From contig NC_083513.1 in NCBI RefSeq assembly GCF_032362555.1, forward strand, positions 11,941,001 through 12,005,000: DNA of 64,000 nucleotides, written 5' to 3'. The notes beneath the pieces were generated by a model that made no database searches, was not told the DNA's origin, and was given only the letters and a program-made list of their open reading frames with translations. Both the position numbers and the translations under genes were made by a program. Below, in pieces: positions 1-64,000 of the stretch (the first letter of the stretch is position 1; each line of letters begins with the position of its first letter). The stretch is from Amyelois transitella. Its lineage: Eukaryota; Arthropoda; Insecta; Lepidoptera; Pyralidae.

Positions 1-2
1 CG

Positions 3-599
3 TCGCTGTTCTTCTGGCGCGAGGAGGCCGTGGCCCAGGGTCACCGGTTGGCACCGAGGGAGATCGCAGGACGCCGCAATGAGCTGTGTCAGCGCTCCAT
101 TGAAGAGTGGTCCCAAAGGCTGGAGCAGCCGACTGCTGGGCGTAGAACCGTCGAGGCGGTCCGTCCGGTGTTGGGACAGTGGTTGGCGAGGCAGCACGGT
201 AGCCTGACTTACCGTCTGACCCAGATGCTCTCCGGACATGGTTGTTTCGGAGGGTATCTGTGTCTGATCGGTCGGGAGCCGTCTGCTATCTGCCACCACT
301 GTGACGGATGTGCTGACGAGGACGCCCAGCACACCTTGGAGGTTTGCCCAGCCTGGGACCAAGACCGCGCGGAGCTTCGCGCGGTCGTGGGGGACGACCT
401 TTCCCTGCCGGCTGTCGTGAGACAGATGGTCGACAGCGAGAGGTCGTGGACAGCAGTGCAGACCTTTGCGGAGAGCGTCATGCTCCGCAAAGAGGCGGCG
501 GAAAGGGTGAGAGAGGACACGTCCGACCTCCCCATACGCCGCCGGCGCACTGGGCGCAGGAGGCGGGCATACGCCTTGCACCTGCTGCCCCCACAATAA
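3..599 (+). CDS. ORF2 C-terminal fragment (SART-like family B)
   Basis: C-terminal part of the endonuclease-reverse transcriptase polyprotein; the reading frame is open from the first bases of the window and ends at TAA 597-599. It lies downstream of the RT domain. It contains the R1-clade zinc motif CHHC...H-T-L-E-V-C (C-x2-C-x9-H-x4-C) and ends in an arginine-rich tail (RRRRTGRRRRAY). In R1-clade elements this C-terminal zinc region is thought to bind nucleic acid during target-primed reverse transcription. The incompleteness is due to the window edge and is no sign of damage. It matches residues from about 850 onward of the ORF2 at 34058-37204. Confidence 0.93.
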   Translation, partial: SLFFWREEAVAQGHRLAPREIAGRRNELCQRSIEEWSQRLEQPTAGRRTVEAVRPVLGQWLARQHGSLTYRLTQMLSGHGCFGGYLCLIGREPSAICHHCDGCADEDAQHTLEVCPAWDQDRAELRAVVGDDLSLPAVVRQMVDSERSWTAVQTFAESVMLRKEAAERVREDTSDLPIRRRRTGRRRRAYALHLLPPQ

Positions 600-849
600 G
601 GGCCGGTCGGGCGGCGGAAACGGGATTCCGCTGCCTGGCGAAACGGCCCTGGGTCGAAGGCGCGCTTGTGCCAGGCGCGCCCTCCCCTAGCGGGTAGAAT
701 TGAAGGCCGACGGGTCACCCCGCTGGCCGCTCCGTGGAGAGCGGCCGAGCCGAGGCCGCCGTGGAAGCGGCCGCCGCGTCAGGAGTATGAGCGAGGGCAG
801 CTCACACTCCTGGCAACGAAGCGGTAGGCGATGGCACCGTGTGGTTTTA

Positions 850-866
850 GTGGGTTCAAGCCCCAC
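850..866 (+). other. tRNA T-arm-like hairpin in family B 3' UTR
   Basis: A 5-bp stem GTGGG/CCCAC closes the 7-base loop TTCAAGC, which fits the T-loop consensus TTCRANY of tRNAs. It follows the motif GGTTTTAGTG, shared with family A. The same hairpin recurs at 20345-20361 and 37455-37471. No acceptor, D or anticodon arm is visible, so it is a mimic within the 3' UTR and not a tRNA gene. Confidence 0.6.
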
Positions 867-944
867 ATAACCCGTCCGACTTCCCGTAGCCGGCCGGGTA
901 GACGAAGGTCTTTCCACACGTTAAAAAAAAAAAAAAAAAAAAAA

Positions 945-983
945 GGTTAGGTTAGGTTAGGTTAGGTTAGGTTAGGTTAGGTT
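945..983 (+). repeat. Telomeric (TTAGG)n array
   Basis: About 8 perfect GGTTA units between the family B poly(A) tail and the 5' end of the next element. TTAGG is the ancestral insect telomerase repeat. Each element in the window is inserted in such an array, so this is target DNA. Confidence 0.98.
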
Positions 984-1498
984 GGGGTGCTACGGTCAGG
1001 AAACCTCCACGTTGGCTCAGTACCTTGAAAGCTTTGCTTCTGTTGCTTGATCTTTGATCCGGTGATAGCGGCGGGCTGACAAGTCACTGGGCTGGTGCAC
1101 CCTGGGCGATGGTTAATAACTCTCCGCTATTAGGGGTTTTGTTATCCATCGGCAAATGTCCTGACACATGGACGGGTTGAATAGCCTAACTGGCTTCTGG
1201 GCAGACGCTTTTGCGTCCAGGTCCGCCTACCAGTCGCTCCCTCTTGTCTGCCCTCAGACAGTGAGTGGATGTGACTCGCGCGGCGTCAGGTTTCGGCTCG
1301 GCGCCGGGCAACTCGTTACCCCAAATTGATGGGGCCGAGGACGTTTCGTCGCGAGGAAGAAAACCTCAATAAAAAATAACCCTAATCCCAAGGTCGGGCG
1401 TGCCGATGGGATGAATGGCGGGGGGGGAGTCCCGTCCCAAGCGCCCACTGAAGAGGTGGAGGAGATCAGGGACCTCACCCTGTTAAAAAAGGAAATCA

Positions 1499-3679
1499 AT
1501 GAAAATGGCGTCTAAGAAAACTACAATACCCCAGGAGGGTACCGACTCCCAAGGAGTCGGAGAATCCCTCCCCACGCCTTCGGGCGTGGGCTGCCCCACC
1601 GTATCTGGGGGGGGCACTTACCGCCAGAGGGACGCAAGTCCCTCCCAATTGTCGACACGGTCGACGAGCCGAGGGTCGCTAATCCTCGCGCCGACATCCG
1701 ACGAGGACTACGACAGCCTTCCGGAAGCCACAATGATGGAAGACCTCAAGGACGGCAGGGGCAGTGTTCCCCGCAAACGGAAGGCGCTGGAGGGGCCTAC
1801 ACTAAGATCGCGAGGCCCCAAAATCAACACAGCCACGAGGGGCCGTCACGCTGGTCGGCGCACACAAACTTCGCCACCAAAGAGGAGGGCCGAAAACATT
1901 GAGGAGGACACGCTCCCTGAAAAGGGTGCAAAATTTAGCGAGCCCAAAAGAGGGCGTGCGCCGGCAAAGGCGACCAGTGCGGGGCTGAGCCAGGCTAAGG
2001 CCAGGCTATCACAAATGGCGTCGGAATTCGCCGAATTCGAAGATGAGGCGGACAGAGCGGCGGGTTATTTAAAAGATCCCCAAGAGAACACCAGTGAGGC
2101 CTCAATAGTGGACGGTCAACTGGAGGTGGTGCGCAAGGCGGCTCGAACCGTACTTGAGGAGGCCAAGAAGTCGGGCAACCTCAAGGGGACAACTTGGGCG
2201 AAAATGAAGGCCGCCTGTGCCGAGATCCTCGCAGCGGCGGATAAAATCTCGGACCGAGGCGAAGAGGCAGAGGCCATCCGCAAAATGGCGGCCGACAACA
2301 AGAGAATGCGGGAGGAGTTGGCGCTGCTCAGGCAGGAGACCAAAGCCCTCCGTACCGCATTCTCGGAGAGGAAGGCCCCCAATGCGGAGACCCTAGACTC
2401 GACGGCCGATATTATGGCCCAAGTTGACCGCTCCATGCGGTCGTTCGGAGAGTCCCTCACCAGGGACCTTTTCCTCTCTCTGGGGGGAATGATGAATGAC
2501 CGCATAAAGGAGCTAGAAAAGAGGGCTATTGTTGCCCCTCAGGAGGTGCTGCGTCCACCACTTGCGGCTGACCGTCGCAATAAGGAGGCTGGAAAGGCCC
2601 ATGATGCCAAAAAAGTTAAGGCACCCATACAACCCGGAAATGTGGGGGCAGTTGCAGGTTCCACCCTGATGCCCCCGGCAAGACCTGGCCCGGCGCCCAA
2701 AGCGCCTAAAGCCACAACGGCAAAGGCCCAGCAAGCTCCCTCACAGGATGCTTCTGGCGCCCCACCCCAGGAGGAACCCTCCCCCTCCTCCTCTTGGACG
2801 GAGGTAGTGAAAAAAGGGAAAAATAAGGGGAAGGGGAAAAAATCCTCCCCCCCTGAGGTGGATGGTGCGGCTCCTCGCCCTACGGCCCCCGCACCGGTCA
2901 AGCGGCAGTATGCCCTTCCCAAATCGACGGCTGTGGTGGTGACTCTCAAGTCGGGTGCCACAGTCGACTACAAAACGGTGATGGGAAGGGTCACCACTAT
3001 AAAACTGGCGACCGTGGGTGTGGATCACGTGGCGGTGAGGAGTACGGCGACGGGCGCCAGAATCATCGAGATTCCCGGAAACGACAGCAGCGTTGTCGCT
3101 GACAACCTTGCTGACAAAATCCGGGACCTGGTGGGGGATGTGGCCGAGGTCACGAGGCCGTACAAAACGGCCCAAATTAAAATCTCCGGGTTTGATGAAT
3201 CAATCACCCCGGAGACCTTGCGGAATGAGGTGTCCCTGGCTGGCAAATGTCCACCGGAACATGTAAAGGTGGGGCAGATCCGAATGACACGGGACTTTAC
3301 CGGGGCTGTCATCGTGACCTGCCCAGTAGCCGTGGCCAACGCCCTCGTGGCAGACGGCCGTATATTGATCGGTTGGTCGTCTGCCAAAATCACTGGCCTG
3401 GAACCCCTGCCCATGCGCTGTTTCAGGTGCATGGGTTTGGGCCATACGAGGGCGCTGTGCCCATCACCGGTGGACAGGTCGGAACTTTGCCACAGATGCG
3501 GGAAAACGGGGCACCTCACACAGCAATGTGTTGAGAAGGAGCCCTGGTGCGCGGTGTGCCATCATGCCAAACTCCCGGCGAAGCACACAATGGGAGGGAA
3601 GGCGTGTAACCCCCCGCGCACCAGGGGACGACTGGAGCCCACCGGGCTAAAAAGAGTAGGCAACACAATGGAGCACTAA
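1499..3679 (+). CDS. ORF1 Gag-like protein (S1)
   Basis: Encodes a 726-residue Gag-like RNA-binding protein that would package element RNA into a ribonucleoprotein and take it to the telomere; this role is known for SART1 ORF1p in Bombyx and is inferred here. The N-terminal half is charged and low in complexity, with a basic stretch near residue 120. A helical E/K/R-rich region spans about 165-350, then a P/A-rich linker. Three zinc knuckles lie at about 641-700: CFRC...H...C, CHRC...H...C and CAVC...H...C. The start at 1499 follows an in-frame TAA at 1484, so it cannot be earlier; a second ATG lies at 1505. Residues 1-60 resemble the family B ORF1. The stop overlaps the ORF2 ATG (TAATG). Confidence 0.94.
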   Translation: MKMASKKTTIPQEGTDSQGVGESLPTPSGVGCPTVSGGGTYRQRDASPSQLSTRSTSRGSLILAPTSDEDYDSLPEATMMEDLKDGRGSVPRKRKALEGPTLRSRGPKINTATRGRHAGRRTQTSPPKRRAENIEEDTLPEKGAKFSEPKRGRAPAKATSAGLSQAKARLSQMASEFAEFEDEADRAAGYLKDPQENTSEASIVDGQLEVVRKAARTVLEEAKKSGNLKGTTWAKMKAACAEILAAADKISDRGEEAEAIRKMAADNKRMREELALLRQETKALRTAFSERKAPNAETLDSTADIMAQVDRSMRSFGESLTRDLFLSLGGMMNDRIKELEKRAIVAPQEVLRPPLAADRRNKEAGKAHDAKKVKAPIQPGNVGAVAGSTLMPPARPGPAPKAPKATTAKAQQAPSQDASGAPPQEEPSPSSSWTEVVKKGKNKGKGKKSSPPEVDGAAPRPTAPAPVKRQYALPKSTAVVVTLKSGATVDYKTVMGRVTTIKLATVGVDHVAVRSTATGARIIEIPGNDSSVVADNLADKIRDLVGDVAEVTRPYKTAQIKISGFDESITPETLRNEVSLAGKCPPEHVKVGQIRMTRDFTGAVIVTCPVAVANALVADGRILIGWSSAKITGLEPLPMRCFRCMGLGHTRALCPSPVDRSELCHRCGKTGHLTQQCVEKEPWCAVCHHAKLPAKHTMGGKACNPPRTRGRLEPTGLKRVGNTMEH

Positions 3680-3681
3680 TG
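3677..3681 (+). promoter_or_regulatory. TAATG stop-start junction of ORF1/ORF2
   Basis: The TAA of ORF1 and the ATG of ORF2 share one base. In Bombyx SART1 the same UAAUG supports translation of ORF2 by termination and reinitiation. Identical junctions occur at 12710-12714 and 23170-23174. The family B copy differs, with TAA then two bases then ATG at 34053-34060. Confidence 0.8.
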
Positions 3682-6600
3682 CCCAGACGTCAGCACCAAG
3701 CACTTGAGCTGCTGCAGTGCAACATCAACCACTCCGCCCGCGCGCAAGATCTCTTGCTGCAACACCTGGCGGAGTGGGGCATTAGTGCTGCCATTGTGTC
3801 TGAGCCGTACTTTGTTCCCCCACTCCCTACGTGGGTAAGGGACACGGAGGGAGAGGTCGCGGTGACCATACCCCGGTTGGGAGACCGGCCTCCTCTGGTC
3901 AAGCAGAGTGCAGGCCGGGGCTACGTTGCGGCTAGATGGGGCGACATGGTTCTTGTCGCTGTGTACTTCGCCCCATCTAGACCGCGACGGGAGTTTGAGT
4001 CCCTCCTCTTAGAGGTGGGGCGGATTATTGCGGGAGCGGCGCCCATGCCTGTAATAGTGGCGGGGGACTTTAATGCCAAGTCTTTGGTATGGGGTTCCCC
4101 CGTCACTGACCTGCGCGGCAGGATCCTCTCCGACTGGATGGTGGCATCGGGGCTGTGTGTCCTAAACCAGGGCACTGCCAACACCTGTGTACGGTGGAAT
4201 GGGGGCTCCATAGTGGACGTTTCGTTCGCTACCCCTTCCGCCGCTGCACGTGTCACAGGTTGGCGTGTCCTGGGGGATGTGGAGACCCTCTCCGACCATT
4301 TATATGTTCGGATGTCGGTCTCCAGACCGGCTTCGGTGCGGCCGTCCAGTCAAGATCGCAATCTCCCGAGGGACCGGTTCCGCAAGTGGAGCCTGGCCAG
4401 CCTCGACGCTGACTCAGCTGAAGAGGCGGCCATGATTGAGCGTTGGCGAACACAATCGCCAGACCGGTCCCTCGACGTGGAGGAGAGGGCCTGCCGCTTT
4501 CGGGCGTCGCTTGTCGCTGTCTGTGACGCCTCTATGAGGAGATCGGGTCCGCCGCCTAATAAAAAACGGGTGCACTGGTGGTCGGAGGAGATCGCCGTAC
4601 TCCGACGCACCAGCAATAGTGCCCGCCGGGCATACACCCGGTGTAGGCGGCGACGGACGACCGTGGAGGGTGAGGAGGAGCTCCTGCGCACGGCACTTAG
4701 AGAGGCTAAGGAGGCCCTGTCCAAGGCGATTGCCAAGGCCAAGGACGAATCCTACAAAGAGTTCTTGGCCGCCTTGGACCGGGACCCGTGGGGGCGGCCG
4801 TACAAACTTGTACGGAACAAAATGCAGTGTGCCGCCCCGATGGCCTCTCTTGAACCGGAGCTCCTCCGAAACGTGGTGGAGGGACTCTTCCCCGAGGTCC
4901 CAGAGTTTGCCCCTCCGAGAATGGCTGCCCCGGAGCGGGAGTCCTCCGATATGATGGAAGTGCCGCCGGTCACTGACGCAGAGATGGAGCGGGTCATAGA
5001 CCGACTCCATCGAAGCAAAAAGGCGCCGGGTCCTGATGGGGTCCCGGGCCGAGTCATACCGGTGGCGCTTATACACCTTGGGGATCGCCTGAGGGACTTA
5101 TTTGAAGATTGTCTCCAAACAGGGCGGTTCCCAGGGGTATGGAAGGAAGGCCGGCTCTGCCTTCTGAGGAAAGAGGGTCGGCCAGAGGACTCCCCCAGTG
5201 GATGGAGGCCCCTTGTAATGCTGGATGAATCCGGAAAGATGCTCGAACGAGTAATAGCATCCCGGATCATCCGGCATCTTGAAAACAGGGGGCCGGACAT
5301 CTCGGACCGCCAGTTCGGGTTCCGGACTGGGCGGTCTACCATCGACGCGATCGGGGCATTGAGGGATTTCTCGGAGAGGGCAACTGAGAGGGGGGGTGGG
5401 GCCGTGGCTGTGTCCCTTGACATCGCCAACGCCTTCGGCTCCATCCCCTTTGAGGTGATAAAGGAGGCACTTCGGTTCCACGGGGTGCCCCTTTATCTAC
5501 GGAGGATCGTGGAGCACTACCTTACGGCGAGGGTAGTGCTCTACGAGAATAAAGATGGCAGGATAACGTCGAGGGCAATGGTCTGCGGTGTTCCCCAGGG
5601 GTCGGTGCTTGGACCCCTGCTGTGGAACATCGGCTATGACTGGGCCATCCGCGGGGTCCTTTTGCCCCGGATGGCGGTCATCTGCTACGCGGATGACACG
5701 TTGGTCGCTGTCTGGGGCGAAGAATTGGAGGGGACCCTACGCAGAGCGGCAGTCGCGGCAGACCTGATGGTTTACCGCATCAGGCTGCTGGGACTGAGGG
5801 TGGCCCTCAACAAAACTGAGGCCATTGCCTTCGGCGGAAGAGGTTGGAGGCCTCCGGCTGGCGCGTCCATTCTTGTAGATGGAGAAAGAGTCCGGATGAT
5901 GCCGAACATCAAATATCTCGGCATCATACTGGACCCACGGTGGGACTTCGGGGAGCACTTTAGGCGAATGGCTCCCCGAATCGTTGGTGCAGCGTCAGCA
6001 CTCAGCCGACTGCTGCCCAACGTAGGAGGGCCGGGTGCCCCGTGCCGTCGCCTGTACGCGAATGTCACTCGCAGCATGGCACTGTACGGGGCACCGATAT
6101 GGGCGGATAGGCTCTCAGCTGCCAACAAGGCCCTGCTTCGGCGGCCACAAAGAGTGGTAGCCATCCGAATATGCAGGGCCTACATAACGGTGGCGTGGGC
6201 GGCAGCCTGCGCCTTAGCTGGCACCCCACCGTGGGAACTGGACGCGCTGGCCCACATGGAGGCCTACAAGGAGAGGGCAAGGTGGCGGGCTCTGCCTGCC
6301 GCCGAAAGAGAAGTGGACGGCAGAGGCAGGGAGACGTGGGACCTGGTCGTGGCTAGGTTACGGGAGCGATGGAGGAGTGACCTCGAAAACTCCGAATTCG
6401 GAGTTCGCACCATCGGGGCACTCCTTCCATCGCTGGACAAATGGCTGGATCGACGCCACGGCCAGGTGTCGTACAGGCTGGCACAGGTAATGACCGGGCA
6501 TGGTTGCTTCGGTCATTACCTGTACCGTATTGGGAAAGAGGGCAGCGAGGTCTGCCATGAGTGTGGAGAGCCGGACGACACGGCCCAACACACTCTGGCA

Positions 6601-6870
6601 GACTGCTCAAGGTGGTCGGCGCAGCGGCAAGAGCTGGTGGAGGTTTTGGGGGATGGCGACCTTTCGCTGCATAACGTCGTTGACAGGATGTTATGCAGCG
6701 AGAGGAACTGGGTGGCGGTTGCTTCCTTCTGTGAGACCGTCATCTCGCAGAAGGAGGCTGCTGAGAGGGCGCGGGAGGAAGATCCAAACGCGCCCTCACA
6801 TAGACGTGGACGGGGTGGCAGAAGGCGAGCTCGTTACCGTGCTCACCTACTCCCCCAACAGGACCACTAA
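3679..6870 (+). CDS. ORF2 endonuclease-reverse transcriptase (S1)
   Basis: A 1063-residue protein that nicks telomeric DNA and reverse-transcribes the element RNA from the nick. The N-terminal APE-type endonuclease shows Q-C-N (N15), SEP (E42), GDFNAKS (D130, N132) and SDH (205-207). The central RT shows KKAPGPDGVP (about 447), LDIANAF (580) and the catalytic YADD (669-672). The C-terminal zinc motif CHEC...H-T-L-A-D-C is at about 959-976, followed by an Arg-rich tail. There is no RNase H. All catalytic residues are present. The stop used by other family A copies (TAG after LLPQ) is mutated, adding three residues. Confidence 0.96.
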   Translation: MPRRQHQALELLQCNINHSARAQDLLLQHLAEWGISAAIVSEPYFVPPLPTWVRDTEGEVAVTIPRLGDRPPLVKQSAGRGYVAARWGDMVLVAVYFAPSRPRREFESLLLEVGRIIAGAAPMPVIVAGDFNAKSLVWGSPVTDLRGRILSDWMVASGLCVLNQGTANTCVRWNGGSIVDVSFATPSAAARVTGWRVLGDVETLSDHLYVRMSVSRPASVRPSSQDRNLPRDRFRKWSLASLDADSAEEAAMIERWRTQSPDRSLDVEERACRFRASLVAVCDASMRRSGPPPNKKRVHWWSEEIAVLRRTSNSARRAYTRCRRRRTTVEGEEELLRTALREAKEALSKAIAKAKDESYKEFLAALDRDPWGRPYKLVRNKMQCAAPMASLEPELLRNVVEGLFPEVPEFAPPRMAAPERESSDMMEVPPVTDAEMERVIDRLHRSKKAPGPDGVPGRVIPVALIHLGDRLRDLFEDCLQTGRFPGVWKEGRLCLLRKEGRPEDSPSGWRPLVMLDESGKMLERVIASRIIRHLENRGPDISDRQFGFRTGRSTIDAIGALRDFSERATERGGGAVAVSLDIANAFGSIPFEVIKEALRFHGVPLYLRRIVEHYLTARVVLYENKDGRITSRAMVCGVPQGSVLGPLLWNIGYDWAIRGVLLPRMAVICYADDTLVAVWGEELEGTLRRAAVAADLMVYRIRLLGLRVALNKTEAIAFGGRGWRPPAGASILVDGERVRMMPNIKYLGIILDPRWDFGEHFRRMAPRIVGAASALSRLLPNVGGPGAPCRRLYANVTRSMALYGAPIWADRLSAANKALLRRPQRVVAIRICRAYITVAWAAACALAGTPPWELDALAHMEAYKERARWRALPAAEREVDGRGRETWDLVVARLRERWRSDLENSEFGVRTIGALLPSLDKWLDRRHGQVSYRLAQVMTGHGCFGHYLYRIGKEGSEVCHECGEPDDTAQHTLADCSRWSAQRQELVEVLGDGDLSLHNVVDRMLCSERNWVAVASFCETVISQKEAAERAREEDPNAPSHRRGRGGRRRARYRAHLLPQQDH

Positions 6871-6883
6871 TCCTGGGCAGTAT

Positions 6884-6910
6884 GGGCGACTAGCAACTTA
6901 CTAGTCGCCC
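6884..6910 (+). other. Conserved hairpin in family A 3' UTR
   Basis: Perfect 10-bp stem GGGCGACTAG/CTAGTCGCCC with a 7-base loop, just after the ORF2 stop and overlapping an AATAAA. Copies at 9769-9795, 15917-15943 and 26377-26403. Four more inverted repeats follow within 210 bases (around CCTCGG/CCGAGG, GGGCATCATGG/CCCATGATGCC, CTGGCAC/GTGCCAG and CCCGGGT/ACCCGGG). A structured 3' UTR that the RT recognises is known for R1-clade elements; that role is inferred here. Confidence 0.7.
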
Positions 6911-7117
6911 AATAAAGCAAGATCCTCGGTAAAGCCGCACCGAGGAGCCAGAGGGCATCATGGTAGAATGCATAGCCGATCCCATGATGCCTTCGAAATG
7001 GCAGGAAGGAAGCGCCGGAGGGGTTTTAGTGCGGTAGTCTGGCACACTCGGTGCCAGGAGTCCCACACTCTCCCGGGTGAAGACCCGGGGGGTCGTCCGT
7101 AAATGGATTTCCCCTTC

Positions 7118-7190
<73 letters not shown>

Positions 7191-7192
<2 letters not shown>

Positions 7193-7249
7193 TTAGGTTA
7201 GGTTAGGTTAGGTTAGGTTAGGTTAGGTTAGGTTAGGTTGGGTTAGGTT
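7191..7249 (+). repeat. Telomeric (TTAGG)n array
   Basis: About 12 GGTTA units after the S1 tail. One unit near 7239 is a variant (GGTTG), the only obvious internal impurity noticed in the arrays. Confidence 0.97.
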
Positions 7250-10031
7250 CCCAAGGGACCGGTTCCGCAAGTGGAGCCTGGCCAGCCTCGACGCTGACTC
7301 AGCTGAAGAGGCGGCCATGATAGAACGTTGGCGAACACCATCGCCAGACCGGTCCCTCGACGTGGAGGAGAGGGCCTGCCGCTTTCGGGCGTCGCTTGTC
7401 GCGGTCTGCGACGCCTCTATGAGGAGATCGGGCCCGCCGCCTAACAAAAAACGGGTACACTGGTGGTCGGAGGAGATCGCCGTACTCCGACGCACCAGCA
7501 ATAGTGCCCGCCGGGCATACACCCGGTGTAGGCGGCGACGGACGACCGTGGAGGGTGAGGAGGAGCTCCTGCGCACGGCACTCAGAGAGGCTAAGGAGGC
7601 CCTGTCCAAGGCGATTGCCAAGGCCAAGGACGAATCCTACAAAGAGTTCTTGGCCGCCTTGGACCGGGACCCTTGGGGGCGGCCGTACAAACTTGTACGG
7701 AACAAGATGCAGTGTGCCGCCCCGATGGCCTCTCTCGAACCGGAGCTCCTCCGAAACGTGGTGGAGGGACTCTTCCCCGAGGTCCCAGAGTTTGCCCCTC
7801 CGAGAATGGCTGCCCCGGAGCGGGAGTCCTCCGATATGACGGAAGTGCCGCCGGTCACTGACGCTGAGATGGAGCGGGTCATAGACCGACTCCATCGAAG
7901 CAAAAAGGCGCCGGGTCCTGATGGGGTCCCGGGCCGAGTCATACCGGTGGCGCTTATACACCTTGGGGATCGCCTGAGGGACTTATTTGAAGATTGCCTT
8001 CAAACAGGGCGGTTCCCAGGGGTATGGAAGGAAGGCCGGCTCTGCCTTCTGAGGAAAGAGGGTCGGCCAGAGGACTCCCCCAGCGGATGGAGGCCCCTTG
8101 TAATGCTGGATGAATCCGGAAAGATGCTCGAACGAGTAATAGCGTCCCGGATCATCCGGCATCTTGAAAACACGGGGCCGGACATCTCGGACCGCCAGTT
8201 CGGATTCCGGACTGGGCGGTCTACCATCGACGCGATCGGGGCACTGAGGGACTTCTCGGAGAGGGCAACTGAGAGGGGGGGTGGGGCCGTGGCTGTGTCC
8301 CTTGACATCGCCAACGCCTTCGGCTCCATCCCCTTTGAGGTGATAAAGGAGGCACTTCGGTTCCACGGGGTGCCCCTTTATCTACGGAGGATCGTGGAGC
8401 ACTACCTTACGGCGAGGGTAGTGCTCTACGAGAATAAAGATGGCAGGATAACGTCGAGGGCAATGGTCTGCGGTGTTCCCCAGGGGTCGGTGCTTGGACC
8501 CCTGCTGTGGAACATCGGCTATGACTGGGCCATCCGCGGGGTCCTTTTGCCCCGGATGGCGGTCATCTGCTACGCGGATGACACGTTGGTCGCTGTCTGG
8601 GGCGAAGAATTGGAGGGGACCCTACGCAGAGCGGCGGTCGCGGCAGACCTGATGGTTTACCGCATCAGGCTGCTGGGACTGAGGGTGGCCCTCAACAAAA
8701 CTGAGGCCATTGCCTTCGGCGGAAGAGGCTGGAGGCCTCCGGCTGGCGCGTCCTTATTGGTGAATGGAGAAAGAGTCCGGATGATGCCGAATATCAAATA
8801 TCTCGGCATCATACTGGACTCACGGTGGGACTTCGGGGAGCACTTTAGACGAATGGCTCCCCGAATAGTTGGTGCAGCGTCAGCACTCAGCCGACTGCTG
8901 CCCAACGTAGGAGGGCCCGGTGCCCCGTGCCGTCGCCTGTATGCGAATGTCACTCGCAGCATGGCACTGTACGGGGCACCGATATGGGCGGACAGGCTCT
9001 CCGCTGCCAACAAGGCCCTGCTTCGGCGGCCACAAAGAGTGGTAGCCATCCGAATATGCAGGGCCTACATAACGGTGGCGTGGGCGGCAGCCTGCGCCTT
9101 GGCTGGCACCCCACCGTGGGAACTGGACGCGCTGGCCCAAATGGAGGCCTATAAGGAGAGGGCAAGGTGGCGAGCCTTGCCTGCCGCCGCGCGAGAAGCG
9201 GACGGCAGAGGTAGGGAGACGCGGGACCTGGTCGTGGCTAGATTACGGGAGCGATGGAGGAGTGACCTCGAAAACTCCGAATTCGGAGTTCGCACCATCG
9301 GGGCACTCCTTCCATCGCTGGACAAATGGCTGGATCGACGCCACGGCCAGGTGTCATACAGGTTGGCACAGGTAATGACCGGGCATGGCTGCTTCGGTCA
9401 TTACCTGTACCGTATTGGGAAAGAGGGCAGCGAGGTCTGCCATGAGTGTGGAGAGCCGGACGACACGGCCCAACACACTCTGGCAGACTGCTCAAGGTGG
9501 TCGGCGCAGCGGCAAGAGCTGGCGGAAATTTTGGGGGATGGCGACCTCTCGCTGCATAACGTCGTTGACAGGATGTTATGCAGCGAGAGGAACTGGGTGG
9601 CGGTTGCTTCCTTCTGTGAGACCGTCATCTCGCAGAAGGAGGCAGCTGAGAGGGCGCGGGAGGAAGACCCAAACGCGCCCTCACATAGACGTGGACGGGG
9701 TGGTAGAAGGCGAGCGCGTTACCGCGCTCGCCTACTCCCCCAATAGGACGCCTAGTCCTGGAAAGAATGGGCGACTAGCAACTTACTAGTCGCCCAATAA
9801 AGCAAGATCCTCGGTAAAGCCGCACCGAGGAGCCAGAGGGCATCATGGTAGAATGCATAGCCGATCCCATGATGCCTTCGAAATGGCAGGAAGGAAGCGC
9901 CGGAGGGGTTTTAGTGCGGTAGTCTGGCACACTCGGTGCCAGGAGTCCCACACTCTCCCGGGTGAAGACCCGGGGGGTCGTCCGTAAATGGATTTCCCCT
10001 TCGTAACAAAAAAAAAAAAAAAAAAAAAAAA
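7250..10031 (+). mobile_element. S2: SART-like family A element, 5'-truncated
   Basis: The copy begins abruptly inside ORF2 straight from the telomeric repeat, at the point matching 13397 in S3, and runs to a 3' UTR (9747-10007) and a 24-base poly(A). 5' truncation is the usual result of incomplete target-primed reverse transcription. It is almost identical to S3 over its length, including the ORF2 residues that separate S3 from S1. The 3' UTR hairpins are intact. Confidence 0.95.
7251..9746 (+). CDS. ORF2 fragment, RT to C-terminus (S2, 5'-truncated)
   Basis: Open frame of 831 codons, beginning at the junction with telomeric repeat and ending at TAG 9744-9746. The endonuclease domain is missing, so the copy cannot nick DNA itself. 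The RT is complete with LDIANAF and YADD, as is the C-terminal zinc motif (CHEC...H...C). The first ATG in frame is at 7317. No promoter or 5' UTR is present, so this is a dead-on-arrival copy although its frame is intact. It differs from the S3 ORF2 at very few positions, which implies recent insertion. Confidence 0.92.
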   Translation, partial: PRDRFRKWSLASLDADSAEEAAMIERWRTPSPDRSLDVEERACRFRASLVAVCDASMRRSGPPPNKKRVHWWSEEIAVLRRTSNSARRAYTRCRRRRTTVEGEEELLRTALREAKEALSKAIAKAKDESYKEFLAALDRDPWGRPYKLVRNKMQCAAPMASLEPELLRNVVEGLFPEVPEFAPPRMAAPERESSDMTEVPPVTDAEMERVIDRLHRSKKAPGPDGVPGRVIPVALIHLGDRLRDLFEDCLQTGRFPGVWKEGRLCLLRKEGRPEDSPSGWRPLVMLDESGKMLERVIASRIIRHLENTGPDISDRQFGFRTGRSTIDAIGALRDFSERATERGGGAVAVSLDIANAFGSIPFEVIKEALRFHGVPLYLRRIVEHYLTARVVLYENKDGRITSRAMVCGVPQGSVLGPLLWNIGYDWAIRGVLLPRMAVICYADDTLVAVWGEELEGTLRRAAVAADLMVYRIRLLGLRVALNKTEAIAFGGRGWRPPAGASLLVNGERVRMMPNIKYLGIILDSRWDFGEHFRRMAPRIVGAASALSRLLPNVGGPGAPCRRLYANVTRSMALYGAPIWADRLSAANKALLRRPQRVVAIRICRAYITVAWAAACALAGTPPWELDALAQMEAYKERARWRALPAAAREADGRGRETRDLVVARLRERWRSDLENSEFGVRTIGALLPSLDKWLDRRHGQVSYRLAQVMTGHGCFGHYLYRIGKEGSEVCHECGEPDDTAQHTLADCSRWSAQRQELAEILGDGDLSLHNVVDRMLCSERNWVAVASFCETVISQKEAAERAREEDPNAPSHRRGRGGRRRARYRARLLPQ

Positions 10032-10050
10032 GGTTAGGTTAGGTTAGGTT
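10032..10050 (+). repeat. Telomeric (TTAGG)n array, very short
   Basis: Only about 4 GGTTA units separate the S2 tail from the 5' end of S3. It is the shortest spacer in the window. Confidence 0.96.
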
Positions 10051-10729
10051 GGTCGGACTTGTGCGATAATTTGCAATTCGGATAAAATAAATTCTCACAC
10101 AATTTTTGGCATACATTTGGTTCTTGATTTTCGCTTTTTGGATTGGATTTTGACGTTTTTTAGTTTTTGTTTGCTATTTATTTTTGACAGTGTATTTATT
10201 TTTTCGTTTATATCTTTTCTTTTCTTTTCTTTTCTTTTGTTTTTCTTTTTCCTTGTGAAGGGCTTCGCTTGTCCTCAGGGACTGCCGTTTACCGCGTAAT
10301 TTTTGGACTCTCCGTTCAAAAGTTACGGGGCTAAACGTGCTCTTCACTTTTAAATTTATTTTGCGTATCTGTGTTTTTAATTTTATTTGTAAAATTCATA
10401 TCTTTTTTCTTTTCCTTCCTTCTCATCTGCAATCTTGTGTGTCGTTTGGGTCTTCGTGAGCACTATATAGCTTTCCTTTGCACTGTAACCATTGGACCGT
10501 TGGTTCCAAAGTTATAGTGCAAAAACAGGATTGCTATTATTTTTCTCACAGGAGACGCTTGCGCCAAATAAGTTTTGCAGGTGTTCCTTTCGTTTTTACT
10601 CCCCAACCCTTTGGGTTAGGTGAGTTTTTGTGCTTGAGGGTGAAAGGGGGTGAGTTTCGCCCCCCTTTGCCTTATTTCGTGTGGTCGTGGGAACAATAGT
10701 TCCCAAGTTATTGGGTCAAAAACCCCAAC

Positions 10730-12712
10730 ATGTCGGGCCGAAATTCGGCCAGATGCAGCCGAGGGCGGTCGGTAACCCCCCGAGGCGCCAAGGAGGGCTC
10801 TAAGTCGGCGTACAGCAGCCTGGGAGGGTCACTGTATGCCACGGACTGCTCCGACTCGGAGGGGGAACTACTTCCTGAAGTAACGATGGTGGCAGGCTCT
10901 ACTTCTCTGAAGAGAAAGGCCGAAAATGCCGAGGTGGATATGCTTCCCGAAAAGGGTACTAAAACTGGCATATCAAAGAGAGGGCGTGCGCCTGCAAAGG
11001 CGACCAGTGCAGGACTGAGCCAGGCAAAGGCTAAACTGTCACTGATGGCGTCGGAATTTGCCGACTTCGAGGATGAGGCTGACAAAGCGGCGGGTTACTT
11101 GAGGGATACTCCCCAAGTAATCACCGATGAGGCCTCAATAGTGGACGGTCAGCTGGAGGTGGTGCGCAAGGCGGCCCGGACAGTACTAGAGGAGGCCAAG
11201 AAGTCCGGGAACCTAAAGGGGACGACCTGGGCCAAAATGAAGTCCGCCTGCGCCGAGATCCTCGAAGCGGCGGACAAAATCGCGGACCGAGGCGAGGAGT
11301 CTGAGGTCATCCGCAAAATGGCGGCGGACAACAAGAGGATGCGGGAGGAGCTAGCTCTGCTAAGGCAAGAGACCAAAGCCCTCAGAACCGCATTCTCTGA
11401 GAGGAAGGCCCCCAATACGGAACCCTTGGCCTCAACGGCTGACATTATGGCCCAGGTTGACCGCTCCATGCGGTCGTTCGGAGAGTCCCTCACTAGGGAC
11501 CTATTCCTCTCTCTGGGAGGAATGATGAACGACCGCATAAAGGAGCTCGAAAAGAGGGCTATTATTGCCCCTCAGGAGGTGCTGCGCCCACCGCTCGCGG
11601 CTGACCGCCGCAACAAGGAGGCTGAAAAGGCCAAGAGTGCCGAAAAAGCTGAGGCCCCTATACCAACGGAAAAAGTGGGGGCAACAACAGGTTCCACCCT
11701 GATGCCCCCGGCAAGACCTGGCCCGGCGCCAAAAGCGCCTAAAGCCACAGCGGCAAAGGCCCAACAAGCTCCCTCACAAAATGCTTCTGGCGCCCCACCC
11801 CAGGAGGAACCCACCCCCTCCTCCTCTTGGACGGAGGTGGTTAAAAAGGGGAAAAATAAGGGGAAGGGGAAAAAATCCTCCCCTCCTGAGGTGAATAGTG
11901 CGGCTCCTCGCCCCACGGCCCCTGCACCGGTCAAGCGGCAGTATGCCCTTCCCAAATCGACGGCTGTGGTAGTGACACTCAAGTCGGGTGCCACAGTGGA
12001 TTACAAAACGGTGATGGGAAGGGTCACCACGATAAAGCTGGCGACCGTGGGTGTGGATCACGTGGCGGTGAGGAGTACGGCGACGGGCGCCAGAATTATT
12101 GAGATTCCCGGAAATGACAGCAGCGTTGTCGCTGACAACCTTGCTGACAAAATCCGGGAACTGGTGGGGGATGTGGCCGAGGTCACGAGGCCGTACAAAA
12201 CGGCCCAAATCAAAATCTCCGGGTTTGACGAATCAGTCACCCCGGAGACCTTGCGGAATGAGGTGTCCCTGGCCGGCAAATGTCCACCGGAACACGTAAA
12301 GGTGGGGCAGATCCGTATGACACCGGACTTCACCGGGGCTGTCATCGTGACCTGCCCTGTAGCTGTGGCCAACGCCCTCGTGGCAGACGGCCGTATATTG
12401 ATCGGTTGGTCGTCTGCCAAAATCACTGGCCTGGAACCCCTGCCCATGCGCTGTTTCAGATGCATGGGTTTGGGCCATACGAGGGCGTTGTGCCCATCAC
12501 CGGTGGACAGGTCGGAACTCTGCCACAGGTGCGGGAAAACGGGGCACCTCACACAGCAATGTGTGGAGAAGGAGCCCTGGTGCGCGGTGTGCCATCACGC
12601 CAAACTCCCGGCGAAGCACACAATGGGAGGGAAGGCGTGTAACCCCCCGCGCACCAAGGGACGACTGGAGCCCACCGGGCTGAAAAGCGTAGGCAACACA
12701 ATGGAGCACTAA
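10730..12712 (+). CDS. ORF1 Gag-like protein (S3)
   Basis: A 660-residue Gag-like protein of family A. Its N-terminus (MSGRNSARCSRGRSV...) is shared with S4 and unlike S1. A basic segment near residues 80-90 precedes a long helical, charged region (about 95-270). A P/A/K-rich linker and a conserved domain before the knuckles follow. Three zinc knuckles lie from about residue 574: CFRC...H...C, CHRC...H...C, CAVC...H...C. It would bind element RNA and form the RNP. The stop overlaps the ORF2 start (TAATG). Confidence 0.95.
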   Translation: MSGRNSARCSRGRSVTPRGAKEGSKSAYSSLGGSLYATDCSDSEGELLPEVTMVAGSTSLKRKAENAEVDMLPEKGTKTGISKRGRAPAKATSAGLSQAKAKLSLMASEFADFEDEADKAAGYLRDTPQVITDEASIVDGQLEVVRKAARTVLEEAKKSGNLKGTTWAKMKSACAEILEAADKIADRGEESEVIRKMAADNKRMREELALLRQETKALRTAFSERKAPNTEPLASTADIMAQVDRSMRSFGESLTRDLFLSLGGMMNDRIKELEKRAIIAPQEVLRPPLAADRRNKEAEKAKSAEKAEAPIPTEKVGATTGSTLMPPARPGPAPKAPKATAAKAQQAPSQNASGAPPQEEPTPSSSWTEVVKKGKNKGKGKKSSPPEVNSAAPRPTAPAPVKRQYALPKSTAVVVTLKSGATVDYKTVMGRVTTIKLATVGVDHVAVRSTATGARIIEIPGNDSSVVADNLADKIRELVGDVAEVTRPYKTAQIKISGFDESVTPETLRNEVSLAGKCPPEHVKVGQIRMTPDFTGAVIVTCPVAVANALVADGRILIGWSSAKITGLEPLPMRCFRCMGLGHTRALCPSPVDRSELCHRCGKTGHLTQQCVEKEPWCAVCHHAKLPAKHTMGGKACNPPRTKGRLEPTGLKSVGNTMEH

Positions 12713-15700
12713 TGCCCAGACACCAACACCAAGCACTTGAGCTGCTGCAGTGCAACGTCAACCACTCCGCCCGCGCGCAAGACCTCTTGCTGCAACACCT
12801 GGCGGAGTGGGGCATTAGTGCTGCCATTGTGAGTGAGCCGTATTTTGTTCCCCCGCTTCCTACATGGGTGGGGGACACGGAGGGAGAGGTCGGTATGACC
12901 ATCCCCCGGATGGGAGACCGGCCTCCTCTGGTAAAACAGAGCGCAGGCCGGGGCTACGTCGCGGCTAGATGGGGCGACATAATTCTTGTCGCCGTGTACT
13001 TCGCCCCATCTAGACCGCGGCGGGAATTCGAGTGTCTCCTTTTAGAGGTGGGGCGGATCGTTGCGGGAGCGGCGCCCACGCCTGTGGTGGTGGCGGGGGA
13101 CTTCAATGCCAAGTCTCCGGTATGGGGTTCCCCTGTCACTGACCTGCGCGGCAGGATCCTCTCTGACTGGGTGGTGGCATCGGGGCTGTGCGTCCTAAAC
13201 CAGGGCACTGCTGACACTTGTGTACGGTGGAATGGGGGCTCTATAGTGGACGTTTCGTTCGCTACCCCTTCCGCCGCTGCACGTGTCACAGGTTGGCGTG
13301 TCCTGGGGGATGTGGAGACCCTCTCCGACCATTTATATGTTCGGATGTCGGTCTCCAGACCGGCTTCGGTGCGGCCGCCCAGTCAAGGTCGCAATCTCCC
13401 AAGGGACCGGTTCCGCAAGTGGAGCCTGGCCAGCCTCGACGCTGACTCAGCTGAAGAGGCGGCCATGATAGAACGTTGGCGAACACCATCGCCAGACCGG
13501 TCCCTGGACGTGGAGGAGAGGGCCTGCCGCTTTCGGGCGTCGCTTGTCGCAGTCTGCGACGCCTCCATGAGGAGATCGGGTCCGCCGCCTAATAAAAAAC
13601 GGGTACACTGGTGGTCGGAGGAGATCGCCGTACTCCGACGCACCAGCAATAGTGCCCGCCGGGCATACACCCGGTGTAGGCGGCGACGGACGACCGTGGA
13701 GGGTGAGGAGGAGCTCCTGCGCACGGCACTCAGAGAGGCTAAGGAGGCCCTGTCCAAGGCGATTGCCAAGGCCAAGGACGAATCCTACAAAGAGTTCTTG
13801 GCCGCCTTGGACCGGGACCCTTGGGGGCGGCCGTATAAACTTGTACGGAACAAGATGCAGTGTGCCGCCCCGATGGCCTCTCTCGAACCGGAGCTCCTCC
13901 GAAACGTGGTGGAGGGACTCTTCCCCGAGGTCCCTGAGTTTGCCCCTCCGAGAATGGCTGCCCCGGAGCGGGAGTCCTCCGATATGACGGAAGTGCCGCC
14001 GGTCACTGACGCTGAGATGGAGCGAGTCATAGACCGACTCCATCGAAGCAAAAAGGCGCCGGGTCCTGATGGGGTCCCGGGCCGAGTCATACCGGTGGCG
14101 CTCATACACCTTGGGGATCGCCTGAGGGACTTATTTGAAGATTGCCTCCAAACAGGGCGGTTCCCAGGGGTATGGAAGGAAGGCCGGCTCTGCCTTCTGA
14201 GGAAAGAGGGTCGGCCAGAGGACTCCCCCAGCGGATGGAGGCCCCTTGTAATGCTGGATGAATCCGGAAAGATGCTCGAACGAGTAATAGCGTCCCGGAT
14301 CATCCAGCATCTTGAAAACAGGGGGCCGGACATCTCGGACCGCCAGTTCGGGTTTCGGACTGGGCGGTCTACCATCGACGCGATCGGGGCATTGAGGGAT
14401 TTCTCGGAGAGGGCAACTGAGAGGGGGGGTGGGGCCGTGGCTGTGTCCCTTGACATCGCCAACGCCTTCGGCTCCATCCCCTTTGAGGTGATAAAGGAGG
14501 CACTTCGGTTCCACGGGGTGCCCCTTTATCTACGGAGGATCGTGGAGCACTACCTTACGGCGAGGGTAGTGCTCTACAAGAACAAAGATGGCAGGATAAC
14601 GTCGAGGGCAATGGTCTGCGGTGTTCCCCAGGGGTCGGTGCTTGGACCCCTGCTGTGGAACATCGGCTATGACTGGGCCATCCGCGGGGTCCTTTTGCCC
14701 CGGATGGCGGTCATCTGCTACGCGGATGACACGTTGGTCGCTGTCTGGGGCGAAGAATTGGAGGGGACCCTACGCAGAGCGGCGGTCGCGGCAGACCTGA
14801 TGGTTTACCGCATCAGGCTGCTGGGACTGAGGGTGGCCCTCAACAAAACTGAGGCCATTGCCTTCGGCGGAAGAGGCTGGAGGCCTCCGGCTGGCGCGTC
14901 CTTATTGGTGAATGGAGAAAGAGTCCGGATGATGCCGAATATCAAATATCTCGGCATCATACTGGACTCACGGTGGGACTTCGGGGAGCACTTTAGACGA
15001 ATGGCTCCCCGAATAGTTGGTGCAGCGTCAGCACTCAGCCGACTGCTGCCCAACGTAGGAGGGCCCGGTGCCCCGTGCCGTCGCCTGTATGCGAATGTCA
15101 CTCGCAGCATGGCACTGTACGGGGCACCGATATGGGCGGACAGGCTCTCCGCTGCCAACAAGGCCCTGCTTCGGCGACCACAAAGAGTGGTAGCCATCCG
15201 AATATGCAGGGCCTACATAACGGTGGCGTGGGCGGCAGCCTGCGCCTTGGCTGGCACCCCACCGTGGGAACTGGACGCGCTGGCCCAAATGGAGGCCTAT
15301 AAGGAGAGGGCAAGGTGGCGAGCCTTGCCTGCCGCCGCGCGAGAAGCGGACGGCAGAGGTAGGGAGACGCGGGACCTGGTCGTGGCTAGATTGCGGGAGC
15401 GATGGAGGAGTGACCTCGAAAACTCCGAATTCGGAGTTCGCACCATCGGGGCACTCCTTCCATCGCTGGACAAATGGCTGGATCGACGCCACGGCCAGGT
15501 GTCGTACAGGTTGGCACAGGTAATGACCGGGCATGGCTGCTTCGGTCATTACCTGTACCGTATTGGGAAAGAGGGCAGCGAGGTCTGCCATGAGTGTGGA
15601 GAGCCGGACGACACGGCCCAACACACTCTGGCGGACTGCTCAAGGTGGTCGGCGCAGCGGCAAGAGCTGGCGGAAATTTTGGGGGATGGCGACCTCTCGC

Positions 15701-15894
15701 TGCATAACGTCGTTGACAGGATGTTATGCAGCGAGAGGAACTGGGTGGCGGTTGCTTCCTTCTGTGAGACCGTCATCTCGCAGAAGGAGGCTGCTGAGAG
15801 GGCGCGGGAGGAAGACCCAAACGCGCCCTCACATAGACGTGGACGGGGTGGTAGAAGGCGAGCGCGTTACCGCGCTCGCCTACTCCCCCAATAG
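12712..15894 (+). CDS. ORF2 endonuclease-reverse transcriptase (S3)
   Basis: A 1060-residue endonuclease/RT with every expected motif: Q-C-N at the N-terminus, SEP, GDFNAKS, SDH, RT motifs APGPDGVP, LDIANAF, GVPQGSVLGPLLWN and YADD, and the C-terminal CHEC...H...C motif. It nicks the CCTAA strand of the telomere and primes cDNA synthesis there, as inferred from the poly(A)-GGTTA junction. It is translated through the TAATG overlap with ORF1. The C-terminal half is nearly identical to S2 and differs from S1 at several shared positions (SRWDF versus PRWDF). Confidence 0.96.
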   Translation: MPRHQHQALELLQCNVNHSARAQDLLLQHLAEWGISAAIVSEPYFVPPLPTWVGDTEGEVGMTIPRMGDRPPLVKQSAGRGYVAARWGDIILVAVYFAPSRPRREFECLLLEVGRIVAGAAPTPVVVAGDFNAKSPVWGSPVTDLRGRILSDWVVASGLCVLNQGTADTCVRWNGGSIVDVSFATPSAAARVTGWRVLGDVETLSDHLYVRMSVSRPASVRPPSQGRNLPRDRFRKWSLASLDADSAEEAAMIERWRTPSPDRSLDVEERACRFRASLVAVCDASMRRSGPPPNKKRVHWWSEEIAVLRRTSNSARRAYTRCRRRRTTVEGEEELLRTALREAKEALSKAIAKAKDESYKEFLAALDRDPWGRPYKLVRNKMQCAAPMASLEPELLRNVVEGLFPEVPEFAPPRMAAPERESSDMTEVPPVTDAEMERVIDRLHRSKKAPGPDGVPGRVIPVALIHLGDRLRDLFEDCLQTGRFPGVWKEGRLCLLRKEGRPEDSPSGWRPLVMLDESGKMLERVIASRIIQHLENRGPDISDRQFGFRTGRSTIDAIGALRDFSERATERGGGAVAVSLDIANAFGSIPFEVIKEALRFHGVPLYLRRIVEHYLTARVVLYKNKDGRITSRAMVCGVPQGSVLGPLLWNIGYDWAIRGVLLPRMAVICYADDTLVAVWGEELEGTLRRAAVAADLMVYRIRLLGLRVALNKTEAIAFGGRGWRPPAGASLLVNGERVRMMPNIKYLGIILDSRWDFGEHFRRMAPRIVGAASALSRLLPNVGGPGAPCRRLYANVTRSMALYGAPIWADRLSAANKALLRRPQRVVAIRICRAYITVAWAAACALAGTPPWELDALAQMEAYKERARWRALPAAAREADGRGRETRDLVVARLRERWRSDLENSEFGVRTIGALLPSLDKWLDRRHGQVSYRLAQVMTGHGCFGHYLYRIGKEGSEVCHECGEPDDTAQHTLADCSRWSAQRQELAEILGDGDLSLHNVVDRMLCSERNWVAVASFCETVISQKEAAERAREEDPNAPSHRRGRGGRRRARYRARLLPQ

Positions 15895-16154
15895 GACGCC
15901 TAGTCCTGGAAAGAATGGGCGACTAGCAACTTACTAGTCGCCCAATAAAGCAAGATCCTCGGTAAAGCCGCACCGAGGAGCCAGAGGGCATCATGGTAGA
16001 ATGCATAGCCGATCCCATGATGCCTTCGAAATGGCAGGAAGGAAGCGCCGGAGGGGTTTTAGTGCGGTAGTCTGGCACACTCGGTGCCAGGAGTCCCACA
16101 CTCTCCCGGGTGAAGACCCGGGGGGTCGTCCGTAAATGGATTTCCCCTTCGTAA

Positions 16155-16186
<32 letters not shown>

Positions 16187-16188
<2 letters not shown>

Positions 16189-16210
16189 TTAGGTTAGGTT
16201 AGGTTAGGTT

Positions 16211-16213
<3 letters not shown>
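16187..16213 (+). repeat. Telomeric (TTAGG)n array
   Basis: About 5-6 GGTTA units between the poly(A) of S3 (+) and the poly(T) of G1 (-). Two elements thus face each other tail to tail across less than 30 bases. Confidence 0.96.
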
Positions 16214-16249
<36 letters not shown>

Positions 16250-16253
16250 TTTT

Positions 16254-16281
16254 CCCCTGAGTGTTACTCCACACCCAGGGG
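16254..16281 (-). other. 3'-terminal hairpin of G/T1 elements
   Basis: An 11-bp inverted repeat (CCCCTGGGTGT / ACACCCAGGGG in most copies) with a 6-base loop, 5-7 bases before the poly(A). Copies: 26730-26757 (G2, stem interrupted), 29603-29630 (G3), 37657-37684 (T1), 48054-48081 (G4), 51213-51240 (G5), 54436-54463 (G6). In G1 the one stem change gives a G-U pair in the RNA. T2 and T3 lack it. Probably the RT recognition structure. Confidence 0.78.
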
Positions 16282-17005
16282 GAGTTTATTGCAATATCTC
16301 TTTGTTGTATGACAAAGACATTTTCAGACATGATTATATACATTCTGTATGATAAAAACTATGACTTAACCTATTACCTCACCTAGTCTGCTTTATATTT
16401 ATACAATTGATGGGTTCTAAGTCTTATACATAACATAACGTAGTTTTATATACTATTTATTTCTAACATTTGGTTACCAGACAATTTATTTCTATCTTTG
16501 GTCATTTTTGTAATTAACTAACTCACTAAATTTTATGTCGCGTCTTTGCTCTTTTCTTAATATATTTAGATACTGCTTAAAATTTTATAAATCACATATT
16601 GATATTCCTTTATAATTTTTCTTCATTTGTTTATTTTGCATGATTTGCTAATTTTAAGTGTACAATTTAATACCTGCTAGATACCTTGTTAAAGGTATTT
16701 CTTTTATTTATGTACCGTCATTTTATTAAAATCATATTGTTGTCAAGACTTAATTATCTTTGCATTTTAGTACGTTGTTGATGGTATTTCTTTTATTTAA
16801 ATACCGTCATTTTGTTAAAATCCAATTTATGTCAATACTTATTACTATTTTGTATATTACCTTACTTCTAAATAAAACGAATACGAGTCAATTTTTAAAA
16901 TGTATACCTATTTCTACTTAACCACTATAACAGCCTCGTAAAGTCCTTATATTATGTAAACGGATAAAATTATTGCATAAAATTGCACTTCGAGTGTCTT
17001 TGCGT

Positions 17006-17028
17006 CAGCGAATAATGATTATTTGCTG
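17006..17028 (-). other. Covarying stem-loop in G-element 3' UTR
   Basis: A 23-base near-palindrome about 160 bases downstream of the Gag stop. Homologous sites: 27400-27422, 30355-30377, 48722-48744, 52092-52114, 55264-55286. The loop and sequence change, but pairs are kept: G-C at pair 3 becomes A-T, A-T at pair 6 becomes G-C, and A-T at pair 9 becomes G-C in G3. Such compensatory change supports a functional RNA structure. It lies in a longer conserved patch ending GCGGAGCCACC in most copies. Confidence 0.75.
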
Positions 17029-17185
17029 ATGCAGAGACCTATGCACCATTGTTTGCGTAGGGTCACGTCCCACGGCCTACGCGCTCATGTCGCAGCATGC
17101 CCATCTTAATTGCTCTATTAATTTGCACATTATTAATCTAGCAATTGGTGTGCCGCGGCACGCCCGGCAAACCTGAGACCCTGAC

Positions 17186-18583
17186 TCACGCGTATGCAAT
17201 TCTGGACCTGGCGAGAGCCTCCCACCTTTGCCTGACCTGACAGGCGGAGCTGAAGGCGTTGTGATTGTCACTTACCGCTCTTCGGTCTGCCCGGCAGTTC
17301 AGGCACGATGGGACGGCTCCCGCCATCCAGCCTTGACACTCCGACCTCCGATGCTCCCCGCCGCAGTGACTGCACCTCTCGGTTGTCTCCCTGCAATGCC
17401 TCCTGCCGTGGCCGTAGCCCAGGCACATCGAGCACTGGACCAGCGGAGAATAGTCCTCCGCCTGGACCCGCTGCATGTCGATGCGCGCTGAGCCGGCCAC
17501 GACCAAGGTCTTCCACATTTTGGGAGGCACGCTCAGGACAATGTGCTCCAACAGCGGGTTTCGAGCCTTCTTCCTGAACTTAAATTCGATGGCCATGTCT
17601 TCCTCCTTAAGGTTCTCAAATATCTTGCTATTTTGTTGCACTAATTTATCGATTATTTCCTCGTTTTTGTTTTTCATGATAACATTTTTCAAGACAATAA
17701 GGGGGTTCTTGTTATGCACGTCTCTTGCCTGCAACTTCTCTAGGCCATTTATCCTGTTCTTGAGCTTCTCCCTTCCTTCCTTTGTCCTACAGCTTATAAT
17801 GAGCTTCCTGTCCCTTGTTTTCCGTATCTTCTCTATCCTAACCCAGTCCCCGCCCTCTCCCGCCACTTCTCTAATTTGGTCCAGCACCTCGTCACCTGTT
17901 TCCACTCCTGCCTTGTCGTTGACAATAACGGAGTGGTAGGTGACGGATGGTTCCTTCACATTGGCGACGACCTGCGAATACGTTCGGGGCTGCGTACCTG
18001 TGTCTGCTCCTGACTCGGTCCGACTGTTGAAAGCCTCCTTGAGATCCCGTAAGGTCTTTGAGTTCTCTTCCATCCGGTCGGTCAACATCTTCAGATGGTT
18101 CTTGATGTCCCCGATTTTCACTTCTTCCTCAGGAGCAGGGGAAGTCTGCGTTCTCACGCATGGATTTTGACCTGGTGTGAAGTTTTTCAATTCCTGATAA
18201 ATGGCCAGATCACACACCAGGTCGTCCACCACTTTTAACTTTTGGATAACTGAGTCTTTGGTCGTTCGCTTTAATCGAAGCGCCGTTTCGACCTCGTTAA
18301 TGGCAGCTTCCAGGAGGCTTCTGATGTTGCCGCCCAACTTATCCCGATCGTCATCTGTCAAAATCTTCCTCCTGTTTTCCTCTCTTAGGAGCGGGGTTTT
18401 TGGGAAATGTTGTATAAATTTACTCCTGGTTATGGGAGTAGCCCATTCCGCTGCAGGTACACTGGGAGGGGAGTCTGTGAGGGAGGAGTCACTCGGCAGT
18501 TGAGTGGGAGAAAGAATGTTGTCATCGTGGTAGGAAAGTGTCTTTTTAAAAGACACGGTCTTTGGTATTGGGTTAAGAGTCAT
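17186..18583 (-). CDS. Gag-like protein, only ORF of G1
   Basis: A 465-residue Gag-like protein. The N-terminus is Ser/Pro-rich. A conserved motif follows (RSKFIQHFPKTPLLREENRRKIL, about 55-75), then a helical segment with ALRLKRTTKDSV and a variable linker. A conserved domain begins at VNDKAGVETGDEVL (about 235). Three zinc knuckles lie at about 382-450: CSMC...H...C, CSHC...H...C and CLNC...H...C. It ends ...ALARSRIAYA, matching ALARSAVAYC at the end of the T2 ORF1, so it is a complete ORF1 with no ORF2 after it. Likely role: RNA packaging and telomere targeting. Confidence 0.92.
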   Translation of the reverse strand: MTLNPIPKTVSFKKTLSYHDDNILSPTQLPSDSSLTDSPPSVPAAEWATPITRSKFIQHFPKTPLLREENRRKILTDDDRDKLGGNIRSLLEAAINEVETALRLKRTTKDSVIQKLKVVDDLVCDLAIYQELKNFTPGQNPCVRTQTSPAPEEEVKIGDIKNHLKMLTDRMEENSKTLRDLKEAFNSRTESGADTGTQPRTYSQVVANVKEPSVTYHSVIVNDKAGVETGDEVLDQIREVAGEGGDWVRIEKIRKTRDRKLIISCRTKEGREKLKNRINGLEKLQARDVHNKNPLIVLKNVIMKNKNEEIIDKLVQQNSKIFENLKEEDMAIEFKFRKKARNPLLEHIVLSVPPKMWKTLVVAGSARIDMQRVQAEDYSPLVQCSMCLGYGHGRRHCRETTERCSHCGGEHRRSECQGWMAGAVPSCLNCRADRRAVSDNHNAFSSACQVRQRWEALARSRIAYA

Positions 18584-18918
18584 GATTTTTTAAAAAGTAA
18601 ATTTGTATAAGTTGTAAAAGAGATTATGTATATCATAAAAATATGATAAAAGAAAAAACTAAGGTCACGATTTTAAAATAATAAAAAGAAAATTATTTAC
18701 AGTTTCTTATTCTAGGATTGCACGTGTTCTTATGCCTTTACGCAAGGCCTGCAGATCTGGATCTAGATAAATCCAGGAAAATCTTCACAATCCTGTCCAG
18801 CTTGGAGTAGTCCTTGGAAACCAGGTATTTATACCGTGACACTGAGCACTTATGATCACTAATTTTCAACTTAATTTACACAATTTTTTATTTTTCGCAA
18901 TTTTTCACTATTTTTATT

Positions 18919-18968
18919 CACGGAGCGCGTCGGAGCACGTCTGCACTCCACGACGGCTCGAAGCAGAC
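18919..18968 (-). promoter_or_regulatory. Conserved GC-rich 5' leader of G elements
   Basis: The first 50 or so bases of the element are conserved in all five complete copies (also 29434-29484, 50716-50764, 53990-54039, 57333-57381). GTCTGC pairs with GCAGAC 24 bases on, and an inner C-G pair in G1 is G-C in G2. It is the transcription start region, an internal promoter or a processed structured end. These cannot be separated from sequence alone. Confidence 0.6.
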
Positions 18969-19067
18969 GGTTAGGTTAGGTTAGGTTAGGTTAGGTTAGG
19001 TTAGGTTAGGTTAGGTTAGGTTAGGTTAGGTTAGGTTAGGTTAGGTTAGGTTAGGTTAGGTTAGGTT
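18969..19067 (+). repeat. Telomeric (TTAGG)n array
   Basis: About 20 perfect GGTTA units between the 5' end of G1 and the truncated 5' end of a family B copy. Confidence 0.97.
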
Positions 19068-20438
19068 CTTCCATGGCCCTCGGAGGAAGCCGCCTGCAGA
19101 CGCCAGTCTGACGGTTGGAGGTGTTTCAATTGCCATCAAGCAATCGATGCGCTACCTGGGCATCGTTCTTGATGGCAGATGGAACTTCGGCGCCCACTTC
19201 GCGGAATTAGCGCCGCGCGTGACGACGGCGGCCGGAGCGCTGACTCGGCTCATGCCGAATCTGGGAGGTCCAGAAGCGTCCTGCAGGCGCTTGTACATGG
19301 GGGTCGTGCGATCAATAGCCCTTTACGGGGCCCCCGTATGGGCGGATGCGCTCTCTCGCCAAAACCTCGCCTCCCTGCGGAGGCCACAGAGGCTGATGGC
19401 GACGAGAGCCGCAAGGGGATATCGCACGATCTCCTTTGAGGCAGCGTCTGTGCTGGCCGGTTCCATTCCCTGGGACCTAGAGGCGAAAACCCTCGCGTCG
19501 CTGTTCTTCTGGCGCGAGGAGGCCGTGGCCCAGGGTCACCGGTTAGCACCGAGGGAGATCGCAGGACGCCGCAATGAGCTGTGTCAGCGCTCCATTGAAG
19601 AGTGGTCCCAAAGGCTGGAGCAGCCGACTGCTGGGCGTAGAACCGTCGAGGCGGTCCGTCCGGTGTTGGGACAGTGGTTGGCGAGGCAGCACGGTAGCCT
19701 GACTTACCGTCTGACCCAGATGCTCTCCGGACATGGTTGTTTCGGAGGGTATCTGTGTCTGATCGGTCGGGAGCCGTCTGCTGTCTGCCACCACTGTGAC
19801 GGATGTGCTGACGAGGACGCCCAGCACACCTTGGAGGTTTGCCCAGCCTGGGACCAAGACCGTGCGGAGCTTCGCGCGGTCGTGGGGGACGACCTTTCTC
19901 TGCCGGCTGTCGTGAGACAGATGGTCGACAGCGAGAGGTCGTGGACAGCAGTGCAGACCTTTGCGGAGAGCGTCATGCTCCGCAAAGAGGCGGCGGAAAG
20001 GGTGAGAGAGGACACGTCCGACCTCCCCATACGCCGCCGGCGCACTGGGCGCAGGAGGCGGGCATACGCCCTGCACCTGCTGCCCCCACAATAAGGGCCG
20101 GTCGGGCGGCGGAAACGGGATTCCGCTGCCTGGCGAAACGGCCCTGGGTCGAAGGCGCGCTTGTGCCAGGCGCGCCCTCCTCTAGCGGGTAGAATTGAAG
20201 GCCGACGGGTCACCCCGCTGGCCGCTCAGTGGAGAGCGGCCGAGCCGAGGCCGCCGTGGAAGCGGCCGCCGCGTCAGGAGTATGAGCGAGGGCAGCTCAC
20301 ACTCCTGGCAACGAAGCGGTAGGCGATGGCACCGTGTGGTTTTAGTGGGTTCAAGCCCCACATAACCCGACCGACTTCCCGTAGCCGGCCGGGTAGACGA
20401 AGGTCTTTCCACACGTTAAAAAAAAAAAAAAAAAAAAA
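19068..20438 (+). mobile_element. B2: SART-like family B element, 5'-truncated
   Basis: Begins inside ORF2 at the point matching 36178 of the full-length family B copy and runs to a 323-base 3' UTR and a 21-base poly(A). It is nearly identical to both other family B copies. A truncated insertion with no 5' UTR. Confidence 0.95.
19069..20094 (+). CDS. ORF2 C-terminal fragment (B2)
   Basis: 342 open codons from the telomere junction to TAA 20092-20094. It starts after the catalytic YADD, so it holds only the thumb-like region (RYLGIVLDGRWNFGAHF...), the C-terminal zinc motif CHHC...H-T-L-E-V-C and the Arg-rich end. No endonuclease and no active RT could be made. The frame is undamaged, consistent with a young truncated insertion. 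Confidence 0.92.
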   Translation, partial: FHGPRRKPPADASLTVGGVSIAIKQSMRYLGIVLDGRWNFGAHFAELAPRVTTAAGALTRLMPNLGGPEASCRRLYMGVVRSIALYGAPVWADALSRQNLASLRRPQRLMATRAARGYRTISFEAASVLAGSIPWDLEAKTLASLFFWREEAVAQGHRLAPREIAGRRNELCQRSIEEWSQRLEQPTAGRRTVEAVRPVLGQWLARQHGSLTYRLTQMLSGHGCFGGYLCLIGREPSAVCHHCDGCADEDAQHTLEVCPAWDQDRAELRAVVGDDLSLPAVVRQMVDSERSWTAVQTFAESVMLRKEAAERVREDTSDLPIRRRRTGRRRRAYALHLLPPQ

Positions 20439-20497
20439 GGTTAGGTTAGGTTAGGTTAGGTTAGGTTAGGTTAGGTTAGGTTAGGTTAGGTTAGGTT
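20439..20497 (+). repeat. Telomeric (TTAGG)n array
   Basis: About 12 GGTTA units between B2 and S4. Confidence 0.97.
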
Positions 20498-21189
20498 GAG
20501 GTTTATCTTTGGTCGGACTTGTGCGATAATTTGCAATTCGGATAAAATAAATTCTCACACAATTTTTGGCATACATATGGTTCTTGATTTTCGCTTTTTG
20601 GATTGGATTTTGACGTTTTTTAGTTTTTGTTTGCTATTTATTTCTGACAGTGTATTTACTTTTTCGTTTATATCTTTTCTTTTCTTTTCTTTTCTTTTGT
20701 TTTTCTTTTTTCTTGTGAAGGGCTTCGCTTGTCCTCAGGGACTGCCGTTTACCGCGTAATTTTTGGACTCTCCGTTCAAAAGTTACGGGGCTAAACGTGC
20801 TCTTCACTTTTAAATTTATTTTGTGTATCTGTGTTTTTAATTTTATTTGTAAAATTCATATCTTTTTTCTTTTCTTTCTTTCTCATCTGCAATCTTGTGT
20901 GTCGTTTGGGTCTTCGTGAGCACTATATAGCTTTCCTTTGCACTGTAACCATTGGACCGTTGGTTCCAAAGTTATAGTGCAAAAACAGGATTGCTATTAT
21001 TTTTCTCACAGGAGACGCTTGCGCCAAATAAGTTTTGCAGGTGTTCCTTTTGTTTCTACTCCCCAACCCTTTGGGTTAGGTGAGTTTTTGTGCTTGAGGG
21101 TGAAAGGGGGTGAGTTTCGCCCCCCTTTGCCTTATTTCGTGTGGTTGTGGGAACAATAGTTTCCAAGTTATTGGGTCAAAAATCCCAAC

Positions 21190-23172
21190 ATGTCGGGCCG
21201 AAATTCGGCCAGATGCAGCCGAGGGCGGTCGGTAACCCCCCGAGGCGCCAAGGAGGGCTCTAAGTCGGCGTACAGCAGCCTGGGAGGGTCACTGTATGCC
21301 ACGGACTGCTCCGACTCGGAGGGGGAACTACTTCCTGAGGTGACGATGGTGGCGGGCCCTACTTCTCTGAAGAGAAGGGCCGAAAATGCTGAGGTGGACA
21401 TGCTCCCCGAAAAGGGTGCTAAAACTAGCATGTCAAAAAGAGGGCGTGCGCCTGCAAAGGCGACCAGTGCGGGACTAAGCCAGGCAAAGGCTAAACTGTC
21501 ACTGATGGCGTCGGAATTTGCCGACTTCGAGGACGAGGCTGACAAAGCGGCGGGTTACTTGAGGGATACTCCCCAAGTTAACATCGATGAGGCCTCAATA
21601 GTGGACGGTCAGCTGGAGGTGGTGCGCAAGGCGGCTCGGACCGTATTAGAGGAGGCCAAGAAGTCCGGCAACCTAAAGGGGACGACCTGGGCCAAAATGA
21701 AGTCCGCCTGCGCCGAAATCCTCGAAGCGGCGGACAAAATCGCGGACCGAGGCGAGGAGTCCGAGGTCATCCGCAAAATGGCGGCGGACAACAAGAGGAT
21801 GCGGGAGGAACTAGCTCTGCTTAGGCAAGAAACCAAAGCCCTCCGAACCGCATTCTCCGAGAGGAAGGCCCCCAATACGGAGCCATTGGCCTCGACGGCC
21901 GACATTATGGCCCAGGTTGACCGCTCCATGCGGTCGTTCGGAGAGTCCCTCACCAGGGACCTTTTCCTCTCTCTGGGGGGAATGATGAACGACCGCATAA
22001 AGGAGCTAGAGAAGAGGGCCATTGTTGCCCCTGAGGAGGTGCTGCGTCCACCGCTTGCGGCTGACCGTCGCAACAAGGAGGCAGGGAAGGCACAAGATGC
22101 CAAAAAAGCCGAGGCACCGATACAGCCCGGAAATGTGGGGGCAGCTGCAGGCTCCACCCTGATGCCCCCGGCAAGACCTGGCCCGGCGCCCAAAGCGCCA
22201 AAAGCCACAGCGGCAAAGGCCCAGCAACCTCCCTCACAGGATGCTTCTGGCGCCCCACCCCAGGAAGAACCCACCCCCTCCTCCTCTTGGACGGAGGTGG
22301 TTAAAAAGGGGAAAAATAAGGGGAAGGGGAAAAAATCCTCCCCTCCTGAGGTGGATAGTGCGGCTCCTCGCCCCACGGCCCCCGCACCGGTCAAGCGGCA
22401 GTATGCCCTTCCCAAATCAACGGCTGTGGTGGTAACTCTCAAGTCGGGTGCCACAGTCGACTACAAAACTGTGATGGGAAGGGTCACCACGATAAAACTG
22501 GCGACAGTGGGTGTTGAACACGTGGCGGTGAGGAGTACGGCGACGGGCGCCAGAATTATCGAGATTCCCGGAAACGACAGCAGCGTTGTCGCTGACAACC
22601 TTGCTGACAAAATCCGGGAACTGGTGGGGGATGTGGCTGAGGTCACGAGGCCGTACAAAACGGCCCAAATCAAAATCTCCGGGTTTGACGAATCAGTCAC
22701 CCCGGAGACCTTGCGGAATGAGGTGTCCCTGGCCGGCAAATGTCCACCGGATCACGTAAAGGTGGGGCAGATCCGCATGACACCGGACTTCACCGGGGCT
22801 GTCATCGTGACCTGCCCTGTAGCTGTGGCCAACGCCCTCGTGGCAGACGGCCGTATATTAATTGGTTGGTCGTCTGCCAAAATCACTGGCCTGGAACCCC
22901 TGCCCATGCGCTGTTTCAGGTGCATGGGTTTGGGCCATACGAGGGCGTTGTGCCCATCACCGGTGGACAGGTCGGAACTCTGCCATAGATGCGGGAAAAC
23001 GGGGCACCTCACACAGCAATGTGTGGAGAAGGAGCCCTGGTGCGCGGTGTGCCATCATGCCAAACTCCCGGCGAAGCACACAATGGGAGGGAAGGCGTGT
23101 AACCCCCCGCGCACCAAGGGACGACTGGAGCCCACTGGGCTGAAAAGCGTAGGCAACACAATGGAGCACTAA
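21190..23172 (+). CDS. ORF1 Gag-like protein (S4)
   Basis: A 660-residue Gag-like protein, the same length as in S3 and with the same N-terminus. Helical, charged region at about 95-270, P/A/K-rich linker, then three zinc knuckles near the C-terminus (CFRC...H...C, CHRC...H...C, CAVC...H...C). Part of the middle (GKAQDAKK...IQPGNVGAAAG) is closer to S1 than to S3. It would form the RNP with element RNA. Stop and ORF2 start overlap as TAATG. Confidence 0.95.
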   Translation: MSGRNSARCSRGRSVTPRGAKEGSKSAYSSLGGSLYATDCSDSEGELLPEVTMVAGPTSLKRRAENAEVDMLPEKGAKTSMSKRGRAPAKATSAGLSQAKAKLSLMASEFADFEDEADKAAGYLRDTPQVNIDEASIVDGQLEVVRKAARTVLEEAKKSGNLKGTTWAKMKSACAEILEAADKIADRGEESEVIRKMAADNKRMREELALLRQETKALRTAFSERKAPNTEPLASTADIMAQVDRSMRSFGESLTRDLFLSLGGMMNDRIKELEKRAIVAPEEVLRPPLAADRRNKEAGKAQDAKKAEAPIQPGNVGAAAGSTLMPPARPGPAPKAPKATAAKAQQPPSQDASGAPPQEEPTPSSSWTEVVKKGKNKGKGKKSSPPEVDSAAPRPTAPAPVKRQYALPKSTAVVVTLKSGATVDYKTVMGRVTTIKLATVGVEHVAVRSTATGARIIEIPGNDSSVVADNLADKIRELVGDVAEVTRPYKTAQIKISGFDESVTPETLRNEVSLAGKCPPDHVKVGQIRMTPDFTGAVIVTCPVAVANALVADGRILIGWSSAKITGLEPLPMRCFRCMGLGHTRALCPSPVDRSELCHRCGKTGHLTQQCVEKEPWCAVCHHAKLPAKHTMGGKACNPPRTKGRLEPTGLKSVGNTMEH

Positions 23173-26100
23173 TGCCCAGACACCAACACCAAGCACTTGA
23201 GCTGCTGCAGTGCAACGTCAACCACTCCGCCCGCGCGCAAGACCTCTTGATGCAACACCTGGCGGAGTGGGGCATTAGTGCTGCCATTGTGTCTGAGCCG
23301 TACCTTGTTCCCCCACTCCCTACGTGGGTAAGGGACACGGAGGGAGAGGTCGCGGTGACCATACCCCGGTTGGGAGACCGGCCTCCTCTGGTCAAGCAGA
23401 GTGCAGGCCGGGGCTACGTTGCGGCCAGATGGGGCGACATGGTTCTTGTCGCTGTGTACTTCGCCCCATCTAGACCGCGACGGGAGTTTGAGTCCCTCCT
23501 CTTGGAGGTGGGGCGGATTATTGCGGGAGCGGCGCCCATGCCTGTAATAGTGGCGGGGGACTTTAATGCCAAGTCTTTGGTATGGGGTTCCCCCGTCACT
23601 GACCTGCGCGGCAGGATCCTCTCCGACTGGATGGTGGCATCGGGTCTGTGTGTCCTAAACCAGGGCACTGCCAACACTTGTGTACGGTGGAATGGGGGCT
23701 CTATAGTGGACGTTTCGTTTGCTACCCCTTCCGCCGCTGCACGTGTCACAGGTTGGCGTGTCCTGGGGGATGTGGAGACCCTCTCCGACCATTTATATGT
23801 TCGGATGTCGGTCTCCAGACCGGCTTCGGTGCGGCCGCCCAGTCAAGGTCGCAATCTCCCAAGGGACCGGTTCCGCAAGTGGAACCTGGCCAGCCTCGAC
23901 GCTGACTCAGCTGAAGAGGCGGCCATGATAGAACGTTGGCGAACACCATCGCCAGACCGGTCCCTCGACGTGGAGGAGAGGGCCTGCCGCTTTCGGGCGT
24001 CGCTTGTCGCAGTCTGCGACGCCTCCATGAGGAGATCGGGTCCGCCGCCTAATAAAAAACGGGTACACTGGTGGTCGGAGGAGATCGCCGTACTCCGACG
24101 CACCAGCAATAGTGCCCGCCGGGCATACACCCGGTGTAGGCGGCGACGGACGACCGTGGAGGGTGAGGAGGAGCTCCTGCGCACGGCACTCAGAGAGGCT
24201 AAGGAGGCCCTGTCCAAGGCGATTGCCAAGGCCAAGGACGAATCCTACAAAGAGTTCTTGGCCGCCTTGGACCGGGACCCTTGGGGGCGGCCGTATAAAC
24301 TTGTACGGAACAAGATGCAGTGTGCCGCCCCGATGGCCTCTCTCGAACCGGAGCTCCTCCGAAACGTGGTGGAGGGACTCTTCCCCGAGGTCCCAGTGTT
24401 TGCCCCTCCGAGAATGGCTGCCCCGGAGCGGGAGTCCTCCGATATGACGGAAGTGCCGCCGGTCACTGACGCTGAGATGGAGCGGGTCATAGACCGACTC
24501 CATCGAAGCAAAAAGGCGCCGGGTCCTGATGGGGTCCCGGGCCGAGTCATACCGGTGGCGCTTATACACCTTGGGGATCGCCTGAGGGACTTATTTGAAG
24601 ATTGCCTCCAAACAGGGCGGTTCCCAGGGGTATGGAAGGAAGGCCGGCTCTGCCTTCTGAGGAAAGAGGGTCGGCCAGAGGACTCCCCCAGCGGATGGAG
24701 GCCCCTTGTAATGCTGGATGAATCCGGAAAGATGCTCGAACGAGTAATAGCGTCCCGGATCATCCGGCATCTTGAAAACACGGGGCCGGACATCTCGGAC
24801 CGCCAGTTCGGGTTCCGGACTGGGCGGTCTACCATCGACGCGATCGGGGCACTGAGGGACTTCTCGGAGAGGGCAACTGAGAGGGGGGGTGGGGCCGTGG
24901 CTGTGTCCCTTGACATCGCCAACGCCTTCGGCTCCATCCCCTTTGAGGTGATAAAGGAGGCACTTCGGTTCCACGGGGTGCCCCTTTATCTACGGAGGAT
25001 CGTGGAGCACTACCTCACGGCGAGGGTAGTGCTCTACGAGAATAAGGATGGCATAATAACGTCGAGGGCAATGGTCTGCGGTGTTCCCCAGGGGTCGGTG
25101 CTAGGACCCCTGCTGTGGAACATCGGCTATGACTGGGCCATCCGCGGGGTCCTCTTGCCCCGGATGGCGGTCATCTGTTATGCGGATGACACGATGGTCG
25201 CTGTCTGGGGCGAAGAATTGGAGGGGACCCTACGCAGAGCGGCAGTCGCGGCAGACCTGATGGTTTACCGCATCAGGCTGCTGGGACTGAGGGTGGCCCT
25301 CAACAAAACTGAGGCCATTGCCTTCGGCGGAAGAGGTTGGAGGCCTCCGGCTGGCGCGTCCATTCCAGTAGATGGAGAAAGAGTCCGGATGATGCCGAAC
25401 ATCAAATATCTCGGCATCATACTGGACCCACGGTGGGACTTCGGGGAGCACTTTAGGCGAATGGCTCCCCGAATCGTTGGTGCAGCGTCAGCACTCAGCC
25501 GACTGCTGCCCAACGTAGGAGGGCCGGGTGCCCCGTGCCGTCGCCTGTACGCGAATGTCACTCGTAGCATGGCACTGTACGGGGCACCGATATGGGCGGA
25601 TAGGCTCTCCGCTGCCAACAAGGCCCTGCTTCGGCGGCCACAAAGAGTGGTAGCCATCCGAATATGCAGGGCCTACATAACGGTGGCGTGGGCGGCAGCC
25701 TGCGCCTTAGCTGGCACCCCACCGTGGGAACTGGACGCGCTGGCCCATATGGAGGCCTACAAGGAGAGGGCAAGGTGGCGGGCTCTGCCTGCCGCCGAAA
25801 GAGAAGTGGACGGCAGAGGCAGGGAGACGTGGGACCTGGTCGTGGCTAGGTTACGGGAGCGATGGAGGAGTGACCTCGAAAACTCCGAATTCGGAGTTCG
25901 CACCATCGGGGCACTCCTTCCATCGCTGGACAAATGGCTGGATCGACGCCACGGCCAGGTGTCATACAGGTTGGCACAGGTAATGACCGGGCATGGCTGC
26001 TTCGGTCATTACCTGTACCGTATTGGGAAAGAGGGCAGCGAGGTCTGCCATGAGTGTGGAGAGCCGGACGACACGGCCCAACACACTCTGGCAGACTGCT

Positions 26101-26354
26101 CAAGGTGGTCGGCGCAGCGGCAAGAGCTGGTAGAGGTTTTGGGGGATGGCGACCTCTCGCTGCATAACGTCGTTGACAGGATGTTATGCAGCGAGAGGAA
26201 CTGGGTGGCGGTTGCTTCCTTCTGTGAGACCGTCATCTCGCAGAAGGAGGCTGCTGAGAGGGCGCGGGAGGAAGATCCAAACGCGCCCTCACATAGACGT
26301 GGACGGGGTGGTAGAAGGCGAGCGCGTTACCGCGCTCGCCTACTCCCCCAATAG
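23172..26354 (+). CDS. ORF2 endonuclease-reverse transcriptase (S4)
   Basis: A 1060-residue endonuclease/RT with intact motifs: Q-C-N, SEP, GDFNAKS, SDH, LDIANAF, YADD (here YADDTMV) and the C-terminal CHEC...H...C. Endonuclease region and C-terminal third share the S1-type residues (FNAKSLVWG, PRWDF, EREVDGRGRETWD). The middle shares S2/S3-type residues (RWRTPSPD; HLENTGPD as in S2). This points to recombination or template switching between family A copies. Function as for the other SART-like ORF2 proteins. Confidence 0.95.
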   Translation: MPRHQHQALELLQCNVNHSARAQDLLMQHLAEWGISAAIVSEPYLVPPLPTWVRDTEGEVAVTIPRLGDRPPLVKQSAGRGYVAARWGDMVLVAVYFAPSRPRREFESLLLEVGRIIAGAAPMPVIVAGDFNAKSLVWGSPVTDLRGRILSDWMVASGLCVLNQGTANTCVRWNGGSIVDVSFATPSAAARVTGWRVLGDVETLSDHLYVRMSVSRPASVRPPSQGRNLPRDRFRKWNLASLDADSAEEAAMIERWRTPSPDRSLDVEERACRFRASLVAVCDASMRRSGPPPNKKRVHWWSEEIAVLRRTSNSARRAYTRCRRRRTTVEGEEELLRTALREAKEALSKAIAKAKDESYKEFLAALDRDPWGRPYKLVRNKMQCAAPMASLEPELLRNVVEGLFPEVPVFAPPRMAAPERESSDMTEVPPVTDAEMERVIDRLHRSKKAPGPDGVPGRVIPVALIHLGDRLRDLFEDCLQTGRFPGVWKEGRLCLLRKEGRPEDSPSGWRPLVMLDESGKMLERVIASRIIRHLENTGPDISDRQFGFRTGRSTIDAIGALRDFSERATERGGGAVAVSLDIANAFGSIPFEVIKEALRFHGVPLYLRRIVEHYLTARVVLYENKDGIITSRAMVCGVPQGSVLGPLLWNIGYDWAIRGVLLPRMAVICYADDTMVAVWGEELEGTLRRAAVAADLMVYRIRLLGLRVALNKTEAIAFGGRGWRPPAGASIPVDGERVRMMPNIKYLGIILDPRWDFGEHFRRMAPRIVGAASALSRLLPNVGGPGAPCRRLYANVTRSMALYGAPIWADRLSAANKALLRRPQRVVAIRICRAYITVAWAAACALAGTPPWELDALAHMEAYKERARWRALPAAEREVDGRGRETWDLVVARLRERWRSDLENSEFGVRTIGALLPSLDKWLDRRHGQVSYRLAQVMTGHGCFGHYLYRIGKEGSEVCHECGEPDDTAQHTLADCSRWSAQRQELVEVLGDGDLSLHNVVDRMLCSERNWVAVASFCETVISQKEAAERAREEDPNAPSHRRGRGGRRRARYRARLLPQ

Positions 26355-26614
26355 GACGCCTAGTCCTGGAAAGAATGGGCGACTAGCAACTTACTAGTCG
26401 CCCAATAAAGCAAGATCCTTGGTAAAGCCGCACCGAGGAGCCAGAGGGCATCATGGTAGAATGCATAGCCGATCCCATGATGCCTTCGAAATGGCAGGAA
26501 GGAAGCGCCGGAGGGGTTTTAGTGCGGTAGTCTGGCACAATCGGTGCCAGGAGTCCCACACTCTCCCGGGTGAAGACCCGGGGGGTCGTCCGTAAATGGA
26601 TTTCCCCTTCGTAA

Positions 26615-26664
<50 letters not shown>

Positions 26665-26666
<2 letters not shown>

Positions 26667-26703
26667 TTAGGTTAGGTTAGGTTAGGTTAGGTTAGGTTAG
26701 GTT
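26665..26703 (+). repeat. Telomeric (TTAGG)n array
   Basis: About 8 GGTTA units, tail to tail between S4 (+) and G2 (-). Confidence 0.97.
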
Positions 26704-29484
26704 TTTTTTTTTTTTTTTTTTTAAGTTTTCCCCCAGGTGTTACTCCACACCCAGGGGGAGTTTATTGCCAATCTCTCTCTGTGTGGGTTACAGAGACATT
26801 TTTATACATTTTTATTTGCATTGTATATGATAAACTATTACATTACATTACACTGTCATAGTCTGCTTCTTTTACAATATCTGTTAGAGTTTGTTATTAT
26901 TATTTTCAGTATAATGTTTTTAACACAATTCTATTTTTAACATTATTATTACTATTAAATTAGTAGCTATTATATTATACAACATTTTTATGGCTTTTTA
27001 TTTTATACCTGTATACTATTATTCTTTACAATATTATTTATTATTTTTGTACTAATAAGTGCTGGCAACTAAACCAATAAAATCGAAATATTACTTTGCG
27101 TCAAATAGCGCGATTCGCTAATTGCCACGATTCTCTTTATTATCTACCGTATGGTGTCGTCAATATCTTATAACCAAAGGTTATCACTATTTGTTTATCT
27201 TTAAAATTTGTCATTCTTATAAAGTACCTCACATTAAATTATTCTTATTTTAACGTTATAAAGTTATTATTAAAACATACTTAAATTTTTGTCTTATTTA
27301 TACTTTTGCTACTTATAACCTAATGTCGTCAAGTCAGTTTTAATATAGTTAATATAGCATAAAATTTATATTACATAGCAACTTGGCGTGCCTTCGTTCC
27401 AGCGAATAATTATTATTAGCTGATTCGGAGCCACATGTATAATTTCCGGTGCAAACTGGGTTCAGATTGGTCTCCACGCACGTGCAGCAGCATGCCTAAC
27501 ATCATTGCTTTGCTTAATGGCTTGACATTAACTCGGCAATCGGGGTGCCCTGCACGCCCGGAGAAGCCCCTAGCCCATGTTTACACGTATGTAATCCTGG
27601 ATCTGGCGAGAGCCTCCCACCTTTGCCTGACCTGACAGGCAGAGCTAAAAGCGTTGTGGTCGTAACTCACCTCACTTCTGTCTGCCCGGCAGTTCAGGCA
27701 CGATGGGACGGCTCCCGCCATCCAGCCTTGACACACCGACCTTTTGTGCTCTCCTCCACAGTGGCTGCACCTTTCCGCTGTCTGCTTACACTGGCGTCTG
27801 CCGTGGCCGTAACCCAGGCACATCGAGCATTGGACCAGTGGAGAATAGTCCTCCACCTGGATCCGCTGCATGTCGATGCGCACTGAGCCGGCCCCGACCA
27901 GCGTTTTCCACATTTTGGGAGGAACACTCATGATCACGTGTTCCAAGAGGGGGTTCCTAGCCTTTTTTCTAAATTTAATTATAATTTGTCCATCCTCCTC
28001 CTTTAGATCTTTTATCAACTTACAATTTTGTTGCACTAGTTTTTCGGTAATTTCTTCATTTTTGTTCTTCATTAAAACATTCTTTAAAATAAGGAGGGGG
28101 TTTTTGTTTTCCATGTTTCTCACCTGTAGTTTGGGTATGTTGTTTATTTTTCTTTTTAATTTCTCCCTACCCTCTTCTGTATTACAACTTATAATAACTT
28201 TCCTATCTCTTGTTTTTCTAATTCTTTCTATTCTTATCCACTCCCCACTGTCCTTCGTCGCTTCTCTTATTTGATCCAGCACCTCGTCACCTGTTTCCAC
28301 TCCTGCTTTGTCATTGACAATGACGGAGTGTAAGGTGACGGGTGGTTCCTTCATATTAGCTACAACCTGGGAGTAGGTAAGAGGCTGCGTACTTATGTTT
28401 GTACATGTATCGGTCCGTTTGTTAATCGACCCTTGGAGCTCCTGTAAAACCTTAGAATTCTCTTCTATTTTGTCAGCCAATATTTTCAAACACTTACTTA
28501 AGTCTTCTGTTTTCTCTTGATCTTGAGGGGGGGGAGAGGTCTGCGTCCTTACGCTGGGTCGTTGACCTGGTGTCATATTCTTTAGTTCCTGACAAGCAGC
28601 CAGGTCGCAAATCAGGTTGTCGGCCTCTTTAATCTTTTTTATGACAGAGTCCTTGGTTGTCCTCTTCAACCGCAGTGCAGACTCGACATCTGCCATAACC
28701 TCCTCGAGGATGTCCCTGATGGCGCCACACAATGTGTTTTTATCCTCATCCGTCAGGATCTTACGCCTATACTCTTCCTTCAGGAGCGGCGTCTTGGGGT
28801 AATGATAAATGTACCTGCTCCGCGTATTGGGGGTGGCGAATTCTTCCTCCGAGGATGGCCCGACGGGGGAGTCCGACGGTGAGTTATTTCGGCTATTAAA
28901 TTCTGAAGGCGATATTTGGAAAGCCTCTTGGCAGGTGAGTGTCTTTTTAAATGTCACTGACTTTGGCGTTTGGTTGTGCGTCATGATTTAAAAGTAAAAT
29001 TGTAAAAGTGGTAAAATAAAAGAGTAGAGTACAATATAAAATTAAAAAAGGAGGGAGCTACCTAAGGAAGGCAAAAAACGCCGGTTAGTTATGGTTTAAA
29101 ATATAAGTTTGTAAAAGTTGCAAATATGGGAGGGTATATATTCAGTTTACTGAATAGAAGTAAATTTAAAATGGGAGTCAATTCTTTAAACACTCAGACA
29201 TGGGGTTCTTATGTAAGATGCAAAGGCCCGACTTGGGCGTGGTCACAGTACCGGGAAGTCCACGTGTTCCTTGTATGATCACTACAATCCGGATAAATCT
29301 TGGCAATCCTGGTCCAGCTTCTAGATATTGTTGGGGTCCAGGTGTTGCACAAATATCACCTTCACTAAGAACCACTAATTTTTCAACAAAATAAATTTAT
29401 ACTCAATTAAAGAATTTTTTTTGCAATTTTATTTTTCGGAGCGCATCGGAGCACGTCTGTACTCGACGAGCGCTCGAAGCAGAC
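26702..29484 (-). mobile_element. G2: gag-only TRAS-orientation element
   Basis: Complete 2.78-kb gag-only element: 5' leader (28985-29484), one Gag ORF, an AT-rich 3' UTR of 858 bases (26723-27580) and a 21-base tail. It is the most divergent of the complete copies. Its 3' hairpin is interrupted and its 5' leader has several changes, one compensating. The 27400-27422 stem-loop is present. No ORF2. Confidence 0.88.
27581..28984 (-). CDS. Gag-like protein, only ORF of G2
   Basis: A 467-residue Gag-like protein with the same order as G1: Ser/Pro-rich start, the TRSRYIYHYPKTPLLKEEYRR motif, ALRLKRTTKDSV, a variable Gln-rich linker, VNDKAGVETGDEVL and three C-terminal zinc knuckles (CSMC, CSHC, CLNC). 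It ends ALARSRITYV. Many residues differ from G1, mainly in the linker, while the knuckles and core motifs are kept. The pattern suggests selection on the protein. Confidence 0.9.
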   Translation of the reverse strand: MTHNQTPKSVTFKKTLTCQEAFQISPSEFNSRNNSPSDSPVGPSSEEEFATPNTRSRYIYHYPKTPLLKEEYRRKILTDEDKNTLCGAIRDILEEVMADVESALRLKRTTKDSVIKKIKEADNLICDLAACQELKNMTPGQRPSVRTQTSPPPQDQEKTEDLSKCLKILADKIEENSKVLQELQGSINKRTDTCTNISTQPLTYSQVVANMKEPPVTLHSVIVNDKAGVETGDEVLDQIREATKDSGEWIRIERIRKTRDRKVIISCNTEEGREKLKRKINNIPKLQVRNMENKNPLLILKNVLMKNKNEEITEKLVQQNCKLIKDLKEEDGQIIIKFRKKARNPLLEHVIMSVPPKMWKTLVGAGSVRIDMQRIQVEDYSPLVQCSMCLGYGHGRRQCKQTAERCSHCGGEHKRSVCQGWMAGAVPSCLNCRADRSEVSYDHNAFSSACQVRQRWEALARSRITYV

Positions 29485-29485
29485 G

Positions 29486-29574
29486 GGTTAGGTTAGGTTA
29501 GGTTAGGTTAGGTTAGGTTAGGTTAGGTTAGGTTAGGTTAGGTTAGGTTAGGTTAGGTTAGGTTAGGTTAGGTT
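29486..29574 (+). repeat. Telomeric (TTAGG)n array
   Basis: About 18 GGTTA units between G2 and G3. Confidence 0.97.
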
Positions 29575-31287
29575 TTTTTTTTTTTTTTTTTTTTAAATTT
29601 TTCCCCTTGGTGTTACACCACACCCAGGGGGAGTTTATTGCCAACATCTCTCTGCGTGTTTAACAGAGCCATTTTTAGACAGTATTTTTAACAAAATATA
29701 TGACATATTAAAAAGAAAATTTTACATTACATTGTGCTTATCTTATAGTCTGCTTCATAAAATCTGGCACTCACAATGTTTATTGTACAGTTATATTCCT
29801 TAGTCTTATTTCTAACATTTTGCTTCTAGTAAAATTTACAATCTTATAATCTATTTAATGTATTATTCTTTAAGATTTTCTATCCCTCTTTCATCTTTTT
29901 ATATACCAATTTAATCTGTCTATTGTTTTATATTGTCTTGTAGATACTGGTCAATAATATGTTTTTGATCAATTTCAAATTTGTTATCAATACCTAGCAC
30001 GATTTGCTATTTGCCATTGTTATGGATTAACTGTATCATAGTTTAACAGGTTTATACAGTTATAATTAGTCATCTTGTTGTATAAAATATGTGGCTAATC
30101 ACATAATAAAATTATTGTTATATTTATTTTTCTAGTATTGTTGCATACCAAGTTATCACAGTAATTTGTCAAGTGAGATAATAAAATTTCAATATTAGTC
30201 TTAATATTACTTATTTAGTTATTTCTTTAAAACATGTATATATTATTATCCTATTTACTTAATACCTACTATCTTAAACATATATCACTAAGTCATACAT
30301 TTTAAAACAAGATTTATCGCATTGCATTACAACAAACTTTATTTGCCTTCGCGTCAGCGAATGATTATCATCCGCTGCAACGTAGCCATGTTTGCGCAAT
30401 CTTAACGCGAAACCTGAACGCCATCCCTGTCTCCACAGTCGTGTCGCAGCATGCCTAGCATTATTGTGCTGCTTATTGATGCTATTCATAAACATTACAA
30501 TTGGAGTGCCGCGGCACGCCCGGGAAACAAAAGACTCACGTTTACGCGTACGCGATTCTGGATCTGGCGAGAGCCTCCCACCTTTGCCTGACCTGGCAGG
30601 CAGAACTAAAAACATTGTGGTCGTAACTCACCGCGCTTCTGTCTGCCCGGCAGTTCAGGCACGATGGGACGGCTCCCGCCATCCAGCCCTGACACGCCTC
30701 CCTACGGTGCTCGCCACCGCAATGGCTGCACCGTTCAGCCACCTCCCTGCAGTTGCGCCTGCCGTGGCCGTAGCCCAGGCACATCGAACACTGGACCAGG
30801 GGAGAGTAGTCTTCCGCCTGGATCCGCTGCATGTCGATGCGCACTGAGCCGGCCCCGACCACTGCTCGCCACATCCTGGGGGGGACGCTTGCCACCACGT
30901 GCTCCAACAAGGGGTTCCTGGATCGTTTTCTGAATTTAATTTCTATGTTTTTGTCTTCTTCTTTTAGGTCTCTTGTGATTTTTGTATTTTGGGTAACCAG
31001 CTTTTCTATGATTTCTTTGTTTGTGTTTATTTTTATCACATTTTTAAAAATAAGGAGAGGGTTTTTATTTTCCATTTCCTTAATTTGTAGGGTATCTTTT
31101 TTGTTTATTCTATTTTTTAATTTTTCCCTACCCTCCTTTGTTTCAAAACTTAAAATTACTTTCCTGTCTCTGGTTTTTCTAACCCTTTCTATTCGGATCC
31201 AGTCTCCACCTTCTCCAGCTATTTCCTTGATTCTCTCCAATACCTCGTCACCTGTCTCCACTCCCTTCTTGTCGTGGACAATCGCGG
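29573..31287 (-). mobile_element. G3: gag-only element, 5'-truncated
   Basis: Begins inside the Gag ORF at the telomere junction and runs through a 947-base AT-rich 3' UTR (29595-30541) to a 22-base tail. Both 3' UTR structures are present (29603-29630, 30355-30377). The truncation shows these elements insert by target-primed reverse transcription like complete non-LTR elements. Confidence 0.9.
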
Positions 31288-31288
31288 G
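30542..31288 (-). CDS. Gag C-terminal fragment (G3)
   Basis: About 248 open codons from the junction with telomeric repeat to the stop. It begins within the conserved V-H-D-K-K-G-V-E-T-G-D-E-V-L region and includes all three zinc knuckles (CSMC, CSHC, CLNC), ending ALARSRIAYA. No native start remains. The middle (NTNKEIIEKLV, RSRNPLLEHVVASVPPRMW) is closest to G4 and G5. Confidence 0.88.
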   Translation of the reverse strand, partial: PAIVHDKKGVETGDEVLERIKEIAGEGGDWIRIERVRKTRDRKVILSFETKEGREKLKNRINKKDTLQIKEMENKNPLLIFKNVIKINTNKEIIEKLVTQNTKITRDLKEEDKNIEIKFRKRSRNPLLEHVVASVPPRMWRAVVGAGSVRIDMQRIQAEDYSPLVQCSMCLGYGHGRRNCREVAERCSHCGGEHRREACQGWMAGAVPSCLNCRADRSAVSYDHNVFSSACQVRQRWEALARSRIAYA

Positions 31289-31408
31289 GTTAGGTTAGGT
31301 TAGGTTAGGTTAGGTTAGGTTAGGTTAGGTTAGGTTAGGTTAGGTTAGGTTAGGTTAGGTTAGGTTAGGTTAGGTTAGGTTAGGTTAGGTTAGGTTAGGT
31401 TAGGTTAG
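31288..31408 (+). repeat. Telomeric (TTAGG)n array
   Basis: About 24 GGTTA units between the 5' ends of G3 (-) and S5 (+), a head-to-head arrangement. Confidence 0.97.
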
Positions 31409-31766
31409 GGACACGGGACGGTGCACCCCGGGTGACAGCAAATAACTCCCCGATTGACGGGGTCTTGTTTGTTGTTGGCCAATGTCCCGCAAAAGCGGGG
31501 TCCCTGTGGGGCCTTCGCGTGTGTTTTGGTGGGCGAGGTCTATTTTTTAGACCCTCGCGTGTCGGGCGCCGCTCCCTCTTGTCTGCTTTCAGACGAGAGT
31601 GGATGTGGCGCAACTCTTCGCGCGGCGTTCCGGTTTCGGCCGGCGTCGGGCAACTCGTTACCCCAACTGATGGGGCCGAGGGTGCTGTGCTGTCATGGCC
31701 AGCGCCGCGAGGAAGAAAACCTCAATAAAAAATAACCCCAATCCCACGGTCGGGCGTGCCTAGGGG

Positions 31767-34055
31767 ATGAATGGCGGGGGGGGAACCCCGTCCCGAGCGC
31801 CCAACATCACTTTCAGGGACCAAACCCTAGTAAAAAAGGACAAAAATGAAATGTCGCTTCTGAAGACTACACTACCCCAGGAGGGTACCGGCCGCTCCGC
31901 GGTCGGAGAATCCCTCCCCGCGTCCTCGGGCGCGGGCTGCCCCACCGTATCTGGGGGGGGCAAGAACCGACATAGGGACGTAAGTCCCTTAATTCTGACG
32001 CCGCAGCCAGAGGCTGGCTCACTTTCCGATGCGGAATGGGTGAGCGTAGAGAGTCTGTTCGAGGAGCAACCCCGGCAGCGGGCTCCAAAAAGGGGCCGTG
32101 AGGGGGATGATTGTGCCAGTGCAGAAATGCCGGCACCGAAAGCGCCCAAGGCGCCAACTATGAAGGCCGTGAAAGCGGCCAAAAAAGGTGGTCGGCCGAA
32201 GTCGACTTTGTCCGCTGACGCCCGTCGGGAGTTAGTGGCGGCAAAGCGCGACGAGGCCGAAAAGATCGTGGCCGAGATGGCCAAAAAGGCGGAGACGCTG
32301 CAGGCGACATCGCCCGCAGACAAGGGCACCCTTGGGGACCAGGCCGCAACGAATATAAAAATTATTCGGGAAATTGCGGCCCATTCAGGGAACCTCAAGG
32401 GTACGTTTCAAAAGGGCCTGAAGGACGCTGCAGCGTCCCTAGAGAAGGTCATGTCGGCTCTGAGCTCCGGGTCGACAGGTGAGGAGACTGAGCGCCTGCG
32501 CGAAATCTGCGAGCGCATGGAAAATAAGATCTCCTCACTTGAGAAGGAAATGGCGGAGCTCAGAGCCGCCGTAGAAAGGGAGCGTCGGGCGGAATTCCGG
32601 CAGGAGAAGACTGAGGTGCTGCAGCGCCTCATTCTCACCACAATGGGTCCTGTGCTGGACGCCCGTTTTGAGGGCCTCCAGGACCGTCTCCTGCCGGAGA
32701 AACGTATGCGGCCCGCACTGGCGGCCGATAAACGCCGTACGCCGGCAAACCAGACGACGGATGAGAGGTTGGCTGCCTCGGTGGCCGACATGATCTCGGA
32801 GTCAGACGCCGATGTGGAGGAGGTGCCGGTGCCGGCTCCGGCAAGCCGTACTGCCGTATGGCGGAAGGCGCCCCCCCTACCGACCCCTGAACCTAAGCCC
32901 AGAAAGGGCAAAGGCAAACGGGGTAGGAAGGGAAAGGGCAAGAAAGGGAACTCTGCCCCTACGGCGCCTGAGCCGGTACCGTTGGCGACTCCACCACTGT
33001 CGTCACCGAGGTCGGCCAACTCTCCATCCTACGCAGCCGTAACGGCTGCGCCGGCGTCACGGCCACCCGCTCCGCCACCGGCTTCTGGGCCATCAGAAGT
33101 ACCTTGGAAGAAGGTGCCGGAGAAGGGCTCCAGGAGGAAGGCCGCCGCTGCCGCTGCCCCACCCCGGGGTAACCAGGCTGCAGCCAAAAAAGAGAAGGGT
33201 CCACAACCGCTCAAACTCCGCCCACCGCGGTCGGCTGCTGTTGTGATCAGGCTGCGGCCGGACGCGGAAAAGCGTGGAGCGACCTATGGTCAGGTCATGG
33301 ATCTGGCCATGGGTAAAGTGGACCTCGGCGCCCTGGGTATACCCGGGGTCAAGTTTAGAAAGGCGGCAACCGGTGCCCGCATCTTAGGGATAGCGGGCAC
33401 TGAAAAGGACGACAAGGCCAACCTCCTGGCGTCCAAATTGAAGGAGGTCCTGGATCCTCAGGTAGCAGAGGTATCCAGGCCTCTAAAGAGTGTGGATATG
33501 CGCGTGCTGGAGCTGTGCGACTCCGCCACACCAGCCTTGGTGTGTAGCGCAATCGCTCGTGCGGGTCAATGCCCCGAATCGGAAATCCGAGTCGGGGACA
33601 TTCGGGAGGACCGCTCGGGCGTTCGCACGGCCTGGGTAAGGTGTCCCATCGCGGCGGCCAAACGGCTGACCGCCAACGGCACCAGACTCCTAGTCGGATG
33701 GGTTTCGGCGCAGGTAAAACTGCTGCCGGCTAGGCCCATGCAGTGCTTCCGCTGCCTAGAGACGGGTCATGTCTCGCAGCGGTGCACTGCCGAGTCCGAC
33801 AGGAGCCTGCTGTGCTACAGGTGCGGCGAGCCGGGTCACAAGGCCGCGGCGTGCAACGCCGCCCCCAAGTGCATCTTGTGCGCGGGGGCAGGCAAGCCGA
33901 CGGGGCACCGCGTGGGGAGCAAGGCGTGCTCCAGCACGCGCCAAAATAAAAAAAGGAGAGGTGGGAAGCGGGGTGCGTCCGCGGCTACGGCCCAGACGCA
34001 GCCTGCTCGTGCGGCTCAGAGCGCCGAGGCGATGGAAACGGGGGCCTCTGAATAA
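31767..34055 (+). CDS. ORF1 Gag-like protein (S5, family B)
   Basis: A 762-residue Gag-like protein if read from 31767. The ATG at 31851 (MSLLKTTLPQEG) is the better match to the S1 start and would give 734 residues. Ala/Lys-rich N-terminal half, an E/R-rich helical stretch near 220-285, a P/K/G-rich linker, then three zinc knuckles at about 659-725: CFRC...H...C, CYRC...H...C, CILC...H...C. It shares fold order with family A but is clearly divergent outside the first 60 residues and the knuckles. RNA packaging role inferred. Confidence 0.92.
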   Translation: MNGGGGTPSRAPNITFRDQTLVKKDKNEMSLLKTTLPQEGTGRSAVGESLPASSGAGCPTVSGGGKNRHRDVSPLILTPQPEAGSLSDAEWVSVESLFEEQPRQRAPKRGREGDDCASAEMPAPKAPKAPTMKAVKAAKKGGRPKSTLSADARRELVAAKRDEAEKIVAEMAKKAETLQATSPADKGTLGDQAATNIKIIREIAAHSGNLKGTFQKGLKDAAASLEKVMSALSSGSTGEETERLREICERMENKISSLEKEMAELRAAVERERRAEFRQEKTEVLQRLILTTMGPVLDARFEGLQDRLLPEKRMRPALAADKRRTPANQTTDERLAASVADMISESDADVEEVPVPAPASRTAVWRKAPPLPTPEPKPRKGKGKRGRKGKGKKGNSAPTAPEPVPLATPPLSSPRSANSPSYAAVTAAPASRPPAPPPASGPSEVPWKKVPEKGSRRKAAAAAAPPRGNQAAAKKEKGPQPLKLRPPRSAAVVIRLRPDAEKRGATYGQVMDLAMGKVDLGALGIPGVKFRKAATGARILGIAGTEKDDKANLLASKLKEVLDPQVAEVSRPLKSVDMRVLELCDSATPALVCSAIARAGQCPESEIRVGDIREDRSGVRTAWVRCPIAAAKRLTANGTRLLVGWVSAQVKLLPARPMQCFRCLETGHVSQRCTAESDRSLLCYRCGEPGHKAAACNAAPKCILCAGAGKPTGHRVGSKACSSTRQNKKRRGGKRGASAATAQTQPARAAQSAEAMETGASE

Positions 34056-34057
34056 TT

Positions 34058-37000
34058 ATGGCCCTCAAAGTTCTCCAGGCGAATATCAACCACTGCACTA
34101 GTGCACAGGACCTGTTGTGTCAGAGCATGGCGCAGTGGTTGATAGACGTGGCGGTGGTCTCTGAGCCGTACTTTGTCCCGCCCCGGGATAACTGGGTGCG
34201 GGACGAAGACAGTGCGGTGGCGATCGTGTCTTCGGCGAGCTCTTCGCCTCCTACATGTGTCGTGCGAGGTCATGGAGTGGTCTCGGCTCGTCTGGGTGAC
34301 TTGGTTGTGGTTGGAGTTTATTTCTCGCCCAACCGTCCGCTCAACGAGTTCGAGTCATTCCTGACCCAGGTCGAGGCGCTGGTCCTGAGGAGTCACCCTC
34401 TCCCCGTGCTGGTTGCTGGAGATCTCAATGCCAAATCAACGGCATGGGGATCCCCCGCAACAGATGCGCGGGGTGCACTCATCGAGGAGTGGCTCATCAC
34501 TAACGGGCTAGCGGTAGTGAATCGGGGGACGACACCCACGTGCGTGCGATGGAACGGTAGCTCGCGACCGGACGTTACGTTCGCGAGCCCAGACCTAGCG
34601 CGCCGTGTCGAGGGCTGGAGCGTGTTGGAGGACGTGGAGACGCTCTCTGATCACCGTTACATACGGTTTGATCTCTCCGCGTCCTCGGTCGCTCCGAGCG
34701 GCCCAAGCCGAACTCCGAACGAGGCTGGCCCGAGGTGGCAGCTGAAGCGCCTCGACAAGGAGTTTCTCCGCGAGGCGGCCATTGTAAAAGGTTGGTCCCG
34801 TGCGCCGGTGAATGTGGTGGTAGAGGACGAGACCGAGTGGTTCCGGGGCGCGTTAGCAGAAATCTGCGACGCCTCGATGCCCCGGGCCAGTACTCGTCCT
34901 CCCAGAAGGTGGGTGTACTGGTGGTCGCCCGAGCTCTCGCGTCTGCGAGAAGCCTGTTTCAGGGCTAGACGCCAGTACGCCCGATACCGGAGGAGAAGGC
35001 GCAGGGACGAGTCCGAAGAGGCCGCCTTGTGCGCGACACTAGTGGAGGCGAAGAGATCGCTGAGGACCGCGATAGCATCCGCCAAGGAGGCAGCACGCGA
35101 GGAGCTGCTGGGTACCTTGGACCGCGATCCTTGGGGGCGCCCATATCGGCTGGTCCGGAATAAGCTCCGGCCGTATGCGGCCCCCCTGACGCGGACCTTG
35201 GATCCGCAGTTCCTCGGTGAGGTGGTGGCCGCTCTGTTCCCGCAGGGAGCGGCCTTTCAGCCCCCCAGTATGGCACCGCCACTGGCGGAAAGAAGCGAGG
35301 GCGTGGAGGCGATCCCGGAGGTGACCCGGGATGAGTTTGCTGCAGCCGTTACACGGCTGCGTGCGAAGAACGTCGCCCCGGGTCCTGATGGAGTTCCGGG
35401 TCGTGCCCTCGTCCTCGCTCTGGACGTTCTGGGGGAACGGCTGAGGGGGCTGTTCACAGCCTGTTTCGAGCAGGGAAGGTTTCCCGCGGCGTGGAAAGTG
35501 GGCCGACTAGTCCTACTGCAGAAGGAGGGACGTCCGGCGGATTCTCCGACCGGGTTCCGTCCCCTCGTCGTGCTCGATGAGGCCGGCAAATTGCTGGAAA
35601 GGGTCGTTGCTGACCGCCTCGTCGAGCACCTGGAGAGAGTCGGGCCGGACCTGGCGGATCGCCAATACGGGTTCCGCCGGAGGCGGTCGACGATTCACGC
35701 CGTGCTGAGGGTGAAGTCCTTGGCGCAGGATGCGGTTGCCCAGGGTGAGGTGGTCGTGGCGGTGTCTTTGGACATCGCCAACGCCTTTAACTCCCTCCCC
35801 TGGTCTTGCATTGTGGAGGCACTCCGATACCATGGGGTGCCGACCTACCTGCGTCGGGTCATCCAGGACTACCTCTCAGAGAGATGGATAATCTTCCCTG
35901 ACCGAAACGGTTGGACGAAGAGTTCAATGACGCGCGGTGTTCCACAGGGTTCTGTCTTAGGACCGCTCCTGTGGAACATCGGTTACGATTGGGTGCTGCG
36001 GACGGTCACTCTGCCCTGGGTGGAGGTCGTCTGCTACGCGGACGACACACTCGTGACCGCCCGCGGCGCCACATATAGGGAGGCGTCATTGCTCGCCACT
36101 GCGGGAGTCGCTGAAGTGGTGCGCCGGATCCGTCGACTGGGTCTGGAGGTGGCTCTCCACAAATCCGAGGCGCTGTGCTTCCATGGCCCTCGGAGGAAGC
36201 CGCCTGCAGACGCCAGTCTGACGGTTGGAGGTGTTTCAATTGCCATCAAGCAATCGATGCGCTACCTGGGCATCGTTCTTGATGGCAGATGGAACTTCGG
36301 CGCCCACTTCGCGGAATTAGCGCCGCGCGTGACGACGGCGGCCGGAGCGCTGACTCGGCTCATGCCGAATCTGGGAGGTCCAGAAGCGTCCTGCAGGCGC
36401 TTGTACATGGGGGTCGTGCGATCAATAGCCCTTTACGGGGCCCCCGTATGGGCGGATGCGCTCTCTCGCCAAAACCTCGCTTCCGTGCGGAGGCCACAGA
36501 GGCTGATGGCGACGAGAGCCGCAAGGGGATATCGCACGATCTCCTTTGAGGCAGCGTCTGTGCTGGCCGGTTCCATTCCCTGGGACCTAGAGGCGAAAAC
36601 CCTCGCGTCGCTGTTCTTCTGGCGCGAGGAGGCCGTGGCCCAGGGTCACCGGTTGGCACCGAGGGAGATCGCAGGACGCCGCAATGAGCTGTGTCAGCGC
36701 TCCATTGAAGAGTGGTCCCAAAGGCTGGAGCAGCCGACTGCTGGGCGTAGAACCGTCGAGGCGGTCCGTCCGGTGTTGGGACAGTGGTTGGCGAGGCAGC
36801 ACGGTAGCCTGACTTACCGTCTGACCCAGATGCTCTCCGGACATGGTTGTTTCGGAGGGTATCTGTGTCTGATCGGTCGGGAGCCGTCTGCTGTCTGCCA
36901 CCACTGTGACGGATGTGCTGACGAGGACGCCCAGCACACCTTGGAGGTTTGCCCAGCCTGGGACCAAGACCGCGCGGAGCTTCGCGCGGTCGTGGGGGAC

Positions 37001-37204
37001 GACCTTTCTCTGCCGGCTGTCGTGAGACAGATGGTCGACAGCGAGAGGTCGTGGACAGCAGTGCAGACCTTTGCGGAGAGCGTCATGCTCCGCAAAGAGG
37101 CGGCGGAAAGGGTGAGAGAGGACACGTCCGACCTCCCCATACGCCGCCGGCGCACTGGGCGCAGGAGGCGGGCATACGCCTTGCACCTGCTGCCCCCACA
37201 ATAA
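34058..37204 (+). CDS. ORF2 endonuclease-reverse transcriptase (S5, family B)
   Basis: A 1048-residue endonuclease/RT. Endonuclease motifs: Q-A-N (N9), SEP (E36), GDLNAKS and SDH. RT motifs: APGPDGVPGR, LDIANAF, GVPQGSVLGPLLWN and YADD (about 660-663). The C-terminal zinc motif CHHC...H-T-L-E-V-C is at about 947-966, followed by an Arg-rich end. No RNase H. It begins two bases after the ORF1 stop, so reinitiation would need a short forward shift instead of the shared-base TAATG. All catalytic residues are present. Confidence 0.95.
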   Translation: MALKVLQANINHCTSAQDLLCQSMAQWLIDVAVVSEPYFVPPRDNWVRDEDSAVAIVSSASSSPPTCVVRGHGVVSARLGDLVVVGVYFSPNRPLNEFESFLTQVEALVLRSHPLPVLVAGDLNAKSTAWGSPATDARGALIEEWLITNGLAVVNRGTTPTCVRWNGSSRPDVTFASPDLARRVEGWSVLEDVETLSDHRYIRFDLSASSVAPSGPSRTPNEAGPRWQLKRLDKEFLREAAIVKGWSRAPVNVVVEDETEWFRGALAEICDASMPRASTRPPRRWVYWWSPELSRLREACFRARRQYARYRRRRRRDESEEAALCATLVEAKRSLRTAIASAKEAAREELLGTLDRDPWGRPYRLVRNKLRPYAAPLTRTLDPQFLGEVVAALFPQGAAFQPPSMAPPLAERSEGVEAIPEVTRDEFAAAVTRLRAKNVAPGPDGVPGRALVLALDVLGERLRGLFTACFEQGRFPAAWKVGRLVLLQKEGRPADSPTGFRPLVVLDEAGKLLERVVADRLVEHLERVGPDLADRQYGFRRRRSTIHAVLRVKSLAQDAVAQGEVVVAVSLDIANAFNSLPWSCIVEALRYHGVPTYLRRVIQDYLSERWIIFPDRNGWTKSSMTRGVPQGSVLGPLLWNIGYDWVLRTVTLPWVEVVCYADDTLVTARGATYREASLLATAGVAEVVRRIRRLGLEVALHKSEALCFHGPRRKPPADASLTVGGVSIAIKQSMRYLGIVLDGRWNFGAHFAELAPRVTTAAGALTRLMPNLGGPEASCRRLYMGVVRSIALYGAPVWADALSRQNLASVRRPQRLMATRAARGYRTISFEAASVLAGSIPWDLEAKTLASLFFWREEAVAQGHRLAPREIAGRRNELCQRSIEEWSQRLEQPTAGRRTVEAVRPVLGQWLARQHGSLTYRLTQMLSGHGCFGGYLCLIGREPSAVCHHCDGCADEDAQHTLEVCPAWDQDRAELRAVVGDDLSLPAVVRQMVDSERSWTAVQTFAESVMLRKEAAERVREDTSDLPIRRRRTGRRRRAYALHLLPPQ

Positions 37205-37524
37205 GGGCCGGTCGGGCGGCGGAAACGGGATTCCGCTGCCTGTCGAAACGGCCCTGGGTCGAAGGCGCGCTTGTGCCAGGCGCGCCCTCCCCTAGCGGGT
37301 AGAATTGAAGGCCGACGGGTCACCCCGCTGGCCGCTCCGTGGAGAGCGGCCGAGCCGAGGCCGCCGTGGAAGCGGCCGCCGCGTCAGGAGTATGAGCGAG
37401 GGCAGCTCACACTCCTGGCAACGAAGCGGTAGGCGATGGCACCGTGTGGTTTTAGTGGGTTCAAGCCCCACATAACCCGTCCGACTTCCCGTAGCCGGCC
37501 GGGTAGACGAAGGTCTTTCCACAC

Positions 37525-37555
<31 letters not shown>

Positions 37556-37557
<2 letters not shown>

Positions 37558-37624
37558 TTAGGTTAGGTTAGGTTAGGTTAGGTTAGGTTAGGTTAGGTTA
37601 GGTTAGGTTAGGTTAGGTTAGGTT
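37556..37624 (+). repeat. Telomeric (TTAGG)n array
   Basis: About 14 GGTTA units, tail to tail between S5 (+) and T1 (-). From here to the right edge every element is on the - strand. Confidence 0.97.
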
Positions 37625-37625
37625 T

Positions 37626-37656
<31 letters not shown>

Positions 37657-40245
37657 CCCCTGGTTGTTACACCGCACCCAGGGGGAGTTTATTGCAAGTA
37701 CCACTTTGTGAGTTTGACAAAGTCATTTCTAAACATGTTTTTTTACTATTATATATGACAAACTAGTGCTAAACTTATTACTATCCTAGTTTGCTTCCCA
37801 TTTATTGCTCTTACAACTATTTTATTGTACATTATTAGTTCCTTGTTAAATTATTTTGTATACATAATATAAGAAAAAAAAAATATAAACTTGACTTAAT
37901 GACAGAGTTATTTTTGGACACAATATTTTACATGGCATATTAATACAGTATTTAATGCTATAATATTCTGCTTCTTAATTATCTTATTGCTATTTATGAC
38001 TATTGTATACACAATATTATTTTTCAATCTATATACCCATTGTTGATAAAATTTGTGTGATGGAGAAGGAGATTTTTATGTATTTTCTGAACTCAGCTAT
38101 TTCGGATATAGATGTGAAGAAAGATTTTGTGGTGGCCCCTTGTGGCGCCGACACATATTCCTCCTGCCAGGCATCGAGGGTGCGCTGCCGAAGCAGCCTT
38201 TTGGCGTGGGAGAGCGGGAAGAAATTGTGCAAAGTTGCTGTTTTCCTCTCAGCCGCTTCTTTTGCCGCAGCATCCGCTAGTTCGTTGCCTACGATTCCAA
38301 CGTGGGCCTTGGCCCACACGAACTGTACTTTGGTGTGCCGGGATGAAAGGTGGGATAACATATGGTGGATTTGATTCACTAATAGGTCTGTATTACTCCG
38401 GTTTTGGATGGCTTTCAGGGAAGATTGGGAGTCAGAAAATATAACAGCTTCTACGGAATCACTATTGATGAGCCATCTGAGGGCTTCGGCTATGGCGAAA
38501 AGCTCGCACATAAAGACAGAAGCTGTGCGGCTCAGCTTGAATTTCCTGATGATCGGAGGCTGTCCTTCTAGCATTACCACGAACGAAGCCCCCGCTTGTC
38601 CGTCTTCTTTCTTGCTTCCGTCGGTGAAAATATTGGGCGCATCTGGATTGATTAGAGCTGTGGTATCTTCTTGCGTGGTGGCTTCGTTGTAATTTATGGT
38701 GACTCGGTTGGCCGGATGTAGGAGATCTCTGACTTTCGATTTTGGGTATAATATGATGTCATCAGGCAATTCATTGCATGTGCCAGTCTGTTTGATATGA
38801 TGAATCTCGAAAGTCTCATTTATGATTAAGTGTAGGGGAGGGAACTGAGCCAACGCCAACGCTGCGACTGCCGAGATGGTGTGGAAGCCCCGTATTGCCC
38901 TAATAGCGAAGTTCCTTTGAAAGGATCTTAGGGCTTGGCGCACTGAGTAAAATCTAGTGGCCGAGCCCCAGATGCCTGCTGCATACGTGATAATAGGGAC
39001 AATAACTTGGCGGTATATACAGTCGACGTTCTCAGGGTGAACACCCCAAGTCGGCCGGACAAATTTGCAAAGGTTTTTAAATATTTTGGTTGCTTTGTTG
39101 ATGGCGTACTTGACATGCTGTATGAAATTGAGCTTTGAGTCTATGATGACTCCTAAGATTTTGATGTGGTCGGTCTGTGGGATTGTGGTGTTCTTCATTT
39201 TGAGGGTAGCTAATTTGGTTTGTGATGTGAATGAGATGGATTGAGTTTTGTCCGGGCCGAACGTGAGCTTTACGCGCTGACCCCAAGAGCTGACAGCGTC
39301 CAGGCAGGTGGAGGTGACGGCTTCTACGTCCTCCCGTTTCGAGCCCTCCACTATCAGCAGGACGTCGTCTGCGAAGGCTTGTATGTGGGCGCCCTGTGGT
39401 AAAGGCAGGGTGAGCAATTCGTCCAGGATTAGGTTCCAGAACACTGGACCGCAGGCGGAGCCTTGGACACAGCCTTTTGACGTCGTTTTTGATGCTGTGC
39501 TATTGGCATAGTCCAGCGTTACGGTTCTGTCCGAAACATAATTCTGGATGAGACGGTAGATATTGTCCGGGCATTTCATATGTTTCAGGCGTGCGAATAG
39601 GGCAGGCCACCATGCGTTGTCGAATGCAGCCTTGATGTCCAAGGAAACCGCGACCACTTGTCGACCATTGGATTTCGCTGCTTTCACGACTTGTATGGCC
39701 TTTTCAAGTGCATCCGTTGTGGAAGTTTGCTCTCTGAAACCATACTGTCTAGAGCTTAGAGTGTTTTCAGTTTCTGCTTTGAACATTATTCTTTTAACTA
39801 TCAGCTTTTCGAGGATTTTGCCGAATACGCAAATGAGGCCGATGGGTCTATATGAACTCAAAGAGTTCATGTCGGTTTTTCCTGGTTTTGGCAAAATTTT
39901 GACAGTTGCTTGTTTCCAGATCTTCGGGAAATGGCCGGTTTGTAGGCATCTGTTGTATATAGCTGTGAGGAAGTCCGGTTGAGCCTCGAATACCGCGCTG
40001 CAGATGTCAGATGTTAGATGGTCAGCTCCGGGGGCTTTTTTGGGACTGATGAGGGAGAGACACTCTCGGACCTCGGCTACCGTAAACGGTAGGTCGTCCT
40101 CCGTGCCAGGTGCGTCGTGCATCGCAGTCCGCATCTCCCGCTGTTCATTCGAGCTGTCGGGGGTGTCGTCCGGGTAAAAGTGATTTAGGAGCGCAGAGGC
40201 TGTGTTTTGGGCGCTGTCCGTGAATACCCCTTCACATTTCAGTGT
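37623..40245 (-). mobile_element. T1: ORF2-bearing element with G-type 3' end, 5'-truncated
   Basis: The coding part is close to the T3 ORF2, but the last 150 or so bases before the poly(A) match the gag-only elements, including the 3'-terminal hairpin (37657-37684). The 3' UTR (37650-38028) seems to hold a second, weaker copy of the same tail segment near 37897-37975. The 5' end is cut inside ORF2 at the telomere junction. It is the only ORF2-containing copy here with a G-type 3' end. Confidence 0.85.
38029..40245 (-). CDS. ORF2 fragment: RT and RNase H (T1)
   Basis: About 738 open codons from the junction (T-L-K-C-E-G-V-F-T-D) to TAG at 38029. The endonuclease is missing through truncation. 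The RT is whole (APGADHLTSDIC, LDIKAAFDNAWW, GCVQGSACGP, FADD), and so is RNase H (FTDGSKKEDG, ELFAIAEAL, FSDSQSSL, HVGIVGNELAD). The protein stops at ...ITQILSTMGI, where T3 continues ITQILSGHGY and a C-terminal zinc motif (CPCD...H...C). The C-terminal zinc region is therefore absent, either through decay or through a switch to a G-type tail. Not autonomous. Confidence 0.88.
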   Translation of the reverse strand, partial: TLKCEGVFTDSAQNTASALLNHFYPDDTPDSSNEQREMRTAMHDAPGTEDDLPFTVAEVRECLSLISPKKAPGADHLTSDICSAVFEAQPDFLTAIYNRCLQTGHFPKIWKQATVKILPKPGKTDMNSLSSYRPIGLICVFGKILEKLIVKRIMFKAETENTLSSRQYGFREQTSTTDALEKAIQVVKAAKSNGRQVVAVSLDIKAAFDNAWWPALFARLKHMKCPDNIYRLIQNYVSDRTVTLDYANSTASKTTSKGCVQGSACGPVFWNLILDELLTLPLPQGAHIQAFADDVLLIVEGSKREDVEAVTSTCLDAVSSWGQRVKLTFGPDKTQSISFTSQTKLATLKMKNTTIPQTDHIKILGVIIDSKLNFIQHVKYAINKATKIFKNLCKFVRPTWGVHPENVDCIYRQVIVPIITYAAGIWGSATRFYSVRQALRSFQRNFAIRAIRGFHTISAVAALALAQFPPLHLIINETFEIHHIKQTGTCNELPDDIILYPKSKVRDLLHPANRVTINYNEATTQEDTTALINPDAPNIFTDGSKKEDGQAGASFVVMLEGQPPIIRKFKLSRTASVFMCELFAIAEALRWLINSDSVEAVIFSDSQSSLKAIQNRSNTDLLVNQIHHMLSHLSSRHTKVQFVWAKAHVGIVGNELADAAAKEAAERKTATLHNFFPLSHAKRLLRQRTLDAWQEEYVSAPQGATTKSFFTSISEIAEFRKYIKISFSITQILSTMGI

Positions 40246-40329
40246 GGTTAGGTTAGGTTAGGTTAGGTTAGGTTAGGTTAGGTTAGGTTAGGTTAGGTTA
40301 GGTTAGGTTAGGTTAGGTTAGGTTAGGTT
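40246..40329 (+). repeat. Telomeric (TTAGG)n array
   Basis: About 17 GGTTA units between T1 and T2. Confidence 0.97.
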
Positions 40330-40467
40330 TTTTTTTTTTTTTTTTTTTTTTTGTATTACTCCATTTACCTCGGTCATGGGACAGAGTCTTTGTTTTTTCT
40401 TGATTTAAGTTATCACTTTTATATTTTTATTTACTTTGTTTATTATAAAAAAATTTTATATTCCAAA

Positions 40468-43400
40468 TTACGTTTTGTTTCTTTTTATAACTTTTTCCAC
40501 TACCTCTATACAAAATTTTAAAAATACATTTCTTTTTTCTAGATCCGCCATTATCTCCTTAATACTCTCCTTAGCCAGCTTACACCCCAGCTGCTGCTCA
40601 AGGTCAAACCTATTCTTTTCGTACACGGGACACGACAGGATGACATGTAGGAGGGTCTCCTCGGTTGTGCTGTCACATATACACGATGGACTCCCCTTAC
40701 ACTTGTACCTGTACAAGTATTCGGAGAATCCACCGTGCCCGGTCAGGACTTGTGTGAGCACTGCCTTTGGTCCCAAATCCTTAACGATCTTATATGCCGC
40801 TATGGCATCCGGCAGGAATACCTTAGTGGTCGCCGCCGCCTCGCCGTTGACGTATCTCCCGTTCCACTCCCGGAGCGACTGATCTCTTATCTGTCGCTTC
40901 ACGAATGAAACGGGGCACAAGTCATAGTCCGGCTTACGCTTGGAGTGCAGAGCAGCCTCTCTTGCCAATTGGTCCGCCCGCTCGTTGCCTTGGAGCCCGG
41001 CATGAGCCTTAACCCAATAAAGGTTTATAATCTTGCCCTGATTCCGGCTATTTTTAATATGCGATCGGGTCTCCAAGGCCAGAGGGTGAGCGGAACCGCT
41101 GTCGGCTACCGTTTCAAGTGCAGAGCGGGAGTCGCTGAAGACGCCAAAGGTGCTCCTGCTGCTATTGTGGGCAAACCTCGCCGCCTCGCATAAAGCGTAC
41201 AATTCCGCCTGGTAAACCGTGCTGTACGACGGCAGAGACAGTTTTTTGGTTTTGGCTTCTACGCCTCCTACCCAGATGGATAGGGCCGCTCCCACCTTGT
41301 CTTCGATCTTACTGCCGTCGGTGTAGACGCAAACCTCCCACGAACTGTTTGCGTCCACGTCAGCCCGGCTTTCCAGGCATTGGAACTGCACCGCTATAGT
41401 TTCCGCTGGATGCGGTTGTACGGCGAACTTTGCCCTTTGCTCAACCTCTCTGCCGCCCAACCCCGGAACCGGCATACCCCTCCTCGCCTCGTACAAAGCT
41501 GCGGCTTCCCGCACCTTGAGGTCGAGGGGGAGGATACCAGCCAGCACCAGAGCGGCGTTGAGGGATACAGTGCGGTATGACCTGGTCATCCTCTGAGCGA
41601 ATCCCCTCTGCACTATGTTGAGTCTCTTCTGCACTCCAAGCTTATTGACGGCAGGCGCCCACGCAGCCGCGGCATACGTTATGATCGGGACGATGACTGC
41701 CGTATATATGGACCTGATAATGTCCTCGTGGAGACCCCAGCTCACTCTTGCGGCCCTGGACAGCTGCCCATATATCGCCAACGCCTTGTTGCATGTATAT
41801 GCTACATGGGCGTTGAAGGTCAGGGCTGCGTCTATCCAGAGCCCCAAGAGCTTGACCTCTTTGGACATGCCAATGTCTATCCCCCCCATGCTCAGGCGCG
41901 GGGTGTCATGTTTCAGTTTGCGCGTCAAGACCATTGCGTTCGTCTTTTGTGGCGCAAACCTCAACTTGTTTCGGGCACCCCACTCCCTGACATAGGCGAG
42001 AGCGGCATTGGCACGTCTCTCGATGTCAAGCGCTGTTTCCCCCACGAAGAGCATGACCACATCATCCGCAAATGCCTGGCAGTACTCACCCCTCCGCTCC
42101 AGTCCCACCAGCAATGGATTAAGCAAGAGGTTCCAGAGCAGGGGACCACCTATGGAACCCTGCACACAGCCTTTTGTGGTAGCCCGCTCCGCTCTACTTC
42201 CGCCATAATTGACCGTCACTTTCCTGCTGTCCAGATAACTGTCTATGGTCCTCCTGATGTTTATCGGGCAATTTTCCTCAGCCAGCCGCAGTTTCACCGC
42301 CGGCCACCATGCGTTATCGAAGGCGCCCTCTATATCCAGGGACACCAACGTTACTATTTTTTTATTTTTAATATGAGTACGTATTTGGTGTAACAGGTCA
42401 TAGAGGGCGTCTTCGGTGCTCCTCTGTGGCATAAAACCGTACTGGCGAGTACTAATGCGCGAATGGAGGTGCCATTTCAGCCTCCGGACAAGCAGTTTCT
42501 CCAAGATTTTTCCCAGCACCGGCAAAAGTCCTATCGGCCTGTAGGATTTGGGAGTTGTGTAGTCAGTCTTTCCCGGTTTTCTGAGGATTACCACCATGGC
42601 CTCCTTCCAGAGAACCGGGAAATACCCCAACTCGAGGCATTTATTTGCCAGTGCTAGGAAAAATCCGGGGTCCACAGCGACGGCCTGCGAGCAGATGTCG
42701 GCCGTAAGGCCATCGGCGCCCGGTGCCTTCCTGGGATTGAACCCGTCCACTACCTCTTGGAGCTCCTCCAAAGTGAATGGGGGGTCATGCTGTTCATTAT
42801 GGCCCTTGTCATTCACTGTCGAGGCTGCTCTACGGGCTTCTCGGTGGCACGGTCCATCCTCCTCCTCTTTATCTTCGGGGTAGAAGGTTTCCGCCAGCCA
42901 TTTTGCAGACTCCTCGGCGTCCAGGCCCTTCCCCTCTCTTATCAGAGGGACTTCGCTCTGCCTCCTCGCAGTTCGGCCTATCACCCTATATATGCCCTCC
43001 CACATTCCTTCCCTATCCTGCCTTTCGCAAAACAATTTCCAACTCCTTGTTTGCGCTTCCCTGACATCCCTCTCATACTTTACTTTCTGTTCCAGGTAGA
43101 GCTGCACCACGTGGTCTCGGCGTACGGGAGCCGCGCAGCGGATCCGGCGTTTCCTGCGTACCATCTCTCTCTTCGATTCTTCGAGCTCCGACGTCCACCA
43201 CGGTAAGTTCGGTATTTTGCTATTTTTGGTTTTGGGTATGGTCTCCGCGGCTGCTTGCGTTATGATATCTGTATATTTCCGGGTTATGTATTCCAAATTG
43301 TTTGTGTTAGTTATTAATTTTACTCTATTTTTATTGAGGTTATGTTCAGCGTGTAATTGGGCCAGTTTCTCACGAAACTGGACCCAATTTGCTTTCCTGG

Positions 43401-44115
43401 TGTTGTATATTCTTGTTTTGCGCTCCACGTCCATACCCTCCGCCTTAGCCTCACGAATACCGAATGTGATGGCATTATGATCGGAGCTCGTGAATCCCTG
43501 GTCCACTTTCCACCCCTGTATCCGCGGGATCAATTCCGGTGACGAGGCCGTCACGTCCACAATGCTGGAGAACTCCCTATTATTTCTGATTGTATAGAAC
43601 GTAGGGGTATCCCCAGCATTGAGAACGTGTAGGCCCATTTCCGCAATGGCCCCCGCAGTTTCATCTCCGCGCCTGTCAGCCACCATGCTGCCCCACCATG
43701 GGCTCTTGGCATTGAAGTCACCCCCAACGATGACGCTGAGCGGTGCGAGCGTCGTAACGATGCGTTTGAGCCCGTCGAGATACGGTTCCACGGGAGTGGT
43801 CGGCTCGATGTATAGAGAAACCAGTATTATTTCTCTACTACCCATCTTTATTTTCACCACCACTAGGTTAGTCGTGGTGAATTCGTCATACAGGACGGCT
43901 GGTATTTGTTGGTCGAAGATGACAATGGCAGCTTTGGTCACCTCGCCCGCCTGTTTGGTGCATTGAAAAACCCTGGTTCCTCTACAATCCGCCATCCTCT
44001 TCCCGCTTCCCACGTACGGCTCCTGCAACAGAGCTATCGCTACCCCCCGCTCGCGAGACTCCACTTGCCATTCCTGCGTCGCCAGCCTCATCCTCTGGAG
44101 GTTCACCTGGACCAC
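40468..44115 (-). CDS. ORF2 endonuclease-RT-RNase H (T2)
   Basis: A 1215-residue polyprotein. Endonuclease: Q-V-N (N5), QEP (E32), GGDFNAKS (D133, N135), SDHNA. RT: APGADGLTADIC, LDIEGAFDNAWW, GCVQGSIGGP, FADD (about 682-685). RNase H: YTDGSKIED (about 929), ELYALCEA, FSDSRSAL (about 990), HAGLQGNERAD (about 1031). C-terminal zinc motif CICD...H...C at about 1143-1160. The frame is open from 44211, but there is no in-frame ATG before codon 9 of the sequence given (QRM); the codon at 44115 is GTG. A start at that ATG would lose the catalytic N. Translation may need reinitiation at a non-AUG codon or a frameshift from ORF1. Confidence 0.94.
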   Translation of the reverse strand: MVQVNLQRMRLATQEWQVESRERGVAIALLQEPYVGSGKRMADCRGTRVFQCTKQAGEVTKAAIVIFDQQIPAVLYDEFTTTNLVVVKIKMGSREIILVSLYIEPTTPVEPYLDGLKRIVTTLAPLSVIVGGDFNAKSPWWGSMVADRRGDETAGAIAEMGLHVLNAGDTPTFYTIRNNREFSSIVDVTASSPELIPRIQGWKVDQGFTSSDHNAITFGIREAKAEGMDVERKTRIYNTRKANWVQFREKLAQLHAEHNLNKNRVKLITNTNNLEYITRKYTDIITQAAAETIPKTKNSKIPNLPWWTSELEESKREMVRRKRRIRCAAPVRRDHVVQLYLEQKVKYERDVREAQTRSWKLFCERQDREGMWEGIYRVIGRTARRQSEVPLIREGKGLDAEESAKWLAETFYPEDKEEEDGPCHREARRAASTVNDKGHNEQHDPPFTLEELQEVVDGFNPRKAPGADGLTADICSQAVAVDPGFFLALANKCLELGYFPVLWKEAMVVILRKPGKTDYTTPKSYRPIGLLPVLGKILEKLLVRRLKWHLHSRISTRQYGFMPQRSTEDALYDLLHQIRTHIKNKKIVTLVSLDIEGAFDNAWWPAVKLRLAEENCPINIRRTIDSYLDSRKVTVNYGGSRAERATTKGCVQGSIGGPLLWNLLLNPLLVGLERRGEYCQAFADDVVMLFVGETALDIERRANAALAYVREWGARNKLRFAPQKTNAMVLTRKLKHDTPRLSMGGIDIGMSKEVKLLGLWIDAALTFNAHVAYTCNKALAIYGQLSRAARVSWGLHEDIIRSIYTAVIVPIITYAAAAWAPAVNKLGVQKRLNIVQRGFAQRMTRSYRTVSLNAALVLAGILPLDLKVREAAALYEARRGMPVPGLGGREVEQRAKFAVQPHPAETIAVQFQCLESRADVDANSSWEVCVYTDGSKIEDKVGAALSIWVGGVEAKTKKLSLPSYSTVYQAELYALCEAARFAHNSSRSTFGVFSDSRSALETVADSGSAHPLALETRSHIKNSRNQGKIINLYWVKAHAGLQGNERADQLAREAALHSKRKPDYDLCPVSFVKRQIRDQSLREWNGRYVNGEAAATTKVFLPDAIAAYKIVKDLGPKAVLTQVLTGHGGFSEYLYRYKCKGSPSCICDSTTEETLLHVILSCPVYEKNRFDLEQQLGCKLAKESIKEIMADLEKRNVFLKFCIEVVEKVIKRNKT

Positions 44116-44164
44116 TTCGTAAACTTTGGTGGAGTTGGCTACCGTATTATCCCTTATTGCAACC

Positions 44165-45523
44165 TTAGCAATACGCCACTGCCGATCTAGCCAGGGCGTC
44201 CCACTTCTTCCTTATAGGGCACTCTCTGTCAAAGGTGTTATGGTCTGTTTGTGCCATCTTTGCTGCCTTGCAGTTGCTGCAAGTCGGGGCGCCACCCTCC
44301 CCAATCACCGGGCACTCCGACTTCATGTGTGGTCCGCCGCAGTGGCTGCATATGTCGATAGTGTCACTGCAATATTTTTTGCTATGGCCATAAGCGAGAC
44401 AGCGGGAACATTGCACCAGTGGGGACTGATCCTCAACCCAGATTCGCTGGATGCATATGCGAACGCTGCCGGCAGCCACAGCCCTTTTCCAGATCGTAGG
44501 CGAGACCTTAAGCACCACGGTGTTGGTTAGTTTGTTTCTGGTTGCTCTACGGTATTTTACTTCTATTCTGTCCTCCTCCACTTCGAGTCCCTGGAACAGG
44601 TCCTTGTTTTGGTTCCTTAGTGCCTTTATAAGGTCATCATCATTATGCGCTTTTATGACTCCCTTCAATGCCAATAGCGGGTCCTTATTGGCAACTTCCT
44701 CCACTGTGAGTTGACCCTGATGCTGCTGCAGCTTTTCTTTCACTCTTTCTCTGTCTTCCTTAGTCCCCATTCCTATTATAACTTTTCTACCCTTTCCCTT
44801 TCTCACTCTTTGCACCTCGATCCATCCGTCCTTCACATTCATCGCCTCTCTCACTCTGCCCAAGACTTCGTCCCCTGTCTCCTTTTCATCCTTTGAGGTG
44901 ACCACAATGGAATGTAATGTCTCTTTTGCTCCTCCCCTTTTAAGACCTCCTGATACTATGTCCGCATAGGAATTTCCTCCTTGCACCTTCCGCTCCTCGA
45001 TCATCACCTTTAGCTCCTCCATTCTTTTCATATTTTCCCTAAGCAATATGGTGTGTGCTTCAATTTGTACCTTTAGTCCTTCCACTTCTCCTCCCACATT
45101 CCCCCCCCCCATCATCGTACTTCCTCTTTCGCTCTCAACCAACTTCTCTCCCAGACCTTTGTCTGGGTCCTCCCCATTTACAACCATATCGCAGAGCTCC
45201 CCCACTATTCTGATAATGGCATCCCGTATTGTGCCTTTTAGGTTCCCTGACTCTTTAAGTGTAGCTCTAGCTTCATTTTTTAAGCACACAGCTTTCTCTG
45301 CTCTGGTTTTGCAAGTGGAGCTTTCCACGTCGCTGTTCTCACTTTGCCCTCCCAGTTCTTTGCTAGGTTTAGTCAAGGTTTTACCCAGCGATCGTTTGAT
45401 GGAATCCATATTTTCTTTTGCTATTTTACCCTTTGGCTGGAGCTGTTTCTTTGGGGCTGTTTCCAGGGTCTTTTCCCCGCTATGGTGACAATCAGAAGGT
45501 GGTGTTATAGACGGACACGACAT
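44165..45523 (-). CDS. ORF1 Gag-like protein (T2)
   Basis: A 452-residue Gag-like protein with a clear ATG (MSCPSITPP). Charged N-terminal region, a helical segment near 150-180, then a conserved domain from KETGDEVLGRVREA (about 225). It has three zinc knuckles: CSRC...H...C, CSHC...H...C and CSNC...H...C, and ends ALARSAVAYC. Its C-terminal half aligns directly with the G Gag proteins (ETGDEVL, PLVQCS-C, SHCGG, ALARS). It ends 49 bases before the GTG of ORF2, inside the open ORF2 frame. Confidence 0.93.
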   Translation of the reverse strand: MSCPSITPPSDCHHSGEKTLETAPKKQLQPKGKIAKENMDSIKRSLGKTLTKPSKELGGQSENSDVESSTCKTRAEKAVCLKNEARATLKESGNLKGTIRDAIIRIVGELCDMVVNGEDPDKGLGEKLVESERGSTMMGGGNVGGEVEGLKVQIEAHTILLRENMKRMEELKVMIEERKVQGGNSYADIVSGGLKRGGAKETLHSIVVTSKDEKETGDEVLGRVREAMNVKDGWIEVQRVRKGKGRKVIIGMGTKEDRERVKEKLQQHQGQLTVEEVANKDPLLALKGVIKAHNDDDLIKALRNQNKDLFQGLEVEEDRIEVKYRRATRNKLTNTVVLKVSPTIWKRAVAAGSVRICIQRIWVEDQSPLVQCSRCLAYGHSKKYCSDTIDICSHCGGPHMKSECPVIGEGGAPTCSNCKAAKMAQTDHNTFDRECPIRKKWDALARSAVAYC

Positions 45524-46332
45524 TATTGCAAATTATAAACAGTACAAAATAATATATCACAAGTTAATATTTATTATCGCGGCGTCTTCCGTAACCTATA
45601 CTCTACTTGCGTATCCTATAGGCAAGGAAAGCACCAAAGACACGTTGAGTTAAAGAAAACAATTTGTGTATATAGTCAATTAATAATTTAAAGTTGAGTA
45701 GTACAAGGGGAGTGCTGCGTTATCAATCAAATTAGATTTAAATTTGTATAGGTTAATTGTTGTTAAAATAAGATTTGTATAAGTTGTATATGGTTAAGAT
45801 TTGTATAAGTTGTATATATTAAGTATACTTAAAAACTAAATTATTGATATTATTCTTATAACTAATGGTTTATTATCCTTTATTTTCAGGTACTTCTTGC
45901 TTCGGATCGTCTGATTAGCCGCAGAAGAATCCAGTCCCTTACAGTAAGTAGAATCCGTACCTTATAACTTAGTCTAAATTTATTTAATTTATGTCACTTT
46001 ATATTTCTGTTTCAGTTCGTTTGTATTCTCTAGGTTCCACTCTTCGAAGCAAGTTAGCTCCCTGAGGAGGTTTTGTCAATTTCCCGTCAAGATATAGAAT
46101 CAATTCTCGACCCACTCCCTTAGCAAATTTTTGAGGATTCAAGACGCCTTTTGGCCCCTAATTGCTACAGGTTTGTATAAATAGGTGGAAAAGGCGCGCC
46201 AATAATTCCCTTAGAGACTATATAACTAGTCTGGAGGGTCAGAAAATAAAAAATAAATTTTTGAATTTTTTCCCTATGAAGCCGAGTTGATGTGCCAAAG
46301 GAGATAAGGGTGGGTGGGCGGGCCGAATTTTT
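45524..46332 (-). other. T2 unique 5' UTR
   Basis: About 810 bases, AT-rich, with no ORF I would accept. It holds the twofold ATTTGTATAAGTTGTA motif, and on the + strand an intron-like segment (45944-46015). Next to the monomer array it has a G-rich box on the + strand (AAGGGTGGGTGGGCGGG), resembled by a box beside the T3 array near 63299. Confidence 0.7.
45890..46015 (+). other. Antisense exon-intron signature in T2 5' UTR
   Basis: On the strand opposite to T2: acceptor TTTATTTTCAG up to 45889, a 54-base possible exon (45890-45943), donor GTAAGT at 45944, and acceptor TTCTGTTTCAG up to 46015. The implied 72-base intron is a normal insect size. It may mark a spliced antisense RNA. Evidence is motif-only. 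Confidence 0.3.
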
Positions 46333-47785
46333 GTCAATTTTTGGAAAAGTTACCAACCGATTTGGCTAATTTTGGTGTCTATCGACGCGGACCGTTAAAT
46401 AGAATGCCGATAGAATGTTATTGGAAAAATTTTGGAAGAAAATTATTGAATTATTATGAAAAAAGTGAAAATTTTTCGGGAAAATCGCTCCCGACGGGAC
46501 AATTTGGTACCTAGCGCTACCGGATTTCGCCAGCAGACGCGGGGCGGGTGTTTATATTTTACTATATATTAATATTTAAATGTCAAGAAGAAAAATTTCG
46601 AGAAATAAAATTTTTTGTTAAATTAATATCGTCTATGTATGAAGTTAATATCAAAATCCCGGAAAATTCGCGGAAAAATCGCAAATACTCAAACGGGATA
46701 GGTGTATTCGTAAATGTCTCGCCGAGACGAACAAAACAACGTGCCACACTTGTATGTTTTTTATAAATTTGATATTATCGATTTGTCGAAATTAACCACC
46801 TTAGGTGGATTTTATGTACCTACGGAATCGGGTGTCGTCAATTTTTGGAAAAGTTACCAACCGATTTGGCTAATTTTGGTGTCTATCGACGCGGACCGTT
46901 AAATAGAATGCCGATAGAATGTTATTGGAAAAATTTTGGAAGAAAATTATTGAATTATTATGAAAAAAGTGAAAATTTTTCGGGAAAATCGCTCCCGACG
47001 GGACAATTTGGTACCTAGCGCTACCGGATTTCGCCAGCAGACGCGGGGCGGGTGTTTATATTTTACTATATATTAATATTTAAATGTCAAGAAGAAAAAT
47101 TTCGAGAAATAAAATTTTTTGTTAAATTAATATCGTCTATGTATGAAGTTAATATCAAAATCCCGGAAAATTCGCGGAAAAATCGCAAATACTCAAACGG
47201 GATAGGTGTATTCGTAAATGTCTCGCCGAGACGAACAAAACAACGTGCCACACTTGTATGTTTTTTATAAATTTGATATTATCGATTTGTCGAAATTAAC
47301 CACCTTAGGTGGATTTTATGTACCTACGGAATCGGGTGTCGTCAATTTTTGGAAAAGTTACCAACCGATTTGGCTAATTTTGGTGTCTATCGACGCGGAC
47401 CGTTAAATAGAATGCCGATAGAATGTTATTGGAAAAATTTTGGAAGAAAATTATTGAATTATTATGAAAAAAGTGAAAATTTTTCGGGAAAATCGCTCCC
47501 GACGGGACAATTTGGTACCTAGCGCTACCGGATTTCGCCAGCAGACGCGGGGCGGGTGTTTATATTTTACTATATATTAATATTTAAATGTCAAGAAGAA
47601 AAATTTCGAGAAATAAAATTTTTTGTTAAATTAATATCGTCTATGTATGAAGTTAATATCAAAATCCCGGAAAATTCGCGGAAAAATCGCAAATACTCAA
47701 ACGGGATAGGTGTATTCGTAAATGTCTCGCCGAGACGAACAAAACAACGTGCCACACTTGTATGTTTTTTATAAATTTGATATTG
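46333..47785 (-). repeat. 504-bp tandem monomers at the 5' end of T2
   Basis: Two complete units (46333-46836, 46837-47340) and a third of 445 bases (47341-47785) cut at the telomere junction. The copies look identical by eye. No protein-coding signal: the small repeated frames inside are identical because the DNA is. Tandem promoter monomers at the 5' end are known in rodent L1 and allow a non-LTR element to keep its promoter through 5' truncation. That role is inferred here. Confidence 0.88.
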
Positions 47786-48024
47786 GGTTAGGTTAGGTTA
47801 GGTTAGGTTAGGTTAGGTTAGGTTAGGTTAGGTTAGGTTAGGTTAGGTTAGGTTAGGTTAGGTTAGGTTAGGTTAGGTTAGGTTAGGTTAGGTTAGGTTA
47901 GGTTAGGTTAGGTTAGGTTAGGTTAGGTTAGGTTAGGTTAGGTTAGGTTAGGTTAGGTTAGGTTAGGTTAGGTTAGGTTAGGTTAGGTTAGGTTAGGTTA
48001 GGTTAGGTTAGGTTAGGTTAGGTT
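47786..48024 (+). repeat. Telomeric (TTAGG)n array, long
   Basis: About 48 perfect GGTTA units. Confidence 0.98.
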
Positions 48025-50764
48025 TTTTTTTTTTTTTTTTTTTTTTTAGTTTTCCCCCGGGTGTTACACCACACCCAGGGGGAGTTTATTGCAATAACAC
48101 TCTATAAGGGTACAGAGACATTGTAAGACGCTATTATTTACAGAATATGTGATAAACTAAAACTTAACTTAATACATCACTTAGTCTGCTTCTTTGTAAT
48201 ACAATAGTGAATTATTAGTCATATACTTATAAAATATAACTTTATACATAACATATTTTTTTTTTTTTTTTTTTTTTTATCAATTATCTTAGTTCCTAGT
48301 TGCAACAATTACAAACATTATTTTCTTACTTGAGTCATTTTTTATCTATTTATAACAATTATTACTATGTATTCACATTCTGTCACGTCTTTGTTATTTT
48401 ACCTAATTTTGTGGTTACTGCTAAATATTCGTTAATCAACTTCGTTTATACTCTTTTATTATTAATGAGCATGATTTGCAATTACTTAGTCATCGGCTTA
48501 ATATGTACAGGGTACTTGTCAAATATTTATCTTACAGCCGTCTTTTATTAAAATTCTACCGTCATTGATTATCATTATTTGGATAAAAATTATCGAGTCA
48601 AAGCTTTTAAAACAGGTATATGTATACTTATAACTACTTAGATACTAAATCACCCAATTAAAATCCCTTATATATAATTATACTATTTTAACACACTATT
48701 GCACTTTATGTGTTTACGCGTCAGCAAATATAAATTATTTTCTGATGCGGAGCCACCTGTGCATTATTATGTGAGCCGAGTCCTGTTTTCCGGTTTTCTC
48801 GCACGTGTCGCAGCATGCCTGTCATTATTGCATAGTTTAATGACCTATCACTCATCAACTTGGCAATCGGTGTGCCGCGGCACGCCCGAGATACCACAAA
48901 ACCCAGACTCACGCGTATGCAATTCTGGACCTGGCGAGAGCCTCCCACCTTTGCCTGACCTGACAAGCAGAGCTGAAGGCGTTGTGATTATCACTTACCG
49001 CGCTTCGGTCTGCCCGGCAGTTCAGGCACGATGGGACGGCTCCCGCCATCCAGCTTTGACACGCCGCCCTCTGGTGTTCCCCACCGCAATGGCTGCACCT
49101 CTCGACTGTCTCCCTGCAATGGCGCCTGCCGTGGCCGTAGCCCAGGCACATCGAGCATTGGACCAGTGGAGAATAGTCCTCCACATGGATCCGCTGCATA
49201 TCGATGCGCACTGAGCCAGCATCGACCACGGCACGCCACATCCTGGGGGGGACGCTTGCCACAACATGCTCCAACAGCGGGTTCCTAGACTTTTTGCGAA
49301 ATTTGACTATTATATTTTTCTCGTCCACCTCCAATTCTCGAATAATTTTGTTATTTTGTTCGACAATTTTTTCTATTATTTCTTTATTGGTATTGCACTT
49401 AATTACATGTTTAAAAATGAGGAGGGGGTTTTTATTTTCGATGTCCTTGACTTCTAGTTTTTCGATGTTATTGATTCTTGCTTTTAATTTTTCTTTACCC
49501 TCTTTTGTTTTACAACTCAGTATTAATTTTCGGTCCCGGGTTTTCCTGACTTTTTCAATTCGAATCCATTCCCCGCCTTCTCCCGCTATGTCCCGTATTC
49601 TATCCAACACCTCGTCACCCGTCTCCACTCCTTTCTTGTCGTTGACAATCACGGAGTGTAGGGTGACGGGCGATTCCTTCGTTGTGGCTGCAATCTGTGC
49701 GTAGGTTGGAGCATGTGTGGATGTACCTGTTCCTGCTTCGCTTCGGTTGTCGATTGACTCCTTAAGCTCCTTTATACTCCTGGAGTTTTCGTCGAGTCGA
49801 ACGACCAGCATGTTCAGGAATTTCGTTATGTCCTCCTGTTTTTCTTGTTTTTCTTGTTTTTCCTCTTCCTGAGGAGCAGGGGAGGTCTGTGTGCGCACGC
49901 TTGGGTTTTGACCCGGCGTGAGATTCTGCAAATCCTGGTAGATTGCTAAGTCACACACCAGGTCATCCGCCTCTCTTAATTTTTGTATGACTGAGTCCTT
50001 AGTCGTACGCTTCAGTCTAAGCGCAGTTTCGACCTCGTTTATAGCTGCTTCCAGGAGATCTCGGATGCCGCGGCCCAGCCTGTCCCTATCGTCATCAGTC
50101 AGTATCTTCCGTCGATTCTCCTCTCTTAAAAGCGGCGTTCTGGGATAGTGCTGAATATATTTGCTTCTTGTTATGGGGGTGGCCCATTCCACGGCAGGTT
50201 CCCTTGAGGGGGAATCCGACAAAGACGAGTCACTCTGAATATGAGTGGGTGAGGGGGTGTCATCCTCATTGTAGTTGAGGGTTTTACTGAAGGTTACAGT
50301 CTTTGGTCTTGGGTTTGTCATGATTTAAAACGTAAATTTGTAAAAGTTGTAAAAGAGATTGAGAATATACAGTATAATGTATAAAATTTTTTTAAAAAGA
50401 TGGGGGTAGGAGTCAATTATTTAAAACAGTATAAAAATAAAATTTTCTTGAAACGATGGATTTCTTATGGTCACGAAGGCCTAACTTAGGGGTTGTCACA
50501 CCAAGAAATCCACTTGCTCACCTTACGTGAGGGTTTGTCCAGATTATATGTCTGGCTCGCCGCAAATCCGGAAAATCCTCTCAATCCTATTCAGTTCTTG
50601 AGGGTTCTTAGTATCCAGGTATACTTGCAGCGACACAGAACACTTTACTACACAAATTTATTTAATTTTATTTAATTTTCACAATAATTTTTATTTTTTT
50701 TTGCAGATTTATTTCGCGGAGCGCGTCGGAGCACGTCTGCACTCCACGACGGCTCGAAGCAGAC
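48023..50764 (-). mobile_element. G4: gag-only TRAS-orientation element
   Basis: Complete 2.74-kb gag-only element: 5' leader (50322-50764), Gag ORF, an 861-base AT-rich 3' UTR (48048-48908) and a 25-base tail. Two extra bases (TG) lie between the 5' end and the telomeric repeat. The 3' hairpin (48054-48081) and stem-loop (48722-48744) are present. A 22-base internal T-run near 48257 looks like a microsatellite. No ORF2. Confidence 0.9.
48909..50321 (-). CDS. Gag-like protein, only ORF of G4
   Basis: A 470-residue Gag-like protein starting MTNPRPKTVTF. Order as in G1: RSKYIQHYPRTPLLREENRR motif, ALRLKRTTKDSV, a linker with a short KQE repeat (about 165-175), VNDKKGVETGDEVL, then three zinc knuckles (CSMC, CSHC, CLNC), ending ALARSRIAYA. 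The N-terminal third is closest to G1. The segment before the knuckles (NTNKEIIEKI, SRNPLLEHVVASVPPRMW) is closest to G3 and G5. Confidence 0.91.
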   Translation of the reverse strand: MTNPRPKTVTFSKTLNYNEDDTPSPTHIQSDSSLSDSPSREPAVEWATPITRSKYIQHYPRTPLLREENRRKILTDDDRDRLGRGIRDLLEAAINEVETALRLKRTTKDSVIQKLREADDLVCDLAIYQDLQNLTPGQNPSVRTQTSPAPQEEEKQEKQEKQEDITKFLNMLVVRLDENSRSIKELKESIDNRSEAGTGTSTHAPTYAQIAATTKESPVTLHSVIVNDKKGVETGDEVLDRIRDIAGEGGEWIRIEKVRKTRDRKLILSCKTKEGKEKLKARINNIEKLEVKDIENKNPLLIFKHVIKCNTNKEIIEKIVEQNNKIIRELEVDEKNIIVKFRKKSRNPLLEHVVASVPPRMWRAVVDAGSVRIDMQRIHVEDYSPLVQCSMCLGYGHGRRHCRETVERCSHCGGEHQRAACQSWMAGAVPSCLNCRADRSAVSDNHNAFSSACQVRQRWEALARSRIAYA

Positions 50765-50766
50765 TG

Positions 50767-51185
50767 GGTTAGGTTAGGTTAGGTTAGGTTAGGTTAGGTT
50801 AGGTTAGGTTAGGTTAGGTTAGGTTAGGTTAGGTTAGGTTAGGTTAGGTTAGGTTAGGTTAGGTTAGGTTAGGTTAGGTTAGGTTAGGTTAGGTTAGGTT
50901 AGGTTAGGTTAGGTTAGGTTAGGTTAGGTTAGGTTAGGTTAGGTTAGGTTAGGTTAGGTTAGGTTAGGTTAGGTTAGGTTAGGTTAGGTTAGGTTAGGTT
51001 AGGTTAGGTTAGGTTAGGTTAGGTTAGGTTAGGTTAGGTTAGGTTAGGTTAGGTTAGGTTAGGTTAGGTTAGGTTAGGTTAGGTTAGGTTAGGTTAGGTT
51101 AGGTTAGGTTAGGTTAGGTTAGGTTAGGTTAGGTTAGGTTAGGTTAGGTTAGGTTAGGTTAGGTTAGGTTAGGTTAGGTTAGGTT
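50767..51185 (+). repeat. Telomeric (TTAGG)n array, longest in window
   Basis: About 84 perfect GGTTA units between G4 and G5. Confidence 0.98.
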
Positions 51186-54039
51186 TTTTTTTTTTTTTTT
51201 TTTTTAAGTTTTCCCCTGGGTGTTACACCACACCCAGGGGGAGTTTATTGCCAGTATACTCTATCAGGGACAGAGACATTTTAAAACATTTTTGCTTACA
51301 TGGTATTTGAAAAGAAAACTATAACTTTACTTAATGCTACACTTAGAGTCTGCTTATTGTACAATTTAAAGGGTTTACATCAATTCAAAACATTATGCAT
51401 GTAGCATTTGTGCAAGTTATATATTATCTATCTTATGTCTAATTTATATACTTATAATACATTCTAGACTGGGTTAACTAGTGCATTTTTCTTATGATTT
51501 ACATAAAATTTATATATGTATATATATATGTATTTGTTTATTTTTATTCCTATATTAATTATATACTTCGAATTACAATGTGCTAATTACATACTTGTCA
51601 CTCTTTCTATTCTAATTGATACTGGTCAATAACTTAATAATTACACTGTATTTTTATGCGTTTGTAACAACATGTCATTAAACAGCATGATTTGCTATTT
51701 CGTTGTCTTTTGCCTAATTTACTATGGTCTTTATTTTTAAAATTTTTGTTTTTACACGTCATTTGGTTAAAATTATTATGCATTATCCTATGTAAAAAGT
51801 CCTACTACTACTCAAAATTGTTCCTTAAATGAACACCACTAATTAGTTACTAATTAAAATTTTTGTATATACATGTGTATACATTTTCGTCATATCTGTA
51901 CTTATTTATAACTATTAACTATTAACACCAAGCAACCATGTCATTATCATTTCTAGTTGTCTTTGTATCACTATAATTTGTTTATTTAATTTATTGCGCT
52001 TACGTGTCTATTATGTACATTTCTTTTTCATTGCATTCATTTATATTTACTGCTAGTTTGCATATAGGACAAACTACACGCGTCTTCGCCCCAACGGATA
52101 TTTACTATCCGTTGATGCGGAGCCACCTATGTATGTTTGTTGCCGCGAAAGCTTTGTTTGACCCCGCATACGTGTCGCAACTTGCCTTGTATTATTGCTT
52201 TACTTGATAATATCAATATTACAATATCGGTTGCCGCGACACGCCGAGAGAATCAGACAATAAGTGCTTACGCGTATGCGATCCTGGATCTGGCGAGAGC
52301 CTCCCACCTTTGCCTGACCTGACACGCGGAGCTAAAAGCGTTGTGATTACTCACCTCGTTTCCGTCCGCGCGGCAGTTCAGGCACGATGGGACGGCTCCC
52401 GCCATCCAGGCCTGGCACACAGCCCTTTGGTGCTCACCCCCGCAGTGGCAGCACCTCTCCACCTTTTCCTTGCAGTGGCGCCTGCCGTGGCCGTAACCCA
52501 GGCACATCGAGCATTGGACCAGGGGAGAATAATCCTCCGCCTGGATCCGCTGCATATCGATGCGCACTGAGCCGGCCTCGACCACTGCTCGCCACATCCT
52601 GGTGGGGACACTCGCCACTACGTGCTCCAGTAGCGGGTTTCGTGACCTTTTCCTAAATTTCACTTCAATCACTTTTTCCTCTTCCTTTAAGTCTTGCAAG
52701 ATTTTTCTATTTTGTTCCGTCAGTTTGTTTAATATGTCTTTATTTGTGTTGCTTTTTAAAATGTTTTTAAAAATGAGGAGTGGGTTTTTGTTATCTACCT
52801 CCTTTACCTGCAGATTTTTAATTTTACTTATTCTATTTTTTAGTTTCTCCCTACCCTCTTTAGTTTTACAACTAATGATTACCTTTCGGTCCCTCGTTCT
52901 TCTCACTCGTTCTATTCTCAACCATTCCCCGCCTTCTTCTGCCACCTCTCTTATCCTTTCCATGACCTGCTCACCAGTTTCCATTCCTCTCTTGTCGTCC
53001 ACAATTACGGAATGTAATGTGAGCGGCTTTCCGAGAGAAGCAGCAACGGCCTGTGCGTATGTCGGGGTATGTGAGGCTATTGTAGATGTTCTTACATCAG
53101 CTTGATTCTGGCGGTCCATTATTTCCTTCATCTCCCGTATACTTCTTGAGTTTTCTTCCAGTTTATCCACCAGCGGTTTTAGGATAGTATTAAGCTCTCC
53201 GATTTGCGTCTCATGCTGTGGGATAGGGGAGGTTTGGGTTCTTATACTCGGTCGTTGTCCCGGCGTCATGTTCTTTATCTCCTGGCACGCAGCCAAGTCG
53301 CACACGAGGTCGTCTACCTGTCTGATCTTGCTTTTAACTGAGTCTTTTGTTATTCTTTTCAGCCTCAATGCAGACTCAACCTCTTCACTGATTGTGTCCA
53401 GGAGATTTCTGATGCTAACACATAGGTCGATTCTGTCATCGTCCGTCAGGATCTTGCGTCTGCTTTCTTCCTTCAGGAGGGGAGTTTTAGGGAAGCACTG
53501 AATGAACCTGCTCCTCGTGTTAGGGGTCGCCCATTCCTCCTCTGAAGACAATCTGACGGGGGAGTCCGACGGGGAGTCACCCTGGCTACTGAATTGAGTG
53601 GGTGATGTTTGAAATGCAATGTGGTCTGTCGGTGTGCCTTTAAAGGACACAGTTTTTGGTGTGCGAATCATGGTCAAGGTTAAAATATAAATTTGTATAA
53701 GTTGTAAATACAGCACTATACTAAGTAAAACGTAAAATGTAAAAGAGTAAATGGATAAAATCGAGAGGGTCAATAATTTAAAACTGTTTTGAAAACCTTC
53801 AAACTTGAGTCACGTGCAAGCCCGAAACGGCAATGCACAGAAATCCAGAAATATCCTCTCGATCTTCGCCCGGCCGCTGAAGTATGATGCAGTCCAGGTA
53901 TTGGTACACTGTTACTGACACTAAGAAACCCTTATTTTTAACTTAATTATATTTTACACTATTTTTCACTATTTTTTACAATATTTATTCGCGGAGCGCA
54001 TCGGAGCACGTCTGCACTCCACGACGGCTCGAAGCAGAC
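51184..54039 (-). mobile_element. G5: gag-only TRAS-orientation element
   Basis: Complete 2.86-kb element: 5' leader (53672-54039), Gag ORF, a 1,062-base AT-rich 3' UTR (51206-52267) and a 22-base tail. Three extra bases (TTG) lie at the 5' junction. The 3' hairpin (51213-51240) and the stem-loop (52092-52114, with the CAACGG/CCGTTG pairing) are present. No ORF2 frame or remnant is seen. Confidence 0.9.
52268..53671 (-). CDS. Gag-like protein, only ORF of G5
   Basis: A 467-residue Gag-like protein. I place the start at the ATG 53669-53671 (MIRTPKTVSFKG) because it aligns with G6; the frame is open 34 codons further, but that stretch is hydrophobic leader translation. Motifs: TRSRFIQCFPKTPLLKEESRR, ALRLKRITKDSV, VDDKRGMETGEQVM and three zinc knuckles with a CCHC variant in the second (CCHC...H...C). 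It ends ALARSRIAYA. First and last thirds are nearly identical to G6. Confidence 0.9.
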   Translation of the reverse strand: MIRTPKTVSFKGTPTDHIAFQTSPTQFSSQGDSPSDSPVRLSSEEEWATPNTRSRFIQCFPKTPLLKEESRRKILTDDDRIDLCVSIRNLLDTISEEVESALRLKRITKDSVKSKIRQVDDLVCDLAACQEIKNMTPGQRPSIRTQTSPIPQHETQIGELNTILKPLVDKLEENSRSIREMKEIMDRQNQADVRTSTIASHTPTYAQAVAASLGKPLTLHSVIVDDKRGMETGEQVMERIREVAEEGGEWLRIERVRRTRDRKVIISCKTKEGREKLKNRISKIKNLQVKEVDNKNPLLIFKNILKSNTNKDILNKLTEQNRKILQDLKEEEKVIEVKFRKRSRNPLLEHVVASVPTRMWRAVVEAGSVRIDMQRIQAEDYSPLVQCSMCLGYGHGRRHCKEKVERCCHCGGEHQRAVCQAWMAGAVPSCLNCRADGNEVSNHNAFSSACQVRQRWEALARSRIAYA

Positions 54040-54042
54040 TTG

Positions 54043-54406
54043 GGTTAGGTTAGGTTAGGTTAGGTTAGGTTAGGTTAGGTTAGGTTAGGTTAGGTTAGGT
54101 TAGGTTAGGTTAGGTTAGGTTAGGTTAGGTTAGGTTAGGTTAGGTTAGGTTAGGTTAGGTTAGGTTAGGTTAGGTTAGGTTAGGTTAGGTTAGGTTAGGT
54201 TAGGTTAGGTTAGGTTAGGTTAGGTTAGGTTAGGTTAGGTTAGGTTAGGTTAGGTTAGGTTAGGTTAGGTTAGGTTAGGTTAGGTTAGGTTAGGTTAGGT
54301 TAGGTTAGGTTAGGTTAGGTTAGGTTAGGTTAGGTTAGGTTAGGTTAGGTTAGGTTAGGTTAGGTTAGGTTAGGTTAGGTTAGGTTAGGTTAGGTTAGGT
54401 TAGGTT
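54043..54406 (+). repeat. Telomeric (TTAGG)n array, long
   Basis: About 73 perfect GGTTA units between G5 and G6. Confidence 0.98.
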
Positions 54407-57381
54407 TTTTTTTTTTTTTTTTTTTTTTTAGTTTTCCCCCGGGTGTTACACCACACCCAGGGGGAGTTTATTGCCAGTATCCTCTATCGTAAACAGAGCC
54501 ATTGCTTAACAATTTTATTTACATTATGTATGAAAAACTAAACTTAACTTAATACTACTCTTAGAGTCTGCTTCTTTTATGCTTGTTAGTTTTTTATATT
54601 ACAACTTTTTATCGTGCAATTTTTTATTTTATCTAATATCTTTAATCTCATTTTTAAAACTAGTTTATTCTTGTTGCCTTTTTTATGTTATCATTATCTT
54701 ATTTTAACAAATTCAACCACTTGTTTGTTGGATTGGTCAGAGCAGTATTACTTTGTAAGTTTCCTTGTCATTATTATGTTTTTTGATTGTTTATTTCTTA
54801 GTTTTTACATTGTCTATCTTATTACATACTTATAATACGAAGCATACGCCGATACTGGTCAATTGTGAATCATAATTATTTACTTGTTTTATCTATGATA
54901 CGCTTGATTTGCTACATAGTTAATAGTTTACTGTAGGGTACATCAAAAATGAATTGTCATTATGTTTAAAATAAATTCTACATTGTATTGTATACGAGTC
55001 ATAATTAAAATAAATCTGTTTTGTTATTAAAACTTACGTTAAATTACGTATTTAAATGTTTGTATACATAGTAATTTTTTATTGCCTTACTCTTAACTAT
55101 TTACCCATCTAGGTCAATTGTCATATACACAAACATGTCCCTTATATATCTATAATCTACATATTTTCTTTTGTCATTTTGTTAAAATCTTGTTACACTT
55201 GTAAAATGATAAAACATAGTAGAAGCATATGAACATATAAACAAACCATGTGTGTCTTCGCTCCAACGGATAATTATTATCCGTTGGTGCGGAGCCACCC
55301 ATGTATTTGTTGCGCAAACATAACAATGGGTATCCACCAACGTGCCGTAGCATGCCTAAAATATTGCTCTAATTAATGACACATTTTCATCAATATAACA
55401 ATGTGGAATAGCCACGACACGCCGGTAAGATCCACAAAATTTATGCTTACGCATATGCTATCCTGGATCTGGCGAGAGCCTCCCACCTTTGCCTGACCTG
55501 ACACGCGGAACTAAAAGCGTTGTGATTACTCACCTCGTTTCCATCCGCGCGGCAGTTCAGGCACGATGGGACGGCTCCCGCCATCCAGGCCTGGCACACA
55601 GCCCTCTGGTGCTCGCCACCACAGTGGCAGCACCTCTCCACCTTTTCTTTGCAGTGGCGCCTGCCGTGGCCGTAGCCCAGGCACATCGAACACTGGACCA
55701 GCGGAGAGTAATCCTCCGCCTGGATCCGCTGCATGTCGATGCGCACTGAGCCGGCCTCGACCACTGCGCGCCACAGCTTGGGGGGAACACTAATTACGGT
55801 ATGTTCTAGCAGCGGGTTTCTTGCCTTTTTTCTAAATTTCACTTCGATAGTTTTTTCCTCATCTTTGATATCCTTAAGTAATTTGCAATTTTGCCCCGTT
55901 AATTTTGATATAACTTGTTCGTTGGTATTTTTTAACATGTTTTTGAGGATGAGTAGGGGGTTTTTATTCTCAACTTCTTTTACCCGCAAATTTTTTATTT
56001 TTTCTATTCTGTTTTTTAATTTCTGTCTACCCTCTTTTGATTCGCAACTTATTATTAATTTCCTATCCCGCGTCTTTCTCACCCTTTCTATCCTCACCCA
56101 ATCCCCGCCTTCTCCTGCCACTTCCCTTATCCGCTCCATGACCACGTCACCCGTTTCCATTCCTGTCTTGTCGTCGACAATAACGGAATGGAGGGTGACG
56201 GGCTTTTCCTGAGAAGTAGCCACGGCCTGTGCGTATGTCGGGGTATGTGAGGCTATTGTGGATGTTCTTCCATCAGCTTGATTCTGGCGGTCCATTGTTT
56301 CCTTCATCTCCCGTATACTTCTTGCGTTTTCTTCTAGTTTATCCACCAGGGGTTTTAGGTACGTTTTAAGTTCTTCGAATTGGGTCTCATGCTGTGGGAT
56401 AGGGGAGGTCTGGGTTCTTATACTCGGTCGTTGTCCCGGCGTCATGTTCTTTGGCTCCTGGCACGCAGCCAGGTCGCACACGAGGTCGTCTACCTGTCTG
56501 ATCTTGCTTTTGACTGAGTCTTTAGTTATTCTTTTTAGTCTCAGTGCAGACTCGACCTCTTCGCTAATTGCGTCCAGGAGATTTCTAATGCTAACACATA
56601 GATCAATTCTATCGTCGTCCGTCAGGATTTTACGTCTGTTTTCTTCCTTTAGGAGGGGAGTTTTTGGGAAGCACTGAATGAACCTGCTCCTCTTGTTAGG
56701 GGTCGCCCATTCCTCCTCTGAAGACAATCTGACGGGGGAGTCCGACGGGGAGTCACCCTGGCTACTGAATTGGGTGGGTGATATTTGGAATGCATTTTGG
56801 TCTGTAGGTGTGTCTTTAAATGACACAGATTTTGGTGTGCGAATCATCATTGTCAAGGTTAAAATATAAATTTGTATAAGTTGTAAAGAAAAAGGACAGA
56901 AATAAATACACTACTGTATACTTAAAGGAACTAAAATATGGAAGGAGGCAAAACGCCAGTCAATTTCTTAAAATCTTAACTATGGACTAGACACGAGGTA
57001 AATAGTGTACTTATACCTAAGAGTGGGTCTCCCAATATTGCACTGCACTTATTTTATGGGCCAGAGCGGCTTTGTCACAACGACCAAGCACATCCACTTA
57101 GTCTTGTTGTTCCGTCTTGTGTGTAGTTGGTTTCAGGCACCGAGCCGTCCCCCAATCTCGAAGTGAAGACAGACTCGTGGCCGAATCCAGTAAAATCCTC
57201 TCAATCCTCGTCCAACCGTAGACGTAGATGGAGTCCAGGTACACTTTATTACGATCTGAACACAAGGGAGCACTTATTTCCACTTTCACTAACTTTGTAC
57301 ACACTTAAAAAATTTTTTGCTTTTAATATTTTGCGGAGCGCATCGGAGCACGTCTGCACTCTACGACGGCTCGAAGCAGAC
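54405..57381 (-). mobile_element. G6: gag-only TRAS-orientation element
   Basis: Complete 2.98-kb element: 5' leader (56851-57381), Gag ORF, a 1,017-base AT-rich 3' UTR (54430-55446) and a 25-base tail. One extra base (C) lies at the 5' junction. The 3' hairpin (54436-54463) and a perfect 11-bp stem-loop (55264-55286) are present. The Gag middle is unlike that of G5 although both flanks match it. No ORF2. Confidence 0.9.
55447..56850 (-). CDS. Gag-like protein, only ORF of G6
   Basis: A 467- or 468-residue Gag-like protein starting at ATG 56850 or the adjacent ATG 56847 (MIRTPKSVSFKD). Motifs as in G5, with the zinc-knuckle block identical to G5 (CSMC, CCHC, CLNC). The preceding block (KKARNPLLEHTVISVPPKLW) resembles G1 and G2 instead of G5, indicating a mosaic. 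It ends ALARSRIAYA with no ORF2 behind it. Confidence 0.9.
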   Translation of the reverse strand: MMIRTPKSVSFKDTPTDQNAFQISPTQFSSQGDSPSDSPVRLSSEEEWATPNKRSRFIQCFPKTPLLKEENRRKILTDDDRIDLCVSIRNLLDAISEEVESALRLKRITKDSVKSKIRQVDDLVCDLAACQEPKNMTPGQRPSIRTQTSPIPQHETQFEELKTYLKPLVDKLEENARSIREMKETMDRQNQADGRTSTIASHTPTYAQAVATSQEKPVTLHSVIVDDKTGMETGDVVMERIREVAGEGGDWVRIERVRKTRDRKLIISCESKEGRQKLKNRIEKIKNLRVKEVENKNPLLILKNMLKNTNEQVISKLTGQNCKLLKDIKDEEKTIEVKFRKKARNPLLEHTVISVPPKLWRAVVEAGSVRIDMQRIQAEDYSPLVQCSMCLGYGHGRRHCKEKVERCCHCGGEHQRAVCQAWMAGAVPSCLNCRADGNEVSNHNAFSSACQVRQRWEALARSRIAYA

Positions 57382-57382
57382 C

Positions 57383-57701
57383 GGTTAGGTTAGGTTAGGT
57401 TAGGTTAGGTTAGGTTAGGTTAGGTTAGGTTAGGTTAGGTTAGGTTAGGTTAGGTTAGGTTAGGTTAGGTTAGGTTAGGTTAGGTTAGGTTAGGTTAGGT
57501 TAGGTTAGGTTAGGTTAGGTTAGGTTAGGTTAGGTTAGGTTAGGTTAGGTTAGGTTAGGTTAGGTTAGGTTAGGTTAGGTTAGGTTAGGTTAGGTTAGGT
57601 TAGGTTAGGTTAGGTTAGGTTAGGTTAGGTTAGGTTAGGTTAGGTTAGGTTAGGTTAGGTTAGGTTAGGTTAGGTTAGGTTAGGTTAGGTTAGGTTAGGT
57701 T

Positions 57702-57706
<5 letters not shown>
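57383..57706 (+). repeat. Telomeric (TTAGG)n array, long
   Basis: About 65 perfect GGTTA units between G6 and T3. Confidence 0.98.
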
Positions 57707-57737
<31 letters not shown>

Positions 57738-57887
57738 TATACTAAAATTTATCTGTTAAGAGCATATTTGTACGATTGAGTATACTATATGTTGGTGGCG
57801 AGAGAGTAGCGTTGATGGGCATCTGCTATTTGATACAGATGCCACGTCGTCGCTATAAAAAATTTTTGAACTATATTGTTTGCATTA

Positions 57888-60800
57888 CTAGGTGCCGTTG
57901 ATCCGTTTTAAGTGATTTACTATATGGTTTATATGTTCTACTAAATATTTTATGGCGTCTTCAGATTTGTGTACAGTGTTCATGTTAAATGGTTCTAAGT
58001 TTTTATTAAGGCATGTCATTATATATTTTTCTCGGTGACTACGGAATATTGGGCAGGATTTGAGAAGGTGGTGGACGTCCTGAGGAGTCGCGTCGTCGCA
58101 AGGACAACGATCGTCCTCAGTGATTTTATACTTGTGTAGGTATGTCTTATGATATCCATGTCCTGATAAAATTTGAGTGACTGAGAACGAGGGTTTGATG
58201 TACTGTCGGAATTGGGCTATTGCAAAGATAGATGGGAAGAAGGTTTTTGTTACAGACCCTTGTGGGGCCGACTCGTATTCGCACTGCCAAGCGTCCAGAG
58301 TGCGCTGGCGCAGGAGTCGCTTGGCGTGTGAGAGCGGGAAGTGATTTAGCAGAGTTGCGGTTTTCTTCTCAGCGGCCTCCTTAGCCGCAGCATCTGCTAT
58401 CTCATTTCCCACTATGCCAACATGAGCCTTGGACCAGACGAATTTAACTATAATATGGATGGAGGAGAGAAAGGAGATGAGGTGGTGGATTTGGTTTACT
58501 AGTGGATCGGTGTTGCTGCGGTCTTGAATAGCCTTGAGGGATGATAGAGAGTCGGAGAAGACAAGAGCTTCGGTGAAGTTAATATTTGTGTTTGTGAGCC
58601 ACTTGAGGGCTTCGGCTATGGCGAATAGCTCGCACATAAATACTGAGGCGGTGCGGCACAGTTTAAATTTCTTGATTACGGGTCGCTGTCCTTCCATCAT
58701 TACCACAAACGAAGCCCCCGCCTGCCCGTCTTCCTTTTTACTGCCGTCGGTGAAAATATTAGGGGCATCAGGATTAATAAGTGCAGTGGTGTCCTCTTGC
58801 GTTGTCGCTTCGTCATAGGTAATGGTGACTCGTTTGGCCGGGTGTAAAAGGCCTCTTACTTTGGTCTTTGAGTACAGTGCTATGTCATCTGGTAATTCCT
58901 GACATATTCCTGTCTTTTTGGTCCTGTGGATTTCGAGAGACTCGTCTATTACAAGATGGAGTGGGGGGAATTGAGCTATAGCCAGGGCTGCGACCGCCGA
59001 GATGGTGTGGAAGCCGCGGATTGCCCTAATGGCAAAGCTCCTTTGGAAGGATCTGAGGGCTCGACGCACGGAGTAGAATTTGGTAGCCGTGCCCCAGATG
59101 CCTGCTGCATATGTGATTATTGGGACGATGACTTGTCGATAGATACACTCTACATTCTCGGGGTGAACGCCCCAAGTTGGCCGGACAAATTTGCATAAAT
59201 TTTTGAATATTTTACTGGCCTTCCTGATAACGTAGTTGACATGTTGGATAAAATTTAATTTTGAATCTATAATAACTCCCAGGATTTTTATTTGATCAGT
59301 TAACGGTATTATAGTATTACGCATTTTAATAATTGCCGTTTTGGTTTTTTGTGTAAATGAGATGGATTGGGTTTTGTCCGGACCAAACATGAGTTTGACG
59401 CTTTCACCCCAAGAGCTAATGAGGTCGAGGCTGGTGGAGGCGACTGCTTCTACCTCTTCGCACGTCGCGCCCTCCACTATCAGCAAAACATCATCCGCAA
59501 AGGCCTGTATGTGTGTGCCCTGTGGTAGTGGCATGGAGAGCAACTCGTCCAGGATCATGTTCCAGAACACCGGGCCGCAAGCTGAGCCTTGAACGCAACC
59601 TTTAGTCATCATTTTAGATGCTGTGCTGTTGGCGTAGTCCAGCGTTACGACCCTATCCGAAACATAATTCTGGACGAGGCGATAGAAGTTCTTCGGGCAA
59701 TTGACGTGCTTGAGGCGCGCGAATAACGCAGGCCACCACGCGTTGTCAAACGCGGCCTTGATATCTAGCGATATTGCAACAACCTGAAGACCCTTGGATT
59801 TAGCTGTTTTTATGGTCTCTATGGCCTTTTCAAGGGCGTCAGTCGTGGAGACTTGCTCTCTGAAGCCGTACTGCCTTTCGCTTAGAGAGTTGTCGCATTC
59901 TGCTTTATATATAATTCTCTTGACGATCAACCTTTCCAGTATCTTCCCGAACACGCAGATAAGTCCGATAGGTCTATATGAGCTGAGCGAGTCCATTTCG
60001 ATTTTGCCGGGTTTTGGCAAGATTTTGACAACCGCTTGCTTCCAGGATTTTGGAAAGTATCCAATCTGTAGGCACTTATTGTATAGGGCTGTCAAAAACT
60101 CAGGTTGGGCCTCAAAAACTGCACCGCAAATGTCCGCTGTCAGGTGGTCTGCTCCAGGAGCCTTCTTCGGGTTGGCGTGAGAAAATTGCTCTCTTATTTC
60201 AGCTACTGAGAAAGGTAAATCGTCCTCAGAGTTGGGCAGGTTGTTCATTGCGTCGCGCATCAGTCTTTGTTGATCCGAGCTGTCCGGAGTGTCGTCAGGG
60301 TAGAAGTGTTTGAGGAGCGCAGAGGCCGTGTTGGGTCCGCTATCAGTGAATATCCCGTCGCATTTGAGGGTTTGTGGGGGTCTTCTCAATGGGGACTCTT
60401 TGATTATCCGATTGGTAACGGCCCAAACGTCCTCTTTGCCCTGCGCCTCACAAAATTGTCGAAAGTGCTCTGTAGATGTTTTAGAGAGAGTCCGAGCGTA
60501 CTCTTGCTTCACTTCCCGATATGCTTTGATGGCCTCATCGAGGGGTCTCTTTGCTTTTTTGAGATCATGAAGGCGATGATGAAGTCTGATGCACTCCTTC
60601 TTTCGCTGTTCTAACTCGTCGGACCACCACGGGTTGTAGAATTTGGAACCCGGTTTGCGGGGAAGCACGCTATAGCACGTTCCCTGCACGATTGCAGTTA
60701 GGCGGTCAACCACACGATCGAGGCCAGCGTTAGTGAGAGAGCTAAAATCGGTCTGTGCGACAAGAGGTTCCAGTCTCTCGTTGAGTTTTTCTCGGAATTT

Positions 60801-61586
60801 AGCCCAATCGGCTCGATACGTCGAGAATCTGAATGTAGTGCTGCGTTTCGGCTTGTCAGGTTTGCACGAGGTGAATATCTCATAGTCTACAGCATTATGG
60901 TCAGATGATGGGCATGCGTCGCGATTAACTCGCCAGTTGTGTACCGCATCCGCCAGATACTGAGATGAATAGGTGACGTCAACTATCGAGGAACAGTGAG
61001 CGCCGTGGCGAATGGCTTCAAAGGTAGGGTCGTGACCCACGTTGCAGACTGACATGTTGTGCGATGCCATAACCGCAACGAGGTCCTCCCCGCGAGAATT
61101 TGCAGAACATTCTCCCCACTCCTGGTGACTGCCGTTGGCGTCGCCGCCGACTAGTCTCCAGGCGGAGCCAGGTGTTTGAAGAAACCGGTTCAATTTGCCA
61201 ATGGTGTCGTCATTATCGACGTTAGGCTCGATGTAAAGAGAAGCGATTTCTAAGTTGTTCAGCCCCAGGCTGACTCTGATAACTGCAAAGTTTGCCGTGG
61301 ATAGTTGCGTAACTCCAAGGGCGGCCGCTTTTGACGTAGTTGCTATGCACGCTTTAACTCGAGATCCCATTGGGAACTGGTAGATTGTGATGCCCGGAGG
61401 CGGTTTCACCTCCAAGGAAGTACCAACATACGGTTCAGAGATAAGAGCCACATCGTAGGAGTTTAGGTGGAAGTACCTAAAAAACTCCTGCTGTGAAACG
61501 TATGAGCGCTGAAGGTTGCACTGGATTATTTTTAGTTTGTGATTAATAACCATAGTCGGTACTTCCTTGTAGGGCTTTAATGGCAT
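57888..61586 (-). CDS. ORF2 endonuclease-RT-RNase H (T3)
   Basis: 1232 residues from the ATG at 61586; a second ATG at 61553 (MVINHKLK) lies nearer the conserved start. Endonuclease: Q-C-N, SEP, GGDANGS (Ala-Gly variant of the usual GDFNAKS, about 147) and SDHNA (about 227). RT: APGADHLTADIC, LDIKAAFDNAWW, GCVQGSACGP, FADD (about 696-699). RNase H: FTDGSKKEDG (about 944), ELFAIAEAL, FSDSLSSL, HVGIVGNEIAD. C-terminal zinc motif CPCD...H...C at about 1159. It overlaps the ORF1 end by 44 or 11 bases. Confidence 0.95.
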   Translation of the reverse strand: MPLKPYKEVPTMVINHKLKIIQCNLQRSYVSQQEFFRYFHLNSYDVALISEPYVGTSLEVKPPPGITIYQFPMGSRVKACIATTSKAAALGVTQLSTANFAVIRVSLGLNNLEIASLYIEPNVDNDDTIGKLNRFLQTPGSAWRLVGGDANGSHQEWGECSANSRGEDLVAVMASHNMSVCNVGHDPTFEAIRHGAHCSSIVDVTYSSQYLADAVHNWRVNRDACPSSDHNAVDYEIFTSCKPDKPKRSTTFRFSTYRADWAKFREKLNERLEPLVAQTDFSSLTNAGLDRVVDRLTAIVQGTCYSVLPRKPGSKFYNPWWSDELEQRKKECIRLHHRLHDLKKAKRPLDEAIKAYREVKQEYARTLSKTSTEHFRQFCEAQGKEDVWAVTNRIIKESPLRRPPQTLKCDGIFTDSGPNTASALLKHFYPDDTPDSSDQQRLMRDAMNNLPNSEDDLPFSVAEIREQFSHANPKKAPGADHLTADICGAVFEAQPEFLTALYNKCLQIGYFPKSWKQAVVKILPKPGKIEMDSLSSYRPIGLICVFGKILERLIVKRIIYKAECDNSLSERQYGFREQVSTTDALEKAIETIKTAKSKGLQVVAISLDIKAAFDNAWWPALFARLKHVNCPKNFYRLVQNYVSDRVVTLDYANSTASKMMTKGCVQGSACGPVFWNMILDELLSMPLPQGTHIQAFADDVLLIVEGATCEEVEAVASTSLDLISSWGESVKLMFGPDKTQSISFTQKTKTAIIKMRNTIIPLTDQIKILGVIIDSKLNFIQHVNYVIRKASKIFKNLCKFVRPTWGVHPENVECIYRQVIVPIITYAAGIWGTATKFYSVRRALRSFQRSFAIRAIRGFHTISAVAALAIAQFPPLHLVIDESLEIHRTKKTGICQELPDDIALYSKTKVRGLLHPAKRVTITYDEATTQEDTTALINPDAPNIFTDGSKKEDGQAGASFVVMMEGQRPVIKKFKLCRTASVFMCELFAIAEALKWLTNTNINFTEALVFSDSLSSLKAIQDRSNTDPLVNQIHHLISFLSSIHIIVKFVWSKAHVGIVGNEIADAAAKEAAEKKTATLLNHFPLSHAKRLLRQRTLDAWQCEYESAPQGSVTKTFFPSIFAIAQFRQYIKPSFSVTQILSGHGYHKTYLHKYKITEDDRCPCDDATPQDVHHLLKSCPIFRSHREKYIMTCLNKNLEPFNMNTVHKSEDAIKYLVEHINHIVNHLKRINGT

Positions 61587-63084
61587 TAACTATTCTGGGG
61601 CAATTTTTGTTGTCTGTGGCTGTGTGGTTGGTGTTAGCGCTGCGTAATGACTTGCAGTTAAAGCAACATTTTTTGCTGGGGTCGGCACGGTCGGGGCAAG
61701 AGTTGATGTGGTGTGCAGTGGAGCCACAGTGGGCGCACGGGTAGAACTCGGCGGTGCATTTGTTGTTCGTGTGCCCGAACTGCAGGCACTTATAACATTG
61801 CACGAAGCGGCTGAAGTCCGCCACGTGCACCCGCTGGTGCTCCACGTTCGCACGCTCGCCTTCAACTAACCTGCGCCGGATCGCCGGAGCAACTTCTAGC
61901 ACCGCATTGAAGAAGCGGTCATTCCGATTTTTGAGGAGAAAGCAAAGTCGAATGTCCTCAGGTGGGATTTGATTTTGGTGGCTCACAATGTCCACCAATT
62001 CCTCTCTCTGTATCTCCTTGCTGACTCCCTTTAGGATGATGAGGGGTCGGCGGAGTTTAGACTCCTCTGCGACAATACCGGGGATGTTGTTGACTTTTTG
62101 CAACACCTCGTTGCGCTGTTCGGCGGTGTCGAACTCAACTTTTAACATATTTTGGCGCAAAGATTTCACTTTTGAGGGAGCATAGGTAGTGCTACGGAAA
62201 GATATATTTTTCTTCCACTCATCGTACACCACCGGCTGCTTGTCACCGGTTTCCTTGGCCTTCACGATGATCGAAGGCAGTGTACGCGCAGGGGGAGAGA
62301 GCTTGGGTGGAGGCGGCGCCGACACGGCCGCGGCGAAGGATTTGGTGAGTATTGGCGGAGCGGGTACTGAGGCGGGCAACATCGCTTTTAGCTCCTCGCG
62401 AATGCTCTCACGGATTACAGAGACAATTGAGCTCTGATCCGGGAGAGTTTCAGCAGTCGGGGGCACTGTAGCGGGCTCGGCCTCATTGATCTTGACCAGC
62501 GCTTGCGCAGTTCTCTGGATCTCTTGCGCCGCTGCCGCAATGAGTCGCTTGTTGTTGGCTGTTACACTTTTTCCCTCATTGACGGCTTTATTTATAGAGT
62601 ACGTTAATTTGGTGATTACGGCCATGAAGGAGTCTATGCCTTTCACCTCATCCGAGCGAGCCGGCAACTCGATGACCGTGTTGCTGGCTGATGACTTGCC
62701 GGATTTACTAGTGGTTGGTTTAGGGGTAGGTGCAGTTTTTGTAGGTATTTGAGGTATGGACGGTTGAGGATTGATGTTTGTGCTTGTGCTTGTGCTTGCG
62801 ATGCTAATTTGTGAGCTGCTAGCCGACTCACTGTCCGACATGTACTGCAGACGAGGCGTTTCTGGGTCGGAAGGCACTTGGAGGTCCACATTGGGGGTGA
62901 GCAGAGTGCCGATTTCGCAAACGGGCGAAATATTTGTTTGGGTGCGGTCGGAGGGGCCAGCCGATGTTAAAAAGGCCCTAGAATGGCTCGGTAAAGGTGG
63001 AGAAGAAGGTGGAGGGGGCGTGGGGGGTTCAGGGGGAGGACGGTTAGTCTCCTCCTTACGGGTAGGAGACCGGGTGAGCACCAT
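61543..63084 (-). CDS. ORF1 Gag-like protein (T3)
   Basis: A 513-residue Gag-like protein with a Pro-rich start (about 15-30), Ser/Thr/Pro-rich low-complexity to about 145, a helical region, a P/A-rich linker and a conserved domain from IIVKAKETGDKQ (about 270). Three zinc knuckles lie at about 430-490: CYKC...H...C, CAHC...H...C and CFNC...H...C. It ends ...GSTDYGY, unlike the ALARS ending of T2 and G, so it belongs to a separate lineage. The stop lies 8 bases inside the ORF2 reading from 61553. Confidence 0.93.
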   Translation of the reverse strand: MVLTRSPTRKEETNRPPPEPPTPPPPSSPPLPSHSRAFLTSAGPSDRTQTNISPVCEIGTLLTPNVDLQVPSDPETPRLQYMSDSESASSSQISIASTSTSTNINPQPSIPQIPTKTAPTPKPTTSKSGKSSASNTVIELPARSDEVKGIDSFMAVITKLTYSINKAVNEGKSVTANNKRLIAAAAQEIQRTAQALVKINEAEPATVPPTAETLPDQSSIVSVIRESIREELKAMLPASVPAPPILTKSFAAAVSAPPPPKLSPPARTLPSIIVKAKETGDKQPVVYDEWKKNISFRSTTYAPSKVKSLRQNMLKVEFDTAEQRNEVLQKVNNIPGIVAEESKLRRPLIILKGVSKEIQREELVDIVSHQNQIPPEDIRLCFLLKNRNDRFFNAVLEVAPAIRRRLVEGERANVEHQRVHVADFSRFVQCYKCLQFGHTNNKCTAEFYPCAHCGSTAHHINSCPDRADPSKKCCFNCKSLRSANTNHTATDNKNCPRIVNAIKALQGSTDYGY

Positions 63085-63325
63085 GGCAAGAGACTAAACT
63101 TTCACCAAAATGAGTGAACAATATTGAGCTGTACAACAAAACTATGACTGCCAGAGGTATGGAATCAAATCTAAACCTGTTTTTATGACCAGAAGAATAG
63201 TCTATACAAATCAGAACGAAGAAAAATTTACAGGGAAAAAAGTCGAATTTCGGTTTCTACTTACGTCGGCGAGCGATCCTTACCTAGCTGAGAAAACAAG
63301 GGTGGGCGGGGGGGCGATTTTTCCG
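63085..63325 (-). other. T3 unique 5' UTR
   Basis: About 240 bases between the monomer array and the ORF1 ATG. No ORF worth calling. Apart from the G-rich box, nothing is shared with the T2 5' UTR. Confidence 0.6.
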
Positions 63326-64000
63326 CGGATTTTTTCCGGGAAGGGCTCAAAATGTAGGGATAGGCAGCGGGAACGGTATTTAAATGTATTTAGGGAGGGT
63401 TCGGAGGGAAAAACTGAGTCTAGGATCGAAAATAGGTATTTGAATTGAAGAAAAACCGTTAGGAACGAAAATCGGCAAAACTGTATGAAAAACTGAGATG
63501 AACAGACAAAATGGGTGTGCAGGATCGAAGGCGGCGTCGAGACGAAGAGAATGAGGTACAACAATCGGGTGTGGTCACTCAAGAGATGGGTGCCCGTTCT
63601 ATGGGTGCGAGGTATAAGGTAACCTCGGTTCGTATATGAAAACCGGAAAAAATTCGATAACTTAAAAACTACTGAACAGATTTTAACGATTTATATGTCA
63701 AAAGATGGGGGATGGGAACCTGGATGATAGACAGAAGCTAGTAAAACAATGTTAGATAGAAAAAATTTGAATTAAACGCAAAAAAGTGTAATTTTTGAAA
63801 GCTGAAACTACTAAATACCAAAATAACAAAGGCAAATATGAACGGATTTTTTCCGGGAAGGGCTCAAAATGTAGGGATAGGCAGCGGGAACGGTATTTAA
63901 ATGTATTTAGGGAGGGTTCGGAGGGAAAAACTGAGTCTAGGATCGAAAATAGGTATTTGAATTGAAGAAAAACCGTTAGGAACGAAAATCGGCAAAACTG
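63326..64000 (-). repeat. 517-bp tandem monomers in T3 5' region (partly outside window)
   Basis: One full unit (63326-63842) and the first 158 bases of the next (63843-64000), identical by eye. The window edge hides the number of units. A G-rich box (AAGGGTGGGCGGGGGGG) sits just inside the unique 5' UTR at 63299-63315, in the same place as the box beside the T2 array. Confidence 0.8.

Follow-up and report, generated by a model that had tools for sequence, protein, structure and literature searches.

The stretch of DNA analysed here raises the question whether elements that encode a Gag and nothing else can form a selected, lasting family inside ordinary insect telomere repeats, and, if so, whose enzyme copies them. 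The window, the whole 64-kb stretch of Amyelois transitella DNA under analysis, contains six such elements, and the common layout that a sequence-only reading had proposed for them is real, all six lying on the minus strand:

16212..18968, minus strand: G1, complete gag-only element, Gag 17186-18583
26700..29485, minus strand: G2, complete gag-only element, Gag 27581-28984
29571..31287, minus strand: G3, gag-only element, 5'-truncated, last 247 Gag codons open
48021..50766, minus strand: G4, complete gag-only element, Gag 48909-50321
51182..54042, minus strand: G5, complete gag-only element, 467 Gag codons from the homologous ATG, stop at 52268
54403..57382, minus strand: G6, complete gag-only element, 467 Gag codons from the homologous ATG, stop at 55447

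As described earlier, all five complete copies have an intact Gag ORF (465-470 codons, counted from the homologous ATG) and a fixed 5' end, a block of about 50 nt that runs GTCTGC...CGCTCCG, and the proteins of G1-G6 diverge widely, with pairwise identities of 64-88%. The poly(A) and 5' ends of the copies are set within GGTTA/TAACC arrays; TTAGG-type arrays of 15-415 bp lie between the elements of the window, with 1.7 kb to the contig end. The stretch after the stop has the length given for the 3' UTR (881-1086 bp with poly(A) counted) but is not evenly conserved, alignment being confined mainly to its first ~200 bp and its final ~180 bp. No ORF2 remnant emerged when the regions downstream of Gag in all six copies were searched by tblastn with five ORF2 proteins. 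The best score, 21.9 bits, lies within the range of top scores from 20 shuffled sets (20.4-26.6 bits), in agreement with the earlier statement that G1-G6 have no RT frame or remnant.

The suggestion that the Gag is under selection is borne out across the host genome (327 Mb, 33 contigs), where scoring covered 90 of the 508 candidates for Gag, 40 of the 162 for the tail and 61 of the 4667 for ORF2. The Gag is open in all 30 full-length copies from the window and the genomic loci, and stop-free in 88 of the 90 scored matches, the other two having a stop; one of 13 partial Gags is broken (L028). Pairwise dN/dS among the 30 full-length Gags is ~0.15 (435 pairs), far from the value near 1 that was to be expected of unconstrained copies, and the 17 pairs at dS 0.1-0.5 give 0.103-0.155. 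Under neutral simulation the mean values were 0.90-0.98 for dN/dS and 7.5-20.2 for stops per pair.

The gag-only state also holds beyond the window. A G Gag precedes 38 of the 40 scored tail matches, leaving two tails without Gag (L006, L031), and the distance from Gag end to tail is 675-968 bp in 37 of these 38 loci. At L002, where it is 7.5 kb, a hidden full element was considered and rejected: the insert is an LTR element with 272-bp direct repeats, and its long frame is presumably Bel/Pao-like. No RT match lies between Gag and tail in any of the 38 loci. Twenty-three further sites drawn from the Gag list (14 and 9) gave the tail in 17, a partly masked sequence in four, and neither tail nor RT within about 1.1 kb in two; an ORF2 belonging to the element was found at none. 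The full-length arrangement that would speak against a gag-only family, ORF2 between Gag stop and tail, was thus seen in 0 of 38 scored loci and 0 of 23 Gag-list sites. One candidate for it, at C25:35387 with an RT 2 kb downstream, was dismissed since a G tail and six TAACC repeats intervene; this RT belongs to a 5'-truncated Q-type element.

The relatives of the G family can be sought first in the window itself, which has three elements with ORF2:

37621..40245, minus strand: M, chimera with breakpoint at 38045; 5' part ORF2 (RT and RNase H) of Q type, 3' part a G-type tail
40326..47785, minus strand: N, full-length TRAS element, ORF1 44165-45523, ORF2 40468-44115
57703..64000, minus strand: Q, TRAS-like element, ORF1 61543-63084, ORF2 57888-61586, 5' end past the window

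Both neighbours, N and Q, have a TRAS1-like endonuclease, that of N scoring 228 bits against the TRAS1 EN (1wdu); Pfam was applied to one plus-strand ORF2 only. The 5' UTR of N has three exact 300-nt copies at a spacing of 504 bp. The relatives of the G Gag are lepidopteran where named, together with N ORF1, to which the complete G Gags are 33-35% identical; such relatives argue against descent from the Jockey clade. Tree analysis places the G Gag with N ORF1 and the Gags of Lepidoptera, separate from the Q/H type. When N ORF1 and 57 lepidopteran Gags are included, G is monophyletic at 100/100, in a tree that took every second lepidopteran row and omitted four long-branched rows; in a wider tree of all 118 suitable-length rows with the H and Q rows added, the support is 98. 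Homologues in other species reach only 29-49% identity in best local alignments (~8000 candidates scored per search), and therefore no member of G was found in another species. G is best labelled, on present sequences, as a family of gag-only relatives of TRAS, that is, a non-autonomous Gag-coding LINE family, and because it forms one clade its gag-only state looks old and of single origin.

The G copies might instead be debris of recent, independent ORF2 deletions from extant full elements, the constraint on Gag coming only from the parents. Deletion derivatives are common among LINEs, the genome has a second gag-only family, H, that is clearly a relative of Q without ORF2, and the scored matches are only part of the candidates. 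This explanation is nevertheless highly improbable, as an ORF2-bearing G is absent among the 40 tail matches and the 23 Gag-list sites, the window copies have no ORF2 remnant, and G copies separated by dS >1 are all gag-only and fall within one clade.

The positions and junctions of the copies bear on how they are inserted. G Gags are enriched at chromosome ends, where the 5' end faces outward in all 72 telomere-side matches, but ~14 of 90 matches lie inside chromosomes and therefore the targeting is not absolute. Nine interior G copies were fetched, and the six with both ends readable all have target duplications of 11-13 bp (the 11-bp one on C5 was read by eye, not by script), with the junction at AA|C in five and TAA|C in four. 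In minus-strand elements the 3' junction reads A(n)CCTAACC and TAACC precedes the 5' end, and at their distal junctions the repeats restart in a single phase (GGTTA) in eight of eight cases. The TRAS site in CCTAA lies at the C/T step (PMC7265360), and this single phase is what a TRAS second cut predicts. A terminal extension in the manner of HeT-A, in which G RNA is copied onto the 3' overhang without endonuclease and telomerase re-caps the end, would suit the orientation of the 72 telomere-side matches, and re-capping could give the same distal phase. It is an unlikely account, however, because the interior duplications, five of six at AA|C, require a cut, and the phase is equally expected from the TRAS site (PMC7265360). 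Given these duplications, the probable route of insertion for G is reverse transcription in trans, primed at an endonuclease cut, which sets it apart from HeT-A. A weak observation is that a 12-bp duplication flanks one interior Q-type copy, but not at TAAC.

Two conserved segments of G may serve transcription and copying:

50715..50764, minus strand: 5' block of ~50 nt in G4, conserved (similar in G1, G2, G5 and G6), AGACGTG at +27
54430..54612, minus strand: conserved 3' tail of G6, AATAAA and two hairpins adjoining poly(A)

The 5' block is a putative internal promoter of the Inr/DPE type, AGACGTG at +27 being compared with the DPE consensus; a known ribozyme or RNA family was ruled out there, as the G 5' end has no Rfam match up to E 5. 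A tail like that of G6 is present in the other G copies and in M, and is a candidate recognition site for the RT. Its fold has 17 pairs, one with a compensatory change on both sides, which gives modest support. The exact tail pattern had no matches among viral contigs.

The shared tail makes M the main clue to the helper. M matches its Q-type relatives up to 38045 and then has a G-type 3' end; it lacks the C-terminus of ORF2, and ~180 bp of its 3' part have no clear donor. The junction is abrupt and within ORF2, and the 3' end has poly(A) and telomere repeats, for which reasons M looks like a product of template switching. It is not itself an autonomous partner of G: its five relatives at 96-99% identity have open 1232-aa frames (a complete ORF2), the ORF1, read in one copy, is of Q type, and the four with intact 3' ends have a Q-type tail, the fifth (L040) running into other sequence before the tail hairpin completes. 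The helper assignment rests on one chimera, because no autonomous element with a G tail was found among the scored genome matches. It is a substantial possibility, somewhat short of an even chance, that the helper is an N-type TRAS or an unseen autonomous relative of G, and that M arose by unrelated recombination. The G Gag groups with N ORF1 apart from the Q/H type, and the G tail is on neither N nor Q. N-type tails, however, differ from the G tail, and the M junction inside ORF2, with poly(A) and telomere repeats, fits template switching in one insertion.

We infer both a specific helper and a telomere role for G, which appears to borrow the copying enzyme of its full-length neighbours. G is likely to be a Gag-coding, non-autonomous TRAS-related LINE of pyralid (TTAGG)n telomeres that is mobilised in trans. 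Each copy would be transcribed by Pol II from the putative internal 5' promoter, and its RNA translated into Gag, an RNA-binding protein that would coat its own RNA by preference; this presumed cis preference would be the reason that selection keeps the Gag intact. The G ribonucleoprotein would then recruit an ORF2 protein encoded by an autonomous TRAS-type element, most probably one of the Q/M lineage, and this protein would recognise the 3' hairpins and poly(A). A nick by the endonuclease in the G-rich strand (GGTT^A) would supply the 3' end from which G RNA is reverse-transcribed, and the phase in which the repeats restart at the 5' end would be fixed by a second cut (CC^TAA). The SART1 proteins are described as mobilising RNA in trans by way of the 3' UTR that it carries (PMC7265360).

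The likeness to HeT-A in the sequence-only reading holds in part. HeT-A descends from the Jockey group, is oriented with its 5' end outward and uses the 3' promoter of its neighbour. G resembles HeT-A and the related HTR elements as a telomeric LINE that encodes only Gag, has its 5' end outward and has an RT-bearing relative, TAHRE being the autonomous partner in Drosophila. It differs in that its telomere is (TTAGG)n, whereas the HTT (HeT-A/TAHRE/TART) telomere is without short repeats; in that each complete copy has its own conserved 5' block; and in its lineage, TRAS-related and probably not of Jockey descent, and its apparently endonuclease-primed insertion, likely in trans. Nor is the category new, for gag-only telomere LINEs are repeatedly known among the HTR elements of Drosophila, with half elements reported in every group except TART (PMC10088271). 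The TTAGG setting does appear new; no earlier description of a gag-only family in TTAGG telomeres was found among the open-licence PMC papers searched. In orientation and junction phase in (CCTAA)n G agrees with TRAS, the telomere-specific LINEs of Lepidoptera (TRAS1 in Bombyx), and its Gag is homologous to N ORF1, with which, rather than TRAS1 ORF1, the comparison was made; without ORF2 (EN, RT) and dependent on a helper, it is a non-autonomous relative and not a TRAS element. The mammalian HAL1 (half-L1) is not known to be telomere-targeted and belongs to another clade. Like G, it is an ORF1/Gag-only LINE derivative, encoding only ORF1p and with several independent origins (PMC5753468).

Family H and full-length Q have both ends and the Gag in common. 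Judged by these shared parts, H and Q are a HeT-A/TAHRE-like pair in which Q is the autonomous relative of H; a TAHRE-like partner, with RT, Gag and both ends shared, is thus present for H, while G shares only the 3' tail with the chimera M. A similar relation is described for MoTeR2 of Pyricularia (Magnaporthe) oryzae, a telomere-repeat LINE without RT whose two ends are common to the RT-bearing MoTeR1, but there an unrelated 786-bp sequence, not a conserved Gag, replaces the RT (PMC7367193). H mirrors MoTeR2 in sharing both ends with an RT-bearing partner.

Treatments of HeT-A commonly couple it with the fact that flies have lost telomerase. An old gag-only family and a HeT-A/TAHRE-like pair in TTAGG telomeres suggest that shedding ORF2 while keeping Gag needs no loss of the repeats, and the division of labour known from fruit-fly telomeres appears to have evolved separately here inside ordinary telomere repeats. 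More speculatively, and with considerable doubt, selection may preserve the Gags of both G and H for packaging element RNA for insertion at telomeres by shared TRAS enzymes, and the two families may materially lengthen or protect the ends, as an old HeT-A-like system that arose in parallel to that of flies alongside persisting telomerase-type repeats. With autonomous and gag-only elements in one genome, this is a tractable system for asking why Gag is kept, with trans-retrotransposition assays already available for elements of this kind (PMC7265360). Among the genome Gag matches, the G4 protein has 100% identical counterparts on three contigs (C17, C28 and C31).

The window lies at C9:11941001-12005000 of the 327-Mb assembly (33 contigs), and C9 terminates 7.5 kb beyond it, in 1.7 kb of GGTTA repeat. 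The window is 64 kb of telomere; the G-rich strand of its arrays is the plus strand and the chromosome end is therefore to the right. Plus-strand elements carry ORF1 and ORF2 and a poly(A) abutting GGTTAGG; in the single ORF2 scanned, EN and RT are present and RNase H is absent. Minus-strand elements have the poly(A) proximal and the 5' end facing outward. By the sites described in PMC7265360, the former orientation is that of SART and the latter that of TRAS.

Six minus-strand units, G1-G6 (five complete), have a Gag-like frame as their sole ORF. The fixed 5' end noticed in the sequence-only reading proved to be a block of about 50 nt common to the complete copies, GTCTGCTTCGAGCC..GTGCAGACGTGCTCCG, with AGACGTG at +27 in all five. 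The block fits a candidate internal promoter of the Inr/DPE type. Beyond this block the 5' UTR is less conserved, and no tandem repeats were noticed in G of the kind seen in the 5' UTRs of N, a full-length TRAS (40326-47785; 300 nt repeated exactly at 504-bp spacing, 46333-47640), and Q, a TRAS-like element with both ORFs (57703-64000; 158 nt at 517-bp spacing, 63326-64000). Past the Gag stop the copies align over about 200 bp, then drop to background level or close to it, and are conserved in the final ~180 bp, the tail, which contains AATAAA and two hairpins. The RNAalifold structure of the tail has 17 pairs, one changed on both sides, others on one side and a few broken. The predicted Gag model (mean pLDDT 76, pTM 0.44) contains helices, two RRM-like folds and zinc-knuckle loops. 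Its top Foldseek matches are tandem-RRM proteins and, because E is ~1e-4 and TM-scores are low, this predicted fold assignment is approximate.

With the G6 tail as query, 162 candidates were obtained in the genome, of which 40 were scored and their upstream DNA examined (2 in the window, 20 loci, 4 within loci and 14 further). G Gag precedes 38 of these 40 tails, at 675-968 bp in 37; the other interval, in L002, holds an inserted LTR element (L002:1289-7898, in the G 3' UTR) that has a single long frame, presumably Bel/Pao-like, and 272-bp repeats identical to each other. The tails of L006 and L031, both chromosome-interior, have no Gag in the stretch read. At 23 additional sites drawn from the Gag list (14, plus 9 interior), the tail is present in 17, 4 are partly masked, and 2 (L054, L071) have neither tail nor RT. 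None of the 23 has an ORF2 of its own; among the sites examined, the check for an ORF2 between Gag and tail named at the outset did not refute the gag-only reading.

A G4 Gag query gave 508 candidates, and 88 of the 90 scored matches lack an internal stop. Of the 14 further stretches read upstream of tails, 13 contain a Gag end; 12 of these are open over the part read and L028 is broken. All 72 matches within 100 kb of an end have the 5' side outward, 7 of them on contigs for which the calculation had no length. Four of the 18 matches scored interior (C31) fall just past 100 kb in the same orientation, leaving 14. C32 has four interior matches without stops; C31 and C32 exceed their neighbours in numbering in size and, at a guess, could be sex chromosomes. 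Gags identical to G4 occur on other chromosome ends, at C17:10449669, C28:66438 and C31:13914582, and the last 264 residues are identical at C2:35927-36718 (L034); such copies point to recent transposition or exchange between telomeres.

The window and loci hold 33 Gag places, 30 of full length, all 30 open. The suggestion that Gag is under selection is borne out by dN/dS, with a median of 0.14-0.17 in every bin of dS > 0.1 (435 pairs; Nei-Gojobori values at dS > 1 are rough, near saturation). The ratio is 0.103-0.155 in 17 pairs at dS 0.1-0.5, with a median of 0.28 in the nine closest pairs (dS < 0.02, few changes). Under neutral simulation the means were 0.90-0.98, a single run falling to 0.65 at the lowest, and pairs acquired 7.5-20.2 stops on average. 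The 27 distinct G proteins group as one clade when placed in a tree beside 57 lepidopteran Gags and N ORF1 (100/100, the bootstrap being not fully settled). No G member was found outside this genome, the nearest Gags elsewhere being 29-49% identical. Since the G copies read are gag-only, the simplest history would be a single old loss of ORF2, with Gag under selection since.

G resembles TRAS in Gag, site and orientation but, lacking ORF2, is not a TRAS element. Like HeT-A it would require a helper, but it sits in another kind of host telomere and appears to differ in lineage and in its route of insertion. Extension of a bare chromosome end in the manner of HeT-A can be judged at interior copies, where target duplications are readable; elsewhere telomere repeats hide them. 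Both ends are readable in six of nine fetched interior copies, and all six have duplications of 11-13 bp (that on C5 read by eye), the junction reading AA|C in five and TAA|C in four, which argues against bare-end extension. TAAC belongs to the telomere motif on the strand concerned, and the duplications indicate insertion by an endonuclease of TRAS type with its first cut at GGTT^A. In the window, the arrays distal to minus-strand elements all restart in one phase (8 of 8 junctions). The endonuclease would act in trans, because G codes for no such enzyme; SART1 proteins mobilise a reporter RNA in trans if the SART1 3' UTR is present, according to PMC7265360.

The helper may be traced through the chimera M (37621-40245), a 5'-truncated element. 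M was at first read as an autonomous partner of G, its last 134-186 bp matching G tails at 78-83%; this was ruled out, as its ORF2 ends before the C-terminal zinc domain and its relatives have Q-type features. Five elements elsewhere, each with an open frame of 1232 aa, are 96-99% identical to M in ORF2. Their 3' ends agree with M until the break, three at 100% and two at 93-94%, and beyond it all five run into the C-terminus that M misses. Four have a Q-type tail; in L040 a different sequence takes over before the hairpin of the tail is complete. The one 5' side that was read bears a Q-type ORF1 (80%). M breaks at 38045, following a run of 52 or more identical bases. Beyond that point it matches the 3' ends of G: some 215 nt align at 77% with a C19 stretch lying 0.8 kb downstream of a G Gag, and the other ~180 nt match only in patches. 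The simplest reading is one template-switching event, in which reverse transcription would have started on G RNA at a telomere repeat and then switched over to RNA of Q type; G and Q-type RNAs and one RT would then have been in the same reaction. On the strength of this one chimera, the helper of G would most likely belong to the Q-type lineage.

A second gag-only family, H, was found in the fetched loci, where a Q-type Gag (506-512 aa) stands alone at seven places.

Units of the H family
L010:3126-6059, Q-type Gag without ORF2
L010:6565-9483, Q-type Gag without ORF2
L011:2674-6601, Q-type Gag without ORF2
L014:4077-6457, Q-type Gag without ORF2
L016:3256-6179, Q-type Gag without ORF2
L020:3220-5627, Q-type Gag without ORF2
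L017 near 3824-5359, Q-type Gag, the unit entering a masked stretch

Six of the seven units, 2.4-3.9 kb long, lie between two arrays, and a search for ORF2 in the units gave no match up to E 1. H and Q have 5' UTR monomers of ~515 bp in common, are 75-76% identical in ORF1 nucleotides and 71-74% in the last 144-215 bp, and have dN/dS of 0.06-0.18 among them. The relation of H to Q parallels that of HeT-A to TAHRE, a gag-only element beside an RT-bearing relative. The gag-only state therefore probably originated two or more times at the telomeres of this genome. A further TRAS lineage (L018, C25:19300-29200, at 3-4560, and L016:6490-7115; ~46-54% to N) has a long stable 3' hairpin, and part of its tail resembles by eye the tails of plus-strand elements (GTTTTAG..GGTA..GTC.GGCAC).

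Half elements are a kind already known, of which G is a fresh instance. Several that have lost pol occur at Drosophila telomeres (PMC10088271); the half-L1 HAL1 retains ORF1 alone (PMC5753468), and MoTeR2 has both ends in common with MoTeR1 and lacks RT (PMC7367193). The consulted parts of three insect telomere papers describe TRAS and SART in Lepidoptera and do not mention half elements there (PMC12036569, PMC13338207, PMC4700185).

Nearest the contig end on the arm that holds the window is again a G-like element (L035, C9:12005001-12012500, at 5001-5780), preceded by 5 kb of masked sequence; it has the 5' block and the opening ~125 residues of Gag, 51-60% identical. Five minus-strand matches to Rfam mir-3389 (5578-5643, 8463-8528, 14611-14676, 25071-25136, 35926-35992; E 2e-10 to 1.3e-9, under the family's gathering score) lie antisense within ORF2 of plus-strand elements, and the miRNA family itself could be a fragment of a retrotransposon.
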